Assembly (NCBI RefSeq): GCF_027257195.1
Contig: NZ_JAPDFS010000007.1
Location: 34,530-98,529, forward strand
Source: Halorubrum sp. F4
GTDB taxonomy: Archaea > Halobacteriota > Halobacteria > Halobacteriales > Haloferacaceae
Length of the DNA: 64,000 nt
Direction: 5' to 3'
The position numbers and the translations under genes are program-made. Numbering within the stretch: position 1 is the first letter of the stretch; every line of letters begins with the position of its first letter. The notes under the pieces are model-generated. The model was not told the origin of the DNA and made no database searches. It worked only from the letters and a program-made list of their open reading frames with translations. Positions 1 to 64,000 of the stretch are shown here, one piece after another.

Positions 1-316
1 CCTCGTGGTGGAGATAGTCGAGATGGTCCGCGACGATCTCGTCGAGGGTAAGCCCGGTGGCGCAGGGCTTCGGCTCGACGACCGTCGACGGGCGATCTTC
101 ACCGGCGAGGTAGCCATCGACGGCATCTACCTCGAGGCCATCGGCCAGTTCCGCCAGCAGCTGTTTCGCCCACTTCGAGTCGGTGTCGTCGCCACCGAAC
201 GGTGTTTCAGCCGATATTCGGTGCTTGAGCTTGAGATTCGCTGCACCCCAATGAGAGTAGTGGAGCGTGTACTGTCCGTCAGTTCGTTCGTACGCAACGA
301 GTGCGCGGTGGCCCAT
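1..316 (-). CDS. DUF6735-like haloarchaeal protein (3' part cut by window edge)
   Basis: Reading the minus strand from an ATG at 316 gives an uninterrupted acidic frame of 105 codons that runs off the left edge. It begins MGHRALVAYERTDGQYTLHY and continues with SHWGAANLKLKHRI, which I recognise as the start of the haloarchaeal DUF6735 family, of unknown function. The opposite-strand frame here is a shadow. A GGTGA ribosome-binding sequence sits just upstream of the ATG, and the GC hairpin leader element (352-384) lies 36 bases further up. The C-terminus is not visible. The coding call is secure; no function can be given. Confidence 0.8.
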   Translation of the reverse strand, partial: MGHRALVAYERTDGQYTLHYSHWGAANLKLKHRISAETPFGGDDTDSKWAKQLLAELADGLEVDAVDGYLAGEDRPSTVVEPKPCATGLTLDEIVADHLDYLHHE

Positions 317-351
317 TGAACAATCACCTCGGAGGACGACCCACGACTGGA

Positions 352-384
352 TCGCCCCGCACCCCTCCCGGGGGACGAACAACG
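352..384 (-). promoter_or_regulatory. 5' leader GC hairpin element, copy 1
   Basis: On the transcript strand this reads GTTGTTCGTCCCCC, then GGGAGGGGTGCGGGGCG. The C-run can pair with either of two following G-runs. It ends 36 bases before the ATG at 316. Five similar elements lie upstream of other minus-strand genes in the first 9 kb. Confidence 0.55.
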
Positions 385-765
385 CTACTCGTCGATCGGG
401 TCGGGGAAACTGAGGTCCGCGTACAGGACCTCACCGTCGCGGATGATGTACCGTTTGGCCAGCACGGGAAAGCGGCACTTGGTAAATCCGGCTGTCTGGA
501 TGTCGAATTCTTCGTCCGGTTCGAGATATTCTGCGAGCGACCGGAGGAACTCGTGGGTGACGATGCCACCGTCGTAGTCAGGAAGCCCGTTCTCACGAGC
601 CTCGTACACGTCGAAGCTGTCGTAGCCCCAGATGATCAGTTCGCCGTCGTCGTCCACCTCCCAGTTGAGCGTCCCGAAGCAGTGGTTCTCACAGAGTTCG
701 CGGACTGCCTGTGGATCCGATACGAGCGCGCCGGTCGATGTCGTTGCGGCTTGGAGTGTTGCCAT
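385..765 (-). CDS. hypothetical acidic protein, 126 aa
   Basis: The protein starts MATLQAATTSTGALVSDPQA and has the acidic composition typical of haloarchaeal cytoplasmic proteins. It contains a single-Cys N-terminal part (ENHCFGTLNW) and a later FTKCRF. I recognise no domain, signal peptide or membrane segment. The ATG at 765 follows a leader carrying GC hairpin copy 2. The stop at 385 abuts the leader of the DUF6735-like gene, so the two genes run in tandem. Real coding sequence by composition and context; function unknown. Confidence 0.7.
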   Translation of the reverse strand: MATLQAATTSTGALVSDPQAVRELCENHCFGTLNWEVDDDGELIIWGYDSFDVYEARENGLPDYDGGIVTHEFLRSLAEYLEPDEEFDIQTAGFTKCRFPVLAKRYIIRDGEVLYADLSFPDPIDE

Positions 766-786
766 GGGTTGTTCTCGGGAGCGGTC

Positions 787-822
787 TCGCGCCCCCGCAC
801 CCCTTCAAGGGGGCGAACAACC
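787..822 (-). promoter_or_regulatory. 5' leader GC hairpin element, copy 2
   Basis: Transcript-strand sequence GGTTGTTCGCCCCC, loop TTGAA, then GGGGTGCGGGGGCGCGA. CCCC can pair with the near GGGG, or CGCCCCC with the far GGGGGCG. It ends 22 bases before the ATG at 765. This is the copy closest to the consensus. Confidence 0.6.
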
Positions 823-872
823 GCTCACGCTGTGACGGCCACAGGATACTGCGTTGCCGACGCGTCGTGCTG

Positions 873-1061
873 TCAGGATTCTTCTTTAGCGTCACCGTCC
901 CTCGTCGTATTCGGTTGGGTGAGAACATCCACCTGCTCGAGGAGCGTCGTCGCGGTGCTAATTCGCTCTCGATCAGCGGGCCCCAATTGGTCGGCGTCGA
1001 TACTGGAGAGGCTGCTAAGCGCGCGGTGGAGTCGATAGCCTGGGGTGTCTCGTGGGTCCAT
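873..1061 (-). CDS. small hypothetical protein, 62 aa
   Basis: The 62-residue product starts MDPRDTPGYRLHRALSSLSS and ends GDAKEES. It looks helical and acidic, with no membrane segment or cysteine. The TTAACCAAC inverted repeat at 1150-1190 lies 89 bases upstream, in the same place relative to the start codon as at two other operons of this window, which supports a real transcription unit. I do not recognise the family. The frame is short, so the call is moderate. Confidence 0.5.
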   Translation of the reverse strand: MDPRDTPGYRLHRALSSLSSIDADQLGPADRERISTATTLLEQVDVLTQPNTTRDGDAKEES

Positions 1062-1149
1062 GTGTGCGCCTCCGCCAATTTACGGCGCGAAAAAACACCG
1101 GCGGGCAGTCAGCGGGGCGGTCCGGGAGTGATCTCGAACTAGTCTCCAA

Positions 1150-1190
1150 TTAACCAACAGGACGAATCGATATCGGGATTAGTTGGTTAA
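1150..1190. promoter_or_regulatory. TTAACCAAC-N23-GTTGGTTAA inverted repeat, copy 1
   Basis: Perfect 9-bp arms at 1150-1158 and 1182-1190 are separated by 23 bases. The same arms and spacing recur at 10608-10648 and 24503-24543, while the spacers are unrelated. It lies upstream of the minus-strand gene starting at 1061. Likely a binding site for a shared regulator (inference). Confidence 0.7.
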
Positions 1191-1203
1191 ACTGTCACCG
1201 TCT

Positions 1204-2091
1204 CTATTGACCGGCTTCGGGTTCGGGCCCATAGCGAGGTGTCCCGCACCGCTGACACTCCCACATGGGCTGCCCGGTCCACTCGTCGTCGGGGATAGCC
1301 TCGAATTCGCGAAATCGATGCTTAGTCTCCCGATCACACTCCCGACACTCGAGGTGAGTTCTGTTTGGGCGCTCGCGTCGTGGCTGTTCGGTATCGGTCT
1401 TGCCAACGGATTCCTGGAGCGCAATCGCCGGCACCAGCCAGAGGTCGTCGTCTGCGTCCTCACGTAGGCTTGCAAGACGATCTTCGGAGTGAACCCCACT
1501 CCCGGTTTCCTCGTAGAGGAACGTCGTGTGCTCGCCGTCGTGACAGGACTGCGTCGTCTCTGTCCACGCCGTCCGCTCACGAGCAGCCGCGAGCAGCTGA
1601 TTACCACATTCAGACGTGACCCGTGTCGCCGAGGGGAGCGAGGGCCACTGATCGACAAGCTGTGGGGCCGGTTCTTCGTCGAGATCATAGATTAGCTTGC
1701 AGTCATCGACTACTGGGTCATCATCTGCCCTCGCGAGGAGGGTGGCCGCAGCAGATCCCTTCGCGACGGCGCCGTAGAACGTCGACGCCTCAACGAGCAG
1801 CTGGATGACGTGGAGGAGAGTCCGTTCGGCATTCGACGTGCCCTGCTCGTCGGCTGCTTCGAGATGGTTCGTGAGACAGAACCGGCACTTCGACTGGCCA
1901 GCGGGGATCGACGCTCCACAGGAATCGCACTCGGTCGCAGCTGCTGTCGGGTCGTCTGGATAGCCTGCGTCGACGCCACCAGAGCGTTGCCGCCGGAGCT
2001 CACCACTACTACTGGCGAGTTGGTCGTCGGGAACGTGGGTCGCTTCGCCGAGCGGTCGGAGGGCTTCGTAGTCGGCGTACTGGTCGGTCAT
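1204..2091 (-). CDS. double zinc-ribbon haloarchaeal protein
   Basis: A 295-residue protein starting MTDQYADYEALRPLGEATHV. Two metal-binding sites are visible: CDSCGASIP followed by CRFCL in the N-terminal third, and CRECDRETKHRF with WECQRCGTPRYG at the C-terminus. The middle is acidic and helical. No catalytic motif is seen; a nucleic-acid or protein adaptor role is possible but not shown. An in-frame ATG at 2112 exists, but a TATA-like ATTATTTAAACC at about 2128-2139 would start transcription near 2108. That favours the ATG at 2091. Confidence 0.72.
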   Translation of the reverse strand: MTDQYADYEALRPLGEATHVPDDQLASSSGELRRQRSGGVDAGYPDDPTAAATECDSCGASIPAGQSKCRFCLTNHLEAADEQGTSNAERTLLHVIQLLVEASTFYGAVAKGSAAATLLARADDDPVVDDCKLIYDLDEEPAPQLVDQWPSLPSATRVTSECGNQLLAAARERTAWTETTQSCHDGEHTTFLYEETGSGVHSEDRLASLREDADDDLWLVPAIALQESVGKTDTEQPRRERPNRTHLECRECDRETKHRFREFEAIPDDEWTGQPMWECQRCGTPRYGPEPEAGQ

Positions 2092-2126
2092 AGAGTGATC
2101 TGGCCGTATCATGCTTCGTCTTCGGG

Positions 2127-2139
2127 TTTAAATAATGGC
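2127..2139 (-). promoter_or_regulatory. TATA-type promoter of the zinc-ribbon gene
   Basis: The minus strand reads ATTATTTAAACC about 40 bases before the ATG at 2091, a good haloarchaeal BRE/TATA-like sequence giving a short leader. Confidence 0.45.
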
Positions 2140-2191
2140 TCTCACATCAATCAGCCTACAGACATACAACCGAAAATCAGCAGTGTGGGCG

Positions 2192-3118
2192 TTAGACAGC
2201 CAGTTCGTCCAGCGCATCGCGGTGGGTCCGCACGGTGACCACCGAGACGTTCGCAACGTCAGCGACGTCTGACTGGGTGAGCCACATTCCGTCTTCGCGT
2301 CCGGCCTTGTACAGACAGGCTGCAGCGAATCCGGATGGCCGAACCCCCGTTGTTGCTCCGGTCGATTCGGATGCTTCCGCCAACTGCCGAGCCCGCTGCC
2401 GGATCTGATCGGAGACGTCGAGCTCCGAGGCCAACTGCGGAACGAACGCACTCGGCGTCACGGGCTGGGCTGGCAGGCCGAGTTCCGTATTCAGCGTCGT
2501 GTATGCGTTCGTCACCCGCGATTGCTCGACGCGCGCCGACTCGGTGATGTCGTCGAGCGTTCGCGGCCGCCCGTTGCACCGACACGCTCCGTAGACACTC
2601 GCGGCGGCCATCGCCTCGATTGAGCGGCCCTGCAGGAGATCCTCGTTCTGAGCGCTGCGGAATAGCTGGCAGGCCTGGTCACGGATCGTCTCGGATAGTT
2701 CGAGCGCACTACTGATCCGGCGGACTTCACTAAGCCCGTGTGCGAGGTTGCGTTCAGCTTTCGACTGAAACCGCCCACGGGTCTGTTCACGCCGCATCCG
2801 AGCGAGCCGCCGTCGCTTCTGTCCTGAGAGTTCGTTCCCGTTCGCATCGGTCCCGCGGCCGATCTCCGTCGACAACCCTCGATCGTGTCGTGCCGCCGTC
2901 AACGGAGCGCCCGTTCGCTCCCGTTCGTCTTCGTCGAACCCTCGCCACTCTGGCCCGTGGTCGATCCGCTGCTCGTCGATGACCAGCCCACAGTCCTCGC
3001 AGATGGTTTCAATCGCATTGGTGGTGACCCGGCCGTCGCACTCGGGACACTGGTTCGCACTCGATTCCGTCTGGACGTCTTCGTCGAACGCCGTCTCGTA
3101 GATGTCTCTGGTTGCCAT
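2192..3118 (-). CDS. tfb: transcription initiation factor IIB (TFB)
   Basis: Full-length 308-residue TFB, which bridges TBP-bound promoter and RNA polymerase. The N-terminal zinc ribbon has C24/C27 and C40/C43 (CPECDGR, CEDCGLVID). The B-finger/linker follows (EWRGFDEDE, GAPLTAARHDRGLST), then two cyclin folds (about 110-200 and 205-300) with the typical SIEAMAAASVYGACR and PSGFAAACLYKAGR helices. Haloarchaea carry several TFBs; one on an accessory element together with a TBP (25872-26432) could act as a dedicated promoter-selection pair (inference). The leader carries GC hairpin copy 3. Confidence 0.95.
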   Translation of the reverse strand: MATRDIYETAFDEDVQTESSANQCPECDGRVTTNAIETICEDCGLVIDEQRIDHGPEWRGFDEDERERTGAPLTAARHDRGLSTEIGRGTDANGNELSGQKRRRLARMRREQTRGRFQSKAERNLAHGLSEVRRISSALELSETIRDQACQLFRSAQNEDLLQGRSIEAMAAASVYGACRCNGRPRTLDDITESARVEQSRVTNAYTTLNTELGLPAQPVTPSAFVPQLASELDVSDQIRQRARQLAEASESTGATTGVRPSGFAAACLYKAGREDGMWLTQSDVADVANVSVVTVRTHRDALDELAV

Positions 3119-3159
3119 GAATACACACGAGGGGATACACGCAAATCGCGCCTCTCGGA

Positions 3160-3194
3160 ATGCCCCTCACCCATCAGGGGGGCAAATACACACC
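3160..3194 (-). promoter_or_regulatory. 5' leader GC hairpin element, copy 3 (upstream of TFB)
   Basis: Transcript strand GTGTATTTGCCCCCC, loop TGA, TGGGTGAGGGGCATT. It ends 42 bases before the TFB start codon. It is a weaker match than copy 2, but the C-run followed by two G-runs is kept. Confidence 0.45.
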
Positions 3195-3344
3195 ACGGAG
3201 GACGGCGCTGACACCGATGGACTGCGGTGGCGAAAGCCCGGCCGCGCAACGGCGCGTAGCGCCGTGAGCAGCCCGGACCGTGGAGGTGGTGGGAGGTGGC
3301 GGTGACTGCGTACACACCAGCAAAAAAAGGGGGCGTCGCCCCGG
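3195..3344. other. non-coding GC-rich stretch between TFB leader and RPA remnant
   Basis: No supportable gene. The stretch is GC-rich with short self-complementary runs and ends in an A-rich tract just before the remnant at 3345. The block at about 5112-5278 has the same layout: GC-rich, A-tract, then an RPA C-terminus. Confidence 0.4.
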
Positions 3345-3395
3345 CTATTCCCACCAGCGGCCGCATTCTGGGAATTCGAGGGAGAATTCAATAGA
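3345..3395 (-). pseudogene. remnant of an RPA-like gene 3' end
   Basis: The minus-strand frame ending at the TAG (3345-3347) reads IEFSLEFPECGRWWE and stop. The intact RPA-like protein at 5279-6145 ends HFPERGRWWEA and stop. At the DNA level the junction shares about 17 bases (TTCCCACCAGCGGCCGC on the plus strand). Upstream residues do not resemble RPA, so only the last 12-17 codons survive. It is probably the scar of a duplication or a lost second RPA-like gene upstream of TFB. It could also be a short chance match, but the shared flanking layout argues otherwise. Confidence 0.5.
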
Positions 3396-3466
3396 TGAAT
3401 AATTGGCCTCTTTCTGTTTAGTTTCGACTACTCTTGCCAGTGCAGAAATACTATCGAGTCCGATAG

Positions 3467-3631
3467 TTAGTCCTGCTTAGATTCAAGTTCTTCTACCCGC
3501 TGTTTTAGTTCCTCTATCTCATTTTCCTTCCCGCCGCCAGTAGCGCGATTGATAAATGCGACTACACCGACAAACACGGGTACTGAAACTAGCAGGAACA
3601 GGAGGAGGATGAACCAAACTTCGGGACCCAT
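3467..3631 (-). CDS. small single-pass membrane protein with coiled-coil tail, 54 aa
   Basis: The ATG at 3631 opens a 54-codon frame: MGPEVWFILLLFLLVSVPVF, then VGVVAFINRATGGGKENEIE and a tail of regularly spaced E, L, K and V. Residues about 6-27 form one hydrophobic helix. Residues about 36-54 form an acidic heptad-like coiled coil ending SKQD. The architecture resembles small membrane-anchored adaptors such as PspB-type proteins, but no family is claimed. Composition and a clean stop make it a likely gene despite its size. Confidence 0.65.
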   Translation of the reverse strand: MGPEVWFILLLFLLVSVPVFVGVVAFINRATGGGKENEIEELKQRVEELESKQD

Positions 3632-3735
3632 GTTTGGGGGTTAGTTAGATACTCAATTGATTCTTTCGTACTCGATGCAGTTTTCGCCCCAGCACCAGCT
3701 AGACGGTTCTACTGGATTGATCAAATCTGGTACTA

Positions 3736-3948
3736 TTATATGTCGCATGAGTGCTGTCGAATCCGCTCTGGCAAACCGAATTTCTCACAGACGGGGCACT
3801 CTTGCAGCGGTGTTGGTGGTTGGTTCTCCCATTCCTCCAGCGCAGCCCTGAGATGGTGCTCAACCTCGTCTGATTCAGTACGGGTCAGGGCCTGCACGAG
3901 ATGCATTCGCAGTCGCTCACGGCTTGTCGTTGTCTGCTGATCACTCAT
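3736..3948 (-). CDS. small zinc-finger protein, 70 aa
   Basis: Starting at the ATG at 3948 the product begins MSDQQTTTSRERLRMHLVQA, is helical, and ends in a finger-like CPVCEKFGLPERIRQHSC. Cysteines and a histidine are spaced for one Zn ion (C-x2-C, H-x-C). Such small fingers are common in haloarchaeal plasmids, where they are inferred to bind nucleic acid or protein. The longer frame from 4011 would translate through the GC hairpin leader element, so the shorter start is preferred. Confidence 0.7.
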   Translation of the reverse strand: MSDQQTTTSRERLRMHLVQALTRTESDEVEHHLRAALEEWENQPPTPLQECPVCEKFGLPERIRQHSCDI

Positions 3949-3972
3949 AACTGATTTTTGGAGGACAAATTG

Positions 3973-4009
3973 TATCGCCCTCCGCCCTTCTGAGGGCTCA
4001 AAAAACACC
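3973..4009 (-). promoter_or_regulatory. 5' leader GC hairpin element, copy 4
   Basis: Transcript strand GTGTTTTTTGAGCCCTC, then AGAAGGGCGGAGGGCGATAC. GCCCT can pair with either following G-run. It ends 25 bases before the ATG at 3948. Confidence 0.5.
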
Positions 4010-4085
4010 ACGGACTACGAATTCGTCCTAATCAACCGTTGGTGGTGGATTAGCGGATAAGGAAAGTGCTGACGTGAATGGCTGG

Positions 4086-5057
4086 CTATGAATGGCGAAC
4101 ATCGGGTTGTAGTGGTGAAATTTGCTCCCATCGAGCGTGATGCTCGATGCAGAGGGTGACTAGATTATCGAGTGCATTCGCTTGTTCGTAGTCAATCTCA
4201 CCGGTTTCGTCTCTGAATGACCGCAGCGGGACAATATGGTGTACGTGGAGGTCGCGTCCGTACTGGTTTCGGTGGCTTGCCCGTGTGTGGTCACAGTTCG
4301 GGCGCTGGCACTCGAATCCATCTCGTTGTACCGCTCTTTCACGCTGCTGACTCCATTTCGGACCATACCACAAGCGATCCCGCTCTTTTCCACCGACCCA
4401 CCGCGGATGATCAGAGCCACAATACGGGGTATGTGGCTCGTAGCCTGCGGTCGTGATTGCTGCATCCCACCCACCAAACTCTCGAAGATAGCCCTTGATC
4501 GAGTACTGTCCGTGTTCGTCTAAATCAGCAATTGCTGGGACGTGACCGAGTTCCTCAGTGAGTCGATGAATCTCTGCAAGAAGGTCCTCTCGTGGGATTT
4601 CCTCATTATGTGGTTCGAACCCAGCACTCCGTAGGGCGTCGTTCCAGCTTCCAAACCGCTTGCTGGCAGTTTTCCGCGAGTATTTCCCGTGGTTGTTCAT
4701 CTCGTCGACCGTTGGTGGATGGCCGAGTCGATCGGCAAGCGCCTGAATAGCTTCGATAATCTGGTCTTTTGGGACGTTCGTGGGGCGTTTGACCTCGAGA
4801 TCTGCTGCCCGTAGAGCGTCATTCCACGTTCCAAAGTGGCTCAGATACGTACTTCGCGAGTATTCTCCCCCGGTGTTCATCTCGCTCATCTCCGGCGGGT
4901 GGCCTTTCTCGGTGGCAAGCCGTTGGAGTTCAGTTATCAAGTCCTCTTCTTGGCGATCATCGCGGTGATACCACGAGATGTGTCCGGCTTTCTTGCTGCC
5001 CGTTTCGAAGTCTTCCCCGCAGAATTCACATACGTACTCGTTCGTATCCTCGGACAT
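4086..5057 (-). CDS. HNH endonuclease with homing-endonuclease-associated repeats
   Basis: A 323-residue protein with four parts. First, an N-terminal C2H2-like finger (C10, C13, H26, H31 in CEFCGEDF...GHISWYH). Then three repeats of about 55 residues, each containing an LGHPP or KGHPP turn and a YSR.....FG.WNDALR.AG helix (about 35-85, 92-142, 150-200). Last, a C-terminal HNH nuclease with LHVHHIVPL and NLVTLCIEHH (about 248-312). The repeats are known DNA-recognition units of homing-type nucleases. It stands alone rather than inside an intron. The start at 5057 follows leader element copy 5; the in-frame start at 5153 would translate through it. Confidence 0.88.
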   Translation of the reverse strand: MSEDTNEYVCEFCGEDFETGSKKAGHISWYHRDDRQEEDLITELQRLATEKGHPPEMSEMNTGGEYSRSTYLSHFGTWNDALRAADLEVKRPTNVPKDQIIEAIQALADRLGHPPTVDEMNNHGKYSRKTASKRFGSWNDALRSAGFEPHNEEIPREDLLAEIHRLTEELGHVPAIADLDEHGQYSIKGYLREFGGWDAAITTAGYEPHTPYCGSDHPRWVGGKERDRLWYGPKWSQQRERAVQRDGFECQRPNCDHTRASHRNQYGRDLHVHHIVPLRSFRDETGEIDYEQANALDNLVTLCIEHHARWEQISPLQPDVRHS

Positions 5058-5089
5058 AGCTGGTTCAAGGACGCGATACTGTCGCGCCC

Positions 5090-5111
5090 GTACCCCTCCG
5101 GGCGCAAGATA
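5090..5111 (-). promoter_or_regulatory. 5' leader GC hairpin element, copy 5
   Basis: Transcript strand ATCTTGCGCCCGGAGGGG, then TACGGGCGCGA. GCGCCC pairs with GGGCGC. It ends 33 bases before the HNH gene start at 5057. Confidence 0.5.
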
Positions 5112-5278
5112 GACCGTGCCGAACCACTCGCTGGATCTCTCGACCCCAGCCACAGTTCGTGGAATGTCAGCTCAAGGTCGTGGCTGCGCGCGCAGCGACG
5201 CGAGCACGGAGCGGAGGGTGGGGCGGTGGGGTCTGGGTCGGTCCGGCGCGTAAGAAAAAAGAAGACTACGTCAGCAGG

Positions 5279-6145
5279 CTATGCTTCCCACCAGCGGCCG
5301 CGCTCCGGGAAGTGGATATCCGACCAGCCAGTCAGCGCGATTGAGCACCGACCTTCGTACCAGTTCTTGGCTGCTGCCCGAAACCGCACTGTCTGACCTT
5401 CACGCACCACTGTCTGCTGTGATTTCTCCCAGCAGGTGAACTTGATTTTCCCGCTATCATCCGCTATCAGCCCGACTTGCTGAATGGCGCTACTGCTGGG
5501 AGACCAGAGTTCGATTATCTCGCCTTCGACCGTCACCTCACCGACCGGGACGTCCGGCACGTCCGCGATGGGCACGATCGCCCCCGGCGCCGCCTTTAGT
5601 TCCTCGAGGGTCTCCAGCACCGCCTTCGTGACGTCCCGCCCGCGCTGCACCTTCTCGGCCAGTTGCTTCGCGACGACCGCTCTCGACCAGCCGCCCTGTA
5701 CTTCGTCGCTGATCCGCATCGCCTGCTTGTTCACCGCCGCGAGTTCCTCCTGCGTCAGCTTCTCTCGGGGATCCGTGCGCTCCACCGGTTCGGGCTCGTC
5801 CCGGCCACACTGCTCGACGACGACCTCCCGCGTCCGCTTCGCGCGTCCCTCCTGCTTACTGAGTTCCGCCTGGGCACTGATGTGCTCCAGCTCGGCTTCC
5901 CGGGCCTCGATGCGCTCTTCCTGTTCGAGGGTCTTCCCGAACAGGTGATCCGGACCTTCCTCGACCCGCGCGTCCGGATGGTTGGAATCGACTTTCGCCT
6001 GCACTTCCATGTCGACCGTCGCCCGGAACTCCGGCGTCTCGTCGACGACCTCGAAACCGTCCTCGTCGACCTCGACGTCATCGTGTTTCTCGAAAGCCTG
6101 TTCATCGACCGAAACTACATCCGTGGTGACGTTCTTACTTGACAT
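5279..6145 (-). CDS. RPA-like single-stranded-DNA-binding OB-fold protein
   Basis: A 288-residue protein starting MSSKNVTTDVVSVDEQAFEK. The first half is very acidic and charged. Residues about 120-180 form a helical region (EELAAVNKQAMRISDEV). The C-terminal third is an OB fold of the archaeal replication factor A type (VGEVTVEGEIIELW, GLIADDSGKIKFTCWE, VREGQTVRFRAAAKNWYEGR) ending HFPERGRWWEA. Plasmid-borne RPA-like proteins are thought to protect or replicate the element's single strands. No zinc finger is seen. I chose ATG 6145 over 6154 as closest to a GTGA ribosome-binding sequence. Confidence 0.85.
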   Translation of the reverse strand: MSSKNVTTDVVSVDEQAFEKHDDVEVDEDGFEVVDETPEFRATVDMEVQAKVDSNHPDARVEEGPDHLFGKTLEQEERIEAREAELEHISAQAELSKQEGRAKRTREVVVEQCGRDEPEPVERTDPREKLTQEELAAVNKQAMRISDEVQGGWSRAVVAKQLAEKVQRGRDVTKAVLETLEELKAAPGAIVPIADVPDVPVGEVTVEGEIIELWSPSSSAIQQVGLIADDSGKIKFTCWEKSQQTVVREGQTVRFRAAAKNWYEGRCSIALTGWSDIHFPERGRWWEA

Positions 6146-6819
6146 TGGAATCACTCACAGGTGATTTCCGACGAAGGCGCTCACGCGCCCGACACCGCGA
6201 TGCTACAACATCGCGGATTTCCTCGACGACAACGACCGACAGACTCGTCTGCGCGCTCTCGCTCGCGCCTTCGCGAGCGCCCTGTGGGCGCGAGCGAGAG
6301 CGCGCCCGAGGCGGACGACCATCCAGCACCGCGCGCCGACCCGCCCGGAGCGAGCGGCCAGCGGGATATGCCCGCTCGTGTCCGGCCCGATGTGCGGGTT
6401 CGTGTCCAGAGCGACTGTCGTCGAGAACGCGCGCCGCGGTGTGGCGCGCGACAGCGCAGGCGGCACCAAGCGCTGGAACGCGAAAGCCCGCAAGGGGCGC
6501 AACCGACGGGGATACCCGCTGGCGCCGAGGGCACATGCATTTTAGCCCGGAACGGGCGCGGGCGGTGCGGAGAGCGCCCGCACGCCCGGAATGGTCGGTC
6601 GCGAGCGACGCGGAGGGCGGCAGCGGCGAGCGGGGCGGGCCGTCACGTACACACCTGTCCAGCTGGCCGCGACACTCGGCGATCCAGCTACCGTCCTGGC
6701 GGACTCAGAAAGGGCGAGGCCGTCTCGGTCGTCCCCCGACCCCGCAAGCACCACAGGCACGAGGAGCGCAGCGGTGGTCGCGGGATGCCGAGCGGCCGAG
6801 GGCTTTCAGAAACTGTATT
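6146..6819. other. very GC-rich region without a supported gene
   Basis: About 670 bases separate the RPA-like gene start from the stop of the next minus-strand gene. Several overlapping Arg/Ala/Ser-rich frames are open on both strands, as expected from GC content locally near 80 percent. None has haloarchaeal acidic composition or a recognisable domain. A perfect 19-bp hairpin (6251-6305) and a second imperfect one at about 6551-6585 suggest a structured RNA leader or a replication/transfer site. Confidence 0.45.
6251..6305. repeat. perfect 19-bp inverted repeat (hairpin)
   Basis: Arms GCGCGCTCTCGCTCGCGCC (6251-6269) and its exact complement (6287-6305) flank a 17-base loop. No T-tract follows on either strand, so a simple terminator is not indicated. 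Confidence 0.8.
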
Positions 6820-7149
6820 TCAATCGTCGTGCTGCGCGTTCAATTCTGTAAGGAACTGGCCGGCTGCTGTCCCGATACGAACACCGTCGACGTTACGCAT
6901 CTCGAGGTCATGCGTAGCAGTCCGAAAGGGGTGGTGGTCGACGAGGATGCGATGGATAACGGTTCGGACGGGGCCGGTCCCGTACCTATCGACGACAGTA
7001 GCCATCATCTCGTCAAGATGCGCGTCCCGGTGCTCCGTCCGGGGATGCTGTGCGCGTTCGAGGATGAGTTCGACCACGTCATCAACTGATGCGTGCTCGG
7101 GATTCTTCGTTCGTTCACAAACGTCGTAGAGAGCGTCGTTATCGGACAT
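6820..7149 (-). CDS. hypothetical protein, 109 aa
   Basis: The product starts MSDNDALYDVCERTKNPEHA and is acidic and mostly helical, with one N-terminal Cys and a central HLDEMMATVVDRYGTGPVRT. No domain recognised, no membrane segment. It is preceded by the PIN-domain gene in the same direction (31 bases between the PIN stop and this ATG) and followed by the GC-rich region. It may be the last gene of the toxin-antitoxin unit. Coding call from composition. Confidence 0.65.
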   Translation of the reverse strand: MSDNDALYDVCERTKNPEHASVDDVVELILERAQHPRTEHRDAHLDEMMATVVDRYGTGPVRTVIHRILVDHHPFRTATHDLEMRNVDGVRIGTAAGQFLTELNAQHDD

Positions 7150-7180
7150 TCCAAATCACTTCGAAGGATCCTCCATGGTG

Positions 7181-7693
7181 TCAGGGCTCTTCGAGCAATG
7201 AGCGAGCTCGCTGCACGTAACTGTTCGCGCCCCAGCTACGGGCGTCACTGATCGCATCGAGGAGCAACCGGGCATCGGCAGCTGATAGGTGTTCAGTTCG
7301 AACGAGAACCGAGAGTAGCGTCGGTGTCGTGACGAGTCGGGTATCAGCGAGTGAGGCGTGAATCAAGCCAAGTTGGTTGAACTCGTCACAGAGGAAGAGT
7401 GCAGCATCGAGATCGTTCGCGAGCGTGACCGCCGCGTTCTCACCGTCATCGAGCGGAAACTCGGCATCGAGGTCCACCGACTGTGTCGTGAATGACTCCG
7501 TTTGGTCGAGGACGGCGGACGCGGCGTGGCCATGGACGTCATCGTAGGAGGCGATCTCTCGGAGTTCATCGATGACCGCCGTTGGGACGACGACCTCGTA
7601 CCGGGAGAGACAGAGTGCGAGTGGATCAGGATCGTCGTCAGTAACGATCCCGAGACTCACGAGGGCGGAGGCGTCTGCGATAAGCCGCGACAT
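7181..7693 (-). CDS. PIN-domain toxin (VapC-like ribonuclease)
   Basis: A 170-residue protein starting MSRLIADASALVSLGIV. The PIN acidic residues are visible: D7 in the first strand, E in VIDELREIA (about 45), D/E around DDGENAAVTLAND, and a later FLCDEFNQL. PIN toxins cut RNA with Mg2+ and are held by a cognate antitoxin. The ribbon-helix-helix gene directly upstream (stop 7694, zero spacing) is the expected antitoxin. The length is slightly above usual VapC because of a C-terminal helical extension ending ARSLLEEP. Confidence 0.82.
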   Translation of the reverse strand: MSRLIADASALVSLGIVTDDDPDPLALCLSRYEVVVPTAVIDELREIASYDDVHGHAASAVLDQTESFTTQSVDLDAEFPLDDGENAAVTLANDLDAALFLCDEFNQLGLIHASLADTRLVTTPTLLSVLVRTEHLSAADARLLLDAISDARSWGANSYVQRARSLLEEP

Positions 7694-7996
7694 CTAAGCG
7701 TCGGCGACCTCGTCGACGAAGTCCTCGTCCAGTTGCTGTTTCAACACTCGGAGGTTTGCCGCCTCCTCGGCGCCGACGAGCGCTTTGAGTTGCTCGAAGG
7801 TGATCTCATCGTCGTAATAGGCGGCAGCGATCTCCTGGGTGAGTGCGTCGTCGTGAGCGGCGTCTTGGAGGTACTCCCGAAGCGCGGTCACGAGGACGTC
7901 TGTTCGGTCTTCCCCGAGGACTGCGGCCAGTGCGTCGGCCCGGTCGATGAGCCGATCGGGGGCCCGAAACTGCACGCGCTTCTTATCGGTGCTCAT
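7694..7996 (-). CDS. ribbon-helix-helix antitoxin of the PIN toxin
   Basis: A 100-residue protein starting MSTDKKRVQFRAPDRLIDRA. KRVQFRAPDRLIDRADALAAVLGEDRTDVLVTAL is a ribbon-helix-helix DNA-binding fold. The C-terminal part (EQLKALVGAEEAANLRVLKQ) is helical and acidic, suited to wrap a toxin. The stop abuts the PIN gene. An in-frame start at 8071 exists, but it would include both GTGTAC repeats (8001-8052), which look like operator sites; the ATG at 7996 is preferred. Autoregulation is usual in such pairs. Confidence 0.8.
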   Translation of the reverse strand: MSTDKKRVQFRAPDRLIDRADALAAVLGEDRTDVLVTALREYLQDAAHDDALTQEIAAAYYDDEITFEQLKALVGAEEAANLRVLKQQLDEDFVDEVADA

Positions 7997-8000
7997 AATG

Positions 8001-8052
8001 TGTACATTGTGAGCCAACGCACTTAGCCGTTTTCGTGTGTACGATGTGAGCG
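8001..8052. promoter_or_regulatory. direct repeat upstream of the antitoxin gene
   Basis: GTGTACATTGTGAGC (8001-8015) and GTGTACGATGTGAGC (8038-8052) differ at two central positions and start 37 bases apart, immediately upstream of the antitoxin ATG. Candidate operator for autoregulation. Confidence 0.55.
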
Positions 8053-8067
8053 TCACTCGGTCGAGCG

Positions 8068-8394
8068 TCACTCGGCTACGAGATGCTCTTCGAGATCACG
8101 CGTCCAGTACGTTGCGAGCCCCCCTGGACTACAGTGCTCGCACAGTTGCAACGGGCCTTCGAGGTGCCCCAGTTCCACACGGAACCGGGTGAGCGCTGCG
8201 AGCGTGTCAACGACGAGCCCACACCCGTCGCAGGCGTGGTGATCGTGCTCCTCGGGATCCGGCCGTTCTTGGACGGCACAGTCGACACAGATTGGGTGGG
8301 TGACCCGTTCGTCCTGCCCCCACGTATGCGCCTCGCCCATTTCTGACCCTGGCAGCGTCTCGCAGAACGCACACCCGGAAAGCGTCTGTTGCAT
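8068..8394 (-). CDS. four-CxxC zinc-binding haloarchaeal protein
   Basis: A 108-residue protein starting MQQTLSGCAFCETLPGSEMG with four CxxC pairs: SGCAFCE, ICVDCAV, ACDGCGLVV and LCEHCSPGG. Two zinc sites are likely. Family known to me only as a haloarchaeal zinc-ribbon hypothetical. Its ATG (8392-8394) shares one base with the stop of the gene upstream (TGATG), so translation is coupled. Confidence 0.72.
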   Translation of the reverse strand: MQQTLSGCAFCETLPGSEMGEAHTWGQDERVTHPICVDCAVQERPDPEEHDHHACDGCGLVVDTLAALTRFRVELGHLEGPLQLCEHCSPGGLATYWTRDLEEHLVAE

Positions 8395-8678
8395 CAGTTG
8401 TCCTCCGCGTCTCTGGCGGCTCTCCATCCGCGATGGAACACGGCGAGCTGGGTGATCGAGTCGAAGGCCTCGCCACTCGGCCCGTGAACGAGGACCCGCT
8501 GGTCGGGGACCGGCGTCACCACATCGTCTTCAATGAGATCACCCACGAGACGGCGGGCACTCCGCTCGTCGACGTCCGCCGTCGAGACCCGGGCCCCATC
8601 CCGGTCCTGGGCAACGAGTTCGGTTTCGAGTCGTTCGTAGTCGTCTGTCGTATCGTCGAGGATATCAGGTCCAGTCAT
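8394..8678 (-). CDS. hypothetical acidic protein, 94 aa
   Basis: Begins MTGPDILDDTTDDYERLETE and is rich in Asp/Glu; the C-terminal half (SGEAFDSITQLAVFHRGWRAARDAEDN) contains a conserved-looking FDSITQLAVFHRGW stretch seen in small haloarchaeal hypotheticals. First gene of a two-gene unit with the four-CxxC protein. The leader carries GC hairpin copy 6, so the ATG at 8678 is preferred over 8690. Confidence 0.68.
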   Translation of the reverse strand: MTGPDILDDTTDDYERLETELVAQDRDGARVSTADVDERSARRLVGDLIEDDVVTPVPDQRVLVHGPSGEAFDSITQLAVFHRGWRAARDAEDN

Positions 8679-8704
8679 GGAAGCTCTCACTGGACGCGCT
8701 TCGA

Positions 8705-8740
8705 GCGCGCCTCGCCCCTTTGCGGGCGCGAACGACGATC
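8705..8740 (-). promoter_or_regulatory. 5' leader GC hairpin element, copy 6
   Basis: Transcript strand CGTCGTTCGCGCCCGCAAA, then GGGGCGAGGCGCGC. GCGCC can pair with the GGCGC of the far G-rich run. It ends 27 bases before the ATG at 8678. This copy lacks the TGCGGGG of the best copies. Confidence 0.42.
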
Positions 8741-8909
8741 ACGTGCGGCCAGCTCGCCCGGCCGTTTGCGCCCTGCTCTTCCCGGGCACGTACGCCGAAC
8801 CCGTTCCTCTCCTGCTGCTGATGGGCTAGCTCTCCACCGTCGATGGCACACTGCGTATTTCGGCGGATTGCAAGAGTCGATAGCGGGGAGGCTCTCTTCT
8901 TTCGGACTG

Positions 8910-9398
8910 TTAGAGTGCGATCACGAGGCCGGTCACGAGTATTACGAGTCCGAGTGCCAGCCACGTCGTTCGCGCTGCGAGACGCCGCCAGCACTGCTGC
9001 CCCAGCTGGCGGAGTTGATCACGGAGGGCTGCCCGCCGTTCCGTTTCGAGGACCGCGACTTCGTCGTAGTAATCGCGGCGATCTGCGGGAAGCGTCCGGA
9101 GTGTCGTCTGGCACTCGCTGCAGGTGTATTCGAACTCTGCCCGGACGTGCTGGCGGCGGAACTCTTGCTCGCCGCCCTCGTCGTAGCCTGTGATCTCGTA
9201 CACGAGGAGTTTTGAGACGAAGCGACGGTTCCCACACTCCGGACATTGGTCCATCCTGAGCGTTGGTGTTCCATCCTCGCTGCTCGTATCGTCTGGCCAG
9301 GATCTCTGTGGCTCTGTGTCCTCGGTCTCTCGGGGTGGGCTCGTGTGGTTTTCTGACGGCGATGCACTCGCTGTCTCGGAGTTACTAAACGTAGACAT
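8910..9398 (-). CDS. zinc-ribbon protein with C-terminal membrane anchor
   Basis: A 162-residue protein starting MSTFSNSETASASPSENHTS. Residues 1-48 are a disordered Ser/Thr/Pro/Glu segment. A zinc ribbon follows (CPECGNRRF at 52-55 and CSECQTT near 93). Then comes a charged helix (RRDYYDEVAVLETERRAALR). The last 19 residues are a hydrophobic tail anchor (WLALGLVILVTGLVIAL). The domain would sit in the cytoplasm, tethered to the membrane. It may serve the nearby conjugation apparatus, but nothing in the sequence proves it. Confidence 0.7.
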   Translation of the reverse strand: MSTFSNSETASASPSENHTSPPRETEDTEPQRSWPDDTSSEDGTPTLRMDQCPECGNRRFVSKLLVYEITGYDEGGEQEFRRQHVRAEFEYTCSECQTTLRTLPADRRDYYDEVAVLETERRAALRDQLRQLGQQCWRRLAARTTWLALGLVILVTGLVIAL

Positions 9399-9526
9399 GG
9401 ATTCACCTGTGACTGCACTCAGCTGACTCCAGGCTGGACACCACGACGACTCTCCTGGTGGTGCCCATCGCGCTGAGCGCCGTCACCCTTGGTCGGCGCG
9501 ATAAACGCCACTGCGGGGGCAGTCGC

Positions 9527-9961
9527 TTATTCGTTCCACAGTACTGCGATCCGGTCTTCAATCTCGTCGAGGACGAGTCGCAGGACATCACGATGATCGG
9601 TCGGCCAGGAGTCATCGTCACCGGGCGTCGGGGCGGTGGGCGGGGGATGGAAGTGATCGCGCGTATTGTGGGGGTTCGGATGCCGATCCCATCGGCATTC
9701 CCAGGTGTGCTCCGAATGAGTCTCTCGATAGTGGATCTTGAAGTCGTCGTTCGTGTACCAGCGAATAGTCAGGGTTGCTTCGTCAACGGGCGCTGGGTAG
9801 TACGATGATGCAAAGACGACCTGAAGCTCGAGATGGCCACTTGCATCCGTGATGGCCGCTCGGGAGACTTGTCCGGTGGCTTGGAGCCGTGTCTGAAGGA
9901 ACTCGAGGATGGGGCGATCGATGGGGGCGGGGCTCCCGCCATCGCCTGTCGGTGGCACCAT
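9527..9961 (-). CDS. TumE/DUF6516-like toxin candidate
   Basis: A 144-residue protein. The central block LTIRWYTNDDFKIHYRETHS followed by CRWDRHPNPHNTRDHFHPPP matches the TumE family pattern: a strand with Tyr/His, then R-x-D-x-x-P-x-x, then a His-rich HFHPPP. The C-terminal helix (DHRDVLRLVLDEIEDRIAVL) is also typical. TumE-like proteins are toxins of two-gene modules with a DNA-binding partner. Here the partner would be the DUF7342 winged-helix gene directly upstream (8-base gap). Assignment from motif resemblance only. Confidence 0.6.
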   Translation of the reverse strand: MVPPTGDGGSPAPIDRPILEFLQTRLQATGQVSRAAITDASGHLELQVVFASSYYPAPVDEATLTIRWYTNDDFKIHYRETHSEHTWECRWDRHPNPHNTRDHFHPPPTAPTPGDDDSWPTDHRDVLRLVLDEIEDRIAVLWNE

Positions 9962-9969
9962 CGAGCGGG

Positions 9970-10503
9970 TTACCCGGATGCCTGTTCGCGCTCGCCACCC
10001 GTGCGTTGCTGGCGTGCGCGTTCGTAGCGGTCACGCTCCTCGCGGGCGGTCGCCCAGTCGGCGAGGTCGCTGTACACGTCGTCGATGGTCCGTTCGTCGC
10101 TGGCTTCCGCGGCGGCGACGGCGTCGACGACGGCCGGTGACGCGGCGTCGTACGCCTCCTCATACTCGGTGATGCGCGTCGTCAGCTCACGAACGCGGTC
10201 CTGGAGTTCCTCGACAGAATGGTCGGCTGCGAGCTGGTTGATGCGTCGCCACTCGAAGTACGCGTCATTACGCTCGTAGGTGGCTGGGTGGCCGTCGTGC
10301 CGGGTAACGATGCCGAGATCGTCGAACCAGCCCAGATACTTTCGGGCGGTCTTGGGGTCACAGTCGGCGCTGTCGGCGATCGCGCTTGCCGTCGTCGGCT
10401 CGCGGGTCTGCAGGATGGTGCCGTAGATGCGTTGTTCGACGTCGTCGCTGGCGAACGCATCCTCAAAGGGAGGTGGCCCATCGGCGGCGTCTGTCTCGGA
10501 CAT
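9970..10503 (-). CDS. DUF7342 winged-helix DNA-binding protein
   Basis: A 177-residue protein starting MSETDAADGPPPFEDAFASD. Residues about 25-90 form a winged helix-turn-helix (IYGTILQTREPTTASAIADS, KTARKYLGWFDDLGIVTRHD). A long coiled-coil-like helix follows (VEELQDRVRELTTRITEYEE) and then a charged tail. This is the haloarchaeal DUF7342 type, usually found with TumE-like proteins. A TATA-like CTATAT lies about 25 bases before the ATG, giving a near-leaderless transcript. Inverted-repeat copy 2 (10608-10648) lies 105 bases upstream. Confidence 0.75.
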   Translation of the reverse strand: MSETDAADGPPPFEDAFASDDVEQRIYGTILQTREPTTASAIADSADCDPKTARKYLGWFDDLGIVTRHDGHPATYERNDAYFEWRRINQLAADHSVEELQDRVRELTTRITEYEEAYDAASPAVVDAVAAAEASDERTIDDVYSDLADWATAREERDRYERARQQRTGGEREQASG

Positions 10504-10607
10504 ACTCAGAATTGCAGGTCTAAGGATATAGTTCTTACTTCAAGGAATAGTTTCCCGAACAACAGTATCCTGCGATAGCTCCCATTTTGCGGCGAGATTG
10601 AGCGTAG

Positions 10608-10648
10608 TTAACCAACAAACAGCGCAATATAGCGAGAACGTTGGTTAA
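10608..10648. promoter_or_regulatory. TTAACCAAC-N23-GTTGGTTAA inverted repeat, copy 2
   Basis: Perfect 9-bp arms at 10608-10616 and 10640-10648 with a 23-base spacer, exactly as at 1150 and 24503. It sits upstream of the DUF7342/TumE-like operon and downstream of the primase stop. Confidence 0.72.
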
Positions 10649-10714
10649 TACTTCTATCTCGCGGAACCAGAACTCTCGAGGGAGGGCTTCTCGGATGAAG
10701 GTGATGCGGCGCTA

Positions 10715-11977
10715 CTACTCGGACTGGCCACCGAAGAATCGACTCAACATAGAGGGTGATTCTGAATCGTCATCGGTCTCTCTCGCAGTACCGGAGTCTT
10801 CCTCGTGAGACTGCGCAGTCTCCCGGTCACGGGTTGCGAGTTCGCCGGTGAGCCGCTCGACCTCTGCTTCGAGAGTCTTGATCCGCTCCGTCTTCTGTTC
10901 GAGTGTTGCTTCGAGCTCGTCGACGCGCTCGCTCAACAGTCGGTTTTTCTCCGTCAGGTATGCACGACTCCGGTCTGCCTCGTCAGGTGTCCCGCCAGCT
11001 GTGACCTCGTCAGGTGTGCCGTGGGGATCTGCGGCGTCGTCGCCGGCGTCCGGGTTGTAGAACTCCGATGTGGTCGCAATCGCTCGCTCGATGGTCTTCT
11101 CGCCGTAGGTCGACCCGTCAGCGTAGTGAACCTCGTCCCATTTCTCGCGGTGGAGTCCCGACTGGCGGAACAGGTGATCCATCTGCGTCTGGTCGCCGCC
11201 GGTCCAGAATGCAAGCAAACAGCACAGAGCCATGTCGGCCTCGGACTGACTGTCGTAGCCGACCGTATTCCCGTTCCAGAGCCGCTCGAACTTCTCGCCG
11301 TTCGATGCGTTTCGCGCTTTTTCGAGGAGGTCCTCGTCTTCGAGGTCGACGTCGACGTCGGCTGCGTCGGTCGTCGGTGACCGGGCGTCAGTGCCATCAC
11401 GCTGTTCGGACTCGGAGGCTGTGTCACGCTCTGTGTCCTGGACGTACTCGCGGTGAATCGCTGTGAGCGCGTCCTGCCGGCGTGCAACGCGCGTTGGTGT
11501 CCACTCGACGTGGTCGCCAGTGACGGTGAAAAAGCGTGCTGTGTCGTATAGTTCGATGCTCCCTCGCCGATTCCGGCCCTTCGGGAGTTCACCCCTGAGG
11601 AGAACGTGATAGCCGGTACCGGACGGTGACACCTCGGTGTAGGAGTCGAGTCGCTCAATGATGTCCAGCGCTGCGTCGTCGACGTCGCCGGTTTCCGGGT
11701 CGCGGCAGTCGTCCAGATCGACGCCGACGATGGGATCGTCGTCAGTAAACACGAACCCAATACCATCGGCGTGCTCTGTCTCGCTGTAGTCGAGTGCTGC
11801 CTCGAAACTCGCCCAGGTCTCCGACTCTGTTGCTGACGCGAACCCCCCAGCCCCTGGCGTCACCGGAATCTTCGTCGGTTTGCCGTCTCGCTCCTCCTCG
11901 CGCCAGCACACCCACTGGTCGCGTTCGCGTAACGTCTCCGGAATCGCCTCCGGCTCGTTGACGATAGGGTCACTCAT
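10715..11977 (-). CDS. NrS-1-polymerase-like primase/replication protein
   Basis: A 420-residue protein starting MSDPIVNEPEAIPETLRERD. The N-terminal half has the primase-polymerase signature of phage/plasmid AEP enzymes: WVCWREEERDGKPTKIPVTP, GIGFVFTDDDPIVGVDLDDC (catalytic Asp cluster), YTEVSPSGTGYHVLLRG and RGSIELYDTARFFTVTG. A helix-bundle domain (SEADMALCCLLAFWTGGDQT, KWDEVHY, GEKTIERAI) is next, then a coiled coil (RVDELEATLEQKTERIKTLE) and a disordered tail. It likely primes or replicates the element. ATG 11977 is chosen over GTG 11983. Confidence 0.8.
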   Translation of the reverse strand: MSDPIVNEPEAIPETLRERDQWVCWREEERDGKPTKIPVTPGAGGFASATESETWASFEAALDYSETEHADGIGFVFTDDDPIVGVDLDDCRDPETGDVDDAALDIIERLDSYTEVSPSGTGYHVLLRGELPKGRNRRGSIELYDTARFFTVTGDHVEWTPTRVARRQDALTAIHREYVQDTERDTASESEQRDGTDARSPTTDAADVDVDLEDEDLLEKARNASNGEKFERLWNGNTVGYDSQSEADMALCCLLAFWTGGDQTQMDHLFRQSGLHREKWDEVHYADGSTYGEKTIERAIATTSEFYNPDAGDDAADPHGTPDEVTAGGTPDEADRSRAYLTEKNRLLSERVDELEATLEQKTERIKTLEAEVERLTGELATRDRETAQSHEEDSGTARETDDDSESPSMLSRFFGGQSE

Positions 11978-12328
11978 CCTCACGTAGCACCTCGCATGGC
12001 TCTCACTGGTTCTGAGCCAGCACAGAACGCTCTCTGCTGTACGTCGCGATCCAATCCCTTGGTCCCAACGGGGACCCCCCGTTCTATCTTAGTTGGTTGT
12101 TGGGTGGAACACCCGCTATAGCAGGTTAAAAATCGCTGGACGTGAGCGTGTTCCACCCATTTCGCTCGGTTCGTTGGTGTTCCACCCATTGAGGATTTGG
12201 GTGGAACATGCCGCCGTCGGGTGATTTCCGACCTTCGAGTTTGATTGGATGAGGTCATGATTCAGCTTGGGTGGAACAGGTCTCAAGAAGTCCCGATGAT
12301 ATCGGGAATTGGAGCGTGTACGTCCGTT
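11978..12328. other. intergenic region with five 11-bp repeats
   Basis: No gene. It holds five copies of TGGGTGGAACA: 12101-12111 (+), 12149-12159 (-), 12178-12188 (-), 12198-12208 (+) and 12268-12278 (+). A GTTGGTT half-site like the arm of the 41-bp operators lies at about 12092-12098. A short A/T-rich patch (GGTTAAAAATC, 12124-12134) lies between repeats 1 and 2. Position between primase and coupling protein suits a replication origin or oriT. Confidence 0.7.
12101..12278. repeat. five TGGGTGGAACA repeats (iteron-like)
   Basis: Orientations are + - - + +. Copies 3 and 4 make a palindrome with a 9-base spacer (TTGAGGATT). Copies 2 and 3 share 13 bases. All five 11-mers are identical. Confidence 0.85.
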
Positions 12329-15300
12329 TCATGGCTGAAAGTCCTCTTCAGATCGGATGCGGACACCAGTGTAATGCGGGACGGGTTCTCCGTCGATTCG
12401 CTTCTTCGTGGAGTCCACCTTGATGTGGGTGTTGAGCTTCCGGGTGAACCAACTCTTATTCAGCGGATCGTCGATGCCGTGTGCCTCTGCCCAGTCGTTG
12501 TAGAGACCGAATACATCGTCTTTCGGCACGGCTTCATCCGCGTCTTCGACGAGATATTCGTCGACAAACGCTTCGAACGACGGTGGCGATTGGTCTTCCT
12601 CGACTTTCTCATCGGCCTGGTCGGTCTGACTGGGTGGTTCGTCAGCGGCCGCTGATTCGGGCGATACCGGACGGAGCGACTCGTCAGTGATTGTCGAGAG
12701 TGGCCGCTTCTCACCGTCTTCATACACAACCGATTCCGCTTCATCGTGAAGGATAACGATGCCGTACGTCGAACGTGTGTAATCTGGGACGGGGAGTTCG
12801 GCTTCGGGGACGAATGGCTTCTTGACACGCACCCAGTCGTCCTCGAACTTCGATTTCGTCTCGTAGATGTGTTGCTCACCGTGCTCGTATACCACGTACT
12901 CGTCGGCAGCGTGGTCGTAGCTGTAGATGGCTGGAACACGGTCCTTCGAGAGTTTTTCAAGCGACGGGAGGCGGATGTGTTCCGTCCCGCTGGCATCACG
13001 AAGGACGATCTCGGCGCCATCACGCTGCCAGATATTCTGGGTCCCGTTCTCGTCGTCGGTCGCCGGTCGCACGGCCGTCACTCCACCTTCTTCGGTTGCC
13101 CCGCCGTTGAACGTGAGATTCGAGTCAGTTGTGTAGAACCGCGTCTCGTCATTCTGAAGGGTGCGGATGGGTGGCGTGAGAATGCCGTCGACACGCTTGG
13201 CCCACTCAGTTTCGTCGTTTCCTGGTCGAACGACAAACAGTGGGATATCCCCTGCTGCTTGGGCCTTCCGGAGATTCGTGAGTACCTTCGCGGGATTGTC
13301 GGGCGTCGTCGTTTCGACTTCGATGGCGAATCGGTCGGCAACGTCGGGGTGGCTCGCCCTCGCGTCAGGTTTCTCGCTGCCATCCTGTGCGAGGATCGAG
13401 ACGGTGAAACCGAGTGCGGTGAGTTCTTCTTCGATCTGGAGGAGTGCTGCGTCGTGGGCACTCCCACCAGCGGCCTGCACGCTACCAGTATCGGGTGTCG
13501 AGACATCCTCTCCGGCGTCAGTGAGCCGGATGCGGAGCTCGTCGGCGTCGATATCGACGGTCGTATCGAGGTATCGTGATCGTTCTCGGATGTCCGCGAG
13601 TGCATCATACGACGGCGGCTCGGCGTCAACGTCGTCGAAGAGTCGTCTGAGTTCGTCGTCGACTGCTTCGACGGCCACCCAGCCGTTCTCCTCACGGCAT
13701 CCTTCTCGAAGCTGGAGACTCCGGACCACCGTCGCAATCGCGACGTCCAGGTCGTCGCTCGCGATATCGAGCACCTCGTGTTCGTTGGTCGGTGTTCTCG
13801 TTGTTGAGGCGTCTGTTGCGGCCGGCACGCCGTGTTCGTCACTGATGTGCTCGTGCATCGAGGAGAGCGTCTCAGTGAACTGCTCCTCTTCACGCTCAGT
13901 GAGCGGGGTTTCGCTTTCGGGGTGGCCCGGTGGGATCGGGAGGGGTTCGAGACTGAACGGATACGGCCCCGTTTCACCGAACGTCGGGCTTGGCAGGCTG
14001 GCGATCCACTCTCCGCGCGGCAACGAACGAATCCGATTGGCGAAATCCGCAGGGTCCATTTCTTCGTGGGCCATCGCTCGTGCCAGTTCCCGGTCGACGT
14101 TGATTTTCCCGATGAGCGAACTGCCGATGTTGTTCAGGGCATTCAGGTAGATCTTCCGCCCACCTTCAGCCTCCATCTGTTCGGGGAACTGCATCGACAG
14201 ACCAACAGAGAGGCGAAAGCCCCGCCCTTTCTCGAGGAGATCGTTCATGATGTCGGAGACCACGACCGACGCTGCCTCGTCGACGAGCAAGTTCACGACG
14301 TAGTCGTCCGGGTGCTGGGAGAGCGCCTGTTTGCGATCTTTGAGGGCCGCATCGAGATTCGTCAGGATCACACCGGTCATAATCCGGGCGGCGTCGTCGC
14401 GCAGGTCGCCGAGGTCGAAGAGGATGACCGTATCCTCATCGAGGACATCCCGAAAGTCGAACTGGTTCTCGGTATTGTTGAAGATCTGCCGCAGGTGCGT
14501 ATCCTGTGAAATGTACGCAAGGCGGTTTCCGACACCACCCATCACGTTCGCGAAGGTGTTCGGATCTAACTGGAGTTGCCGTCGAATCGTCCGCGTGACC
14601 TCCTCGTCGCTCGACCGTGGGGCGTTGCCGATGTTTTCGTTCGGTGGCCCGGCCTCCCAGAGCTGGTCGACGACGTGTTCGAGCTGTCGGTGGGCGAAAT
14701 AGTCCGTCGACGCTCGGTACAGCCCGTTTTCACGGCCGTATTCCTCGTCGAACAGGGCCTTGATGAGTGTCTTGATGAGAGTCGGGGCCACAGTCGCCCG
14801 CTCGTAGCGGTCGGTTCCCATCACGAGCTTCAAAATCTCTTCGTAGTGGTCGGCCTTCCGTTGGACGGCGTCTTCGCGGCGCCGTCCGCTCTCCATCGAC
14901 GGTTCGAGATCGAAAAACGAGAACCCGGGGAGGACGTCCGGGATTGGGAAGTGGACGACGTTCTCTTCGAGGTCGGTCATTCCGAACCGACGCGCGTGAG
15001 CTCGCATATAATTCTGGGCCATATCGTCGTTCTTCGGGATGATGAGGATCGTCGGCCCCTCGGTGTTGTCGTACAGCGACAGCATATCGTTGATGAGGGC
15101 TTTCGATTTCCCAGAGCCGGTTGTTCCGAACCGGCCGTAATGAGTGGGCAACAGTCCGGGTGGAATGTGTGTCGGCACGTCTTCGGCCTCGCCGGTGTCG
15201 TCGAGGGCATACCCGATTGCCATCCCGTCTCGGAACTCACCCATAAGGTCCTGGTGCGGACGGGGCAACGGATTCCGACTCTGCTGTTCCGCACGCGTCC

Positions 15301-16639
15301 CACGTGCCCCCTCGACAGTAAGCTGCTCCGAGGAGGGGACGAGTACGAAGTGCGCGAGTTCTCGACCACTCAGGACGAACTCCGGTCGGGTCGTCCCACG
15401 ACCGGTCGTGATCTCACGATCCAAGAGCCGCTGCAGCGCCGCTCGTGCGTTCCGTTCTTTTGTGGCTGCCCGCAAGCCGCTGTCACGTATTCGTTCGGCT
15501 GCAACCTGGTAGTACGGCCCGTCAAGCGGGTCGAATACTGGGACAAGTGACTGTATCCGCTCATCGAGATCATCGCGACCGTTACCACCGGATGGAATCC
15601 CGACTGCTCGGATGTTCGCGGTGAACGACCGCTTCGGATTTTTCGCCTCGATTGCTGCGACACGTTTTGCAACCGCGTCGCTCAGCTGGTTTCTGTCCCG
15701 GTTCTCCGGCTGATCGTCAAGTTCGAAGAGGGAGCCAATAATCTCCTGAGCGAGTGTGTCTCGGCCGTCGATGACGTCCTCCTTGCGAAGGTCGGCATCG
15801 GACTGCCAGCTCTCGCGTCGCTGGAAGACGACTTGGAATGCTACTGGTGCTGTCGCCTCCATTAGGTGGTCGACGAGCGACGCGAGCGCACCTCCTGGCT
15901 GATCGACGGCTGGGAGTTCCGCTTCGTCGTCTGCAGTAAATGGCGAGAGTGAGGTCATCCAGTCTTGCTTCCGAGTTGCCGACCCTTGCCACCGCACGCC
16001 GAGTGGGGAGACGGATTCGGTCGCTGGCCGCGCGAGTATCGTCCCCTCCGATGTTACCGTTGGTTTGGCAAGCGTCGTGAGTGGCTCATCCTCGGGAATC
16101 GCATCTGGTGGGGCGAGTTCGAGGGCAGTATCGCCGATCTCGATGATGTGGTCGGCAGACTGGTCACCGACCGTTCCTCCATCCGCGACCGATTCGGCGT
16201 CCCCTGGCCCCGATTGTTTGTTGTCGTCAGTGCCACGTTCGTATTGCTCGTCAGGGTCGAATTCGTACTGGAGGTCGCCCGCCTCATAGTGCTCGACGAA
16301 TGTCTCGCGGTCGAATTCGACAGGCTGTACGAGTCGGGATGCGATGTCGACCTCGGTACGCTCGATGTCGAACGTCTCGGGATAGACCGACCGGAGCCGC
16401 TTCTCAAGGGTATCCAGATGGTCGTCGGCACCGTAGTAGAATTCGACGAGGTCATCTTTCCCCTCGCTGAGCGCGAGGAATTCGAAGCGTAGCGGTGTGT
16501 CGCTATGTAGCGGATTGAGTTTGTCAGCTAGCCCTGTCGAGTCCGTGGAGGTCAGTTTGTGGAGGCTCTCCAGTGCCTGCGGCAGACGCTCCGGATTGAG
16601 CCGTTCGGAGGTTGGCGTCACGCGAAGGTACTCACGCAT
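12329..16639 (-). CDS. VirD4/TraG-like conjugative coupling ATPase
   Basis: A 1436-residue cytoplasmic ATPase starting MREYLRVTPTSERLNPERLP. The Walker A motif GTTGSGKS lies near residue 510, inside THYGRFGTTGSGKSKALIND, and Walker B LLVDEAAS near 785. FRLSVGLSMQFPEQM follows, as in TraD/VirD4 and HerA-type pumps. The N-terminal 450 residues are a VirB4-like adaptor part. The C-terminal 500 residues are acidic, include a nuclease/restriction-like patch (LTALGFTVSILAQDGSEKPD) and end in a helical tail. It would bring DNA to the channel. It overlaps the VirB4 stop by 8 bases (ATGCGTGA), which sets the start; in-frame starts to 16771 would lie inside that gene. Confidence 0.85.
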   Translation of the reverse strand: MREYLRVTPTSERLNPERLPQALESLHKLTSTDSTGLADKLNPLHSDTPLRFEFLALSEGKDDLVEFYYGADDHLDTLEKRLRSVYPETFDIERTEVDIASRLVQPVEFDRETFVEHYEAGDLQYEFDPDEQYERGTDDNKQSGPGDAESVADGGTVGDQSADHIIEIGDTALELAPPDAIPEDEPLTTLAKPTVTSEGTILARPATESVSPLGVRWQGSATRKQDWMTSLSPFTADDEAELPAVDQPGGALASLVDHLMEATAPVAFQVVFQRRESWQSDADLRKEDVIDGRDTLAQEIIGSLFELDDQPENRDRNQLSDAVAKRVAAIEAKNPKRSFTANIRAVGIPSGGNGRDDLDERIQSLVPVFDPLDGPYYQVAAERIRDSGLRAATKERNARAALQRLLDREITTGRGTTRPEFVLSGRELAHFVLVPSSEQLTVEGARGTRAEQQSRNPLPRPHQDLMGEFRDGMAIGYALDDTGEAEDVPTHIPPGLLPTHYGRFGTTGSGKSKALINDMLSLYDNTEGPTILIIPKNDDMAQNYMRAHARRFGMTDLEENVVHFPIPDVLPGFSFFDLEPSMESGRRREDAVQRKADHYEEILKLVMGTDRYERATVAPTLIKTLIKALFDEEYGRENGLYRASTDYFAHRQLEHVVDQLWEAGPPNENIGNAPRSSDEEVTRTIRRQLQLDPNTFANVMGGVGNRLAYISQDTHLRQIFNNTENQFDFRDVLDEDTVILFDLGDLRDDAARIMTGVILTNLDAALKDRKQALSQHPDDYVVNLLVDEAASVVVSDIMNDLLEKGRGFRLSVGLSMQFPEQMEAEGGRKIYLNALNNIGSSLIGKINVDRELARAMAHEEMDPADFANRIRSLPRGEWIASLPSPTFGETGPYPFSLEPLPIPPGHPESETPLTEREEEQFTETLSSMHEHISDEHGVPAATDASTTRTPTNEHEVLDIASDDLDVAIATVVRSLQLREGCREENGWVAVEAVDDELRRLFDDVDAEPPSYDALADIRERSRYLDTTVDIDADELRIRLTDAGEDVSTPDTGSVQAAGGSAHDAALLQIEEELTALGFTVSILAQDGSEKPDARASHPDVADRFAIEVETTTPDNPAKVLTNLRKAQAAGDIPLFVVRPGNDETEWAKRVDGILTPPIRTLQNDETRFYTTDSNLTFNGGATEEGGVTAVRPATDDENGTQNIWQRDGAEIVLRDASGTEHIRLPSLEKLSKDRVPAIYSYDHAADEYVVYEHGEQHIYETKSKFEDDWVRVKKPFVPEAELPVPDYTRSTYGIVILHDEAESVVYEDGEKRPLSTITDESLRPVSPESAAADEPPSQTDQADEKVEEDQSPPSFEAFVDEYLVEDADEAVPKDDVFGLYNDWAEAHGIDDPLNKSWFTRKLNTHIKVDSTKKRIDGEPVPHYTGVRIRSEEDFQP

Positions 16640-18839
16640 CGCCGTCACCTCCCGCTGCGCCACCATCAGTCTCTGCTGGCGTCTGCTCAGGTGGGCGTTG
16701 TCCGTTGTCGGTCGCTCGGCTTTCAATATCGTCTTGGAACGCCTGCACCTCCGCGTCCACAGCATTCTCACCAGTCCCCGGGAGTGAGTCTCGCCGTTGC
16801 TCGGTTGGCTCGAAGTCGATGACCTGCTTCTCCTTGGGCATCGCTTTGACCTGAATGCCGCGCCACTCGCCGTCGACGCCCACGAGGGCCTCGGAGAAAC
16901 CGGCGTCCTCGTTGCCAGGAACGGCGTCCTGAACGAACCGCATCTGCGCGTAGTTCAGCCCGAACTCGTCGGCCCACTCCTTGTCCATCCCGTCGAGGCG
17001 GTGGAACTGCTTGACCGCACACTGGTCCAGGATGGCCTCAGATTCGGCGTGCTCGAAGAACTCGTCGACGGTCTGCGTGACCAGTCGGATCGAGAGGTCG
17101 TGGTGGCGGTGGTGCCGGAACACCGTTTCGAGGAACGCCAGACTCGCGGCGTCCTGCATGATGTAGCGGGCCTCGTCGATGTAGAACACGACCTCCTTCT
17201 CCGAGACCTTCGCTCGCTCGTAGACCAGCGAGATGAGCAGCTGCATGGTCAGCGCCGTACTGCTGTCGACGCTCCCCTCCTGCTGGGCGAGGTCGAGATA
17301 GATGACCTTCTCGTCCCGGATGTCGAAGTCGGATTCCTGGCCGAGGTTGGCGTGGCGACCGTCGTCCTCGAAGGGGCGGAGCTGGTCGAGGAGCCACGTC
17401 GCATCCTCCTTGATCTTCCCGGCCTCCTCGTCGGATCGGACAACGAACTCCTCGGGATCGTTGACCATGTCCTCGAAGACGTCCATCATGTCCCGGATGG
17501 TCGGACTCGGGTTGCCGTGCGTCGAGATGTCGTCGGTGATGTCGTTACGCTTGTACGCTCGCTTGAGACCCAGTTCCAGTGTCGTCCGGCGGTCACCCAG
17601 CGAGATCCCGCGGAGCGCGAAGAAGTTGGTAAGGAAGCTCATCGCGTCGTCGAGCTTCTCGTTGAACGGGCTCGCGTCCTCACCCATCGCCCGCTGGACG
17701 TGCTCGGGTGTCTCGCGGATCTCCAAGGGATTCAGCCCGAGTGTCCCGCCGACCGTGATGCGTTTGGCATCGAGCGCTTCGGCGACTCCTGCCCAGTTGT
17801 TCAACGGCTCGAGGATGATGCCGATGCGGTCCTTGCTCTGCTCGATGGAACGGATGAAGTTCTGCTTCGAACTGAACGACTTCCCCGAGCCGGTATCGCC
17901 CACGGTGAACATCGCGTACCCGTTGTCCCGGGCGAACGGGTCGATGACCACGGGGCTTTGATTGTCTTTGTGAATCCCGAACTCGACGCCGCCCTCCTCG
18001 AGAATCGTCGCGTTGTGCGGCGAGGAGAGTAACGCGCCGACGGCGCCGCCGAGCGCAATCGATGTCCGCCCGAACTCGTTGTCGCCGATGGGTGCGGCGG
18101 ACTGGAGAGCGAGATCCTGCCGACAGATTGCGGTCTTCGGCGTGAGGTTCGCCGGATCGTCGCGGAGCGCGCTCTTGACCTTCTGGACGGCATCTCTGAG
18201 CTCGTCTTTCTCGTCGGCCCGGACCGTGATGAACATCCCTTGGTCGAAGACGTTCGCGCCGTTCTCGACAGCCTTGTACGTCGCTGCGGCCTCGTTGGCG
18301 CGCTCTTGGAGATACGCGCTCCGGATACTCTGTTCGAGGTCAGCATCGACCTGGAGGTCGTCCGCGATGTCCTGCAGTTCGTTCCGGGCCCGCTCCTGGT
18401 TCTTCGGCGTGATGTGGGCCGTCAGATCGAACTGCACGTCGGTCATCTCGAAGAGGTCGCTCAGATACCCGTCGTTGGGATAGTCGGCATAGTTAGCGAT
18501 GTACAGTGTCGTCGTCCACTGCTCGCCGACCCGTGCGGCTCGCGTTTCCCACTCGACAGCTCCGGGCGCGGTGACGGTCTTGTGCGACTCGGAGATGTCG
18601 TCGAGGAGCTTGCGTTCGGCCTCGCCTTCTTCGAGTGTCTCCTCGTCGAGGATATCGGTGAAGTCCACGTCTGGTTCATCATCCGCAGTGAAGCGGTCCC
18701 AGAGGTACTTACCGCCGACGCCAAGGCCGAGACCTACTGCAAGGGCTAGTACTGCACTCTCTGCTGGTGTCAGGTTCTGGAGCCACCCGGTGACGGAGCC
18801 AAGCGCGCCACCATCAGTCTGGAGGATCACATTACGCAT
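16632..18839 (-). CDS. VirB4/TraC-type conjugation ATPase
   Basis: A 735-residue protein starting MRNVILQTDGGALGSVTGWL. A hydrophobic segment at about 25-45 (AVLALAVGLGLGVGGKYLW) anchors it. The VirB4 core has Walker A GDTGSGKSFSS near 315, EPLNNWAGVAEAL after it, Walker B VVFYIDEARYIM near 553, and the downstream RLVTQTVDEFFEH and QFHRLDGMDKEWADEFGLN. VirB4 ATPases energise pilus assembly and transfer. It overlaps the upstream gene by 8 bases (ATGCGTAA), fixing the start at 18839, and the downstream coupling protein by 8 bases: a translationally coupled operon. Confidence 0.88.
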   Translation of the reverse strand: MRNVILQTDGGALGSVTGWLQNLTPAESAVLALAVGLGLGVGGKYLWDRFTADDEPDVDFTDILDEETLEEGEAERKLLDDISESHKTVTAPGAVEWETRAARVGEQWTTTLYIANYADYPNDGYLSDLFEMTDVQFDLTAHITPKNQERARNELQDIADDLQVDADLEQSIRSAYLQERANEAAATYKAVENGANVFDQGMFITVRADEKDELRDAVQKVKSALRDDPANLTPKTAICRQDLALQSAAPIGDNEFGRTSIALGGAVGALLSSPHNATILEEGGVEFGIHKDNQSPVVIDPFARDNGYAMFTVGDTGSGKSFSSKQNFIRSIEQSKDRIGIILEPLNNWAGVAEALDAKRITVGGTLGLNPLEIRETPEHVQRAMGEDASPFNEKLDDAMSFLTNFFALRGISLGDRRTTLELGLKRAYKRNDITDDISTHGNPSPTIRDMMDVFEDMVNDPEEFVVRSDEEAGKIKEDATWLLDQLRPFEDDGRHANLGQESDFDIRDEKVIYLDLAQQEGSVDSSTALTMQLLISLVYERAKVSEKEVVFYIDEARYIMQDAASLAFLETVFRHHRHHDLSIRLVTQTVDEFFEHAESEAILDQCAVKQFHRLDGMDKEWADEFGLNYAQMRFVQDAVPGNEDAGFSEALVGVDGEWRGIQVKAMPKEKQVIDFEPTEQRRDSLPGTGENAVDAEVQAFQDDIESRATDNGQRPPEQTPAETDGGAAGGDGDA

Positions 18840-19953
18840 CGTGTGGGTCCTCCCGGCGCGAGTGGCCGATGATCGATTGGTCGCGAACGACACGTTCCGC
18901 CTCGTCGTAGTCATGTTCGCGGCCGTTCCAAAAGTCCATATTCAGAACGAACAGCTCGACCGTGCTGAGTCGACGTGCGGACCACCCCGACGCCTGCTGG
19001 ATGAACTCGGAGCGAACGTCGTTCACGCGACTGTCGAGCTTCTCGAACATCTGCGCACGACGTTCGACGTCGGTGAGGTCCTCGCGGCGAGTGACGAACG
19101 GGTTGAACAGGAACCCGATGACGGGGAACTGGGTCAGCTTCTCGGCGGGGGTGCCCTCGTCGCGGAAGCGGTCGTACACTTCTATCGGGCTGACTTCAAC
19201 GCCGATGTAGTACCGGACCTGCTGAATGCCCCGGTCACGCATCTCCTTCGGCCGTGTTTCCCGATATTCTTCGAGGAGTTCCCGGAAGATCGGGTTCTCC
19301 GTAACGTCTTCGTCAGTGAGGCGCTCCTCGATGGTCTCGGTGATCTGCTCGACCGGGAAGGAACGGGTTGTGGCGTGGAGTTTGAGCTTCGAGTCCAGCT
19401 CTTTGTTGGCGAACTCTTCTCCGGCGTCTTGCAGCTGTGCCCAGTCGTCGGACATTGCGAAGTCCATGTTGGCCGGATCGATCTCGATGAATGCCTCCAT
19501 CGAGCCGTCTTCACGCTGGATAGCACCAGCGCCCGGCCACGCTCGCTTGATGTTGGTGAGATCCTGCGTTCGCTCGTCCGGCTTGAACGGCGTGTAGTTC
19601 GCGAGTCCGCCCTCGTTGCGCTCTGACTCGTTGGTACCCGTGTCGGCGTTGGCGGGCGCACTGAACGTGACCTGAGGCCGTTTGAGGTACCGATAGACGT
19701 CTTTGGTCCACGTCCAGGCGTTCTGGTGGGTTGGTGAGACGTAGATGACGGCAACGCCAAAGCCAAGCCCGCCAGCAACGAACGGGAGAGCCAGTGATTC
19801 GATCCCGGTGAGGCCCGCGATAAACAGCCCAATAATGGGGAAGGCGATGAGCATGCCGACGTCCCCTTCCTCGATATTGAGATACGGGATGCGGCTCTCC
19901 TCGCCGAACTGATCCATGATGCGCCGTGCGGCCGCGTCTTGATCTGCTGACAT
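18832..19953 (-). CDS. PrgI/VirB4-N-like conjugation membrane protein
   Basis: A 373-residue protein starting MSADQDAAARRIMDQFGEES. Two transmembrane helices follow (about 32-50 and 53-72: GMLIAFPIIGLFIAGLTGIE, FVAGGLGFGVAVIYV), then VYRYLKRPQVTF: the PrgI layout. The rest (AWPGAGAIQREDGSMEAFIE...) is a soluble domain like the N-terminal part of VirB4/TraC, without Walker motifs. PrgI and VirB4 N-terminal functions thus seem fused here and separated from the ATPase downstream. The VirB6-like gene ends 2 bases before its ATG. Confidence 0.72.
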   Translation of the reverse strand: MSADQDAAARRIMDQFGEESRIPYLNIEEGDVGMLIAFPIIGLFIAGLTGIESLALPFVAGGLGFGVAVIYVSPTHQNAWTWTKDVYRYLKRPQVTFSAPANADTGTNESERNEGGLANYTPFKPDERTQDLTNIKRAWPGAGAIQREDGSMEAFIEIDPANMDFAMSDDWAQLQDAGEEFANKELDSKLKLHATTRSFPVEQITETIEERLTDEDVTENPIFRELLEEYRETRPKEMRDRGIQQVRYYIGVEVSPIEVYDRFRDEGTPAEKLTQFPVIGFLFNPFVTRREDLTDVERRAQMFEKLDSRVNDVRSEFIQQASGWSARRLSTVELFVLNMDFWNGREHDYDEAERVVRDQSIIGHSRREDPHDA

Positions 19954-19955
19954 TG

Positions 19956-21071
19956 TTAGTGGATTCCTCGATCAAACTCCATCCCACGGTCGTCACTCGC
20001 CGATTCCGCTGTCGCTCCACCAGGGTCATTCTCTGTTCGACGGTACGATGGCGTCCCGCCATCGTCTCCTCCATGCCCACCGCGGGCAGCCGCTTTTTGG
20101 GCGACGGCGTGGCCAGCGGCGGCTTTCGGCCCCCATCGAGCGGCGGTCGTCGCGACGCCGGCGCCACCGACGTAGGCTCCAGCGGCGACACCGCCAACGA
20201 GTGCTGCGCCTTTCGTTGCACCGCCGACGACTTTGGCCGTCAGCGGAGTCGCGTATTTGAACGTCTTCCACGTGATGTAGAGGGCGACCAGCGGGAGGGA
20301 CGCAGCGACGAGATATTTGAGGAACGCTGTTCCTGGCGTGAGCGTCCCACCGCCGTAGATCAAGTCGTACCCCTTGAGGACCATCGCTGCCGGGAGCGGG
20401 AGGACAGCCAACGGGACAAACCGTTTGCAAAACCCCATCGCGATATCGGATACGACCGGAATATTTCCGTAGGCCAGTGCAAATGCAATCGGCATTCCGT
20501 ACAGGTAGACATACAGCAGAATCATCCGGATGTAGAACAGCGCCTCCAACGCCCACATCGAGATTCCACCAATCACGGCAAACAATAATCCCAGCCCTGG
20601 GTTTGTGATAGATACTTCCAAGAATCCAATCATCGCCTCCGTAACCGAGGAAAGCTCCGGCATCAGGGCGATAGTGAATCCGTCAACGAGGTAGAGCGCG
20701 AGAGTCCCAATCCAGTACCACGTAATGATTAGAAAAGCACCGACCCAGGCCGTTTTCTTCGTTTTTCGGGCTTCGTAGGTACTTCCAATATTGAAGATCC
20801 GAACCGTGTGACGGCCCTGAACGCTCATCACAAGGAGCAAGAGGGCAACTAGCATGATTTCGCCGCCGATGAGAGCATCGTGAATCGCTGGCCAGGGTGC
20901 ATTGGTCGGTTCACCGAAGACAAAAGCTCCGTTCGTCTCTGGAGTAGGTGTCCCGAACATTCCCTCAGTCAGAGTTTCATACCCTGATCTGAGACCGTCC
21001 ATGAACAGCCCAATGAACCACTCAACGACGCCCTTGATACCCTCAAGGACGACATCAATGAGATCGACCAT
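19956..21071 (-). CDS. VirB6/TrbL-like polytopic channel protein
   Basis: A 371-residue protein starting MVDLIDVVLEGIKGVVEWFI. About seven hydrophobic helices are visible: GGEIMLVALLLLVMSVQ, GAFLIITWYWIGTLALYLVD, LGLLFAVIGGISMWALEALF, RMILLYVYLYGMPIAFALAY, FVPLAVLPLPAAMVLKG, YLVAASLPLVALYITW and a Gly/Ala-rich one near 290. The tail is hydrophilic and Gly-rich (about 305-371). This is the architecture of VirB6-type inner-membrane channel components. The position directly before the PrgI/VirB4 genes fits. No sequence signature is decisive. Confidence 0.75.
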   Translation of the reverse strand: MVDLIDVVLEGIKGVVEWFIGLFMDGLRSGYETLTEGMFGTPTPETNGAFVFGEPTNAPWPAIHDALIGGEIMLVALLLLVMSVQGRHTVRIFNIGSTYEARKTKKTAWVGAFLIITWYWIGTLALYLVDGFTIALMPELSSVTEAMIGFLEVSITNPGLGLLFAVIGGISMWALEALFYIRMILLYVYLYGMPIAFALAYGNIPVVSDIAMGFCKRFVPLAVLPLPAAMVLKGYDLIYGGGTLTPGTAFLKYLVAASLPLVALYITWKTFKYATPLTAKVVGGATKGAALVGGVAAGAYVGGAGVATTAARWGPKAAAGHAVAQKAAARGGHGGDDGGTPSYRRTENDPGGATAESASDDRGMEFDRGIH

Positions 21072-21073
21072 CG

Positions 21074-21910
21074 TTATACCTCAGTGATCGTGACCTCACA
21101 ATCAGTCATATCGTCGGAACCAGTGTATTGAACGTTGTAGGTGCTTGAGACCTGATTTCCACCGACCCGTGTCTCAACGATAACAGTAAACTGGCCACTA
21201 TTCCCGTCTGGGGAGCATCCCATCCCGTCCTCAGTTTCTGTACCGAACGGAAACGAACTACTGAACAGGTCGGCCGTCTCGCCGGGGGAAACTACTACCC
21301 GGTCGGTTTCGTGCATTCCACTGCCTCTGGGGTTCTCAATTGGATTGGGAACGTCCCCGGAGAAGATTAGTTCAGTTATCGCTTCCGGACCGCTTCCTGT
21401 GTTCTCTACCGTAACGAATGCCTCGCCATTCTTGATCCGGTCTGTCTCGCTCTCACCATAGACTTCGTCCCACGGCTTATCTGGGTTATTCCGATAGAGT
21501 CCGACATCCTGTATCTGGATCTCTGGACGGAGTTCAGTCGTGGTCTCAACTACTGTCTCCTCGCCTTTCAACGCGAGTACGCGGTACTCACCGGGCGCAT
21601 ACGCGGTGCCGATCTCGAACGAGACCTGCTGAGCACCCGCGGCTACGTCACGTTTCCCGAATAACTCGCCGTTCGGTTGGATGAGGTTGACCTGGTCGAC
21701 GTCGGCCTCTTCGGAGAGTTCGACGACGAGTGCTGTTCCCTCAATAGTGATACGCGTGAGTGGACCTTTGCCATCTGGAGAGGTCGTTCCGTCACCAGGC
21801 GTCCCAGAACCGCCATTGTCGTTCAGACAGCCAGCGACGCTCATGAGGGCAGCACCTGCGACTGTTCGGAGGGCGGTTCGCCGACTGATGTGTGGGTGGT
21901 TTCTAGTCAT
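21074..21910 (-). CDS. Tat-exported lipoprotein of the conjugation operon
   Basis: A 278-residue protein starting MTRNHPHISRRTALRTVAGA. The twin Arg and the lipobox SVAGC (Cys about 27) mark a Tat lipoprotein. A Gly/Ser/Thr linker follows, then two beta-rich domains (ITIEGTALVVELSEEADVDQ, VTVENTGSGPEAITELIFSG) resembling Ig-like folds. It would stand on the outer face of the membrane. ATG 21910 lies 2 bases past the stop of the surface-protein gene. Probably structural, at the mating surface (inference). I do not recognise a named family. Confidence 0.72.
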   Translation of the reverse strand: MTRNHPHISRRTALRTVAGAALMSVAGCLNDNGGSGTPGDGTTSPDGKGPLTRITIEGTALVVELSEEADVDQVNLIQPNGELFGKRDVAAGAQQVSFEIGTAYAPGEYRVLALKGEETVVETTTELRPEIQIQDVGLYRNNPDKPWDEVYGESETDRIKNGEAFVTVENTGSGPEAITELIFSGDVPNPIENPRGSGMHETDRVVVSPGETADLFSSSFPFGTETEDGMGCSPDGNSGQFTVIVETRVGGNQVSSTYNVQYTGSDDMTDCEVTITEV

Positions 21911-21912
21911 GA

Positions 21913-23649
21913 CTACGGGTTCCGTTGGAAGATGTCTTCTGGACCGAGCATTCGGAGAAGTCGCTTGCCAGCGTAGAACATCACAACAAACGGGATGAGC
22001 TGCCAGCCGACCTCGAAAATGAACGCGAACCAACCGTCGATGGTGCCAAGCGGGTGCCAGCGAGCAGTTGCCATCGCACTCACGTATGCGGGGTCGTGCC
22101 CGAGCCACGAACCCGGATGGTACCGAGCCGTGTAGATACCCGGCTTGTCGATCGTCACAATCGCTACCCCGGAGGCGTTGGTCTCAACACGTTGCTCCGC
22201 GATGGTGATGTACCCGTTGCGAGTGTTCCCGCCGATTGGATATCGTCGGTCGGGATCGCTGAGCACGATTGGTGCGCCGGTCTCGTTATCCCGGAGCTCG
22301 ATGCGGAGTGTGGCCTGGCTTTCGTTCTGCTGGAGCACCTCAACAGTCAGATTACTGCGCCGGAGCTGCCGCTCTGAGCTAGCGTCAGGTGCCACAATCG
22401 AGGCGTTCACGCCCCGTACGATCCCCGCTACTTGGAGGGCGTTGCGGTCGACGTTCTCCGCGCGAACCGCAACACCGTACGTCGTCGTGTACGACTGGTT
22501 GACGATGTCGATGTTGATGTTCTCACCGAGCGTGCCGACCGGAGACGGTCGGTCAATGCCCCAGGTGTCGATGATCTCTGGGCCATCGCGAACTGGTTCA
22601 GCCCTCGGGCCGATCCGCGATGGATATGCATGGACGTACACGGGAATTGCGTCAGACTCGACGGTGGCGCTGTCGGTCCGGTTCGACCTGACGAGGGTAT
22701 CCCAATTGGAGTTCCGAGCGGTGTAGAACCGCCAGACGCCACGCACTCGTGCGCTTCCATTCTCCGTCAGCGTGTACCCCTGCCACGGTCGAGACTGGAA
22801 AATGGCCACACCGGCGTCACCATTGGGATACTCGGCGTAGTAGGGGTACGCTGAGAGGTCGTAGATCTCGACGGCGATCGAATCCGAGACGTTGAGCGAT
22901 TCGGTTCGGTACGTGACCTCGACATCGGTCTCGTCGCCTCGGTCGATTCGCGTGGTCTTCTTCAGCCGGACGCTGATCTCGGCTTCAAGCGTGAGGTTTG
23001 CACTCCAGTCATCCTCGATCTGGTAGTCGAGGGCCGGCGTGTGCGAGCCGTCACGCTCGACGATGGTTTCGCCGTCCTTCTGCAATCGAACCTCCTCGAC
23101 CTCGTTGCTCGCGAGCGACCACTCGATCGTCGTGTTCCCCGAAGAGCTGCCGTTCGGGACGCGAACGCGATAGTCGACGAGCCCCCGCATCGTGCCGTTC
23201 GGCGCGATATAGAGCGGCGTATCACCCGACTCCAAGTGACCTCGCGTCGACGGCTGCACTGCGAATACCGTGGCGTGGGCGTCCTCGATAAACACGCCAT
23301 CTTCGAGCGACGCGTGGCGCGGATGCACGGACGTATCCGACCCACCGGCTTCGAGATCAGCGAAGTCGTTTCGCGTCCACGTTGCAGCTGTCGCCGGCGG
23401 GCGCGTGAACGTGATGTCCGTCCCGTTTGCGAGCTGGTGCATCGCGGTCCGGCTCTCGCCGTAGCGCTGCTGGTACTCCTCTTGGGTGATGTAGTTGTCC
23501 GCGTCGCGAGACCACAGCGTCGCTGATTCATTTTCTGTGAGGCCATTCCCCTCCGTGCCTGGCCGTGGCGGGCTTGCAGTGACGAGACCTGTGACTAGGC
23601 TCGTCACGAACAGGGCGGCCATTAGCACGGAGAGCTCTCGTTGTGTCAT
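21913..23649 (-). CDS. large surface protein with C-terminal membrane anchor
   Basis: A 578-residue protein with a Sec-type signal (MTQRELSVLMAALFVTSLVT, then GLVTASPPRPG). A long acidic, beta-rich ectodomain carries many N-x-S/T sequons (NES, NGT, NGS, NTT, NVS, NQS, NAS), and a hydrophobic helix near the end (FAFIFEVGWQLIPFVVMFYA) precedes KRLLRMLGPEDIFQRNP. A PEGA/Ig-like strand pattern (NASGVAIVTIDKPGIYTARY) is near residue 490. Placed between pilin-like and lipoprotein genes, it is a good candidate for a mating-contact or pilus-base protein. Family not recognised. Confidence 0.75.
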   Translation of the reverse strand: MTQRELSVLMAALFVTSLVTGLVTASPPRPGTEGNGLTENESATLWSRDADNYITQEEYQQRYGESRTAMHQLANGTDITFTRPPATAATWTRNDFADLEAGGSDTSVHPRHASLEDGVFIEDAHATVFAVQPSTRGHLESGDTPLYIAPNGTMRGLVDYRVRVPNGSSSGNTTIEWSLASNEVEEVRLQKDGETIVERDGSHTPALDYQIEDDWSANLTLEAEISVRLKKTTRIDRGDETDVEVTYRTESLNVSDSIAVEIYDLSAYPYYAEYPNGDAGVAIFQSRPWQGYTLTENGSARVRGVWRFYTARNSNWDTLVRSNRTDSATVESDAIPVYVHAYPSRIGPRAEPVRDGPEIIDTWGIDRPSPVGTLGENINIDIVNQSYTTTYGVAVRAENVDRNALQVAGIVRGVNASIVAPDASSERQLRRSNLTVEVLQQNESQATLRIELRDNETGAPIVLSDPDRRYPIGGNTRNGYITIAEQRVETNASGVAIVTIDKPGIYTARYHPGSWLGHDPAYVSAMATARWHPLGTIDGWFAFIFEVGWQLIPFVVMFYAGKRLLRMLGPEDIFQRNP

Positions 23650-23677
23650 GGGGGCTCGCGACGGGGGTGGTAGTCGC

Positions 23678-24100
23678 CTACCAGGGGGCGAGGTCGACGC
23701 ACTGCGCCAGCGGGAGGTTCATCATCGACCCAGCGACGGTGTAGAGTGGGCCGAGGGCGACGAGGACGACCGCGGACTTCATCGCCGACCGTTTGTGCCG
23801 CTTGAGGCCCTTCTTCTGCTCGGGCGTGATCGTGAACATCTCGATAAGGGAGTCAGCCTGCCACACGACTGCGAGGCCGACAATGCCTAGCGCCGTGGTA
23901 AGCTGGAAGAAACCCTCGATCATGCCGGGAAGGTTGTCCGCACTACAGACGGCATTCGTCTGTGCGGCGGCGGGTCCCACAGCGAACAGGCTCAGGGCGA
24001 CGACGATGAACATAGCTTGCCTGGGAAGCCTACTCGATGCCGTGGACTGGCTGTCGGGGCGATTCGAAGCCGTCTCGGAGGGCGTATTGTCCTGTGACAT
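23678..24100 (-). CDS. VirB2-like pilin/small membrane protein
   Basis: A 140-residue protein starting MSQDNTPSETASNRPDSQST. A hydrophilic leader is followed by a cleavable-looking hydrophobic segment (AMFIVVALSLFAVGPAAAQ, about 29-47). Two helices come next (FFQLTTALGIVGLAVVWQAD and AVVLVALGPLYTVAGSMMN), flanking a basic loop (KKGLKRHKRSAMK). Signal plus two helices with a short basic loop is the VirB2/TrbC pilin plan. Two cysteines outside the helices (AVCSADN and AQCVDLAPW) could form a disulfide. Assignment by architecture and position at the head of the operon. Confidence 0.6.
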   Translation of the reverse strand: MSQDNTPSETASNRPDSQSTASSRLPRQAMFIVVALSLFAVGPAAAQTNAVCSADNLPGMIEGFFQLTTALGIVGLAVVWQADSLIEMFTITPEQKKGLKRHKRSAMKSAVVLVALGPLYTVAGSMMNLPLAQCVDLAPW

Positions 24101-24106
24101 AGCGGG

Positions 24107-24355
24107 TTACTCCTCTGCGTCGTCGACGAGTGCTTTCAGATCAGCGTAGCGGTTGGTCTCGTCGACGATCTCGTCTTTCGTGTAGCCCTGTTCGCGAGCC
24201 CGTTCGAAGAGATCTCGAAGCTCGTCAGGGTCAACGTCGCGAAGCTCCATCTCATCTCGGAGGGCGCGGCGGTAGAGGGCGGACCCGTTGATATGGCTGT
24301 TCCACGTCAGGTACAGGTCATCGATGTCTTCGATGGTGACTGCCCGTGTGATCAT
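24107..24355 (-). CDS. hypothetical acidic protein heading the conjugation operon
   Basis: An 82-residue protein starting MITRAVTIEDIDDLYLTWNS. It is helical and acidic (DPDELRDLFERAREQGYTKD) and has no membrane segment. Its stop is followed 6 bases later by the pilin-like gene, so it is probably the first gene of the conjugation transcript. Inverted-repeat copy 3 lies 148 bases upstream. ATG 24355 is preferred to 24376 because the homolog-like body starts there; either is possible. Confidence 0.62.
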   Translation of the reverse strand: MITRAVTIEDIDDLYLTWNSHINGSALYRRALRDEMELRDVDPDELRDLFERAREQGYTKDEIVDETNRYADLKALVDDAEE

Positions 24356-24502
24356 ATGTGCGGGGTGGGTATGCACCGGTTGAGCCCCGGTCCATGGTGG
24401 TGCGATAGCTAGAAGATCGGTATATGCTTTCTGGCCACCAACTGGCGCAAAAATCTAAAGTAAATTATAACCGGATAGCTCGTTCACCTCGCAAGGGTAC
24501 GG

Positions 24503-24543
24503 TTAACCAACAATGGGGCTAGATTCCGTTGTCTGTTGGTTAA
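24503..24543. promoter_or_regulatory. TTAACCAAC-N23-GTTGGTTAA inverted repeat, copy 3
   Basis: Arms at 24503-24511 and 24535-24543 with a 23-base spacer, identical in geometry to copies at 1150 and 10608. It lies between the XseB stop and the conjugation operon, whose TATA-like TTATAATTT is at about 24463-24471. Confidence 0.75.
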
Positions 24544-24557
24544 GGTTAGGATGGCCT

Positions 24558-24740
24558 CTACTCGAGTTCCACGACCTCTCCACGCCCGTTGTCAAGGATT
24601 TCTCGCACCTCGGCCAAGCGTTCCTGACCCTCCTCGTGGAGCCTTGTCCCTTCATCGAGATCACACTCATCCGCATCGAGCTGCTCAATGATTTCTTCGA
24701 CACGGGTCAGCCGGTCGTGAATCTCTTGGTCGTTTGCCAC
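24558..24740 (-). CDS. xseB: exodeoxyribonuclease VII small subunit
   Basis: A 60-residue protein read from a GTG at 24740 two bases after the XseA stop: VANDQEIHDRLTRVEEIIEQ, then LDADECDLDEGTRLHEEGQE and RLAEVREILDNGRGEVVELE. The helix-turn-helix pattern with LxRVEEIIEQL and EGxRLHEEGQxRL is typical of XseB, which binds along the XseA coiled coil. A GGGGGTGAT ribosome-binding sequence lies inside the XseA end. A TTG at 24761 is an alternative start overlapping XseA. Confidence 0.85.
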   Translation of the reverse strand: MANDQEIHDRLTRVEEIIEQLDADECDLDEGTRLHEEGQERLAEVREILDNGRGEVVELE

Positions 24741-24742
24741 GC

Positions 24743-25786
24743 TCAGATCACCCCCAACCAAAGCCCAGTGATAGCCAACAACAGCAACAACAGCACAGCG
24801 ATTGCGGCCTTGTAATAGACCGGCGGGAGGCCCTCGGGTACGGCCGCCTCGTCGACTGCTTCGGCAAGCTCCCGTTCATGTTCGTGCTCTTGCTGGAAGG
24901 TCTCGTACGCGGCGTCGAGTTGCTGTGCCAGCGGCTTGACTTCGCCCGCCAAGAACTCCTCGCGGGAATTCACGATATACTCACCGGCGGCCGTCGGCGT
25001 GATCGTTGCCACATCCGCGACCTGATCGGCGATTAACCGGTCGTCAGTATGCCCGATCGCCGTGACGATCGGGGTGTTTGCGGTGAAGATAGCTTCCGAG
25101 ACCCGCTCGGTGTTGAACGCCTGGAGGTTCGAATCGCTCCCGCCACCGCGACCGACGATAATCGCGTCGACGTCCTCGGAGCGGTCCAGATGGTGGATGC
25201 CGTTCGCGATGGATGTGGGCGACTCCGACCCTTGGACGGTGGCGTCCTTCACCAGGATGTCGACGGTAGGGTCCTGTTCGTGGATCGCGTTCTGGATGTC
25301 ATAACGGGCATCGCCACGGAGGGAGGTTACGACCCCAACCCGCTCTGGGAACGCCGGCGGGCGCTGTTTCTGCTCGTCGTCGAACCAGCCACGCTCTTCG
25401 AGTTCGCTTCGTAGTCGCTCGACGGCAGCTGCTTGATCGCCGTCGCCGACGACGATCACCTCCCACGGCTTGAGGTCGATTTTCCCGCCCTCTGTCCAGT
25501 AGTCGATATCGCCTTCGAGGATGACCTCGGTCCCGTCCTCGAGGCCGACATTCATCTCCCGGTAACGGTTCGCCCAGATCATACAGGGGAGCTCGGCGTC
25601 GCCGTCAGTCAGGGTGAAATAGAGGGCGGTACTGTTCTGATGGAGATCCGTGACCTCGCCAATACAGCGGACGCCGTTGAGGGCAGGCGTGTCCTGGACG
25701 ACCGATGCAATTCGGTCGTTCAGCTCTTGGACTGAAAGAACATTCCCGGACAGGACATCATCTACCTCCCGTTCGGCATCAGCCAT
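24743..25786 (-). CDS. xseA: exodeoxyribonuclease VII large subunit with added membrane helix
   Basis: A 347-residue protein. The N-terminal OB fold (about 15-110; VRCIGEVTDLHQNSTALYFT, CMIWANRYREM) binds ssDNA. The catalytic domain has VGVVTSLRGDARYDI (a variant of the usual TSxxGAA), DAIIVGRGGGSDSNLQAFN and TPIVTAIGHTDD. The long coiled coil of bacterial XseA is short here. The last 25 residues are a clear transmembrane helix (AAIAVLLLLLLAITGLWLGV), unusual for this cytosolic nuclease; it would tether the enzyme to the membrane, perhaps near the transfer channel (inference). Confidence 0.88.
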   Translation of the reverse strand: MADAEREVDDVLSGNVLSVQELNDRIASVVQDTPALNGVRCIGEVTDLHQNSTALYFTLTDGDAELPCMIWANRYREMNVGLEDGTEVILEGDIDYWTEGGKIDLKPWEVIVVGDGDQAAAVERLRSELEERGWFDDEQKQRPPAFPERVGVVTSLRGDARYDIQNAIHEQDPTVDILVKDATVQGSESPTSIANGIHHLDRSEDVDAIIVGRGGGSDSNLQAFNTERVSEAIFTANTPIVTAIGHTDDRLIADQVADVATITPTAAGEYIVNSREEFLAGEVKPLAQQLDAAYETFQQEHEHERELAEAVDEAAVPEGLPPVYYKAAIAVLLLLLLAITGLWLGVI

Positions 25787-25871
25787 CGCACTAACTTAAC
25801 ACGGGGAGAGCAGATTCAAAAATGTACTCACCAGTGCCAGTGTACCCTGCCAACTGTTCTGTGTCGTTGAA

Positions 25872-26432
25872 TTACTCCAGTAACCCGAGGTCAGTGAGCC
25901 GGTTTTCGATCACTGTAAGCGCTTGTTCAGCATCGTCAAGCTGTTTTCCGCCCGTGATGACGAGCTTTCCACTCCCGAAGAGGAGTGCGACGACGTCCGG
26001 GTCGTCAAGCCGGTAGACGAGCCCCGGGAACTGCTCTGGTTCGTATTCGATGTGTTCGAGACCGAGGCCGATCGCAATCGCATTCAAATTGAGTGTGTGG
26101 TCGAGGTCCCCACTTGAGACAATATTCTGGATTTCGATATCTGGAGAGGTAGCGACATCGACACCCAATTCACGGAGCTCGTCGAAGACGTATTCCAACG
26201 CAGTCGTCACATCGTCGACGCTTTTTGCACCCGTACAGACGACTTTCCCCGAGCGGAAAATGAGCGCTGCGGCTTTAGGATCGTGCATCCGATATACGAG
26301 TCCAGGGAAGTTATCGGGATCGTAGTCGGTGGCTCCTAAATCCTCAGAAAGCGTTTCCAGATCGAGTTCTTGACCGATATCGGACGACGCGACCACATTC
26401 TCGACTTGAATTGATTCGGCTGTGACACTCAT
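25872..26432 (-). CDS. tbp: TATA-box-binding protein (TBP)
   Basis: A 186-residue protein with the two-repeat TBP saddle. The repeats are seen in the pairs VENVVASSDIGQELDLETLS / IQNIVSSGDLDHTLNLNAIA, FPGLVYRMHDPKAAALIFRS / FPGLVYRLDDPDVVALLFGS, and GKVVCTGAKSVDDV / GKLVITGGKQLDDA. Length and acidic C-terminus match haloarchaeal TBPs. An additional TBP on an accessory element, together with the TFB at 2192, may direct transcription of particular promoters (inference). The gene start is close to a TATA-like TTTTAAG, suggesting a leaderless transcript. Confidence 0.95.
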   Translation of the reverse strand: MSVTAESIQVENVVASSDIGQELDLETLSEDLGATDYDPDNFPGLVYRMHDPKAAALIFRSGKVVCTGAKSVDDVTTALEYVFDELRELGVDVATSPDIEIQNIVSSGDLDHTLNLNAIAIGLGLEHIEYEPEQFPGLVYRLDDPDVVALLFGSGKLVITGGKQLDDAEQALTVIENRLTDLGLLE

Positions 26433-26503
26433 AGGAGTACCTTCCAGTCACAACCCCCTTAAAACGGGGAGTGACTTCGAGCGTCGGTGTGGTACCTTCC
26501 GAA

Positions 26504-26671
26504 TTAGAGGTCGCGGGGCTGGACCGTCTTCCGGTCGTTGGCCTCGGCACGCTCGGCGGCGTCGTCGAGCAGTTCGGCGACCTCTTCGTTGAGGGCGTCG
26601 TAGAAATCTGCCGAGACGTTGTGGTCCGAGAGCGCGTCCTTCACGGCTGCTTTGACGATTAGGTCAGACAT
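26504..26671 (-). CDS. DUF1931-type histone-fold protein, 55 aa
   Basis: A 55-codon frame from ATG 26671: MSDLIVKAAVKDALSDHNVS, then ADFYDALNEEVAELLDDAAE and RAEANDRKTVQPRDL. The pattern, and especially the end RAEANDRKTVQPRDL, is the histone-fold DUF1931 family of archaea (helix-strand-helix ending in a paired R-K-T-V motif). It probably binds DNA. A strong TATA (TTTATAT, 26698-26704) lies 27-33 bases upstream, so the mRNA is leaderless. Confidence 0.85.
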   Translation of the reverse strand: MSDLIVKAAVKDALSDHNVSADFYDALNEEVAELLDDAAERAEANDRKTVQPRDL

Positions 26672-26697
26672 TCCATCGCGGACTTCTCTTGTCCACC

Positions 26698-26704
26698 ATA
26701 TAAA
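26698..26704 (-). promoter_or_regulatory. TATA box of the DUF1931 gene
   Basis: Minus strand CTTTATATGG centred 30 bases before the ATG at 26671, ideal for a leaderless transcript. Confidence 0.6.
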
Positions 26705-26807
26705 GGTTCGAAGTTCTCACGCAGGGTTCTCGCCTCGTCGTATCGAATATTGGCATCTGAGTACCAGAGAGAACATATGCCACCCCTCAAAAATAGAGAA
26801 CAGGCAG

Positions 26808-27104
26808 ATGCACGATCTAACTGGGTTCCAGCGGGATATCTTGTACGTAACCACCGGGCTCGAGGAACCACATGGGCTCGCAATCAAGGACGAACTCGAC
26901 GACTATTACGAGCATGAGATCAATCATGGCCGCCTCTATCCGAATCTCGACGATCTCGTCAACAAAGGACTGCTGGAGAAGGGTGAACTCGACAAGCGGA
27001 CGAACGTGTACACGGTCACGCAACGCGGATTGCGGGAAATCGAGGCGCGACGTGAGTGGGAAAGTCAGTATTTAGAAGATGTGAACGCACCCACTCCGTC
27101 GTAG
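26808..27104 (+). CDS. PadR-like winged-helix regulator
   Basis: A 98-residue protein starting MHDLTGFQRDILYVTTGLEE. It contains LTGFQRDILYV, HGLAIKDELDDYY, INHGRLYPNLDDLVNKGLLE and NVYTVTQRGLREIEAR: the PadR winged helix as in haloarchaeal phage phiH-type repressors. The wing includes the classic GRLYPNLDxLVxKGLxEKG. Next gene on the same strand is the Fic-like protein, 53 bases on. Likely controls its own and neighbouring promoters. Confidence 0.85.
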   Translation: MHDLTGFQRDILYVTTGLEEPHGLAIKDELDDYYEHEINHGRLYPNLDDLVNKGLLEKGELDKRTNVYTVTQRGLREIEARREWESQYLEDVNAPTPS

Positions 27105-27109
27105 AGTCA

Positions 27110-27120
27110 TTATAAAAACG
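27110..27120 (+). promoter_or_regulatory. TATA box of the Fic-like gene
   Basis: ATTATAAAAAC, about 40-47 bases before the ATG at 27158, immediately after the PadR stop. Confidence 0.5.
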
Positions 27121-27157
27121 GGACTGCTTTACCCACTTCCCACGAATCCACAGTAAG

Positions 27158-28045
27158 ATGGCTCGGCTCGTCTTCTATCACCACCCCCAGGCCGAGAATT
27201 TCTCACTCAAATATAGCTCGGCATCGGTGGCAGAAATCCTGTCTCAGCGAGAGCAATCCGACGAGTCGACAAAGCTCATCGGGTACCCCTTTGAAACACC
27301 GGTCTATGTGCTCTACGAAGGCGATTCAGAGATCGAATCAGCCCGAGAGGTCGACTTCGATCAGGAATGGCTGAGCGACCGTATTCGTGACCTCCCCCGT
27401 GCTGGGCAGGTTGTCGCATTCCGATTAGTGGAGTTGCTCGAAGCCGCGGTCGATGTTCGAGATGAGGATGAGTTCCGGCTCTACAAGGAGTTCGAACCGC
27501 AAAAGATCCAGCAGGCACTCGATCACGTCTCCTGGGGAGCACCGCTTCCGACCGTCGCTGGAGAGGTGATGTCGAATTTGATCCTCCGACATTCCCTCCC
27601 GAATGCGAACCATCGAACTGGCATTGCGATGCTGCAGTTCTGTATTGAGAGTGTGGACCCGGATTTTGAGATGCCACGAACGCACGTCGACGACGATTCC
27701 TGGCGAGAGTGGGTCGATCCCTATATCGTCGATTCCAAACGGCTCATTACTGTCCGCCGGAACAACCTCCGTTTCAAGCAACTCGAAGACTTGGACGTCG
27801 ACGTCGTCGAACGGAAAGACGGGATCCAAATCCGATTAGCCGAGTTCGAGCTGGATATGCACTGGCGAGAAGCCCTCACAGAGTATGCTGGGCAGCACGA
27901 ATCTCACTGTACGGACTTCGCGCAGGCAGTTCTCGAACGAGCAGGACGGGACGATCTACTTGACCGTCAAGGACCAACGAAACAAGAGTTCCTCACGTAT
28001 CTGGAGAACGGACTGGTCGAACGGGACTTCAGAGAAATGTTCTGA
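27158..28045 (+). CDS. Fic/Doc-like protein
   Basis: A 295-residue protein starting MARLVFYHHPQAENFSLKYS. The core SNLILRHSLPNANHRTGIAM carries a Fic-type active site, H-S-L-P-N-A-N-H-R, corresponding to HPFx(D/N)GNxR, with catalytic His, the anion-binding Asn-x-Asn and Arg. Upstream helices (IQQALDHVSWGAPLPTVAGE) fit the Fic bundle. Fic/Doc proteins modify target proteins with AMP or phosphate. No inhibitory (S/T)xxxE(G/N) helix is obvious. The surrounding 120 residues each side are unfamiliar. Confidence 0.65.
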   Translation: MARLVFYHHPQAENFSLKYSSASVAEILSQREQSDESTKLIGYPFETPVYVLYEGDSEIESAREVDFDQEWLSDRIRDLPRAGQVVAFRLVELLEAAVDVRDEDEFRLYKEFEPQKIQQALDHVSWGAPLPTVAGEVMSNLILRHSLPNANHRTGIAMLQFCIESVDPDFEMPRTHVDDDSWREWVDPYIVDSKRLITVRRNNLRFKQLEDLDVDVVERKDGIQIRLAEFELDMHWREALTEYAGQHESHCTDFAQAVLERAGRDDLLDRQGPTKQEFLTYLENGLVERDFREMF

Positions 28046-28150
28046 TCAGTCGCGAAGCTCGGCGACCGACTGTCCGACCTCGCGAACGTGTTCACTTCGC
28101 TCGAGGTCGAGTTCCTCGGCGAGGTAGTCAACCGTCTCTTCGAGGCTCAT
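28046..28150 (-). CDS. 34-aa acidic leaderless small protein
   Basis: ATG 28150 opens 34 codons: MSLEETVDYLAEELDLERSE and HVREVGQSVAELRD, an amphipathic acidic helix. A TATA box (TTTATACC, 28173-28180) lies 25-30 bases upstream, ideal for leaderless expression, and composition is haloarchaeal. The stop touches the Fic-like stop (28045) in convergent orientation. It could be an antitoxin-like or regulatory microprotein, or the conserved head of a decayed gene. Function unknown. Confidence 0.5.
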   Translation of the reverse strand: MSLEETVDYLAEELDLERSEHVREVGQSVAELRD

Positions 28151-28366
28151 GTTAGAAAGAAGTCCGTCAAGCGGTATAAACCTAGTGCTGGTGCAACAAT
28201 GTAGCCCATCAGAGGAAGCGTCTGTGTATACCAAACTACGTATCCCTCGGGAAAACTGTGGAATCGGTGACTGCATAGCGATACCCACCGAAATCACGCA
28301 GTATCGCCATTTGCTGTCCATCAACCGAACTCAATTGAAAGAAGCTCCGAAGCGATCGGGAGCGTT

Positions 28367-30484
28367 TCAGTCTGCAGGTTGTGCGTCAGTCGCTGGTGTC
28401 CCGCTTGGAAGCTCGGGGATGGACAGGTCCACGCGGCGGAGCAGCTGAGCGTTGATGGCAACGATGACTGTACTCAACGACATCAGGAGCGCACCCACAG
28501 CGGGCGACAGCAGAATCCCGATCGGTGCCAAGACGCCCGCTGCGAGCGGAATCGCGAACACGTTGTAGCCGGCCGCCCAGACGATGTTCTCCTGCATCTT
28601 CCGGTAGCTCGCCTTACTGAGTTTCACGAGCCGAACGACGTCCATCGGGTTGTTCTGGACGAGGATGACGTCGGCCGACTGGACGGCGACGTCGGTGCCG
28701 CTCCCGATCGCGATACCGACGTCGGCCCGGGTCAGCGCCGGCGCGTCGTTCACACCGTCGCCGACCATCCCCACGAGCTTGCCCTGGTCCTGGAGTTCCT
28801 GGACTTTCTCGTCCTTGTCTTCGGGGAGGACTTCCGCGAACACCGTGTCGATGCCCAGTTCGTCGGCGACGGCGTTGGCGACGTCCTGGGAGTCCCCTGT
28901 CAGCATCGCCACCTCGATACCCAGATCGTGGAGCGCGTCGACGACGCGGAAACTCTCCTCGCGGATCACGTCGGCCATCGCGAAGGCGGCGATTAGCTCT
29001 CCGTCACGAACGAGATACACCACTGTCTGGGCGTTCTGTCCGGCCTCGTCAGCGAAGCGCTGGAGATGGTCGGGGATCTCGCTATCGAGCTGGGTCAACA
29101 GGTTCGGTCCACCGACGTACACCTCATTTCCGTCGACGTTCGCGCGGACGCCCCGGCCTTTGATCGCCTCGAAGTCGGTCGCGTCAGGCGCGGTGAGGTC
29201 CTGATCGTTGGCGGCCTCGCGGATAGCTCGAGCGATCATGTGTTCGGAGTCGCTCTCGACACCCGCCGCCAGCGTGAGTGCGTCGTCCTCGTCGACGCCG
29301 TCGACGGTCGCCATATCGACGACGCCGTGTTCGCCTTCGGTGAGCGTCCCCGTCTTGTCGAAAATGATGGCGTCCAGATTTCGTGCCTCTTCCATCGCAA
29401 TCCGGTCGCGGACGAGCATTCCGTTGCGAGCCGCGAGTGACGTATTGATGGCGACAACCAGCGGGATGGCAAGCCCGAGCGCGTGCGGGCAGGCGATGAC
29501 GAGTACCGTGACGACACGCTCGATGACAGTCGCGTTGAACGAGACCGCGATGGTCCACGCGATTGCTGTCACGACTGCTGCCCCGAGGGCAACGTAGAAC
29601 AGCCAGCCAGCCGCTCTGTCAGCCAGCACCTGCGTTTTGGACTTGCTCTGTTGGGCTTCCTCGACGAGTCGCATGATACCTGCGAGTGTCGTCTCCTCGC
29701 CCGTTGCACCGACACGTATGCGGAGACTGCCGTCGCCGTTGATCGTCCCGCCGATGACCTCATCCCCGGGTTTCTTAGAAACTGGTTTCGACTCGCCCGT
29801 GATCATCGACTCCTCGACGTCCGAATCACCCTCTTCAACGATGCCGTCAGCAGGAACACTCGCGCCCGGTCGAACGAGTACGAGGTCGCCCTCGGAGAGT
29901 TCACTCACCGGGACTTCCTCGGTGTCACCGTCGTCGCTGATCCGCTCGGCGGTATCGGGCATCAGCTTCGCCAGCTCGTCGACCGCGCTCGAGGCACGTC
30001 GTACGGACCGCATTTCGATCCAGTGGCCCAGCAGCATGATGTCGATCAGCGTCACGAGCTCCCAGAAGAACGCCGACTGTGTCGGGAAGACCACGCTCGC
30101 GAGGCTGTAGACAAATGCGACCGTGATCGCCATCGAGATGAGCGTCATCATTCCCGGCGACCGGTCTTTCAGCTCCGGGACCGCCATCTGGAGGAACGGC
30201 ACCCCACCGTACGCGAAGACGATGACCGCGAAGGCGGGGTTAATCCACTCGCTACCCGGGAACGCGGGAACGGAGAACCCGAGCCACTCCTGCAGCATTT
30301 CGCTGTACAGGAGGACCGGAATCGACAGGAGCGTCGAGACGAAGAAGCGCCGCCGGAACATTTGCTCGTGGCCTTCGTGCATCCCACCGTGGTCGTCGTG
30401 TCCGTCGTGTCCGTCGTGCCCATCATGCTGACTGTGTGGGCCGTGGTCTGCTTCGTCGGCCTCCCTTTGGGATTTATCGTCCAT
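28367..30484 (-). CDS. copB: CopB-type copper P1B-ATPase (CPH motif)
   Basis: A 705-residue pump starting [20 protein letters not shown]. The N-terminus is His/Asp/Gly-rich and metal-binding ([20 protein letters not shown]) instead of an HMA domain. Core motifs: TGES, membrane motif ACPHALGLA, phosphorylation [26 protein letters not shown] defines the CopB (P1B-3) group exporting copper or silver. The usual nucleotide-domain SEHPL is SEHMI here. The first methionine after the upstream stop-rich region that begins the His-rich tail is 30484. Lies alone on the minus strand. Confidence 0.9.
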
Positions 30485-30600
30485 TACCGAGCAATTGAAC
30501 CGAGGATGCTTCAACGTGGGGGCTACTGTGAGTTGACACGCCCTCTGAACAGGCTGGCATCTACCGAACATTCGCGAGACTGATGTGGTCGGGGATGATC

Positions 30601-30996
30601 CTACGTCTCCTTGTGGCGGTCTCTGTAAGTTTTTGCCCCCAGAAAAACGTATACTGCGCCGATAACTCGTACACCTGTCGTGAATTGCTCGTTCCATTCG
30701 ATAGCATCTGGGCGCTCATAGAGGACCGTGGAAGCAAACTTGCGATACAGGTCGGGAAACATGAGGACAGCTGCACCGAACGCCCCGGTGAGATTCATCA
30801 TCCACGCATACAATCGGCTACCAAGTAGGGAGATCACGACTATCAGAATTCCTTCTGATCGTATAGCTGGGTTTACCCATTTCCTTAGGGTGCCTTCACT
30901 GGGATTAGTGATCGCATGTTTCTCAAAGAGCGCAACTATCTTGTCCGGGAACAATGTAGTAACAGCTCCGAGGACGCCGATAAGTATCCGTATCAT
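30601..30996 (-). CDS. small membrane protein, 131 aa
   Basis: Starts [20 protein letters not shown] and holds three or four hydrophobic stretches ([49 protein letters not shown]). Similar proteins occur near haloarchaeal metal loci, but I cannot name the family. A TATA (TATTAAATCC) about 24-32 bases upstream implies a leaderless mRNA. Lies between CopB and aconitase, same strand. Confidence 0.7.
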
Positions 30997-31115
30997 ACGC
31001 TACGGTACGACCTATTCGGATTTAATATTCTCCACAAATCTACACGTCCGAGAACGGAGCCGGAACGCAGTATTCAGAAGTCCAATTATACAGAATAGAC
31101 GAAGATGCAGAGTTA

Positions 31116-33896
31116 CTACGTGAGTAGCTGTCTAAGGACGTAGTGGAGGATGCCGCCGTGTTCGATATAGGTCACGGCGGCCGGCGTACCGACCTGTGCC
31201 GTGACCGGGAACTCGACAGTCGAACCGTCCTCGCGCTCGGCGATAACTGTCAATTCATCTACCACGTCGAGACCGTCATCGAGACCGTGAATTGTGAAGA
31301 CCTCCGACCCGTCCAGTCCGAGAGATTCCCATGAGTCGCCGTCATCGAACTGTAAGGGGAGAACACCCATCCCGACGAGGTTGTCGCGGTAGATGCGCTC
31401 GTAACTCTCGCCGATGGTTGCGCGGACACCGAGTAGGTCCGTTCCTTTCGCTGCCCAGTCACGACTCGACCCGGTTCCGAGCTCCTCGCCCGCCATCACG
31501 ATGAGTGGGGTGCCCTCCTCGCGGTAGCGCTGGCTGGCTTCGAACACGGTCGTCTGCTCGTCGGTTGGGTGGTGGATCGTATAGCCACCCTCGATATTGT
31601 CGAGCATCTCATTCTCGATGCGGACGTTGGCGAACGTCCCTCGCATCATCACCTCGTGGTTGCCCCGGCGCGCGCCGTACGTGTTGAACTCGTGGGGCTC
31701 GACGCCGTGATTGAGCAGCCACTGGCCGGCAGGGAGGTCAGATCCGAATGGGCCAGCAGGGCTGATGTGGTCGGTCGTAACGGTATCGCCGAGCGTCAGC
31801 AGGCAGCGTGCGTCCTCGATATCGGCGACGCCGGGTTTCTTGAGGGGAAAGTCTTGGAAGAACGGCGGCTCTCGGATGTACGTCGAGTCGTCGTCCCACT
31901 CGTAGACGTCACCACTTGGCGCGTCGAGAGCAGCCCACCGCTCGTCACCCTCGTACACGGAGGCATACTTCTCCTCGAACATCTCCGGGGAGACGTTCTC
32001 GTGGATTGCTGCCTGCACGTCGGCTGCGTCCGGCCAGATGTCCGCCAGATAGACTGGGTCACCCTCAGCGTCAGTGCCCAGCGGCTCGTTCTCGAGGTCG
32101 ATGTCCATCCGCCCTGCGAGCCCGTAGGCGACCACAAGCGGTGGGCTCGCGAGGTAGTTCGCTCGGACTTTCGGGTGAATACGCGCCTCGAAATTGCGGT
32201 TCCCCGAGAGGACACTCGTCGTCCAGAGGTCGTGGTCGTCGATCGCCTGCTCGATGGAGTCCGGAAGTGGTCCGGCGTTACCGATACAGGTGGTACAACC
32301 GTAGCCAACGACGGCATACCCGAGCTCTTCGAGATACGGAAGCAGCCCTGATTCTTCGAGATACTGCGTGACGACGCGGCTGCCCGGTGCGAGGCTCGTC
32401 TTGACGTACGGCGGGACGTCCAGGCCTTTTTCGACGGCGTTCTGGGCGAGCAGACCAGCGGCGATCATCACCGACGGGTTTGAGGTGTTCGTACAGCTCG
32501 TGATGGCACTAACCAGGACATCACCGTGACCGATTTCGACCGTTTCACCGTCGAGGTCGACCTCAACGCGTTTGGTTAACGGGTGCAGTTCGGACTCGGC
32601 CTCGACTTGAGCGCCGCCATCAGTCTCTGCGTCGGCTACACCCCCCTCACCGAGCCACCGCTGCAAGGCCTCTTCATCGACATCGTTGAGGTCGTGCTTG
32701 AACTCCCCGTGGAGAAGTCCTCGGAAGCTCTGTTTTACGTCCCCCATCGGGATTCGGTCCTGTGGTCGCTTGTGTCCGGCCAGACTCGGTTCGACAGTTG
32801 AGAGATCGAACTCGACGACCTCGGTGTACTCCGGTTCCTGTTTCCCGAACAGGCCTTGGGATTCGAGGTACTCGCGGACGAGGTCGATGTGTTCAGGGTC
32901 GCGCCCGGTGAGTTCGAGATACTCGAGCGTCTGATCGTCGACCGGGAACATACTGATCGTCGACCCCTGTTCGGGTGCCATATTAGCGATCGTTGCCCGG
33001 TCCGGGACAGTAAGGTTCTGTACACCGGGCCCGAAGAATTCGACGAACCGGTCGACGACGCCGACCTCGCGGAGTTGTTCGGTGATGTGAAGCACGAGAT
33101 CCGTTGCCGTCGCGCCTTCGGGTAACTCGCCTTCGAGACGAACGCCGACCACCTCGGGGAGTTTCATCGTAATCGGTTGGCCGAGCATCGCTGCTTCCGC
33201 TTCGATACCCCCGACGCCCCAGCCGACGACACCGATACCGCCGATCATCGGGGTGTGGCTGTCCGTGCCGACGAGTGTGTCCGGCAGAAGCCAGTTCTCG
33301 TCATCTTGTTCGCGGGCGTGAACGACACGGCCGAGATGTTCGAGATTTACCTGATGAACGATCCCGGTTCCCGGCGGGACGACGTTGAAGTCCTCGAAGG
33401 CGTTTTGCGCCCACTTGATCGCGCGATACCGCTCGGCGTTGCGCTCGTACTCCAGTTCGACGTTCTTCTCGTAGGCGTCCTCGGAGTCGAAGTAGTCGAC
33501 TTGGACGCTGTGGTCGATCACGAGATCAATAGGGATCTCCGGTTGGACCAGAGTGGGGTCGCGGTCTTTGCGATCGACTTCGGAGCGGAGGGCTGCTAGG
33601 TCGACCACTGCGGGCACGCCGGTAAGGTCCTGTAGGACCACCCGTGACGGAGAGAACGGCACCTCTGCGTCCGGAACGTCCGGCTCCCAGCCAGCAGCAT
33701 TTCTGACGTCTGACGCGGTGATGGTTTCGCCGTCGACGTTTCGGAGCACCGATTCGAGGAGGATACGGATACTCACCGGGAGCGTGTCGAGTTCACAGAG
33801 TCCATGTTCTTCGAGTGCTCGAAGGTCAGCCATCTTGTACGTCGTCCCGTCGACGTCAAGTTCGCGGACGGCATCGAACGGGAGTGTGTCAGTCAT
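31116..33896 (-). CDS. acnA: aconitate hydratase
   Basis: A full-length 926-residue aconitase of the AcnA/IRP type, interconverting citrate and isocitrate in the TCA cycle. Iron-sulfur ligands are in SAITSCTNTSNPSVM and GYGCTTCIGNAGPL. Substrate-loop signatures are VGTDSHTPMIGGIGVVGWGV, FAPGSR-like LAPGSRVVTQYL, and the swivel-domain GEELGTGSSRDWAAKGT. A TATA-like GATTAATATC at about 33923-33932 gives a leaderless transcript. It sits inside a copper region, which is unusual; its 4Fe-4S cluster is a known copper target. Confidence 0.95.
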   Translation of the reverse strand: MTDTLPFDAVRELDVDGTTYKMADLRALEEHGLCELDTLPVSIRILLESVLRNVDGETITASDVRNAAGWEPDVPDAEVPFSPSRVVLQDLTGVPAVVDLAALRSEVDRKDRDPTLVQPEIPIDLVIDHSVQVDYFDSEDAYEKNVELEYERNAERYRAIKWAQNAFEDFNVVPPGTGIVHQVNLEHLGRVVHAREQDDENWLLPDTLVGTDSHTPMIGGIGVVGWGVGGIEAEAAMLGQPITMKLPEVVGVRLEGELPEGATATDLVLHITEQLREVGVVDRFVEFFGPGVQNLTVPDRATIANMAPEQGSTISMFPVDDQTLEYLELTGRDPEHIDLVREYLESQGLFGKQEPEYTEVVEFDLSTVEPSLAGHKRPQDRIPMGDVKQSFRGLLHGEFKHDLNDVDEEALQRWLGEGGVADAETDGGAQVEAESELHPLTKRVEVDLDGETVEIGHGDVLVSAITSCTNTSNPSVMIAAGLLAQNAVEKGLDVPPYVKTSLAPGSRVVTQYLEESGLLPYLEELGYAVVGYGCTTCIGNAGPLPDSIEQAIDDHDLWTTSVLSGNRNFEARIHPKVRANYLASPPLVVAYGLAGRMDIDLENEPLGTDAEGDPVYLADIWPDAADVQAAIHENVSPEMFEEKYASVYEGDERWAALDAPSGDVYEWDDDSTYIREPPFFQDFPLKKPGVADIEDARCLLTLGDTVTTDHISPAGPFGSDLPAGQWLLNHGVEPHEFNTYGARRGNHEVMMRGTFANVRIENEMLDNIEGGYTIHHPTDEQTTVFEASQRYREEGTPLIVMAGEELGTGSSRDWAAKGTDLLGVRATIGESYERIYRDNLVGMGVLPLQFDDGDSWESLGLDGSEVFTIHGLDDGLDVVDELTVIAEREDGSTVEFPVTAQVGTPAAVTYIEHGGILHYVLRQLLT

Positions 33897-33992
33897 AGTA
33901 TCTGAATATGTGCTCGGGAGCGATATTAATCTCCCTCCGAATTCATTCCGATGGGAATCGGGATCCTGAATACTGTGACGGCGTTTCAGAAC

Positions 33993-34268
33993 TCACCGAA
34001 TGAAAGACCAGAGGAGGACGGCAAACCCACACGCCAACGCAGCGGATTCGGCAACATGCACCTGCGTGAGCGTTAATGCTGTGAGCTGGTAGAGAAAACC
34101 TTCTATGAGGACACCGAGCGTCATGAACCCGAAGCCGATCGTTGCGTCACGTAGGTATCGAGTCCGTTCCTGACGATACGCGCGAAAGCTGATCGCTGTC
34201 GTCGCCATACCCAAGAAGAGGAGAAAGACACGGACTCCAATTAGCGTGACTTCCCATCCAGTAGTCAC
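33993..34268 (-). CDS. DUF7521-like membrane protein (second of pair)
   Basis: A 91-residue protein with three helices (VTLIGVRVFLLFLGMATTAI, ATIGFGFMTLGVLIEGFLYQ, AESAALACGFAVLLWSFI). It shares with its neighbour the pattern RAYRxxxx...L..A.IGF.F...G..IEG.L, the DUF7521 family of haloarchaea. Last gene of a three-gene unit led by a winged-helix regulator. Role unknown; likely senses or protects membranes. Confidence 0.75.
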   Translation of the reverse strand: MTTGWEVTLIGVRVFLLFLGMATTAISFRAYRQERTRYLRDATIGFGFMTLGVLIEGFLYQLTALTLTQVHVAESAALACGFAVLLWSFIR

Positions 34269-34271
34269 GAT

Positions 34272-34565
34272 TCATCGCCCCCCCTGTGTTGGCTGGGACA
34301 TTTGTCCGTGTAGCGAATAAAGGATAATGAGCATACCTGCCGCGACAAGTGTAGTCTGGATGGTCCCAGCAACGAAGATGGACAACCCAACCACGTCGAA
34401 GAGAATGCCTTCGATTACGGACCCGACGCTGATGAATAGGAATCCGATAGCGACGTACAGCATTGGTTCGCTACCGTAGACCCTGTATCCACGATACGCT
34501 TGATACGTTATCGACAGCCCTAGTCCGACTGCGATGAGCTTTGCAATGACGAGTGCGGTGTGCAT
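34272..34565 (-). CDS. DUF7521-like membrane protein (first of pair)
   Basis: A 97-residue protein, MHTALVIAKLIAVGLGLSIT then YQAYRGYRVYGSEPMLYVAI, with three helices and the signature AIGFLFISVGSVIEGILFDV shared with the next gene. It starts 2 bases after the regulator stop and ends 3 bases before the next start: a tight operon. The two look like a tandem duplication that has diverged. Confidence 0.78.
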   Translation of the reverse strand: MHTALVIAKLIAVGLGLSITYQAYRGYRVYGSEPMLYVAIGFLFISVGSVIEGILFDVVGLSIFVAGTIQTTLVAAGMLIILYSLHGQMSQPTQGGR

Positions 34566-34567
34566 GG

Positions 34568-34918
34568 TTAGGTGTCTCGGATGTCGCCCCAGATACGCGA
34601 GAACCGCTGCGCGGCGTCCTCACGAACGTCCATCTTGATGTCGATCGTTCCATCTTCGATGTCGACATCGACGTGGTCAACGTTTGCTTCGTACACGCTA
34701 TGATGGCTCCCGTCAGTCTCAATCTGTGTTTGTTCGACGAGCAGATCATTAGCGACCATATCTTCGACCCGGCGGTAAATCGTTGAGAGGGCAACGTCGC
34801 ATTCCTCGCTCAGTTCCTTCGCTGAGAGGGGGTCCCGGCTCGTCGCGGCCAGAATCTGACGAACCCGTTCCTCCCCGAGGAGGTCTAATAGCTCGTCAGC
34901 GCGATGGTCCGTGGACAC
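34568..34918 (-). CDS. winged-helix regulator of the DUF7521 pair
   Basis: A 116-residue protein read from GTG 34918 (STDHRADELLDLLGEERVRQ). The winged helix is RVRQILAATSRDPLSAKELS, CDVALSTIYRRVEDMVANDL, LVEQTQIETDGSHHSVYEAN. The acidic C-terminal part (VDVDIEDGTIDIKMDVREDA) is typical of such haloarchaeal ArsR-like sensors. TTG 34933 is an alternative start. A perfect palindrome at 34972-34992 lies between this gene and the divergent halocyanin, a likely operator. Confidence 0.82.
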   Translation of the reverse strand: MSTDHRADELLDLLGEERVRQILAATSRDPLSAKELSEECDVALSTIYRRVEDMVANDLLVEQTQIETDGSHHSVYEANVDHVDVDIEDGTIDIKMDVREDAAQRFSRIWGDIRDT

Positions 34919-34971
34919 AGCTGTTCCTCGCAATACAAGTTAATGCCCTGCCGAAACGTATGTAACGACCA

Positions 34972-34992
34972 GTTTTGCGTCGCACGCAAAAC
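34972..34992. promoter_or_regulatory. perfect palindrome GTTTTGCGT-cgc-ACGCAAAAC
   Basis: 9-bp arms with a 3-base centre lie in the divergent intergenic region (34919-35049) between the winged-helix gene and the halocyanin gene. Probable operator controlling one or both. Confidence 0.65.
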
Positions 34993-35049
34993 AGCTCACC
35001 CGTCTATTTTCCCACCCCTCGTATTCTCACCTGTGAGGTGACCTACGCT

Positions 35050-35718
35050 ATGACAACCAATTCAGGACTCACCCGGCGGCGAGTGCTCCAGTTAACTGGT
35101 GGTACAGCGGTTATTGGACTCGCAGGATGTACTGGATCGGAATCAGACGGCAGTGATAGTGGGGCCGAAAGCACTGCGGGATCTACCGAAGACGGAGGCG
35201 GGTCGGGGCATGACGAAGGAGAGAACAGTAGCGAAGGAGAATCGGGGCATGACGACGAGGAAGGTCACGATGAAGCCGTCGAGGAACCGAGCGATACAGC
35301 TGAGGTGGCGATGGTCACCGAAGACGGAGGATATCACTTCGAACCGCACGTCGTCCGCGTCAATGTCGGTGGGACGGTAACGTGGACTAACGAGAGCGGC
35401 AGTCACTCCGCGACGGCCTACCATCCAGACAACGACCAACCCCAGCTCGTTCCCGATGGTGCTGCAGCATGGGATAGTGGTCTCCGCTCGGAGGAAGGAG
35501 CGACGTTCGAGCACACTTTCGAGACCGAGGGCGTCTACCACTACTACTGTACGCCCCACGAGACGGTCGGTATGCTCGGGAGCGTCATCGTCGGCGACCC
35601 AGATCCACATGAACAGATCGCGCTCGAAGAGCCACCCGAGGAGAAACCAGATACTGTCCGAGAGAAGCTCACCGAACTGAACGGAATGGTTTCGAGTGCA
35701 CTTGGCGATGACCACTAA
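35050..35718 (+). CDS. halocyanin-like blue copper Tat lipoprotein
   Basis: A 222-residue protein starting MTTNSGLTRRRVLQLTGGTA. Twin Arg and lipobox IGLAGC mark Tat export and lipid anchoring. A long Ser/Gly/Asp/His/Glu linker with HDEGEN, HDDEEGHDEA (about 50-80) may bind metal. The plastocyanin fold (about 85-190) has the type-1 copper ligands: H in GSHSATAY and the C-x-P-H-x4-M loop YYCTPHETVGM. It would carry electrons, or hold copper, outside the membrane. An AGG/GGTGA sequence precedes the ATG. Confidence 0.9.
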   Translation: MTTNSGLTRRRVLQLTGGTAVIGLAGCTGSESDGSDSGAESTAGSTEDGGGSGHDEGENSSEGESGHDDEEGHDEAVEEPSDTAEVAMVTEDGGYHFEPHVVRVNVGGTVTWTNESGSHSATAYHPDNDQPQLVPDGAAAWDSGLRSEEGATFEHTFETEGVYHYYCTPHETVGMLGSVIVGDPDPHEQIALEEPPEEKPDTVREKLTELNGMVSSALGDDH

Positions 35719-35774
35719 TTGCTGACGAACGCTCCCGGCATCTTTTCTATCGCTGCCGGACGCGGTTTAAGGAG

Positions 35775-36308
35775 TCATACCAGTAGGTTATACATAGCGT
35801 GTGCTATTGCGAGGGTAAGATACCCTCCCAAAAGGAAGAGAAGAGTTCTTCGAGGCAGTGATGGCAGGCCAATCGTGTCGGATCCGTGAATACGCTCACC
35901 GAGGGCATACACGAACCGACCGGCTACCAATGCGAATGGAAGATACACGAGTAGTATCGGGACAACCATCGCATCGAATCTGGCGGTGGCTTCAAGCCGG
36001 GACAAGTATTCGAGTTTGAAGATTAGTTCCAGCCCCCCAACAGTGATCCCGGATGCGGCGGTCGCCAAGATCCCCTCCGTTTTCGAGAGTAGTTGGCTTC
36101 GCCAGTAGCTCCAGAAATAGAAGACTACGATCAACGGAAGCAGTCGGACGAACGTTTCCTCGATAAAACCGACAAGAAGTATTCCGGTGCGAGAGGTCGT
36201 AGCCGGTAGGAGTACAAGCTCAACCTGATACGCGATCCAGACACCGACACCTGTCACTACAGCACTGATCGCCACAAGTGCGAAGAGAGAGCGGTACCTG
36301 GTGGACAC
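35775..36308 (-). CDS. PrsW-like multi-pass membrane protein (putative protease)
   Basis: A 177-residue protein with about five helices. Motifs: GFIEETFVRLLPLIVVF (paired Glu), GGLELIFKLEYL and, at the end, LAIAHAMYNLLV (His and Asn). The order EE, E, HxxxN is that of PrsW/CPBP-type membrane proteases, which cut anti-sigma or other membrane proteins. The second conserved patch is weak, so function is only suggested. Monocistronic on the minus strand. Confidence 0.6.
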   Translation of the reverse strand: MSTRYRSLFALVAISAVVTGVGVWIAYQVELVLLPATTSRTGILLVGFIEETFVRLLPLIVVFYFWSYWRSQLLSKTEGILATAASGITVGGLELIFKLEYLSRLEATARFDAMVVPILLVYLPFALVAGRFVYALGERIHGSDTIGLPSLPRRTLLFLLGGYLTLAIAHAMYNLLV

Positions 36309-36464
36309 GGCTGACTAATTGGGGATGCGTCAAGATAGTCGTGTGGAATCTAACACGGGAATACTCGTTTTTGCGCCGAATTTCTGACCGACACCATTCT
36401 TATAGATTCACAATCGTTACCAAGTAACATAGTACCATCACTACCCACGAAACACTCCCAGAGT

Positions 36465-37223
36465 ATGCCACCTACCGAACGAGAGACAACGTCCGCATCC
36501 ACGTCTGACTCAAGTGACGACATCGTCTCTCGCATCGAGCGAGACCTCCTTTCGCGGAGAGAATTTCTTGCCGGACTGGGTCTCGGATCGATAGGCGGTG
36601 CCGGTGGAGCAGTCGCTCTCACGCGGTCAGATACCGATTTCCAGTCACTAGCGACACTGGCAGGCGGGGCGGCCTCTCTCCCGGACACACAGTTCCATCT
36701 TCCGGCAGTGGATGCAGCTAACTCGGGTCTCATTATCGCGACCAATTTCGAGTTTTCTGATGGCAACGGTGAGCTGTTTGTCAATCTGAACGGTATCGAG
36801 ATCCGCCACGACCTCCAGCGTGCACTGGATGAGGCGAGACAAACTGCTACCCGTCTTACTGGTCGTTCACTTGGAGATACGGCTACGCACGTATCATTCG
36901 TCTCACCTGAGACGGGCACTCTTACACTCCGTGGAAAAAGCTGGGAAGCCGGCCTTACGGTTGCTTTTATTGCCAGTCTTCGCCAGCAGTCGCTGTCGTC
37001 TGAAACCCTCATCACTGGAATCGTTGCCGACGATGGCAAGCTGCTCCCGGTTGGCGGAATCAAAGCAAAGGCCCGGAGTGCCCGGGCGTTCGGAGCGACC
37101 GAATTGATTGTTCCCAGCGATACCGATTCAGATGTAACTATCGAGGGATTACGCGTGACACCCGTTGAATCGATCTCAGACGCACTTAGCCACTTGGCAC
37201 AAACTCAACGTTCGGAGCAGTGA
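36465..37223 (+). CDS. Tat-exported Lon-type (S16) protease domain protein
   Basis: A 252-residue protein starting MPPTERETTSASTSDSSDDI. A Tat-like signal (SRREFLAGLGLGSIGGAGG) follows at about 31. The C-terminal half resembles the Lon proteolytic domain: LRGKSWEAGLTVAFIASLRQ, where S is the candidate nucleophile, TGIVADDGKLLPVGGIKAKA with the partner Lys, and FGATELIVPSD. No AAA domain is present. An ATP-free secreted S16 enzyme or a non-catalytic relative is possible. The motif around Ser is a variant of the usual GxSAG. Confidence 0.72.
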   Translation: MPPTERETTSASTSDSSDDIVSRIERDLLSRREFLAGLGLGSIGGAGGAVALTRSDTDFQSLATLAGGAASLPDTQFHLPAVDAANSGLIIATNFEFSDGNGELFVNLNGIEIRHDLQRALDEARQTATRLTGRSLGDTATHVSFVSPETGTLTLRGKSWEAGLTVAFIASLRQQSLSSETLITGIVADDGKLLPVGGIKAKARSARAFGATELIVPSDTDSDVTIEGLRVTPVESISDALSHLAQTQRSEQ

Positions 37224-37277
37224 AGGCGAGATACGCTACGATGGGGCGTCGCTCGCCTTCTGTCGTGACGTGATAGC

Positions 37278-37475
37278 TTACGTAGAGGCGTCGTACCCGG
37301 CGTCTTCGACCACAGTCACGAGGTCATCTGATTCAGCTGTTCCTTCGACTGTCGCGGATTCCGAGTCCCGATCCGCAGTCGCCGATGTGACTCCGTCGAC
37401 TTCTTTGAGTGCTTCCTCTACAGTTTGCTCACAGTGTTCACAGGTCATTCCTTCGACCGAGATGGTCTGACTCAT
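37278..37475 (-). CDS. copZ: copper chaperone with HMA fold (CopZ-like)
   Basis: A 65-residue ferredoxin-like HMA domain: MSQTISVEGMTCEHCEQTVE, EALKEVDGVTSATADRDSES. The MTCEHC loop binds Cu(I). It should pass copper to the CopA ATPase at 38289. It is divergent from the TRASH-domain regulator; the 134 bases between hold an inverted repeat (37555-37575). ATG 37475 is preferred to 37481. Confidence 0.92.
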   Translation of the reverse strand: MSQTISVEGMTCEHCEQTVEEALKEVDGVTSATADRDSESATVEGTAESDDLVTVVEDAGYDAST

Positions 37476-37554
37476 ATCCATACATAATTAGGGCCCCCTA
37501 TTCTATGTGCTTTTCTGCTTAGAATCCAAAGTCATTCTGAGTTCAAAATCGCAC

Positions 37555-37575
37555 TCTCAAAGGTTTATTTTGAGA
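37555..37575. promoter_or_regulatory. inverted repeat over the regulator's TATA region
   Basis: TCTCAAA (37555-37561) and TTTGAGA (37569-37575) flank GGTTTAT, overlapping the TATA-like TTTATTTT. Candidate site for autoregulation by the copper regulator; may also act on copZ. Confidence 0.5.
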
Positions 37576-37609
37576 AACAATAATGTATCCTGCGGTGCGA
37601 CGCTATTGT

Positions 37610-38200
37610 ATGCGCAACCTAGACGAAACAGATCTGGAGATTCTCTCGTTACTAGCCGAAAACGCCCGTCGTCCATTTAGCGCCATCGGCGAAGAAGTTG
37701 ATTTGTCCGGGCCAGCTGTTTCCGATCGAGTCCAACGATTACAGGAAGCAGATATTATCAACAATTTCACGATCGATGTAAACCGGGCGCACCTTCGGGC
37801 CGGTGTTCCAGTATTCATTCAAACAGAAATCGAACCGGAATCACTCGAGGAGGCCCGTACGCGAGTCCGGGAATCGGACGGCATCGAACACGTCTTCACG
37901 ACCTCAGAAGGCGATCTCTGGTTCTATGCCCGCGTTGAGGCACAGAACGTCCGTCAGTGGGTAGACAGTCTGTTTGATGGGCTTGGGATGTCTGGATATT
38001 CAGTCACCTTGATCGACGAAGCTGAATGGACGCCTTCGATCGACGGCGTCGAATTTGCTCTCACCTGCACTGAATGTAACAATACCGTCGACAATGAAGG
38101 TGAGACGACGCGCATCGATGGCGAGATCTATCACTTCTGTTGCCCATCTTGTCTCGCACGGTTTGAAGACCGCTATCAGCGGCTCGAAGAGGGTGTATAG
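37610..38200 (+). CDS. copR: Lrp/AsnC-type copper regulator with TRASH domain
   Basis: A 196-residue regulator starting MRNLDETDLEILSLLAENAR. The N-terminal helix-turn-helix (about 5-60: RPFSAIGEEVDLSGPAVSDR) is of the AsnC type. The middle (about 65-140) is a RAM-like sensor part. The C-terminus is a TRASH metal site: CTECNNTVDNE, YHFCCPSCLARFEDRY. This is the family of archaeal copper-responsive regulators. It lies between copZ (divergent) and copA. ATG 37610 fits the TATA position. Confidence 0.92.
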   Translation: MRNLDETDLEILSLLAENARRPFSAIGEEVDLSGPAVSDRVQRLQEADIINNFTIDVNRAHLRAGVPVFIQTEIEPESLEEARTRVRESDGIEHVFTTSEGDLWFYARVEAQNVRQWVDSLFDGLGMSGYSVTLIDEAEWTPSIDGVEFALTCTECNNTVDNEGETTRIDGEIYHFCCPSCLARFEDRYQRLEEGV

Positions 38201-38288
38201 TACGCTCTTTGGATTCCAAATTTTCTTGGTGTCAATAACCACCTTCTCGAAACAGTAAACCGCCTAAACATAGACCCCGTATAGTAAG

Positions 38289-40901
38289 ATGAGCATGACA
38301 AGCCGAACAACCCATCTCGATATTACGGGGATGTCCTGTGCCAACTGTTCAGGAACGATCCAGGACACCCTTGAATCCCTTGACGGGGTATCGAAGGCGG
38401 ATGCGAACTTCGCCACCGACGAGGGATCCGTGACCTACGATCCCGATGAGGTATCACTCCAGGAAATCTATGAAGCGATCGATGAGGCGGGCTACGGCAT
38501 AGTCTCGGAGACGGTGTCTATTGCCATCTCCGATATGACGTGTGCCAATTGCGCCGAGACCAACAAAACTGCTCTCGAGAATACACCGGGTGTCGTCACC
38601 GCCGAAGTCAACTACGCGACTGACGAAGCGCAGGTCACCTACAATCCGGCAGAGGTGTCTCTCAATACGCTGTATGATGCTATTGAGGACGCTGGCTACT
38701 CGCCCGTCCGCGAAGATGGTGATGACGACGAGTCGGGCCAAGACGCACGAGATGCCGCACGACAGGCTGAGACCCAAAAGCAACTCAGACTGACCCTCTT
38801 TGGGGCAGTGTTGTCGGCTCCGTTGCTCTTCTTCCTCATCGACAAATTTCTGCTCGGTGGCGCGATCGTCCCTGATGCCGTCTTCGGCGTTGAAATCGGG
38901 TGGCTCGAGTTCCTCCTCGCCACACCGGTGCAGGCGATCCTCGGCTGGCCGTTCTATAAGAACTCGTACAAGGCGATCGTGAAAAACGGCCGCGCCAATA
39001 TGGACGTGTTAATCGCAATCGGTTCAACAACCGCCTATCTCTACTCCGTGGCAGTCCTGTCTGAACTCATTGCAGGTGGGCTCTACTTCGACACGGCAGC
39101 GCTCATCCTCGTGTTCATTACGCTCGGTAACTACCTCGAAGCTCGGTCGAAGGGGCAAGCGGGCGAGGCCCTCCGGAAGCTCCTCGAAATGGAAGCCGAG
39201 ACGGCGACCATTATCCGCGAGGACGGCAGTGAAGAAGAAGTTCCGCTCGAAGAAGTCACAACGGGTGACCGGATGAAAATCCGTCCGGGTGAAAAGGTTC
39301 CCACAGACGGCGTCGTTGTCGACGGTCAGTCCGCCGTCGACGAGTCGATGGTCACTGGTGAATCCGTCCCTGTAGAGAAGGAAGAGGGCGATGAGGTCGT
39401 CGGCTCGACGATTAACGAGAACGGCGTCCTTGTCGTGGAGGCGACAAAGGTCGGAGAAGATACGGCTCTTCAACAGATCGTTCAGACTGTCAAGGAGGCG
39501 CAGTCGCGCCAGCCCGACATCCAGAACCTCGCGGACCGTATCTCCGCGTACTTCGTGCCTGCGGTCATCGCGAACGCTCTCCTCTGGGGCATTGTTTGGT
39601 TCCTGTTCCCGGAGGTACTGGCTGGCTTCGTCGACTGGCTCCCGCTGTGGGGTCAGGTCGCTGGCGGCCCGGCCCCGGTCGGTGGGACCGTTTCCGTCTT
39701 CGAGTTCGCGATTATTGTCTTCGCGTCCTCGATCCTCATCGCCTGTCCCTGTGCGCTGGGGCTGGCGACGCCCGCAGCCACGATGGTCGGGACGACGATT
39801 GGTGCCCAGAACGGCGTCCTGTTCAAGGGCGGTGACATCCTCGAACGCGCAAAAGACGTCGACACGGTCGTCTTCGACAAGACGGGCACCCTCACGGAGG
39901 GTGAAATGGAATTGACCGATGTGGTCGTCTTCGATAGCGATGGAAATGCAGTGACTGACGGTGGCGAGCCGACGCCAGATGGTGGACAGATCAGCACTCG
40001 TGAGCGCCTCTCCGAGGACAACGTGCTGCGGCTGGCGGCGATAGCAGAAAGCGGAAGCGAACACCCGCTCGCGCGGGCAATCGTCGACGGGGCTGAAGAA
40101 CGCGGGCTGGACGTGACTGAGCCCGACGACTTCGAGAACGTTCCTGGTCACGGGATCAAAGCGGTTGTTGGTGACAACGAGGTACTGGTCGGCAACCGCA
40201 AGTTGCTGCGAGACAACGACATCGACCCGTCACCCGCCGAGGAGACGATGGAACGCCTCGAAAACGAGGGGAAGACGGCGATGCTTGTCGCTTCCGAGGG
40301 CAAACTGGTTGGTGTAGTGGCTGACGCCGACACAATCAAAGAGAGCTCCAAGCAGGCCGTTACAGCCCTCCAAGAGCGGGGCGTCGACGTAATGATGATT
40401 ACGGGCGACAACGAGCGAACTGCTCGTGCGGTCGCCAAACAGGTGGGTATCGACCCGGAGAATGTCCGAGCAGGGGTCCTTCCCGAAGACAAGTCTAACG
40501 CGGTCGACAGTATTCAAGACGAGGGCCGTCAGGCGATGATGGTCGGAGACGGCGTCAACGACGCCCCCGCGCTCGCGGTCGCGCACGTGGGGACAGCCAT
40601 CGGCTCCGGCACGGACGTGGCCATCGAGGCTGCAGACCTTACGCTGATGCGCGACGACCCGCTCGACGTGGTGAAGGCGATCCGAATCTCGGACGCGACA
40701 CTCCAGAAGATCAAGCAGAACCTCGTGTGGGCGCTCGGATACAATACCGCGATGATTCCCCTCGCGTCGCTCGGGCTGCTCCAGCCGGTGCTCGCTGCAG
40801 CAGCAATGGCGTTCTCGTCGGTGTCGGTGCTGACGAACAGCCTGTTGTTCCGGCGGTACACCCCCGATCACGACTACAAGCTCTTCGGGTTCCTTCGCTA
40901 A
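38289..40901 (+). CDS. copA: CopA-type copper P1B-ATPase (CPC motif)
   Basis: An 870-residue Cu(I) exporter. Two N-terminal HMA domains (GMSCANC near 15, DMTCANC near 83), then an acidic linker. Motifs: [50 protein letters not shown], all complete. The C-terminal half carries the TM7-8 segments ([37 protein letters not shown]). It follows the copper regulator by 88 bases and is followed by a small regulator-like gene 15 bases on. Confidence 0.96.
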
Positions 40902-40918
40902 CCGTCGCCTCTATCTCA

Positions 40919-41143
40919 ATGTCGAATATTTCCCGCCAAACGGTTCGGAGGTACCTCGTCGAGACAGCCAGTAGCGAACCGACGTACCTCCGGGCTCACG
41001 AGATCGCCGGTGATCTTGACGGCTCTCCGAGGGCTGTCGCGCAATACCTCAGCCAACTTCAGGACGACCTCTCACTCGTCTCACTCGAACAGTGGGGGCG
41101 CTCTAAGAGCACGACGTGGCGCTTGGAGGTGAACGAGTCGTGA
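40919..41143 (+). CDS. DUF7123-type small winged-helix protein
   Basis: A 74-residue protein, MSNISRQTVRRYLVETASSE then PTYLRAHEIAGDLDGSPRAV, followed by AQYLSQLQDDLSLVSLEQWG. It resembles the haloarchaeal DUF7123 helix-turn-helix that often follows copper ATPase genes. The stop codon overlaps the next start (GTGA), so translation is coupled with the DUF63 gene. Confidence 0.75.
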   Translation: MSNISRQTVRRYLVETASSEPTYLRAHEIAGDLDGSPRAVAQYLSQLQDDLSLVSLEQWGRSKSTTWRLEVNES

Positions 41144-42141
41144 GTACTGTCACGCGACGCGTCGAAACCGCCCTTCCGGAAACAGGCTCACGCGAGTGGT
41201 GGGCGCTGTACCTACTTGCTCCGCCCGTCCTCATCGGTGCGGGAATCCTTGCGTTCCCGGGCCTCGTCTTCGACCAGTTCATTTGGCAGTACCTCTGGGG
41301 ACCAGTCGTCGCTGACGCTGCCAGTGAGCCAGTCATGCATGAGGGGATTCGTGCTGTTCGGGGCTACAACGCGGTGAACACCGTAACCTACCTCGCGGCG
41401 GTCGTGTACAGCCTCCCCGGACTACGAGTGTATCTCGATCAACTCGACGTCACGTTTGACGCACGACTGGCCTACGGGTTCGCCCCGATCATTATCGCCG
41501 GCGGAGCGATGCGCGCCCTCGAGGACATCGGCCTACTCGGGGACTACGCGGTGTGGTTCATCACGCCGTCAATCTACTTTGTCGTTACCGCTGTCACCGT
41601 CCTCGCGCTCGGCATCGGCGCACTTGCGCGTGATCGGAATACCGGTTCCATTCCGTCAACGGTCGGGCTTATCGGGTCGGTGTGGGCTGTCGGTGCTGTC
41701 GGGTGGGTGCTTTGGTACGGCCTCTCGACGTCGACCCCGCTCCGTCTGTGGGTTCCTGTCGCAACGACGGGGATTGCTCTCGGGGCGACCGCGCTCTACT
41801 ACTGGGGAGCGAGTTTCGTCAATGTCACACACCTTCGACACCCGCTGATTCTGCTGGCCGTCTTTGGCCAGCTGTGGGACGCTGCACAGAACCTCATCGG
41901 TGTGACGTTTCTCGGCTACTCCCCCAAGCTGGTCGTCACGAATCTCGTATACCAGGCGACTGGATTTGCCGGATCGACGTTCGTGCTGAAACTCGTCGTG
42001 ACTGTCGGCATCGTGTGGTATCTCGCTGATGCGAAAGAGGAGATGAACCACACATGGTGGTGGCTTATGACGTTCTTCATCGGAGCGATCGGGCTCCCGA
42101 TGGGCGTTCGCGGGTCACTTCGGATGCTACTGGGGGCCTAA
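41140..42141 (+). CDS. DUF63 family membrane protein
   Basis: A 333-residue protein from GTG 41140 (STVTRRVETALPETGSREWW). About eight helices. The signature LVFDQFIWQYLWGPVVADAA, RGYNAVNTVTYLAAVVY and AGGAMRALEDIGLLG with GQLWDAAQNLIGV is DUF63, an uncharacterised archaeal membrane family. Here it is coupled to the CopA unit, suggesting a link with copper homeostasis or a simple hitchhiker. Confidence 0.85.
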   Translation: MSTVTRRVETALPETGSREWWALYLLAPPVLIGAGILAFPGLVFDQFIWQYLWGPVVADAASEPVMHEGIRAVRGYNAVNTVTYLAAVVYSLPGLRVYLDQLDVTFDARLAYGFAPIIIAGGAMRALEDIGLLGDYAVWFITPSIYFVVTAVTVLALGIGALARDRNTGSIPSTVGLIGSVWAVGAVGWVLWYGLSTSTPLRLWVPVATTGIALGATALYYWGASFVNVTHLRHPLILLAVFGQLWDAAQNLIGVTFLGYSPKLVVTNLVYQATGFAGSTFVLKLVVTVGIVWYLADAKEEMNHTWWWLMTFFIGAIGLPMGVRGSLRMLLGA

Positions 42142-42392
42142 CAACGGCCTCGGCGATGTACCGCGCTTTCTGTTAAGAATCGAAACCGGCCGAACGGTAT
42201 CTGGGATGGTGGATTGAGGCGTTCACCGCGCGTAGCCTTGCTGGATCACTCCCGTTTCGAAAGAAAACAGAGTGGAGTGTGGGACCGGCGTGTCCTAGAA
42301 TAGACAATCCTACCGAAGGCGACTGTGATCACATTCCGGGTTATTAGTAACAGGGGTAAAGCGTATGGGAACTACTGTTGTATCGTCTAATA

Positions 42393-42682
42393 ATGCCGCA
42401 ACCGTGGAATCGTCGTCGGGTGCTTCAACATAGTGGTACAATCGGAATACTAGGTCTTACAGGCTGTCTAGGTGGCTCAAGCACGAACTCATGGGATATT
42501 GATGACCCAGTAGCAGTGGCATCAGCACAACAATTTAACTCACCAGGATGTAGCTGTTGCGAGCAGTATGCATCATATCTTCGTGAGAATATCACTGGTG
42601 ACCTCTCAGAGACCGTACCGGATGATATCCAAGCAGTAAAGCAGGAATATGGGATCCCCGAAGACCTCCAGAGCTGTCACAC
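42393..42682 (+). pseudogene. DUF411 gene, 5' half (interrupted by IS copy 1)
   Basis: From ATG 42393: MPQPWNRRRVLQHSGTIGIL, a Tat/lipoprotein signal with LTGC, then QQFNSPGCSCCEQYASYLRE and IPEDLQSCHT. The CSCC and SCHT sites are the copper-binding signature of DUF411 proteins. The frame is cut at 42682 by the ISH8-type element, and the hybrid frame stops at 42695 inside the IS. The missing C-terminal half lies on the opposite strand at 63728-63942, with the 10-bp duplication GCTGTCACAC at both ends. Confidence 0.92.
42673..42682 (+). repeat. 10-bp target duplication of IS copy 1 (left side)
   Basis: GCTGTCACAC directly before the left IS end. Its partner, as GTGTGACAGC, is at 63933-63942 next to IS copy 2, not at the right end of copy 1. 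Confidence 0.85.
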
Positions 42683-44084
42683 CATCTGTCTTTAGTTAAG
42701 CGAGAAACCGCGAGATAGCGGCGGCTTATCGAGGCATCTTTCGGAAGGAATGAGGAAGTCCAGTCTGTGCACGACAAGGACTCCTCATCTCGAATTATGC
42801 GTCGACTCACTACACTGTTTCCCTCTGAGTTCCTCGAAGAGCACGCCGAGGAACTCGGCGTGGTCGAACGTGACCGCAAGCTCCAGATCCCTGCCTTCGT
42901 CTGGACATTCGTGTTCGGCTTCGCCGCAGGCGAAAGCCGAACACTCGCCGGGTTTAGACGCTGTTACAACTCTACTGCCGATGAGACGATCTCTCCGGGT
43001 GGATTCTATCAGCGGTTGACACCGACGCTTGCAGAGTATCTCCGCGACCTCGTCGAGCGCGGTCTCGACGAGGTCGCTGTTCCTAACGCTGTTGACGCTG
43101 ATATCGACCGATTTAGAGACGTGATGATCGCTGATGGAACGGTGTTGCGGTTACACGAATTTCTCTCAGACCAATTCGAAGCCCGCCACGAGGAGCAGGC
43201 TGGAGCGAAGCTCCACCTGCTCCACAATGCCACAGAGCAGACGATTGAACGGCTCGATACTGCTAACGAGAAAACGCACGACAGCACCTTGTTCAAAACA
43301 GGGCCGTGGCTTGAGAATCGCCTCGTGTTGTTCGATCTTGCCTACTTCAAGTACCGCCGGTTTGCGCTGATCGACGAGAACGACGGCTACTTCGTGAGTC
43401 GGCTGAAGCAGAACGCAAACCCGGTGATTACGGCAGAATTACGGGAATGGCGCGGCCGCGCCATTCCCTTAGAGGGCAAGCAGCTCCGAGCTGTTCTCGA
43501 TGACCTTGACCGGAAATACATCGATGTGGAGGTCGAAGTCGAATTCAAACGGGGGCCGTACAATGGGACACAGTCGCTGGATACGAAGCGATTTCGCGTC
43601 GTCGGCGTCCGCAACGAGGACGCCGACGACTACCACCTGTACATGACGAATTTAGCTAGGGAGGAGTTCTTTCCGGCGGATTTAGCGGAGATCTACCGCT
43701 GTCGGTGGGAAGTTGAGTTGCTGTTCCGGGAGCTGAAGACGCAGTACGAATTGGACGAGTTCGACACGAGTGACGAACACGTGGTGAGGATCTTATTGTA
43801 CGCAGCGCTGCTGTCGCTGCTTGTAAGCCGCGATCTGTTGGATCTAGTCACTGAGCAGGCGGATGATGAGCTTGTGTTTCCGACAGAGCGCTGGGCGGCG
43901 ACCTTCCGGTCGCACGCCCAGCTCATTCTCCACGAACTCGGTGAGTTCCTCGGCTACTCACCGCCGCCGCTGCTCGACCGGCTGATCGAAGACGCTCAAA
44001 AGATCCACCAGCAACGACCAATCTTACAAGAGACGCTCGCTACCGCTACACAACCGAGGTGTGAGGCTTAACTAAAGACGGATG
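42683..44084 (+). mobile_element. ISH8-type insertion sequence (IS4 family), 1402 bp
   Basis: Terminal inverted repeats CATCTGTCTTTAGTTAAGC (left) and GCTTAACTAAAGACGGATG (right) match over 19 bp with one mismatch. The length (1402 bp), IS4-type transposase and 10-bp target duplication match ISH8-group elements of haloarchaea. The right flank (AGTCATCCAC, 44085-44094) does not repeat the left flank, which indicates recombination after insertion. Confidence 0.93.
42797..44071 (+). CDS. IS4-family transposase (ISH8 group)
   Basis: A 424-residue transposase starting MRRLTTLFPSEFLEEHAEEL. DDE residues: D in VMIADGTVLRLHE, D in LVLFDLAYFKYRR, and E in the YREK motif YRCRWEVELLFRELK. Length is normal and the frame is intact, so the element could be active. 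ATG 42797 is preferred to GTG 42767 because family members begin MRRLTTLFPSEFL. Confidence 0.93.
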   Translation: MRRLTTLFPSEFLEEHAEELGVVERDRKLQIPAFVWTFVFGFAAGESRTLAGFRRCYNSTADETISPGGFYQRLTPTLAEYLRDLVERGLDEVAVPNAVDADIDRFRDVMIADGTVLRLHEFLSDQFEARHEEQAGAKLHLLHNATEQTIERLDTANEKTHDSTLFKTGPWLENRLVLFDLAYFKYRRFALIDENDGYFVSRLKQNANPVITAELREWRGRAIPLEGKQLRAVLDDLDRKYIDVEVEVEFKRGPYNGTQSLDTKRFRVVGVRNEDADDYHLYMTNLAREEFFPADLAEIYRCRWEVELLFRELKTQYELDEFDTSDEHVVRILLYAALLSLLVSRDLLDLVTEQADDELVFPTERWAATFRSHAQLILHELGEFLGYSPPPLLDRLIEDAQKIHQQRPILQETLATATQPRCEA

Positions 44085-44202
44085 AGTCATCCACAATGAC
44101 GGTCGAGTTTAGAGGGGCAGCGAACGTTGTTTTGACGCCGCTCGTATTTCAAAGCCCGACTAAGCGATAGCTTTGTACTAGCGGATAGAATCACGTGAAG
44201 TA

Positions 44203-44451
44203 ATGAGTAGAGGTGGAGGTGACCCCGTTGGATTGGTTATTGGGCTTGTCGTCGGAAATTTTGCGTACCTGTTATTCACCCTCATTCTATCGATGATAAT
44301 CGGTGTTGCCCCGGCAGACATTTTCTCCGGGCCGTTCTCTGGTGCAGCGAATAGTCTCGTGATGGGATGGGTTGCTATCGGTGCGTTGTTGGGTGTGATT
44401 GACGTGTTGGCCGTCGTCGGGTTCATATCGTCGCTAACCAGTGGCTGGTAA
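44203..44451 (+). CDS. small two-helix membrane protein, 82 aa
   Basis: Starts MSRGGGDPVGLVIGLVVGNF and has two to three hydrophobic helices (YLLFTLILSMIIGVAPADIF, LVMGWVAIGALLGVIDVLAV). No family recognised. Stands alone about 120 bases after the IS. Confidence 0.55.
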   Translation: MSRGGGDPVGLVIGLVVGNFAYLLFTLILSMIIGVAPADIFSGPFSGAANSLVMGWVAIGALLGVIDVLAVVGFISSLTSGW

Positions 44452-44722
44452 TCTAACCAGGATCTCAAGCGTTCGTGAGGCCCTGTGAGCTACTGCTCCA
44501 CATCTAACTCCCGCGTTCTCGGGCATCTCACCATCTTCCGTACGGCCACCAGAAGTCAGTGTTGCGAGCATCGTCGATAGCGATCCGCGAGCACTCTAAC
44601 CCCTTGTCCCTTCGTGGATCTGTCTTCTTCTCGGTAAACCATCGGTGTGAGAAGGATCCGTTCGAGTTTGTCTGATGGAGGTGGTTCTGAAAGTCACGTT
44701 ACGCCCGCTCCGTTCGTTCACG
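44452..44722. other. intergenic, no gene seen
   Basis: About 270 bases with no open frame of haloarchaeal composition and no clear repeat. Confidence 0.4.
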
Positions 44723-45028
44723 ATGGCACAACCTTCCAAAGCCGAAATACAATCTATGACAAAGGAACCGATTGAGGTACTCGACGACCTGGCCGACCAG
44801 GTCGCCGATGAGTTCGAGGCGTATAGACAGCCGGACGAATTCAAGGATGTCTCGCTCGTGATCGAGAACAGCGACGAGGAGCGTCCGACGCTGATCGTCC
44901 ACGTCGATAGGGAGGATGCGGAGTCCCTTGCCGACCGTATTGATGAGTTCCTCCGCGAGCACGGTGCTCGTACTGAACGGGAACGACACTCAGCTACGGA
45001 TGTCCGCGTGTTAGCGACGGTCGACTGA
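44723..45028 (+). CDS. hypothetical acidic protein, about 101 aa
   Basis: From ATG 44723: MAQPSKAEIQSMTKEPIEVL, then DDLADQVADEFEAYRQPDEF, VSLVIENSDEERPTLIVHVD and LADRIDEFLREHGARTERER. It looks like an alpha/beta sandwich with an acidic helix. ATG 44756 (MTKEPIEVL) is an alternative start. No family recognised. Confidence 0.6.
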   Translation: MAQPSKAEIQSMTKEPIEVLDDLADQVADEFEAYRQPDEFKDVSLVIENSDEERPTLIVHVDREDAESLADRIDEFLREHGARTERERHSATDVRVLATVD

Positions 45029-45112
45029 CACCGCCCCTCCAATTTTTCGACTGACTGCAAGCACCGCTGAAGGGCCCTATCTTCACTTCCGAGCAAGGGG
45101 GTCCCGACCGCT

Positions 45113-45808
45113 TCAGCTCAGGTAGTCAATCTGTGCAGACAGATACTCTTGGAGAGCGGTGACCGTTTCTTCTGAGACAGCTGAGGCCCCGAAGTCACTC
45201 CGAAATCCGTGTTTGAGTTCGTCACTCTCCAAGATCTCCAGACCACGCTCAAGTTGCTCCCGGAGCTCATCGTCGTCCCCTCGCCGCAGGTGGGGTGTGA
45301 CAGCGTTGAGGTCGCTCTCTTCTGCGACCGCCAGGACGTCCCGAAGGTCCGTTTCTCTGCCGCTGTGGAGCTTTGCCGCCACGAGGACGGCCCCATCGAT
45401 CACTCTGGCTGTCGTCGTCACTGTGCCTCCGCTCACCTCCTGTTGGTGGCTGTGGTCGTACAGGTAGTCGAACGACCACTGTGCCTCCGTCTGGCGACAC
45501 GCGAGTCCGTTCACCAGGAGATCGAAGCCGATCGGCTGCTGCGGCGTGAGCCGCTTCTCGTACTCGATTACTTCGGTGTCGTAGAACCATTCTTTGGCGT
45601 GGCTGTCCGTTTTCTCGAATCCCCGCTGTTCGAGGAACTCGACGAAGTCAGCTTTGGAATCCGGCGCGACGACGATATCGAGGTCCGTGGAGAAGCGAGC
45701 ATTGAATGCTGAGACAGCGTAGCCGCCAACAAGAACGTACTCGTGGCCCTCTTTGGTGAGCTCCTCGAGCAGTTCGATGAGCGCGTCACTTCGGTTGTTG
45801 AAGCTCAT
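45113..45808 (-). CDS. AbiEii-like nucleotidyltransferase (toxin candidate)
   Basis: A 231-residue protein starting MSFNNRSDALIELLEELTKE. The nucleotidyltransferase motif is VLVGGYAVSAFNARFSTDLD followed by IVV: GG, then S-T-D-x-D. IGFDLLVNGL holds the third acidic residue and VLVAAKLHSGRETDLRDVLA the helical part. AbiEii-type enzymes act as toxins with an AbiEi-like winged-helix antitoxin. Here the gene overlaps the upstream winged-helix gene by ATGA. Confidence 0.75.
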   Translation of the reverse strand: MSFNNRSDALIELLEELTKEGHEYVLVGGYAVSAFNARFSTDLDIVVAPDSKADFVEFLEQRGFEKTDSHAKEWFYDTEVIEYEKRLTPQQPIGFDLLVNGLACRQTEAQWSFDYLYDHSHQQEVSGGTVTTTARVIDGAVLVAAKLHSGRETDLRDVLAVAEESDLNAVTPHLRRGDDDELREQLERGLEILESDELKHGFRSDFGASAVSEETVTALQEYLSAQIDYLS

Positions 45809-46479
45809 GGCTGCGCCCGTTCGGTCTCTCGATACGTGACGCCGAGGTCAAGGTCCTCGTACATCCGGTCGAGCATCGCCAGCGCCGACTGGAACTGGGC
45901 GTAGTTCTCGCGCATGTACTCGATCGTCTCTGCTCTCGGTATCACCGGGTACCCTTCGACGTGCTCGATATCGAGTGACGCGCGTGGCTCGAGGACCATT
46001 TGTAGCGGTCCGCTAAGCTCGTCTCGGGGCTGTCGTTCGAATGCGGTCGGGAGGTCGAAGGACTCGAAGAACCCCTCCCAGGCGTCGACGTCCTGCTCAC
46101 GAACAGCCAGGAACAGTGGATAGTCGTTGGGCTCGCGACCGACTTGGTAGCCGCCCTGAGTCCACACGTAGACGGCGTCGATCCGCGTGAACGCGAACGG
46201 CCAGTCACCGAATTGTGGGATGACGTATGTTTCCTCGATGGAGGGTGGACTGACGCCAGCGCTGGCAGCGACGAGCTCGAGCGCTGCGTCGCGTACGCGC
46301 TCGTCGACTACAGTGAGGCCGTCATCATAGGAAACGTAGCCTGCCTCTTCCAGCCGATTGACGGCCTGTCTCACTGTCTCGTAGGGCGTGTGGAGGTGTT
46401 GGGCGACACGGCGGATGGAGTCACCACTCTCGATGGCGAGGATAGTCTGTGCCGCCGTGTCGTCGAGAACCTCATACAT
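45805..46479 (-). CDS. winged-helix partner of the nucleotidyltransferase (AbiEi-like)
   Basis: A 224-residue protein starting MYEVLDDTAAQTILAIESGD. It has a helix-turn-helix at about 10-60 (SIRRVAQHLHTPYETVRQAV, NRLEEAGYVSYDDGLTVVDE). The rest is a mixed fold (YVIPQFGDWPFAFTRIDAVY, YPLFLAVREQDVDAWEGFFE), as in antitoxins of nucleotidyltransferase modules. The stop overlaps the toxin start. It probably represses its own promoter. ATG 46479 chosen; longer frames have no haloarchaeal composition. Confidence 0.72.
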   Translation of the reverse strand: MYEVLDDTAAQTILAIESGDSIRRVAQHLHTPYETVRQAVNRLEEAGYVSYDDGLTVVDERVRDAALELVAASAGVSPPSIEETYVIPQFGDWPFAFTRIDAVYVWTQGGYQVGREPNDYPLFLAVREQDVDAWEGFFESFDLPTAFERQPRDELSGPLQMVLEPRASLDIEHVEGYPVIPRAETIEYMRENYAQFQSALAMLDRMYEDLDLGVTYRETERAQP

Positions 46480-46613
46480 CTGGTAGTTACCAATAATCCG
46501 GTAACAGCTAAAGGTCTTACTAGAAGACGGGGTAGAACGGCTCTGTCTGAGTTCTATCACTCGGGACTCTCCCATTGAATGACTGAAGAATGTAGATCTC
46601 ATAGCCAATCTGC

Positions 46614-46638
46614 ATAATGTGGATAATGTAGATAATGT
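46614..46638 (+). repeat. three tandem 9-bp repeats (ATAATGTRG)
   Basis: ATAATGT recurs at 46614, 46623 and 46632 with exact 9-base period. Related pairs ATTATGTAG (46714) and ATTGCGTAG (46723) follow. Iteron-like. Confidence 0.7.
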
Positions 46639-46766
46639 AAATTGGGCTTCTTCAATTGGTTCGTGTGGGTGGCAAAGATTGTGATGAATGCGTATGAAAT
46701 GCTGATTATCTAAATTATGTAGATTGCGTAGGGTCGACGGTGATTATGCCAATTGAGATTGTGCCA

Positions 46767-46798
46767 ACAATCTACGTAATGTACAAAATGTAGATTGT
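46767..46798. repeat. inverted repeat ACAATCTAC / GTAGATTGT
   Basis: Perfect 9-bp arms at 46767-46775 and 46790-46798, 14-base centre containing TAATGTACA. Candidate ParB-like binding site. Confidence 0.65.
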
Positions 46799-46972
46799 GT
46801 AGATGGCGTACGCAATCTGTCTGGCACAGAATTAAGATGGACGAGCATCATTGACCGCGTATGACCAGTGCAAAACGTACATTATCGACAAAACTCGCGC
46901 AACCTTCAACATCTACCCAATGTACATTACCTACAAAATGTACAAAATCCGCTTCTTACGGGGTGCTGAGCT

Positions 46973-47845
46973 ATGAGTGCTGACGAGTTTGAAGGGCTCC
47001 CCGGAGCAGCTGTCTCGTTGCTCAAGGGAGGGGTAGGGAAATCCACGATCGCGCTCAACATCGCTGATCGACTCGCTGCTCGTGGCCATGAGACGGTACT
47101 ATTGGATCTGGATAAGGACGGGCACATGACGACCCAGTTGGGATACGACGATGCGTACGACCGAGATGCGAACCTCGGTGACGCCCTTATCGATGGTGAG
47201 GACCCCGAAGACCTGCTTATCGAGACGGACTTCGGCGTTCACCTACTCCCGTCGAGTAACGAGCTCGAGAACGTCGAGACGAGGCTGAAGGACGAACGGT
47301 TCGCAGACGTGAAGCTTCGACGGAACGTCGTCGATCCGCTCATTCAAAACGGATACGACTACGTGATAATTGATGCCGCAGGCGGCCGTGGGAAACTCTC
47401 CGACAATGCCCTCATCGCCGTCCAGCGCGTCATAATCCCGCTAATCCCGCGTGCTGGCTCGATCAACGGCCTCAATAAGATGATTGAACGCCAGATCTCC
47501 CCAATCCGGCAGAATATCGGGTTGGATATCCTCGCAGTCACTCCGAATATGATTCGCGAAACAATGGGACAACGCAACGAGCATCGGACTCTCGTTGAAA
47601 ATCTCAACCGGGAGTTCGGTTCATTCGTCCCCGAGTACGCTCGTGTGGACCCGGAGATCTTCGATGCCCTCGATGATTCGGAACGCACCATCGATAGTAT
47701 TCCGAAGCCAGGGATTCGCGAACGGACCGCGATTTCTCGCGCGTTCAAGCAAGGAATGCCGGTCTCGGAGTTCGACGAAGATTGCGACCAGATCCCGAAT
47801 TTCGATCACTTAGCGGACCTCGTGGAGGAACACAGCCATGCCTAA
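46973..47845 (+). CDS. parA: ParA-family partition ATPase
   Basis: A 290-residue protein starting MSADEFEGLPGAAVSLLKGG. Deviant Walker A LKGGVGKSTIALN (about 17-29), switch I LLDLDKDGHMTTQLG, and Walker B YVIIDAAGGRGKLSDN are visible. ParA ATPases move plasmid copies apart with a DNA-binding partner. It overlaps the next gene by 8 bases (ATGCCTAA) and is flanked on both sides by TGTACATTA-type repeats. Confidence 0.92.
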   Translation: MSADEFEGLPGAAVSLLKGGVGKSTIALNIADRLAARGHETVLLDLDKDGHMTTQLGYDDAYDRDANLGDALIDGEDPEDLLIETDFGVHLLPSSNELENVETRLKDERFADVKLRRNVVDPLIQNGYDYVIIDAAGGRGKLSDNALIAVQRVIIPLIPRAGSINGLNKMIERQISPIRQNIGLDILAVTPNMIRETMGQRNEHRTLVENLNREFGSFVPEYARVDPEIFDALDDSERTIDSIPKPGIRERTAISRAFKQGMPVSEFDEDCDQIPNFDHLADLVEEHSHA

Positions 47846-48323
47846 TGAGGACGACCGTTTCGGGGACGTCGCTGAACAGCTCAAACAAACGGAGGAAGGA
47901 GCCGAATCGGATGACGACGAACGTACTGACGCCCAGGATGAACCGCAACCGGATGAAGAGATAACTACTGAGGACACAGAGTCGGAGACTGAGTCCATTC
48001 CTGAGCAGGATGAGGAGGATGTGGACGAATCCACCGGTGGACCGGCCTTCTCCTTTGATGAGACCGATATGCACGGCTTCTATGTCCGGGAGGACACGTG
48101 GGATGGCGTCACCCGGATGCGATCATCGGTAACTGCTGCGTGTTCTATGTTTGATGTTCCCGAGTTTGAGGGAAGAGAGTTTCAAGATGCGTGTCTCCGG
48201 GTAATTGCGGACCACGGTGATGAGGTTGCCCTCCAGATCCTCCGGGAGCGTGGTATCGAAGCCGATGAGGAACGTGTTCAGGAAGTTGTTGAGATGCTGA
48301 GCGAGCAAGCTACGAACGACTAA
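47838..48323 (+). CDS. ParA partner (putative ParB-like protein)
   Basis: A 161-residue protein starting MPNEDDRFGDVAEQLKQTEE. Residues 1-70 are extremely acidic and disordered (runs of DDE, PDEE). The C-terminal 90 residues are an ordered domain (GFYVREDTWDGVTRMRSSVT, EFQDACLRVIADHGDEVALQ) that might bind DNA. Translational overlap with parA implies the centromere-binding role, but no classical ParB motif is present. Confidence 0.7.
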   Translation: MPNEDDRFGDVAEQLKQTEEGAESDDDERTDAQDEPQPDEEITTEDTESETESIPEQDEEDVDESTGGPAFSFDETDMHGFYVREDTWDGVTRMRSSVTAACSMFDVPEFEGREFQDACLRVIADHGDEVALQILRERGIEADEERVQEVVEMLSEQATND

Positions 48324-48704
48324 CATTGGATTTGGCTGATTTTCCTCACCATTCAAATTTTGTGCGCATTGTACATTATGCAGATTGTGTAGCAAGCTAT
48401 CTGCTTGCAGTCTTGCGATTATTCTCAGAACCGGGTCCGAACGGCGGTCGCGGTTTTAGTATATCGGTATATGGTTTATACCGTTGGTCAAATCCGAATT
48501 TCAGGGGATAGAACCCTTCTATCATCGGAAAAATGGTTATGAGATTTCTGTACTCGATGGTCCTGATTACGCCGGTAATCACGACCACTTTGAAGTACCC
48601 CGGCGCCGTCGGTGAAGCACGAATGCTGCAACCGCCTCACGACGACGCTTCCCCCAGGGTAGAGGACCCGAGACCGGGGCTGCAGGACGGTGGAGGGCCG
48701 GTGA
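48324..48704. other. intergenic region with a parS-like repeat
   Basis: TGTACATTATGCAGATTGTG (48370-48389) repeats the motif of the region upstream of parA. A short inverted repeat GGTATA/TATACC (48466-48482) lies further right, near a TATA-like sequence. No small gene seen; no tRNA or obvious att site for the integrase. Confidence 0.5.
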
Positions 48705-49937
48705 ATGCCTGACCGAGCGCTTTCGACGCCGCTCGACGACAGCTTCGAGCGCTACCTCCAAGACAAGGGGAAAGGCCGGGGCGGCGGCGGTGGGAACTAT
48801 CGACGTAACGCTGCACGCGAGCTCGAACGGTTCGCCGAGTGGGCCGCCGGCGACCGCGGCGCCGACGACTGGACCGGGATCGCCGACGACGTCGGCCGCG
48901 AGCCGACCTTCGACGATCTCGACGAACGCGTGTTCCGGGAGTACGCCCGACATCTCGGTGGAGATCGGGGACTCAAGCAGAACACAGTACAAACCTATTA
49001 CCGCTATATCTCTGCGTGGTGTGGCTGGTGCGTCAACGAGGGATATCTTGAGGCCCACTACGCGCAGCGAGCGAGTGCGATGGCGCCGCTGCCGGAGGAC
49101 GACGGTCGCAAGCCCGGCGACCAGCAGGCCTGGACGTCCGAACAGCGCCACGCCCTCACCCGTCACGTCGACGAACGGGCCCGCGACGCCGTCGAGGCGT
49201 ACACGACACTCCCGGAGGATACTGATCCCCTCGACAAGCAGCGAGCACGCTACGCGGCGTTGAAGGCGGCTCGTGACCGGGCGCTGGTGTTTGTCCTCGC
49301 GTACACCGCCGTCCGCGTTGGCGAACTCCTCCGCGATCCGAACGACCCGCGCCGGCGCGGCGTCCGCTGGGAGGACCTCTCCGTCGACGACGGGAGTATG
49401 GACGTCTACCGGAAGAAACAGCAATGGGATGCCGCGAGCCTTCCCGATCCGGTGATCTCGCCGTTGCGAAGCTATCGCCAGTTGATGGACCCACCAACGG
49501 AGCGCTGGCCGGTGTTTCCGACGTTCGACCAACGGACGCTCGCAGGGCTCGTCCGGGAAAACCTCGCCGAACGAGGGGAACGCCCAGAAGCAATCATTGA
49601 ACGCCGTGCGGAGTACGCTCGCGACCTGCTGCTGGCGCTCGATGTGGACATTCGGCCGCCGTCGATCACGACGGACGGCGCACGGTCGATTCTCCAACGA
49701 CTCTCGGAGGCCGCGGAGATCGACATCGACCATCCGAAACACGATTATCTTGCTCCGCACGGTGGCCGTCGTGGCATGGGCGAGGTTCTGGTCCGGGCAT
49801 TCGGATATACTGTGGCGGCCCGATATCTCGATAATTCTGAGGAGATGGTTCGTGAGCGGTACTCGCATATCGAGGCTGGTGAGTTAGGTGATGTCGCTAC
49901 TGAGGCCCTTGAGGAGATCGATAGTGTACCGCAGTAA
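48705..49937 (+). CDS. tyrosine recombinase/integrase
   Basis: A 410-residue recombinase. N-terminal SAM-like core-binding domain (about 10-130: DSFERYLQDKGKG, TVQTYYRYISAWCGWCVNEG). Catalytic domain: Arg I in YTAVRVGELLRDP (about 200), H-x-x-R in HGGRRGMGE (about 350) and the Tyr nucleophile in MVRERYSHIE (about 388). Typical of haloarchaeal plasmid/provirus integrases. It lies near parA, with no visible att site. Confidence 0.9.
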   Translation: MPDRALSTPLDDSFERYLQDKGKGRGGGGGNYRRNAARELERFAEWAAGDRGADDWTGIADDVGREPTFDDLDERVFREYARHLGGDRGLKQNTVQTYYRYISAWCGWCVNEGYLEAHYAQRASAMAPLPEDDGRKPGDQQAWTSEQRHALTRHVDERARDAVEAYTTLPEDTDPLDKQRARYAALKAARDRALVFVLAYTAVRVGELLRDPNDPRRRGVRWEDLSVDDGSMDVYRKKQQWDAASLPDPVISPLRSYRQLMDPPTERWPVFPTFDQRTLAGLVRENLAERGERPEAIIERRAEYARDLLLALDVDIRPPSITTDGARSILQRLSEAAEIDIDHPKHDYLAPHGGRRGMGEVLVRAFGYTVAARYLDNSEEMVRERYSHIEAGELGDVATEALEEIDSVPQ

Positions 49938-49970
49938 CTTATTTCGAGTGAGAGGGGTAGACCGTCGCGT

Positions 49971-50624
49971 TCACACCGCGTCGACGGTGAACAGCGAGTC
50001 GTCGCTGAGGACGACCTGTACCCGGCGGTGCCAGGCGTCAGCGAAAGCCTCTCGTTGCTGGTCAGTTGCCGATTCGTCGAGAATCCCTTGGAGGTTCCCG
50101 ATTGCGGGTCCACCGTCAGGAACGTCGCTGACGTGGTAGGTCACTTCGACGGTCTCGTCCGTGTCGGTTCGCCGGAACCGGAACGTCGGGTCCGCCGTGT
50201 CCGGGTCGAACGCGTCGAAGCGCAGGAGGTCGCGGCGGCCGCCATAGCCGCCGGCGAGCCCGCTGAATCCGTCATCGCCGGTCGCGCCAGTCACGTACGA
50301 GATGATGCGGCTCATCACGCCGTACGCGGCATCGTCCTGCGGGCCGGCCGTCTGGACCTCGATTTCGCTCCGGACTGGATAGTCGTCGGGATACAGGGCG
50401 TCGAGCCCGAGCTGGACGATCCGATAGGCACCCGAGGCTGTCGGACAGGAGTGTCCGGCTTCTTTCACCGCGTCCCGGTAGGTGACGACGAACGGCTCGC
50501 CCGGTTCGAGGACGCCGAGGGCCTCCGCGACGGGGTCGCGGATTTCGATCGGGTCGGCGTCGTAGTCGACCTGCCAATTGGTTCTCGTCTGGGTCGTGTC
50601 AGTCGCAGTCGAATTCGATGTCAT
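49971..50624 (-). CDS. FmdE-like metal-binding protein
   Basis: A 217-residue protein. The FmdE-type core is HSCPTASGAYRIVQLGLDAL then YPDDYPVRSEIEVQTAGPQD, followed by VMSRIISYVTGATGDDGFSG. FmdE domains bind a metal or heme through His/Cys of the HSCP motif. It ends a three-gene unit with a small HMA protein and a P-type ATPase, spaced 28 bases after the ATPase. It probably handles the same metal (inference). Methanogenesis genes are absent, so no formylmethanofuran role is implied. Confidence 0.78.
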   Translation of the reverse strand: MTSNSTATDTTQTRTNWQVDYDADPIEIRDPVAEALGVLEPGEPFVVTYRDAVKEAGHSCPTASGAYRIVQLGLDALYPDDYPVRSEIEVQTAGPQDDAAYGVMSRIISYVTGATGDDGFSGLAGGYGGRRDLLRFDAFDPDTADPTFRFRRTDTDETVEVTYHVSDVPDGGPAIGNLQGILDESATDQQREAFADAWHRRVQVVLSDDSLFTVDAV

Positions 50625-50652
50625 GAGTTGTGGTTGTGATCGTGTCTCGTGG

Positions 50653-52572
50653 TCAGTAGCGGAGCAGTCGCATCCCGTTGAGGATGACGAGGAGGACGCT
50701 GGCCTCGTGGACCAGCATTCCCGACGCGAGGGTGACGTAGCTGGTGAGCACGCCCGCGAGGAGGACGGTCACGGTCAGCACCGCGAGCCCGACGTTCTCG
50801 AGGACGTTCCAGCGCGTCGCCTTGCTGAGTTTGACCGCGTACGGGATGCGTTCGAGGTCGTCGGCCATCAACGCCATGTCAGCCGTTTCGATAGCGGTGT
50901 CCGTTCCCGCAGCACCCATCGCGATGCCGACATCGGCAGTGGCCAGCGATGGCGCGTCGTTGATGCCGTCGCCGACCATCGCGACGACGTGGCCGTCGGC
51001 CTGGTAGCCCTCGATGACGGACTGCTTGTCCTCGGGGAGGAGTTCGGCACGGTACTCGTCGATACCGACCTCCTCGGCAACGGCAGCGGCCGTCCGCTCG
51101 TTGTCGCCGGTGAGCATCACCGTCTCGATGCCAGCGTCTTGGAGCGCCGCGACGACCCCAGGAGCGGCCTCCCGGAGCTCGTCCCGCATCGCAATCGCGC
51201 CGATGATGTCCCCGTCCCGAACGACGTGGACGACTGTCTCGCCGCGCCCCTCACGCTCGCGGACGTAGTCGGCGACCCGATCGGGGACATCGACGTCGCG
51301 GTCGTCCAGCAGCGCGCGGTTGCCGACGACGACTTCCTGGCCATCGGCATGGGCGATGACGCCCTTGCCGGCGACCACGTCGAAGTCGTCGGGATCGGGG
51401 ACCGACCTGCGCCCCACGTCCGTATCGTCCGCTTGGGCGACCGTCGCTCCACCGTCCGTCGCAGCCGTCTGGCGTTCGCGGGCCATGTCGACGATGGCGT
51501 CCGCGAGGTGGTGTTCGCTCTTCTTCTCGGCGGTCGCTGCGAGCGAGAGGACGTCGGCGGCGGCGACGCCGAACCCCTCGATACCGGAGACGGTGGTCTC
51601 GCCCTTCGTGAGCGTCCCCGTCTTGTCGAAGGCGACGAGATCGATCTTGCCGGCGCGTTCGAGGTGTTCGCCGCCCTTCATCAGCACGCCCGACCGGGCG
51701 GCGTTACCGATGGCCGAGACGATGCTGACCGGTGGCCCGATGACCAGCGCGCCCGGACAGCCGATGACCAGCAGCGTCAGCGACAGGATCGCGTTCTGCG
51801 TGACCGCGTACGCGCCGATAGCCAGGGCAATGACGGCCGGCGTGTAGTACTTCGCGAACCGGTCGATGAGACTCTCCGTGGGCGACTGAGCCTCCTGGGC
51901 CTCCTCGACGCGACGGATGATCCGTTCGAGAGTCGTATCCGATCCCGCTCCCGTCGTCCGGATTTCTAGCGCGCCCTCCTGGTTGACCGTCCCGGCGTAC
52001 ACCTCGTCGCTGTCGGCCTTGTGGACGGGCGCGCTCTCGCCGGTGACCGGCGCCTGGTTGACTGCGCTCTCGCCGTCGACGACGGTTCCGTCGACCGGGA
52101 TCTTCCCGCCCGGCTTTACGACGACGACTTCGCCCTCTTCGACATCGCGGGCGGAGACCTTTTGGAGTGTCCCGTCGCGACGGACGGTCGCCGTGTCGGG
52201 CGTCATCTCCAGTAGCTCCTGAAGTGCCGTCCGGGTCTTCCGCATCGTCCGGCCTTCGAGGTAGCTGCCAAGGCTGAACAGGAAGACGACGGCGGCGGCT
52301 TCCCAGTACTCCCCGATGACGATAGCACCGATGGCGGCCAGCGTCACCAGCGTCTTGATGCCGAGCGTCCGGTTGGTGACCTCGTGGTAAGCGGTCTTGG
52401 CGATGTCGTAGCCACCCACGACTGTCGCGAGGACGAGGATGGCGGCGCTTGCCATCTCGAAACTCGTGAGGTAGCCGAGACTCCAGCCACCGCCGTACAG
52501 CAGGCCGCTTGTCGCCGTGACGATGGCCTTCCGGTGGTTCCGGTAGTACTGCGTGATCGATTGTTTGTTCAT
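50653..52572 (-). CDS. P1B-type heavy-metal ATPase with CPG motif
   Basis: A 639-residue pump without HMA domain, starting MNKQSITQYYRNHRKAIVTA. Eight hydrophobic helices. Motifs: TGES, membrane motif VIGCPGALVIGPPV, DKTGTLTKG, TGDNERT, GDGINDAPSLA, and TM8 LVHEASVLLVILNGMRLL. CPG replaces the CPC/CPH/SPC of known groups. The TM8 HEAS resembles the HEGG/HEGS of the Zn/Co group. The nucleotide-domain SEHPL is SEHHL. Substrate likely a divalent metal, not copper. Follows its HMA gene by 4 bases. Confidence 0.9.
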   Translation of the reverse strand: MNKQSITQYYRNHRKAIVTATSGLLYGGGWSLGYLTSFEMASAAILVLATVVGGYDIAKTAYHEVTNRTLGIKTLVTLAAIGAIVIGEYWEAAAVVFLFSLGSYLEGRTMRKTRTALQELLEMTPDTATVRRDGTLQKVSARDVEEGEVVVVKPGGKIPVDGTVVDGESAVNQAPVTGESAPVHKADSDEVYAGTVNQEGALEIRTTGAGSDTTLERIIRRVEEAQEAQSPTESLIDRFAKYYTPAVIALAIGAYAVTQNAILSLTLLVIGCPGALVIGPPVSIVSAIGNAARSGVLMKGGEHLERAGKIDLVAFDKTGTLTKGETTVSGIEGFGVAAADVLSLAATAEKKSEHHLADAIVDMARERQTAATDGGATVAQADDTDVGRRSVPDPDDFDVVAGKGVIAHADGQEVVVGNRALLDDRDVDVPDRVADYVREREGRGETVVHVVRDGDIIGAIAMRDELREAAPGVVAALQDAGIETVMLTGDNERTAAAVAEEVGIDEYRAELLPEDKQSVIEGYQADGHVVAMVGDGINDAPSLATADVGIAMGAAGTDTAIETADMALMADDLERIPYAVKLSKATRWNVLENVGLAVLTVTVLLAGVLTSYVTLASGMLVHEASVLLVILNGMRLLRY

Positions 52573-52576
52573 AGTG

Positions 52577-52792
52577 TTAGGCGGGCTGGGGAGTGTACCC
52601 CTGGTTTTCGATGGTCTCTGCGAAGGCGTCGGGGTCAGCGACGCTGTCGTCGTACTCGATCTCGACGCGGCCGGTCGCGTAGTGGACTTCGACGTGCTGG
52701 ACGCCGTCGACGTTCGACAGGGCGCGTTCGACGGTACTCGCGCAGGTCGGGCAGTCGAAGTCGAGGACGCGGAATTGGGTTGTGTCGCTCAT
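52577..52792 (-). CDS. stand-alone HMA metal-binding protein
   Basis: A 71-residue HMA fold: MSDTTQFRVLDFDCPTCAST, VERALSNVDGVQHVEVHYAT. The metal loop is DCPTC, with an extra Asp that suits Zn(II)/Cd(II) as well as Cu(I). It is separated from the ATPase by 4 bases, as if the ATPase's N-terminal domain had been split off. First gene of the unit. Confidence 0.88.
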   Translation of the reverse strand: MSDTTQFRVLDFDCPTCASTVERALSNVDGVQHVEVHYATGRVEIEYDDSVADPDAFAETIENQGYTPQPA

Positions 52793-52993
52793 TACAGTTT
52801 GAGATAGTGCCCGTACCTCAATAAGTATTTTTTATATGATATGTTTGAATTCGGATACGAGTCGTTGGAACAGTCAAACGGGTCGTCTAGGGCTTTCGCT
52901 ATCGCGGGTCCATCCTGTACTGGATACCTCGACAGACACCTACCCGACTCCTGCCCCGCTACCTTTTCCCGCGTGCTCGCGCTCAGTCCTCGT

Positions 52994-53518
52994 ATGAGTG
53001 ATTCCGATACCGACCACCGTCTCGACGACATCGCGGTGCGAGACACTCGGATTTCGGACGCCATCGACGAGCCGATGCGGGCGATGGTCCTCGACATTCT
53101 GTCCGAGGAAGCCCTAACTGCGACCGAGGTCCACGAACGCCTCGACGATCGCGGCATCGACCGGACGGAGAACACGGTCCGCCATCACATCAACGAGCTC
53201 CGGGATGCGGGCCTCGTCGACGTCGTTCGCTTCGAGGAGGGGCGTGGTGGGACGACGAAGTACTACCACGCGAACACGATCGTCCTCTCGTACTCACTAC
53301 CAGATTCGGCCGACGCCGCCGTCGAGGAGATGATCGACGCTGCCCAGCCCCAGATCACGGACGCGCTCACTACGCTCACCGACGAGTACGACGACGCTAT
53401 TGAGGAGATCGTCGAGGATATGCAGCCCTGCGAGCACTGCCAGACCCAGAAGTACGAGACGTACGTTCTTCTGACCGTCCTGCGACGTGCGTTCGTTCGC
53501 GCCCACAGAAATTCCTGA
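52994..53518 (+). CDS. ArsR-like winged-helix metal regulator
   Basis: A 174-residue regulator starting MSDSDTDHRLDDIAVRDTRI. The winged helix is DEPMRAMVLDILSEEALTAT, RTENTVRHHINELRDAGLVD. A C-terminal DMQPCEHCQTQKYE offers a C-x2-C metal site. It is divergent from the HMA/ATPase/FmdE unit, so probably controls it. ATG 52994 is preceded by a plausible leader; a TATA-like run (TATTTTTTATATGAT) at 52826-52840 could serve either direction. Confidence 0.85.
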   Translation: MSDSDTDHRLDDIAVRDTRISDAIDEPMRAMVLDILSEEALTATEVHERLDDRGIDRTENTVRHHINELRDAGLVDVVRFEEGRGGTTKYYHANTIVLSYSLPDSADAAVEEMIDAAQPQITDALTTLTDEYDDAIEEIVEDMQPCEHCQTQKYETYVLLTVLRRAFVRAHRNS

Positions 53519-53547
53519 GGGGGAACCACCCCTACGCTGGCAGGGTC

Positions 53548-55014
53548 TTAGAAGGAGAACCGATCACGCGCGGATTGCATCGCGAGGCGAGTCAGGAGTC
53601 GCGCAGGGCCACGCTTTGGGAGGTCCCGTACAGTCTCGATGCTGGTCGGCGGTTCACTACCACCAATGTCTAACTCCCAGCCTGTCTCGTCCATGAAGCG
53701 TTCGACAGCCTGATTTACTCGCTGTCGCACGTCGTCCGAGTCCATTGTCTCGGGCACACCATTCCGGAGGACGACGTCGCCGTCAACGATCACTGTCTCG
53801 ACGTCGGCCGGCACCGCGTTGTTCACGACCTGTGCAGGAATATTGGTCCGTGGCGTGAACTTCGGTTTGTCGACGTCGAGGAGGATAATATCCGCGCGCT
53901 TTCCCGCTTCAATACTGCCGATCTCGTCGCCCATCCCCAGCGCGCGTGCGCCTTCAATAGTGAGCATTCGTATCAGTTCCATCGAGTCGAACTGCCCGGC
54001 TGAACGCTTGAGATTTGCCGCCAGCCGAGCTTGCCGCGCTTCACCGAACATGCTGTACGAGTCGTGCCAGTAGTGGTCGTCAATCCCTACTCCGACGTCG
54101 ACGCCGGCGGCTCGAAGCTCGGGAACGGGCGTCCACTGCGTCTCCCCGTCCGGATTCCAGTAACAGAAGACGGACGGGCAGTGCGCAACAGCCGCGTCCG
54201 CCTCGGCGGTTCGCTGGATGTCCTCTTCGTCGGCGAGGCGGAAGTGAGCAGCGACCAGTCGGTCGTCCAGGAGTCCAACGTCGTCGAGCAATCCCACCGA
54301 GTCCTCGCCACCGTTCGCTCGTGCCATCGTGTTACTCTCCTCGAGTTCGAGCAAGTGCGTGTGGACGAGCAGGTCCGGGTACTCTGCGGCGAGGGACGCG
54401 GTCCGTTCCCACAGCTGCCTGGTACACGACCAGTCGTCGTGCGGGCAGATCGTCGCCCTGATTCGGCCCTCGTACGTGTCGTGGTACGTTTCGACGAACT
54501 CGCGAGCACGGGAGAACTGCTGATCGACTGGTTGGTCCCAGAAGAGGTCCGAGATCGCCGGGCCGAAAAATCCGCGGAGCCCTGCTTCCCCGAACGCCTC
54601 TGCACCTGCGGCAGGCCGTGCGTCCATCGAGTTCACGGTCGTGACACCGCCCAAGAGGAAATTGAGCGCTGCGAGCTCGACGCCTGCCTCGACGAGGTAC
54701 TCGAATTCGCCGTTCCCTAATCTGTTAAACAAGGCCGTCCCACTCCCAAGCATCTCCGTCAGCTCGAGTTCGCTAAACGCACCGATGAGCGGTGTCATCT
54801 CCAAGTGCGTGTGGGCGTTCACCAACCCCGGCATCACCAGTTTCCCGTTCCCGTCGATAACGGTGGACGCTTCTAATTCTCCGTCTCCTGCACGTGATGG
54901 TCGGACTTCTTCGATACAGCCATCGGTGATGCATACTGTGCCGCGCTCGTACAGGCGGTTCCGCTCGTCGGCTGTGAGAACGAGTGCATCATGGATTGCC
55001 AGATCGACAGCCAT
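53548..55014 (-). CDS. amidohydrolase of the AtzA/TrzN/MtaD type
   Basis: A 488-residue metal-dependent hydrolase. Metal ligands: MPGLVNAHTHLEMTPL (about 66-72), LLVHTHLLELEES (about 213), LVAAHFRLADEED (about 254) and VGVGIDDHYWHDSYS (about 320). SIEAGKRADIILLD marks the C-terminal beta-sandwich. The family deaminates or dechlorinates s-triazines, purines and S-adenosylhomocysteine; substrate here is open. It sits between metal genes with no obvious link. The tail ends in a basic segment. Confidence 0.88.
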   Translation of the reverse strand: MAVDLAIHDALVLTADERNRLYERGTVCITDGCIEEVRPSRAGDGELEASTVIDGNGKLVMPGLVNAHTHLEMTPLIGAFSELELTEMLGSGTALFNRLGNGEFEYLVEAGVELAALNFLLGGVTTVNSMDARPAAGAEAFGEAGLRGFFGPAISDLFWDQPVDQQFSRAREFVETYHDTYEGRIRATICPHDDWSCTRQLWERTASLAAEYPDLLVHTHLLELEESNTMARANGGEDSVGLLDDVGLLDDRLVAAHFRLADEEDIQRTAEADAAVAHCPSVFCYWNPDGETQWTPVPELRAAGVDVGVGIDDHYWHDSYSMFGEARQARLAANLKRSAGQFDSMELIRMLTIEGARALGMGDEIGSIEAGKRADIILLDVDKPKFTPRTNIPAQVVNNAVPADVETVIVDGDVVLRNGVPETMDSDDVRQRVNQAVERFMDETGWELDIGGSEPPTSIETVRDLPKRGPARLLTRLAMQSARDRFSF

Positions 55015-55342
55015 CGTAAATTAGGAAGTGGATGTGACAGTTACCGTACTGGACAACCGAGCAGGCCGGCGAAGGCTGTTCTTCCAGGTGGTGTTCCCCT
55101 CATTTGGGATATCATCGGTCTCTACTGGTCCCATTAGCCTCTAATACGTCGGCGTGATTTAATCAGATTCCCCTTTTGAATCTGAAGTCGGATTCCGTGG
55201 AGCTTGTGGAGGTTTGCAATGTTTTCCCCTCTTTACGATAGATCATCTATGGCCGACGGTTACGATGCCATAGTACTGATACCCTCATAGGCAGTATATT
55301 CTAATCAAAACCGCAATAGATGATCCCTACAATGATACACCT
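55015..55342. other. intergenic region with an AGATTC/GAATCT inverted repeat
   Basis: No gene. AGATTC (55165-55170) and GAATCT (55178-55183) surround CCCCTTTT... within a GATTC-rich stretch; a further GGATTC follows at 55190. Possible operator of the permease gene; the real promoter is not clear. Confidence 0.45.
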
Positions 55343-56731
55343 ATGCAGGCGACGATAATCGACGGAGTTCTTGAATCCCTTCGTATCGGTGTCGGATTTC
55401 TCTGGACGGCGGCGTGGGCGATCATCATGGGCCTCACGATTACGAGTCTGGTCCAGGTCTACGTCTCGAAGGAGCGGATGGCACAGGTGCTGGGTGAGGG
55501 CGATCTAACTGGACTTACCAAGGCGACTGTGTTCGGAGCAGCAAGCAGTGGCTGTAGCTTCGGCGCCGTCGCCATCGGGAAGGGCCTGTTCAAGAAGGGG
55601 GCGCACGCGGTGAACTTCCTCGCGTTCATGTTCGCGTCGACGAACCTCATCGTCGAACTAGGGCTGATGATTCTCATCCTGCTTGGCTGGGAGTTCCTCG
55701 TCGCGGAACTGCTCGGCGGCCTGATTCTCATCGCCGTCATGGCCGCCATCGTCCACCTTACGCTTCCCGAAAACCTGTTTAACGAAGTCCGCGAGAAGCT
55801 CAACGAGCGCGACCGCCAGGCGGGCGTCACGGAAGATCCCACCTGCGGGATGGAGGGGAAAGACGAGTACACGCTCACGACCGACGGCGGTGAGACGCTC
55901 AAATTCTGCTCGGAGGGCTGTATGGAGACCTATCGCCAGGAGACGTCGAGTAGCGGCGGGTGGCGTGACGAGTTGCTGTCGTGGGGTGGCTGGTACAAGG
56001 TCGGGAATCAGTACCGCAAGGAGTGGTCGATGATCTGGAAAGACATCGTCGCCGGCTTCCTTATTTCTGGGTTCGTCATCGTCTTCGTCCCGCAGTGGGT
56101 GTGGAACACGCTGTTCATTCAGGGCGACGGCCTGCTCGTGACTGCCGAGAACGCCGTCATGGGCGTCATCATCGCCGTCCTCAGTTTCGTCGGCAGTATG
56201 GGCAACGTCCCGTTCGCCGTCGCGCTGTGGGGCGGTGGCGTCAGCTTCGCCGGGATCATCGCGTTCGTCTACGCCGACCTCATCACCGTGCCCGTGCTGA
56301 ACGTCTACCGGAAGTACTACGGCTGGAAGATCATGCTGTACATCCTTGGCGTCTTCTTCGTGACGATGGCGTTCACTGGCTTCCTCATGGAGTTGCTGTT
56401 CGACGCCCTCGGCATCGTACCAGATCTGGCCGGTGGCGAGACGGCGACCGAACAGACGTACTTCGAGCTCAACTACACGTTCTACCTCAATATTATCGCC
56501 TTCGCGCTCTCCGGGTTCCTCCTGTATGTCTACCGACGTGGAATCGGCGCACCAGGTCAGTATCGTGATCCGGTGTGTGGCATGCGGACCGACGATGAGG
56601 GGCCGAGTGCGTCCAATGATGGGATGACGTACTATTTTTGCTCGAAGACCTGTAAGCGGGCATTCGAGGAAGAGCCCACGGAATTTGCTGATCAAAGCCC
56701 GCAGATAACAAACCACGATCACGATCACTGA
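55343..56731 (+). CDS. DUF318/SO_0444-type metal permease with two YHS domains
   Basis: A 462-residue protein. Two sets of four to five helices; the first half contains GAASSGCSFGAVAIGKGLFK and ASTNLIVELG, typical of the DUF318/ArsP-like permeases that export Cu/Zn or arsenicals. A YHS metal site sits in the central loop (DPTCGMEGKDEYT, LKFCSEGCMETY, about 168-200). A second is at the C-terminus (DPVCGMRTDDEG, YYFCSKTCKRAF, about 408-440). The His-rich tail is NHDHDH. It could pull Cu from the cytosol to the exporter. Confidence 0.85.
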   Translation: MQATIIDGVLESLRIGVGFLWTAAWAIIMGLTITSLVQVYVSKERMAQVLGEGDLTGLTKATVFGAASSGCSFGAVAIGKGLFKKGAHAVNFLAFMFASTNLIVELGLMILILLGWEFLVAELLGGLILIAVMAAIVHLTLPENLFNEVREKLNERDRQAGVTEDPTCGMEGKDEYTLTTDGGETLKFCSEGCMETYRQETSSSGGWRDELLSWGGWYKVGNQYRKEWSMIWKDIVAGFLISGFVIVFVPQWVWNTLFIQGDGLLVTAENAVMGVIIAVLSFVGSMGNVPFAVALWGGGVSFAGIIAFVYADLITVPVLNVYRKYYGWKIMLYILGVFFVTMAFTGFLMELLFDALGIVPDLAGGETATEQTYFELNYTFYLNIIAFALSGFLLYVYRRGIGAPGQYRDPVCGMRTDDEGPSASNDGMTYYFCSKTCKRAFEEEPTEFADQSPQITNHDHDH

Positions 56732-56856
56732 TAGATGTACTGTGGTTCATCCGCTGTGAAGCACTTCATCATCGCACCTTCAATCCGCAATTGTCACACC
56801 TGTCGCGCCAAAATTGATTGTATGAGCAGTCAGATATCGAAACAAGGGGATGTCAT

Positions 56857-57438
56857 ATGAACCAACGTCCAGCGGATACCGTCGTTGGTGTGCTCCTTGG
56901 GTTCGTCCTCTTGGCTGGCGGACTACTCAGTTGGCGGGCCTATCAACAGCGTCGCGCTATCGAGCAGTCGATGGGGCCGATGATGGACTCGTCTATGGGG
57001 GCGATTCACGGTCCAGATCCTCTCTGGTACGTGGTTGGAACCCTTCTGGTCGCAGGCAGTATCGGTGGCATCTATTACGTGGTTCGAGGGAATCTCATCG
57101 ATTCGACAACCGACTCAGCGGATCACATCGACCCCGATCAGGTATCGGAGGCAACGCCTACATCGATAGACGATGACGCCTCGCCGGCGACGCCTATCAA
57201 TCCTGAATCGGATCCGCAAGCGCGCGTTCTCGATCTCTTACCGGATGATGAACGACGCGTCCTTGAACCCGTCCTGAACTCGCCTGGAATCACGCAGATC
57301 GAACTTCGGGATCGATCTGAGTTCTCAAAGAGTAAAGTGAGCCAGACCGTGAGTTCACTCGAGGAGCGCGGGCTGCTGTATCGGGAACGACAGGGTCGAA
57401 CCTACCGCGTGTATCCGAGTGATGACCTGCAGAACTAA
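56857..57438 (+). CDS. membrane-anchored winged-helix regulator (DUF7343-like)
   Basis: A 193-residue protein starting MNQRPADTVVGVLLGFVLLA. Two transmembrane helices (about 8-25 and 60-80) bracket a Met-rich external loop (SMGPMMDSSMGAIHGPD) that could bind copper. The C-terminal cytoplasmic part is a winged helix (LLPDDERRVLEPVLNSPGIT, SEFSKSKVSQTVSSLEERGL). A one-protein membrane sensor and transcription factor is plausible (inference). ATG 56857 is preferred. Confidence 0.82.
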   Translation: MNQRPADTVVGVLLGFVLLAGGLLSWRAYQQRRAIEQSMGPMMDSSMGAIHGPDPLWYVVGTLLVAGSIGGIYYVVRGNLIDSTTDSADHIDPDQVSEATPTSIDDDASPATPINPESDPQARVLDLLPDDERRVLEPVLNSPGITQIELRDRSEFSKSKVSQTVSSLEERGLLYRERQGRTYRVYPSDDLQN

Positions 57439-57471
57439 CAGACGTAGAAATTCATACTAACACTACCCATC

Positions 57472-58176
57472 ATGTCACAAGCAACACTCGAAACTGATCG
57501 CATTAGCCGGGTTCTCAAGTCAAGCACGTGGCTCAATCTCCTCCTCGCCGCACAGTTGATCGCCGGGTTGGTGTACGCATATTTCACAGGAGATATGGGG
57601 AGCCGGTGGACCCATTTCGTCCTTCCATTTATTTGGTTCACCGCCTCAGTCTGGGTGATCTGGCACACTCGACCTGTAACGAAACGTCGAGTGTATCGTA
57701 TTGGTGCCGCACTTGTCGTTGCTCTATATCTCATCGTGATGTTTTATTTTTCAGGATTACTTGGACCGAGCACCTCTCATTTCGGGCAGCTCACTGGACC
57801 AAGCGGCTTCGGAATAACGTGGGGTCGATCTTTGGGATGGAGTCCGGTCTTCGTCTATACAGGTGACCTGATCACGGTCTCGCTCATTCCTTACCAAGCG
57901 GTTGGCCTGTTCGCGCTGGCGTATCTCGTCTATGATGCATTGCTTGATTTCTCGCAGTCGGCAGTCGGAGGAATAGTCGGGATTGTGGCGTGCCCTGCCT
58001 GCGTTAGCCCGTTGTTTGCCGTACTACTTGCAGGCGGACTGAGTGGTTCTTCAACGATGTTATTGCTTGGTGCGTATGGCTACGAAATTGCGACCGTTCT
58101 GTTCCTCATGACAATTGGAATCCTCTACCATCGTCAGGCACTCACGAGGCAGTATCACCAGTTCCGAGGGAACTGA
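57472..58176 (+). CDS. six-helix membrane protein
   Basis: A 234-residue protein starting MSQATLETDRISRVLKSSTW. About six helices. The motif GIVGIVACPACVSPLFAVLL (Cys-Pro-x-Cys in a helix, about 165-180) is noteworthy as a possible thiol or metal site. It follows the membrane regulator by 33 bases on the same strand. I do not recognise a characterised family. Confidence 0.75.
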   Translation: MSQATLETDRISRVLKSSTWLNLLLAAQLIAGLVYAYFTGDMGSRWTHFVLPFIWFTASVWVIWHTRPVTKRRVYRIGAALVVALYLIVMFYFSGLLGPSTSHFGQLTGPSGFGITWGRSLGWSPVFVYTGDLITVSLIPYQAVGLFALAYLVYDALLDFSQSAVGGIVGIVACPACVSPLFAVLLAGGLSGSSTMLLLGAYGYEIATVLFLMTIGILYHRQALTRQYHQFRGN

Positions 58177-58448
58177 TCCATCTCGTTCGTGGTCAGCAAT
58201 ACCCGAGCCTCCCTCGCCGCCTGAACCGTGGTTATTGTCTGGATCGCCGCAATGAGGTGAACAGTCTCGACGGATCCCCTTTGCTCTCACCATTCCTCTG
58301 ATCCTTTCGAATTCGGCAGGTATGAACGATCCCGTCAGTAGAAAACGTTTAGATGGCGTTATAGACGTTCTTGAACGCTCTCCTGTTTGAGTTCACTCCC
58401 ACGAAGATAACTCCGAACCCACCGTATGACTACTTGAGGCGAAAAACA

Positions 58449-58766
58449 ATGACCAACCGAAACCTCGGACGATGGCTGCTCGTGGTGCTCGCGATTGTCG
58501 GACTCGCGTTTGCCGCCCCGGTAGTTAGCGCACACGGTGACGAACCGATCCAGGGGAACGAGACGGCAGCTGAAGGGACGCCAGCCGATGGTAGTGCAGC
58601 AGACTGGGCGGCCTGGATGGAAGGTCACATGACCGACTACATGGGCCCGAATGCCGTTGACGAGATGGAAGCGCACATGGGCGTGACCGTCGACGAGATG
58701 GCCCAAGATATGGCGGACGACAATCACACCGCGACGGGGATGAACGGACAGGGGTACGGCTGCTAA
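58449..58766 (+). CDS. secreted Met-rich small protein
   Basis: A 105-residue protein. Signal peptide MTNRNLGRWLLVVLAIVGLA, then FAAPVVSAHGDEP. The mature part is acidic with repeated Met and His (WMEGHMTDYMGPNAVDEMEA, HMGVTVDEMAQDM) and ends NGQGYGC. Such exported Met/His-rich proteins often bind Cu(I). ATG 58449. Confidence 0.72.
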   Translation: MTNRNLGRWLLVVLAIVGLAFAAPVVSAHGDEPIQGNETAAEGTPADGSAADWAAWMEGHMTDYMGPNAVDEMEAHMGVTVDEMAQDMADDNHTATGMNGQGYGC

Positions 58767-58829
58767 CGATCCCTGTTCGGATCCTCGTCTGACACGATAG
58801 ATATTCGACTTACTGACTCAACGATCACA

Positions 58830-59177
58830 ATGACACACTACACCAACACTCTCGGGCGGACGACTCGTCGAATCGCAATACTAGCGGTTCCGCTGTTGAT
58901 TGTAGCAACGGGCACCGCAGCGGCTCACGGTGGTGGAGGCTACGGCGGCGGTATGATGGGTAGCGGCGGTTGGGGGGTCTTCAGCGGTGGAATGGGCCTC
59001 TGGAGCTTCCTTTGGATGGGGCTCCTAATCGTCGTCCCGCTCTATCTCGTCTACTCACTCCTCAACAGAGATTCTGAGAGGAGTGATAGTCGGCCGCTTT
59101 CGGTTCTTCGTGAGCGTTACGCTCGCGGTGAACTCTCCGATGAAGAGTTCGAACGTCGACGAAAGCAACTCGAGTAG
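58830..59177 (+). CDS. SHOCT-tail membrane protein, 115 aa
   Basis: Signal-like helix (RIAILAVPLLIVATGTAAAH), a Gly/Met-rich external patch (GGGGYGGGMMGSGGWGVFSG), a second helix (WMGLLIVVPLYLVYSLLN) and the C-terminal SHOCT motif LRERYARGELSDEEFERRRK. SHOCT tails are short helical motifs often at the end of membrane proteins. One of three in this locus. Confidence 0.8.
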   Translation: MTHYTNTLGRTTRRIAILAVPLLIVATGTAAAHGGGGYGGGMMGSGGWGVFSGGMGLWSFLWMGLLIVVPLYLVYSLLNRDSERSDSRPLSVLRERYARGELSDEEFERRRKQLE

Positions 59178-59282
59178 TGCCCATGACCGAAATAGAAGGA
59201 GCATCGTCGAGAAAAAATTCTCGTCTGCCAGTTGGGGCGACGGGACCGAACGCTTAAGTGCGTAAACAGGATACAGTATTAC

Positions 59283-59699
59283 ATGAGTTACACAATACAA
59301 ACCAAGATTGATGGAGAGTTCGACGATGTCGTCGACGCAACGAATGCCGCGCTCAAAGACGAGGGATTCGGTGTTCTCTGTGACATCGACATTCAGGCGA
59401 CGCTCAAGGAGAAACTCGGTGAGGAGTTCCGCCAGTATCGCATCCTCGGTGCGTGCAATCCTCCGCTGGCATACGAAGGGTTGAGTGTAGAAACTGAACT
59501 CGGTGCGCTCTTGCCCTGTAACGTCATCGTCTACGAGAACGATGACGGCGTCATCGTGGTGAGTGCGGTCGACCCGGAACAGTTAGTCGGGATCGCTGAT
59601 AACGACGCGCTTGACTCCGTCGCGACCGAGGTCAGCGAACGATTCGACCGCGTACTGGCAGCCGTAACTGACGAGTTCGGATCCGCATCGGAGGCCTGA
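59283..59699 (+). CDS. DUF302 domain protein
   Basis: A 138-residue protein starting MSYTIQTKIDGEFDDVVDAT. It contains DATNAALKDEGFGVLCDIDI, TLKEKLGEEFRQYRILGACN, PPLAYEGLSVETELGALLPC and NVIVYENDDGVIVVSAVDPE: the DUF302 fold, common near copper and sulfur genes. The conserved Cys (GACNP, LLPCN) are present. ATG 59283 preceded by a TATA-like sequence (TACAGTATTAC). Confidence 0.9.
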   Translation: MSYTIQTKIDGEFDDVVDATNAALKDEGFGVLCDIDIQATLKEKLGEEFRQYRILGACNPPLAYEGLSVETELGALLPCNVIVYENDDGVIVVSAVDPEQLVGIADNDALDSVATEVSERFDRVLAAVTDEFGSASEA

Positions 59700-59705
59700 T
59701 CTCTG

Positions 59706-60059
59706 ATGGCATCATCGGATCAACTGGATACGACGACGATACTGCTCATCGTCCTCGGAGCGTTCATCCTCCTTCCCTTGCTCACAATGGGTATGGGGTT
59801 CGGTGGGATGATGGGATACGGAGGAATGATGGGCCAGTACGGTACCACAGGTGGTTGGTGGCCCCTCATCGGGATGCTCGTCCCGGTCATCTTCCTCCTT
59901 GCGCTTCTGGGCGGTGGATATCTCATCTTCCGGCGGATGAGCGAGACACAGACGTCTCATAATCCCGCGATGGAAGAGTTACGTCTGGCGTACGCTCGTG
60001 GCGATCTCACGGACGAAGAGTTCGAAGCCCGACGAGAAAAGCTCGAACAATCAGAGTGA
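59706..60059 (+). CDS. SHOCT-tail membrane protein, 117 aa
   Basis: Starts MASSDQLDTTTILLIVLGAF. Two helices, a Gly/Met-rich loop (MGMGFGGMMGYGGMMGQYGT) between them, and a C-terminal SHOCT motif (LRLAYARGDLTDEEFEARRE). Starts 6 bases after the DUF302 stop, so co-transcribed. The Met-rich loop suggests Cu(I) binding. Confidence 0.82.
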   Translation: MASSDQLDTTTILLIVLGAFILLPLLTMGMGFGGMMGYGGMMGQYGTTGGWWPLIGMLVPVIFLLALLGGGYLIFRRMSETQTSHNPAMEELRLAYARGDLTDEEFEARREKLEQSE

Positions 60060-60286
60060 CCACTACCCAAACCGCGTTTCACCCGTTTGAACACCTGCGG
60101 ATCGACTCGAGGGTATCGAAACCAACCGTTCGGCAGCATCGTTCCGTTACATCGAAATGGTGTGCTCGATTCAGCATATGGTTATGAGTAGTAATGGGAA
60201 CAAACGACAAGTTCGGAGTGAGTCACGTCCGAAGTCTTCGCACCAGTATCGCGCGTAGCTACCCACCGAAGAATGATCCAGACAAC

Positions 60287-61042
60287 ATGACACATCACAG
60301 CCGACGTCAATTCTTAGGCATTGTCGGTGCCAGCGCAGTCGCCAGCACCGGCTTTGCTCAGTCAGCGAACGCACAGGAGACGCCCATCGTGGAGATGGGA
60401 AACAATTACTTCGACCCAATCGGCCTACGTGTTGATCCCGGGACAACCGTTCAATTTGAACTCGCAGCGGGGGCACATTCCGCTACGGCGTACGCAGATC
60501 GTATTCCGGAGGGCGCTTCCGCCTTCGATAGTGGGACGATCTCAGACGGGAGCTTCGAATATACGTTCGAAACGCCAGGGACGTATGATTACTACTGCAT
60601 CCCGCACAAGTCGATTGGGATGGTCGGACGGATCGTAGTTGGCAGTCCTGGCGGACCGGCAGAGGAGGATTCAATCCCGGATGGAGAGGTCCCATCGAGT
60701 GAGGCGATTGTTGACCAGGGTACAGTCGCCTACGGCTCAAGCAGCGATGGAAGCGGGAATACTGGTGGTGGAATGATGGGACGAGGTGGTTCTGGAATGA
60801 TGAGTGGCCGCAACGGAGGTGGAGTTGGAGGGCTACCAGCTGTTGGTGGCGTACTCGGAATGCTGGGCGTTCTCGGTGGCGGGCTCTACTGGCTTGGAAA
60901 CCAAAAATCTCCTCAATCGACTACCGACGACTCAGCCAGAAAAACGCTCCAGAACCGCTATGCCAGGGGCGAAATTGACGAGGAGGAGTATAGACGTCGC
61001 CGTGAGCGATTAGATGCTACTGATGAGGACATCTCCAACTGA
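60287..61042 (+). CDS. halocyanin with C-terminal membrane helix and SHOCT tail
   Basis: A 251-residue protein starting MTHHSRRQFLGIVGASAVAS, a Tat signal ending about NAQ (30). The plastocyanin domain (about 32-125) has H in GAHSATAYAD and the C-x2-H-x4-M loop YYCIPHKSIGMVGR. A Gly/Met linker (GGGMMGRGGSGMMSGRNGGG) leads to a helix (VGGVLGMLGVLGGGLYWLG) and a SHOCT motif RYARGEIDEEEYRRRRERLD. An unusual fusion: an external copper site joined to a cytoplasmic helical tail. Confidence 0.88.
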   Translation: MTHHSRRQFLGIVGASAVASTGFAQSANAQETPIVEMGNNYFDPIGLRVDPGTTVQFELAAGAHSATAYADRIPEGASAFDSGTISDGSFEYTFETPGTYDYYCIPHKSIGMVGRIVVGSPGGPAEEDSIPDGEVPSSEAIVDQGTVAYGSSSDGSGNTGGGMMGRGGSGMMSGRNGGGVGGLPAVGGVLGMLGVLGGGLYWLGNQKSPQSTTDDSARKTLQNRYARGEIDEEEYRRRRERLDATDEDISN

Positions 61043-61177
61043 TTGCCACCGTGAGAGGGTGAACTCACCGGGGTCAAGTGATTCGGGGATTAGAGAATAC
61101 CGCCCTCACCGATACCTTTGATTTCAGAACGATCCCGTGACCTGTTTTGTTCCATTTATGACTGATTTCTCTTGTGA

Positions 61178-61930
61178 TCAACTCGCCTGTGTGGCTCGGT
61201 AGTAAACACCAATTGCGAGCACGGCTACGAGGAGAAGATATCCAGTAGCCCACACCAACGAGAGAGCCGTATCTACGTCGGTTGTGAGTCCGGTATCGAC
61301 CATTACACGGACTGGCCAATAGCCCGGAAAGAGTTTCATCCACCAATCAGGTTCAGATTGAATAAACAGCGGATCCTGAAACAGTCCGATATCGAGCATC
61401 GGGAGAATCAGCATCAGCCACATCCCGGCTAGGCGGTTGAAGACGGCCCCGACGAGCATCCCGATGAGACCATACGTGACCGAGACGACGAGCATCGCTG
61501 CGACGAACCACCAGAGATACTCGGGCTGGAAATCGACGAGCATCACACCAACTGAGACACCGGTGACGATGAGAGTAATTGCTGCGAGAACCCCAAACCG
61601 GGCAGCGATTACCTGCCATGCACGATAGCCAGCGACTGCCAGACGACCGTCCGTGTCTTTGGCTTCTCGCATCAGGAACAACCCGGCGAGTCCGGCGATG
61701 AGAGCACTCGTAATCGGCGTCATGATCACGCCGTGGACCTCAGGCATCCCCCGCATGACCGTCGCCGTCTCACCGTCGACGAGCGTCCGAACCGGCATCT
61801 CGACGTCCTGGGTGACTGCGAACGCCAACGTGATGAACGAGACCGGTAGGACGACCAGTAGAGCGACGAGGACGTAGTTACGCGCCTGTTCTTTGATGCC
61901 GATCGAGAACGCCGTTGTCGTACGGTTCAT
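61178..61930 (-). CDS. ABC-2 transporter permease (second)
   Basis: A 250-residue protein starting MNRTTTAFSIGIKEQARNYV. Six helices, including ALLVVLPVSFITLAFAV, SALIAGLAGLFLMREA and YLLLVAVLAIGVYY, as in ABC-2 exporters. Start overlaps the stop of the first permease (ATGA). With the ATPase at 62657 it forms an operon ATPase-permease-permease. Substrate may be copper-related, as in NosFY-type systems, by context only. Confidence 0.82.
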   Translation of the reverse strand: MNRTTTAFSIGIKEQARNYVLVALLVVLPVSFITLAFAVTQDVEMPVRTLVDGETATVMRGMPEVHGVIMTPITSALIAGLAGLFLMREAKDTDGRLAVAGYRAWQVIAARFGVLAAITLIVTGVSVGVMLVDFQPEYLWWFVAAMLVVSVTYGLIGMLVGAVFNRLAGMWLMLILPMLDIGLFQDPLFIQSEPDWWMKLFPGYWPVRVMVDTGLTTDVDTALSLVWATGYLLLVAVLAIGVYYRATQAS

Positions 61931-62664
61931 GCGGACCACCCACCACTGGTGCGCATCGTCACTCCGAACACTACGGTGACGAGCACGAGCAAGACGAGCA
62001 GGTATCCGGCAACGAAGCCGAGGTCGCCCGTCGTATATGTACCTTGGAACATCGCCTCCTGAAGGAGTTCCTTCGGATGATAGAGCGGGAAGTATTCCAC
62101 GAACTCAGGAATGTCAGCAGCCAGCGGGCTGTCGCCACTGAGGAACGCGTCCATCATCGCGAGGAACACCACGACGAGCGAGCCTTCGAACAGTCGCGGA
62201 AGGAGTGCACCGACGAGCGCGCCAAGAAACGCATAGACGAGGCCGGCGAGGACGAGGAATACGAACGTCAGGACAGGGGCTTCCGGTGAAATCGTCAGCC
62301 AGAGCACGCCGTAGTTCACGGCAGCCACGACGACCGTGACCCCTCCGAGCGTCGCTAATCGAGTCGCAAGCAGTGTTCGGGGTGGATAGCCTGTCTGAAC
62401 GAGTCGTCGATCGGCTGCACGCGCACTAATCATCTGGGCGAGTCCCATCAGGCCGGCGATGATGGCGACACCGAATATCGCTCCGAGGAGGCGACCCAGA
62501 TCGATCGGAATCGCCTCAACTGTCGGCATAGTTGGCAACCCCGCCATCGCTTGTCCCCAGCCTTCGATAACGACAACCGGAAGGAGGAGTGCTAAGACGA
62601 CATTCAGGGGGGTCCTGAGGAAGGTGGAGACGTTCGTCCGGATCCCCGTTTGAATTCTATTCAT
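61927..62664 (-). CDS. ABC-2 transporter permease (first)
   Basis: A 245-residue protein starting MNRIQTGIRTNVSTFLRTPL. Six helices (VVLALLLPVVVIEGWGQAM, LLGAIFGVAIIAGLMGLAQ, FVAGYLLVLLVLVTVVFGV). Shares the layout of the next permease and is probably its paralog. Start overlaps the ATPase stop by 8 bases (ATGAATAG). Confidence 0.82.
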   Translation of the reverse strand: MNRIQTGIRTNVSTFLRTPLNVVLALLLPVVVIEGWGQAMAGLPTMPTVEAIPIDLGRLLGAIFGVAIIAGLMGLAQMISARAADRRLVQTGYPPRTLLATRLATLGGVTVVVAAVNYGVLWLTISPEAPVLTFVFLVLAGLVYAFLGALVGALLPRLFEGSLVVVFLAMMDAFLSGDSPLAADIPEFVEYFPLYHPKELLQEAMFQGTYTTGDLGFVAGYLLVLLVLVTVVFGVTMRTSGGWSA

Positions 62665-63388
62665 CGGCCTTTCTCCTCCGTTCACCGGTCGTCGCTTCGG
62701 TCTCACTTTCCCGCTCAGTCACGTCGTAGACGTGTCCATCACGAACCTCGTAGATACGGTCGAGACGGCTCTGCTCCTCGATCAAGTGTGAAATCATTAC
62801 GACAGCTGTTCCGTCGGCAGCAAGTTCGTCGGCGAGGTCCCAGAAGATGAGATATGTCTCCCAGTCGAACCCGGTGTAGGGCTCGTCTAGCATGAGGACG
62901 TCCGGATCATGCATTAGGGCGATACTGAGATTGATTTTTTGTCGGTTTCCACCGCTGAGTTGGTCGATTCGATAGTCAAGGTACTGCTCGAAATCGAGTT
63001 TCGATGCGAATCGGCGTTTGGCCTCGTCGATTTCTTCGGCGGTCATTCCGTATCCGGAACCGAACAGGCGGAACGTCTCTGTGACCGTCAGGCGGTCGTA
63101 AAGCAGTGGTTCTTGTGGACACCAGCCAACCGTCCCTGTTCGTTCAACTGCTCCGGAATCCTGCTTGAGGACGCCGACGAGGATGTTCATAAGCGTGGAT
63201 TTCCCCGAACCGTTCCCCCCGACGATTCCGACGATTTCTCCTGCTCGGATTTCCAGATTGGCACCGGTGAGGACGGGAACCGATCGTGTAAATGGGAGGT
63301 TTGACCCGTACGTTTTTTCAATCTCATCAGCACGGACGAGTACCTCGCTGGTGGTAGCCTCTGTCGTGGAGGTTGTGGGCGCTTCCAT
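62657..63388 (-). CDS. ABC transporter ATPase
   Basis: A 243-residue ATPase starting MEAPTTSTTEATTSEVLVRA. Walker A GGNGSGKST (about 56-64), Q-loop CPQEP, signature LSGGNRQK, Walker B VLMLDEPYTGFD, H-loop ISHLIEEQ. It drives the two permeases downstream. In the pre-inversion arrangement it would lie next to the intact DUF411 gene. GTG 63400 is an alternative start. Confidence 0.9.
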   Translation of the reverse strand: MEAPTTSTTEATTSEVLVRADEIEKTYGSNLPFTRSVPVLTGANLEIRAGEIVGIVGGNGSGKSTLMNILVGVLKQDSGAVERTGTVGWCPQEPLLYDRLTVTETFRLFGSGYGMTAEEIDEAKRRFASKLDFEQYLDYRIDQLSGGNRQKINLSIALMHDPDVLMLDEPYTGFDWETYLIFWDLADELAADGTAVVMISHLIEEQSRLDRIYEVRDGHVYDVTERESETEATTGERRRKADE

Positions 63389-63727
63389 AGATGAATACAC
63401 ACGCTCCTCATTTACTGCGATTACTGTTTCAAATCTAAACTATCAGTAGCAACCCCGTGAATAATCAGAGATTGCATACAGAGCTGACGCTGGACTCAAC
63501 GTGTTAGATACCTCTTGATTTTCTGAATACTGTCTCCTATAAGCTGTTTCACAGTTTACACGGGAAAGCTTCTGAATTGGATCACCAACAAGCCAGAACG
63601 CGATACAAACCCGCTTCAAGACAGCTGTTGAAGTTTCGCGTTGAAAAAGATGAGACGCGCGAAGGTGTATCCGAACCCATAGAGAAGCCGTCTGAACATC
63701 AGTTGCAGATCTACTGTATCTCTGAAT
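63389..63727. other. intergenic, no gene seen
   Basis: About 340 bases between the ABC ATPase start and the DUF411 3' half. I see no supportable frame; the promoter of the ABC operon should be here, but no clear TATA. Confidence 0.4.
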
Positions 63728-63942
63728 CTATACCTCAGTGTACTCAGCTCCGGCTTTATCGCCGTCAATAGCGTATATGCTTAACGAGCCATCTTTCTCT
63801 CCACCCATCCCCGGTGTCCCAGATGGCATACCAGGGAGTGCAACTCCATCTATCGGTGGGTTTTCATCGAGAAGCCGGGCGATTACTTCGACCGGGACGT
63901 GTCCTTCTACGACGTAATCTGTGAGGACGAGTGTGTGACAGC
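63728..63942 (-). pseudogene. DUF411 gene, 3' half (next to IS copy 2)
   Basis: The minus strand reads SCHTLVLTDYVVEGHVPVEV, then IARLLDENPPIDGVALPGMP and SGTPGMGGEKDG, ending GDKAGAEYTEV and stop (TAG 63728-63730). SCHTLVxxxYVVEGHVP is the second conserved half of DUF411. It joins the 5' half at 42393-42682 in frame across the shared GCTGTCACAC. Now it has no start codon and lies 21 kb away in the opposite direction. Confidence 0.93.
63933..63942 (-). repeat. 10-bp target duplication (partner of 42673-42682)
   Basis: GTGTGACAGC on the plus strand, the complement of GCTGTCACAC, touching IS copy 2. Together the two copies prove that both DUF411 halves were once the flanks of one IS insertion. 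Confidence 0.85.
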
Positions 63943-64000
63943 CATCCGTCTTTAGTTAAGCCTCACACCTCGGTTGTGTAGCGGTAGCGAGCGTCTCTTG
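63943..64000 (-). mobile_element. ISH8-type element, copy 2 (right end only, runs off window)
   Basis: The 58 visible bases equal the right end of copy 1 with no difference, in inverse orientation. Its terminal repeat begins CATCCGTCTTTAGTTAAGC. The rest of the element is beyond the window. Confidence 0.93.
63956..64000 (-). CDS. transposase of IS copy 2 (C-terminal 14 codons)
   Basis: Frame ends QETLATATQPRCEA and stop, identical to the end of the transposase of copy 1; the rest lies beyond the window edge. Confidence 0.85.
   Translation of the reverse strand, partial: QETLATATQPRCEA

Follow-up and report, generated by a model that had tools for sequence, protein, structure and literature searches.

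A DUF411/CopG-type gene cut by an ISH8-type element, and swapped target repeats that may mark a 20-kb inversion, on a plasmid-like contig of Halorubrum sp. F4

A DUF411/CopG-type gene of Halorubrum sp. F4 lies in two parts on opposite strands of one contig, each abutting an insertion sequence (IS), which raises the question of whether an inversion between IS copies, an IS insertion or a wrong assembly join accounts for the arrangement. The window, i.e. the whole stretch of 64,000 nucleotides analysed, corresponds to positions 34530-98529 of contig C57 (98,529 bp, in a genome of 75 contigs), so that window and contig stop at the same nucleotide; positions carrying no contig prefix are those of the window. 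On the plus strand, a copA-type heavy-metal P-type ATPase with two HMA stretches (38289-40901; Pfam HMA, E1-E2_ATPase and Hydrolase) and the 5′ part of the DUF411 gene (42393-42682) flank a DUF63 membrane protein (41116-42141; PF01889), and ISH8-type IS copy 1 follows at 42683-44084. The 3′ part of the DUF411 gene is found on the minus strand at 63728-63932, close to the right end of an IS copy 2 (63943-64000, minus strand) that is cut by the contig end. Between them, the segment 44085-63942 (19,858 bp) carries, by their Pfam families, a ParA-type ATPase (46973-47845, plus), an integrase-like protein (48705-49937, plus; Phage_int_SAM_5), a second metal P-type ATPase of 639 aa (50653-52572, minus), a halocyanin-like copper protein of the plastocyanin/azurin type (60194-61042, plus; Copper-bind), and an ABC exporter consisting of two ABC-2 permeases (61178-61939 and 61927-62706, minus; both ABC2_membrane_3) and an ATPase (62657-63400, minus; ABC_tran). 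GC skew was too flat to indicate an orientation.

The 10-bp sequences that adjoin the two IS copies were found to be swapped. Target repeat a, GCTGTCACAC, forms the last 10 bp of the DUF411 5′ part directly before IS copy 1 (42673-42682, plus), and its second copy, read as GTGTGACAGC, is located on the minus strand between the DUF411 3′ part and the inverted IS right end (63933-63942), just as an earlier note made from the sequence had described. GCTGTCACAC occurs three times in the window against 0.17 expected, and the third occurrence, at 45295-45304, has no IS adjoining. The right flank of IS copy 1 does not duplicate the left one, being target repeat b, AGTCATCCAC (44085-44094, plus), the partner of which lies outside the window at C57:56-65. 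The same note had predicted a given 10-mer just outside the distal end of IS copy 2: GTGGATGACT, which has one occurrence in the window, the right flank of IS copy 1 itself, does appear at the contig start directly after 55 bp of the IS left end, and this is the predicted place provided that the contig is circular. Two inverted IS copies with exchanged target repeats are thus present on condition that C57 closes on itself, with one of the junctions assembled. The observation is confirmed in the sequence, and two such swapped 10-mer matches are far beyond chance. They imply that the DUF411 5′ part and position 44085 did not start out as the left and right flanks of a single insertion, so that the order arose either by true inversion or by faulty joining in the assembly.

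The element itself fits the ISH8 subgroup of the IS4 family, as the earlier note had assigned it, judging by its CAT ends, its YREK-type DDE transposase and a relative at 88% identity in H. trapanicum CBA1232 that is annotated as ISH8B family. IS copy 1 is 1402 bp long with the ends CATCTGTCTTTAGTTAAG and CATCCGTCTTTAGTTAAG, and its CAT ends carry the terminal inverted repeats CATCTGTC... and CATCCGTC..., in agreement with the subgroup consensus and description given in the accessible part of PMC2266710. Its transposase (42797-44071, plus, 424 aa) has a DDE_Tnp_1 domain (PF01609, E 3.1e-27) and the YREK motif YRCRWEVELLFRELK at residue 300. It shares the CAT ends and the YREK-bearing DDE transposase with ISH8B of Halobacterium, and 10-bp repeats with that subgroup at 12 of 18 related copies, but differs in length from ISH8B, which is listed at 1413 bp in the available portion of PMC10264941, and IS copy 1 differs from the subgroup in having no matching repeats. 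Those 18 full-length related copies, from six genomes, comprise 12 with exact 10-bp target repeats (two of them one insertion seen in two genomes), one with repeats offset by one base and five unmatched, IS copy 1 included; in a subset of eight copies from three genomes of 3-4 contigs, five were matched and three unmatched. No other swapped ISH8 pair occurs among the 18 copies, and this, like the mismatched repeats of the sole assembled IS copy, whose two sides may have been wrongly joined, was counted against a real inversion.

By pattern scanning, 13 IS end-like sites were detected in Halorubrum sp. F4 at no more than two mismatches, six of them exact: three left ends (at the DUF411 5′ part, at the C57 start and at C12:88331) and three right ends (at 44085, at the DUF411 3′ part and at the C12 start). 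The assembly holds one full copy and four partial ends of this IS, identical over the 55-58 bp visible in the partial ones; IS copy 2 is present in the window as 58 bp, its remainder being inferred, and the 58-bp arms of the two copies are 100% complementary. A second IS of the genome, a 91% relative, has matching repeats. The DNA searches scored the best 40 of 214 candidates in this genome and the best 40 of 193 in one H. trapanicum DSM 12287 assembly (G001), so further diverged IS copies may have been missed.

The interrupted gene probably encodes a CopG-type copper protein. Its 5′ part specifies 96 aa, including the CxCC motif SPGCSCC, and an N terminus that by eye is lipobox-like and Tat-like; the truncated frame continues past these native residues into the IS, where it meets a stop after four further codons. 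The intact protein, as read from H. trapanicum DSM 12287 (G051), has 164 aa and a PF04214 domain scoring 78.7 bits against a cut-off of 27, whereas the 5′ part alone matched no Pfam family. At residues 50-146 the intact protein matches the DUF411 protein of PDB entries 6wis/6wje (E 2.6e-16), which we take to be CopG of Pseudomonas aeruginosa. CopG is characterised as a copper oxidoreductase in the accessible part of a review, which also cites work on its tetranuclear copper cluster (PMC8872213). The Cys-x-Cys-Cys region and the SCHT...EGHVP region are common to both proteins; the present one differs in being archaeal, in its exported-lipoprotein-like N terminus (by eye) and in that its gene is broken in Halorubrum sp. 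F4. Copper binding is suggested by the homology to 6wis together with the copA and halocyanin neighbourhood. Besides the two halves, a protein search of this genome returned one weak DUF411 match (28% identity, E 7e-4).

Relatives carry the gene uninterrupted. Three contigs of H. trapanicum DSM 12287 (C15, C18 and C24) aligned with C57 over 97,124 bp with 0 mismatches and one gap, and a locus of that strain (L038) matched at 100% across its 18,583 bp. Its contig C18 (G001, same as G051:C18) runs at 100% identity through C57:55893-77211, then the DUF411 3′ part, then the reversed segment as far as an IS position designated IS-B; on it DUF411 is intact and shows precisely the joined sequence, GCTGTCACAC is present once, and the order is uninverted through to AGTCATCCAC. 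Contig C24 of that strain opens with eight of the ten bases of repeat b, so IS-B in DSM 12287 is very probably flanked by b on either side. Of 53 Halorubrum genomes (this one included), 12 gave some match to the DUF411 5′ flank, and besides this one five matched over the full 583 bp, i.e. H. trapanicum DSM 12287, H. halodurans Cb34, H. saccharovorum DSM 1137, H. amylolyticum ZC67 and Halorubrum sp. CSM-61; all five have the intact uninverted junction, with no IS in DUF411. The in-frame joining of the two halves, noted before, is thereby found in real genes, and the suggested comparison with related strains did yield the uninverted order.

The remaining six flank-matching genomes gave partial matches, and one of them (G031), inspected for DUF411, has the gene truncated at residue 82 by a different ISH8-type copy; it was rejected as a parallel case, its second DUF411 match being an open frame of 156 aa that we read as a paralogue and not as the missing half. 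Undoing the inversion was expected to bring the ABC exporter and halocyanin beside copA, and this is the order of the near-identical relatives and of three of the four complete DUF411-bearing plasmids viewed (pNG600, one Halobaculum roseum plasmid and one Halobellus limi plasmid). In the fourth, Haloprofundus pMHR1-1, DUF411 is intact (88%), the ABC-halocyanin block is opposite with other genes between, and the ParA-integrase part is not flipped; its block was flipped by some other route, and the gene order is not universal. The fetched stretches of two further complete plasmids, pCBA1232-02 and phalar01, contained no DUF411.

Most likely, C57 represents a circular plasmid of ~100 kb, completed by the portion of IS copy 2 that is missing from the assembly; its circularity is deduced from the IS ends only. 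Two Orc1/Cdc6-type genes (C57:4928-5953 and C57:6583-7848) and the ParA-type gene are the content expected of a plasmid. None of the 221 matching plasmid records, among which near records may be missing, covered 80% of the region, and no complete plasmid record covering 80% of the intact junction was found. The counterpart of C12:1-88387 is a separate contig in DSM 12287 (G001:C13), bounded on either side by an IS end. The ends imply three IS copies, which would fit two circles, with the internal copy assembled and the other two broken at the opening points of C57 and of the C12:1-88387 / G001:C13 replicon; that both broken copies sit exactly where these replicons need opening speaks for a real inversion.

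The history that we consider about as probable as all others together consists of two steps on the C57 plasmid, an IS insertion and then an IS-IS recombination. The ancestor, still seen in DSM 12287, would have carried a single ISH8-type element (IS-B, at AGTCATCCAC) and an uninterrupted DUF411, with the genes in the order copA, DUF63, DUF411, ABC exporter, halocyanin, ParA. In the first step, documented except for the pairing of the ends, an identical IS entered DUF411, with duplication of GCTGTCACAC and truncation of the protein to 96 native residues. In the second, homologous recombination of this copy with the oppositely oriented IS-B would flip the 19,858-bp segment and make the two target repeats trade their outer halves. 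The proposal that the inversion had split DUF411 was not borne out and is rejected, the IS insertion alone being sufficient to break the gene. A one-step route, in which IS-B transposes intramolecularly (replicatively or between sister strands) into DUF411 and in a single event produces the additional IS copy, the inversion of 19.9 kb and the swapped 10-mers, yields the same sequence: the DSM 12287 plasmid, where IS-B is present and the DUF411 site empty, suits both routes as ancestor and is the exact starting state for this one, and the expected product flanks, a-IS-b and a′-IS-b′, are those found. IS4-family elements, however, are generally held to move by cut-and-paste, and plain 10-bp repeats stand at 12 of the 18 surveyed copies with one more offset by one base; we therefore favour the two steps and regard the one-step route as improbable. 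That the segment is a dedicated invertible switch for copper genes might be thought of, since inverted identical repeats bracket the exporter and halocyanin block near copA and an integrase-like gene lies inside, but DUF411 is broken in either orientation, and the five relatives with the intact junction have no IS in it; we give this idea hardly any credence. Because reversal of the flip would leave DUF411 broken, the event counts as a rearrangement rather than as the switching of a gene.

The earlier note had claimed a 21-kb inversion between two IS copies. The segment between them measures 19,858 bp, and the swapped repeats and the uninverted relatives uphold the claim at the level of the sequence, but the inverted order may be absent from cells, as a mis-join gives the same sequence. 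A short-read assembler cannot pair identical IS ends without long-range data. The IS in DUF411 may thus have had matching repeats and caused no inversion, three identical copies having been collapsed and the DUF411 5′ part misjoined to 44085, in which case the true circle has the DSM 12287 order. Three left and three right ends, identical over 55-58 bp in the broken ones, are indeed present and yet only one full copy, and the repeat-consistent pairing of the ends is the uninverted one. A 10-N scaffold join at C12:88388-88397 also follows an IS end with no IS right end just beyond, i.e. a doubtful join at the same repeat; the DNA to its right (GC ~0.55) was found in neither DSM 12287 nor H. halodurans and in four of 53 Halorubrum genomes, this one included. 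Assemblers lacking long-range data, on the other hand, usually break at such a repeat, as happened at the other ends, and the remaining breaks coincide with the opening points of circular replicons. We regard such a mis-join as a real but somewhat doubtful possibility, and put a real IS-IS inversion, perhaps with both isomers present, at an even chance; the host archaeon being polyploid, both orientations may coexist. The 59 haloarchaeal drafts described in the accessible part of PMC4230888 were built from 6-kb mate pairs and pooled libraries.

Haloarchaeal genomes have long been known to undergo ISH insertions and inversions, according to the available text of PMC10264941, and Ng et al. (1991) reported inversion isomers of Halobacterium plasmids as well as inversions associated with ISH elements, as cited in the parts of PMC10264941 and PMC7193027 at hand. 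As far as those citations convey, the likeness lies in rearrangement at repeated ISH-rich DNA of a haloarchaeal plasmid, and the difference in that the repeats of the present plasmid are individual IS copies of 1.4 kb, with a near-identical plasmid known that lacks the second copy. No title or abstract opening among the matches listed from the open-access literature names the present locus. The event is ordinary in kind, such events being long known in haloarchaeal plasmids, and the locus itself is new and well documented. In a draft haloarchaeal genome, target repeats that have changed partners at the end of a contig can bring to light an inversion that is real or a mis-join that would otherwise go unnoticed. 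The plasmids of the two species form a clean before-and-after pair, with 0 substitutions in ~97 kb and yet differing in their IS insertions and perhaps in the orientation of a 20-kb segment, which indicates that IS activity outpaces point mutation here.

The DUF411 gene that carries an ISH8-type element in Halorubrum sp. F4 is also disrupted in G031, another Halorubrum genome, whose homologue is 87% identical across residues 1–82, with an ISH8-type copy truncating it at residue 82 (both within L206:2280-4220, L206 being G031:C21:53500-62000). This copy, independent of the F4 insertion, contains 295 bp of inserted DNA, and its right flank is unmatched.

ISH8-type ends also bracket the first 88 kb of C12, another F4 contig, with the right end at C12:1-57 and the left end at C12:88331-88387 (L024/L025); their flanks differ (CCGGTCACTC versus ATGTATCCGA). 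The whole contig C13 of Halorubrum trapanicum DSM 12287 has the same layout, starting with the right end and finishing with the left. C12:1-88387 is probably a second circular plasmid, scaffolded by 10 N onto other DNA. At C12:30276-33913 (L031), C12 is longer than C13 by 3,581 bp, exactly the distance from C12:30276 to 33857, the sites of a pair of direct ISH8-end-like repeats. Two similar ∼223-bp units with ISH8-like ends, at C12:33857-34079 and C12:61416-61638, are possibly MITEs.

DSM 12287 carries an extra ISH8-type end at the equivalent of C57:4540 (L028; repeat TACGGGATAC). A further insertion, associated with an 8-bp repeat, probably lies in DSM 12287 at the equivalent of C57:55893-55900; F4 lacks both. 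Alignment found ∼97.1 kb of C57 (the window plus L028 and L029) in common with DSM 12287 contigs C15, C18 and C24 with 0 mismatches, and ∼84.8 kb common to C12:1-88387 and C13 with 2 mismatches. Elsewhere, a 3-kb stretch of contig C1 is just 84–87% identical between the two genomes, and nothing long in F4 closely matches the first part of DSM 12287 contig C16 (best long match, 78%). Such near-identical plasmids alongside diverged stretches of other contigs may reflect either a strain or library mix-up or a very recent plasmid exchange between species.
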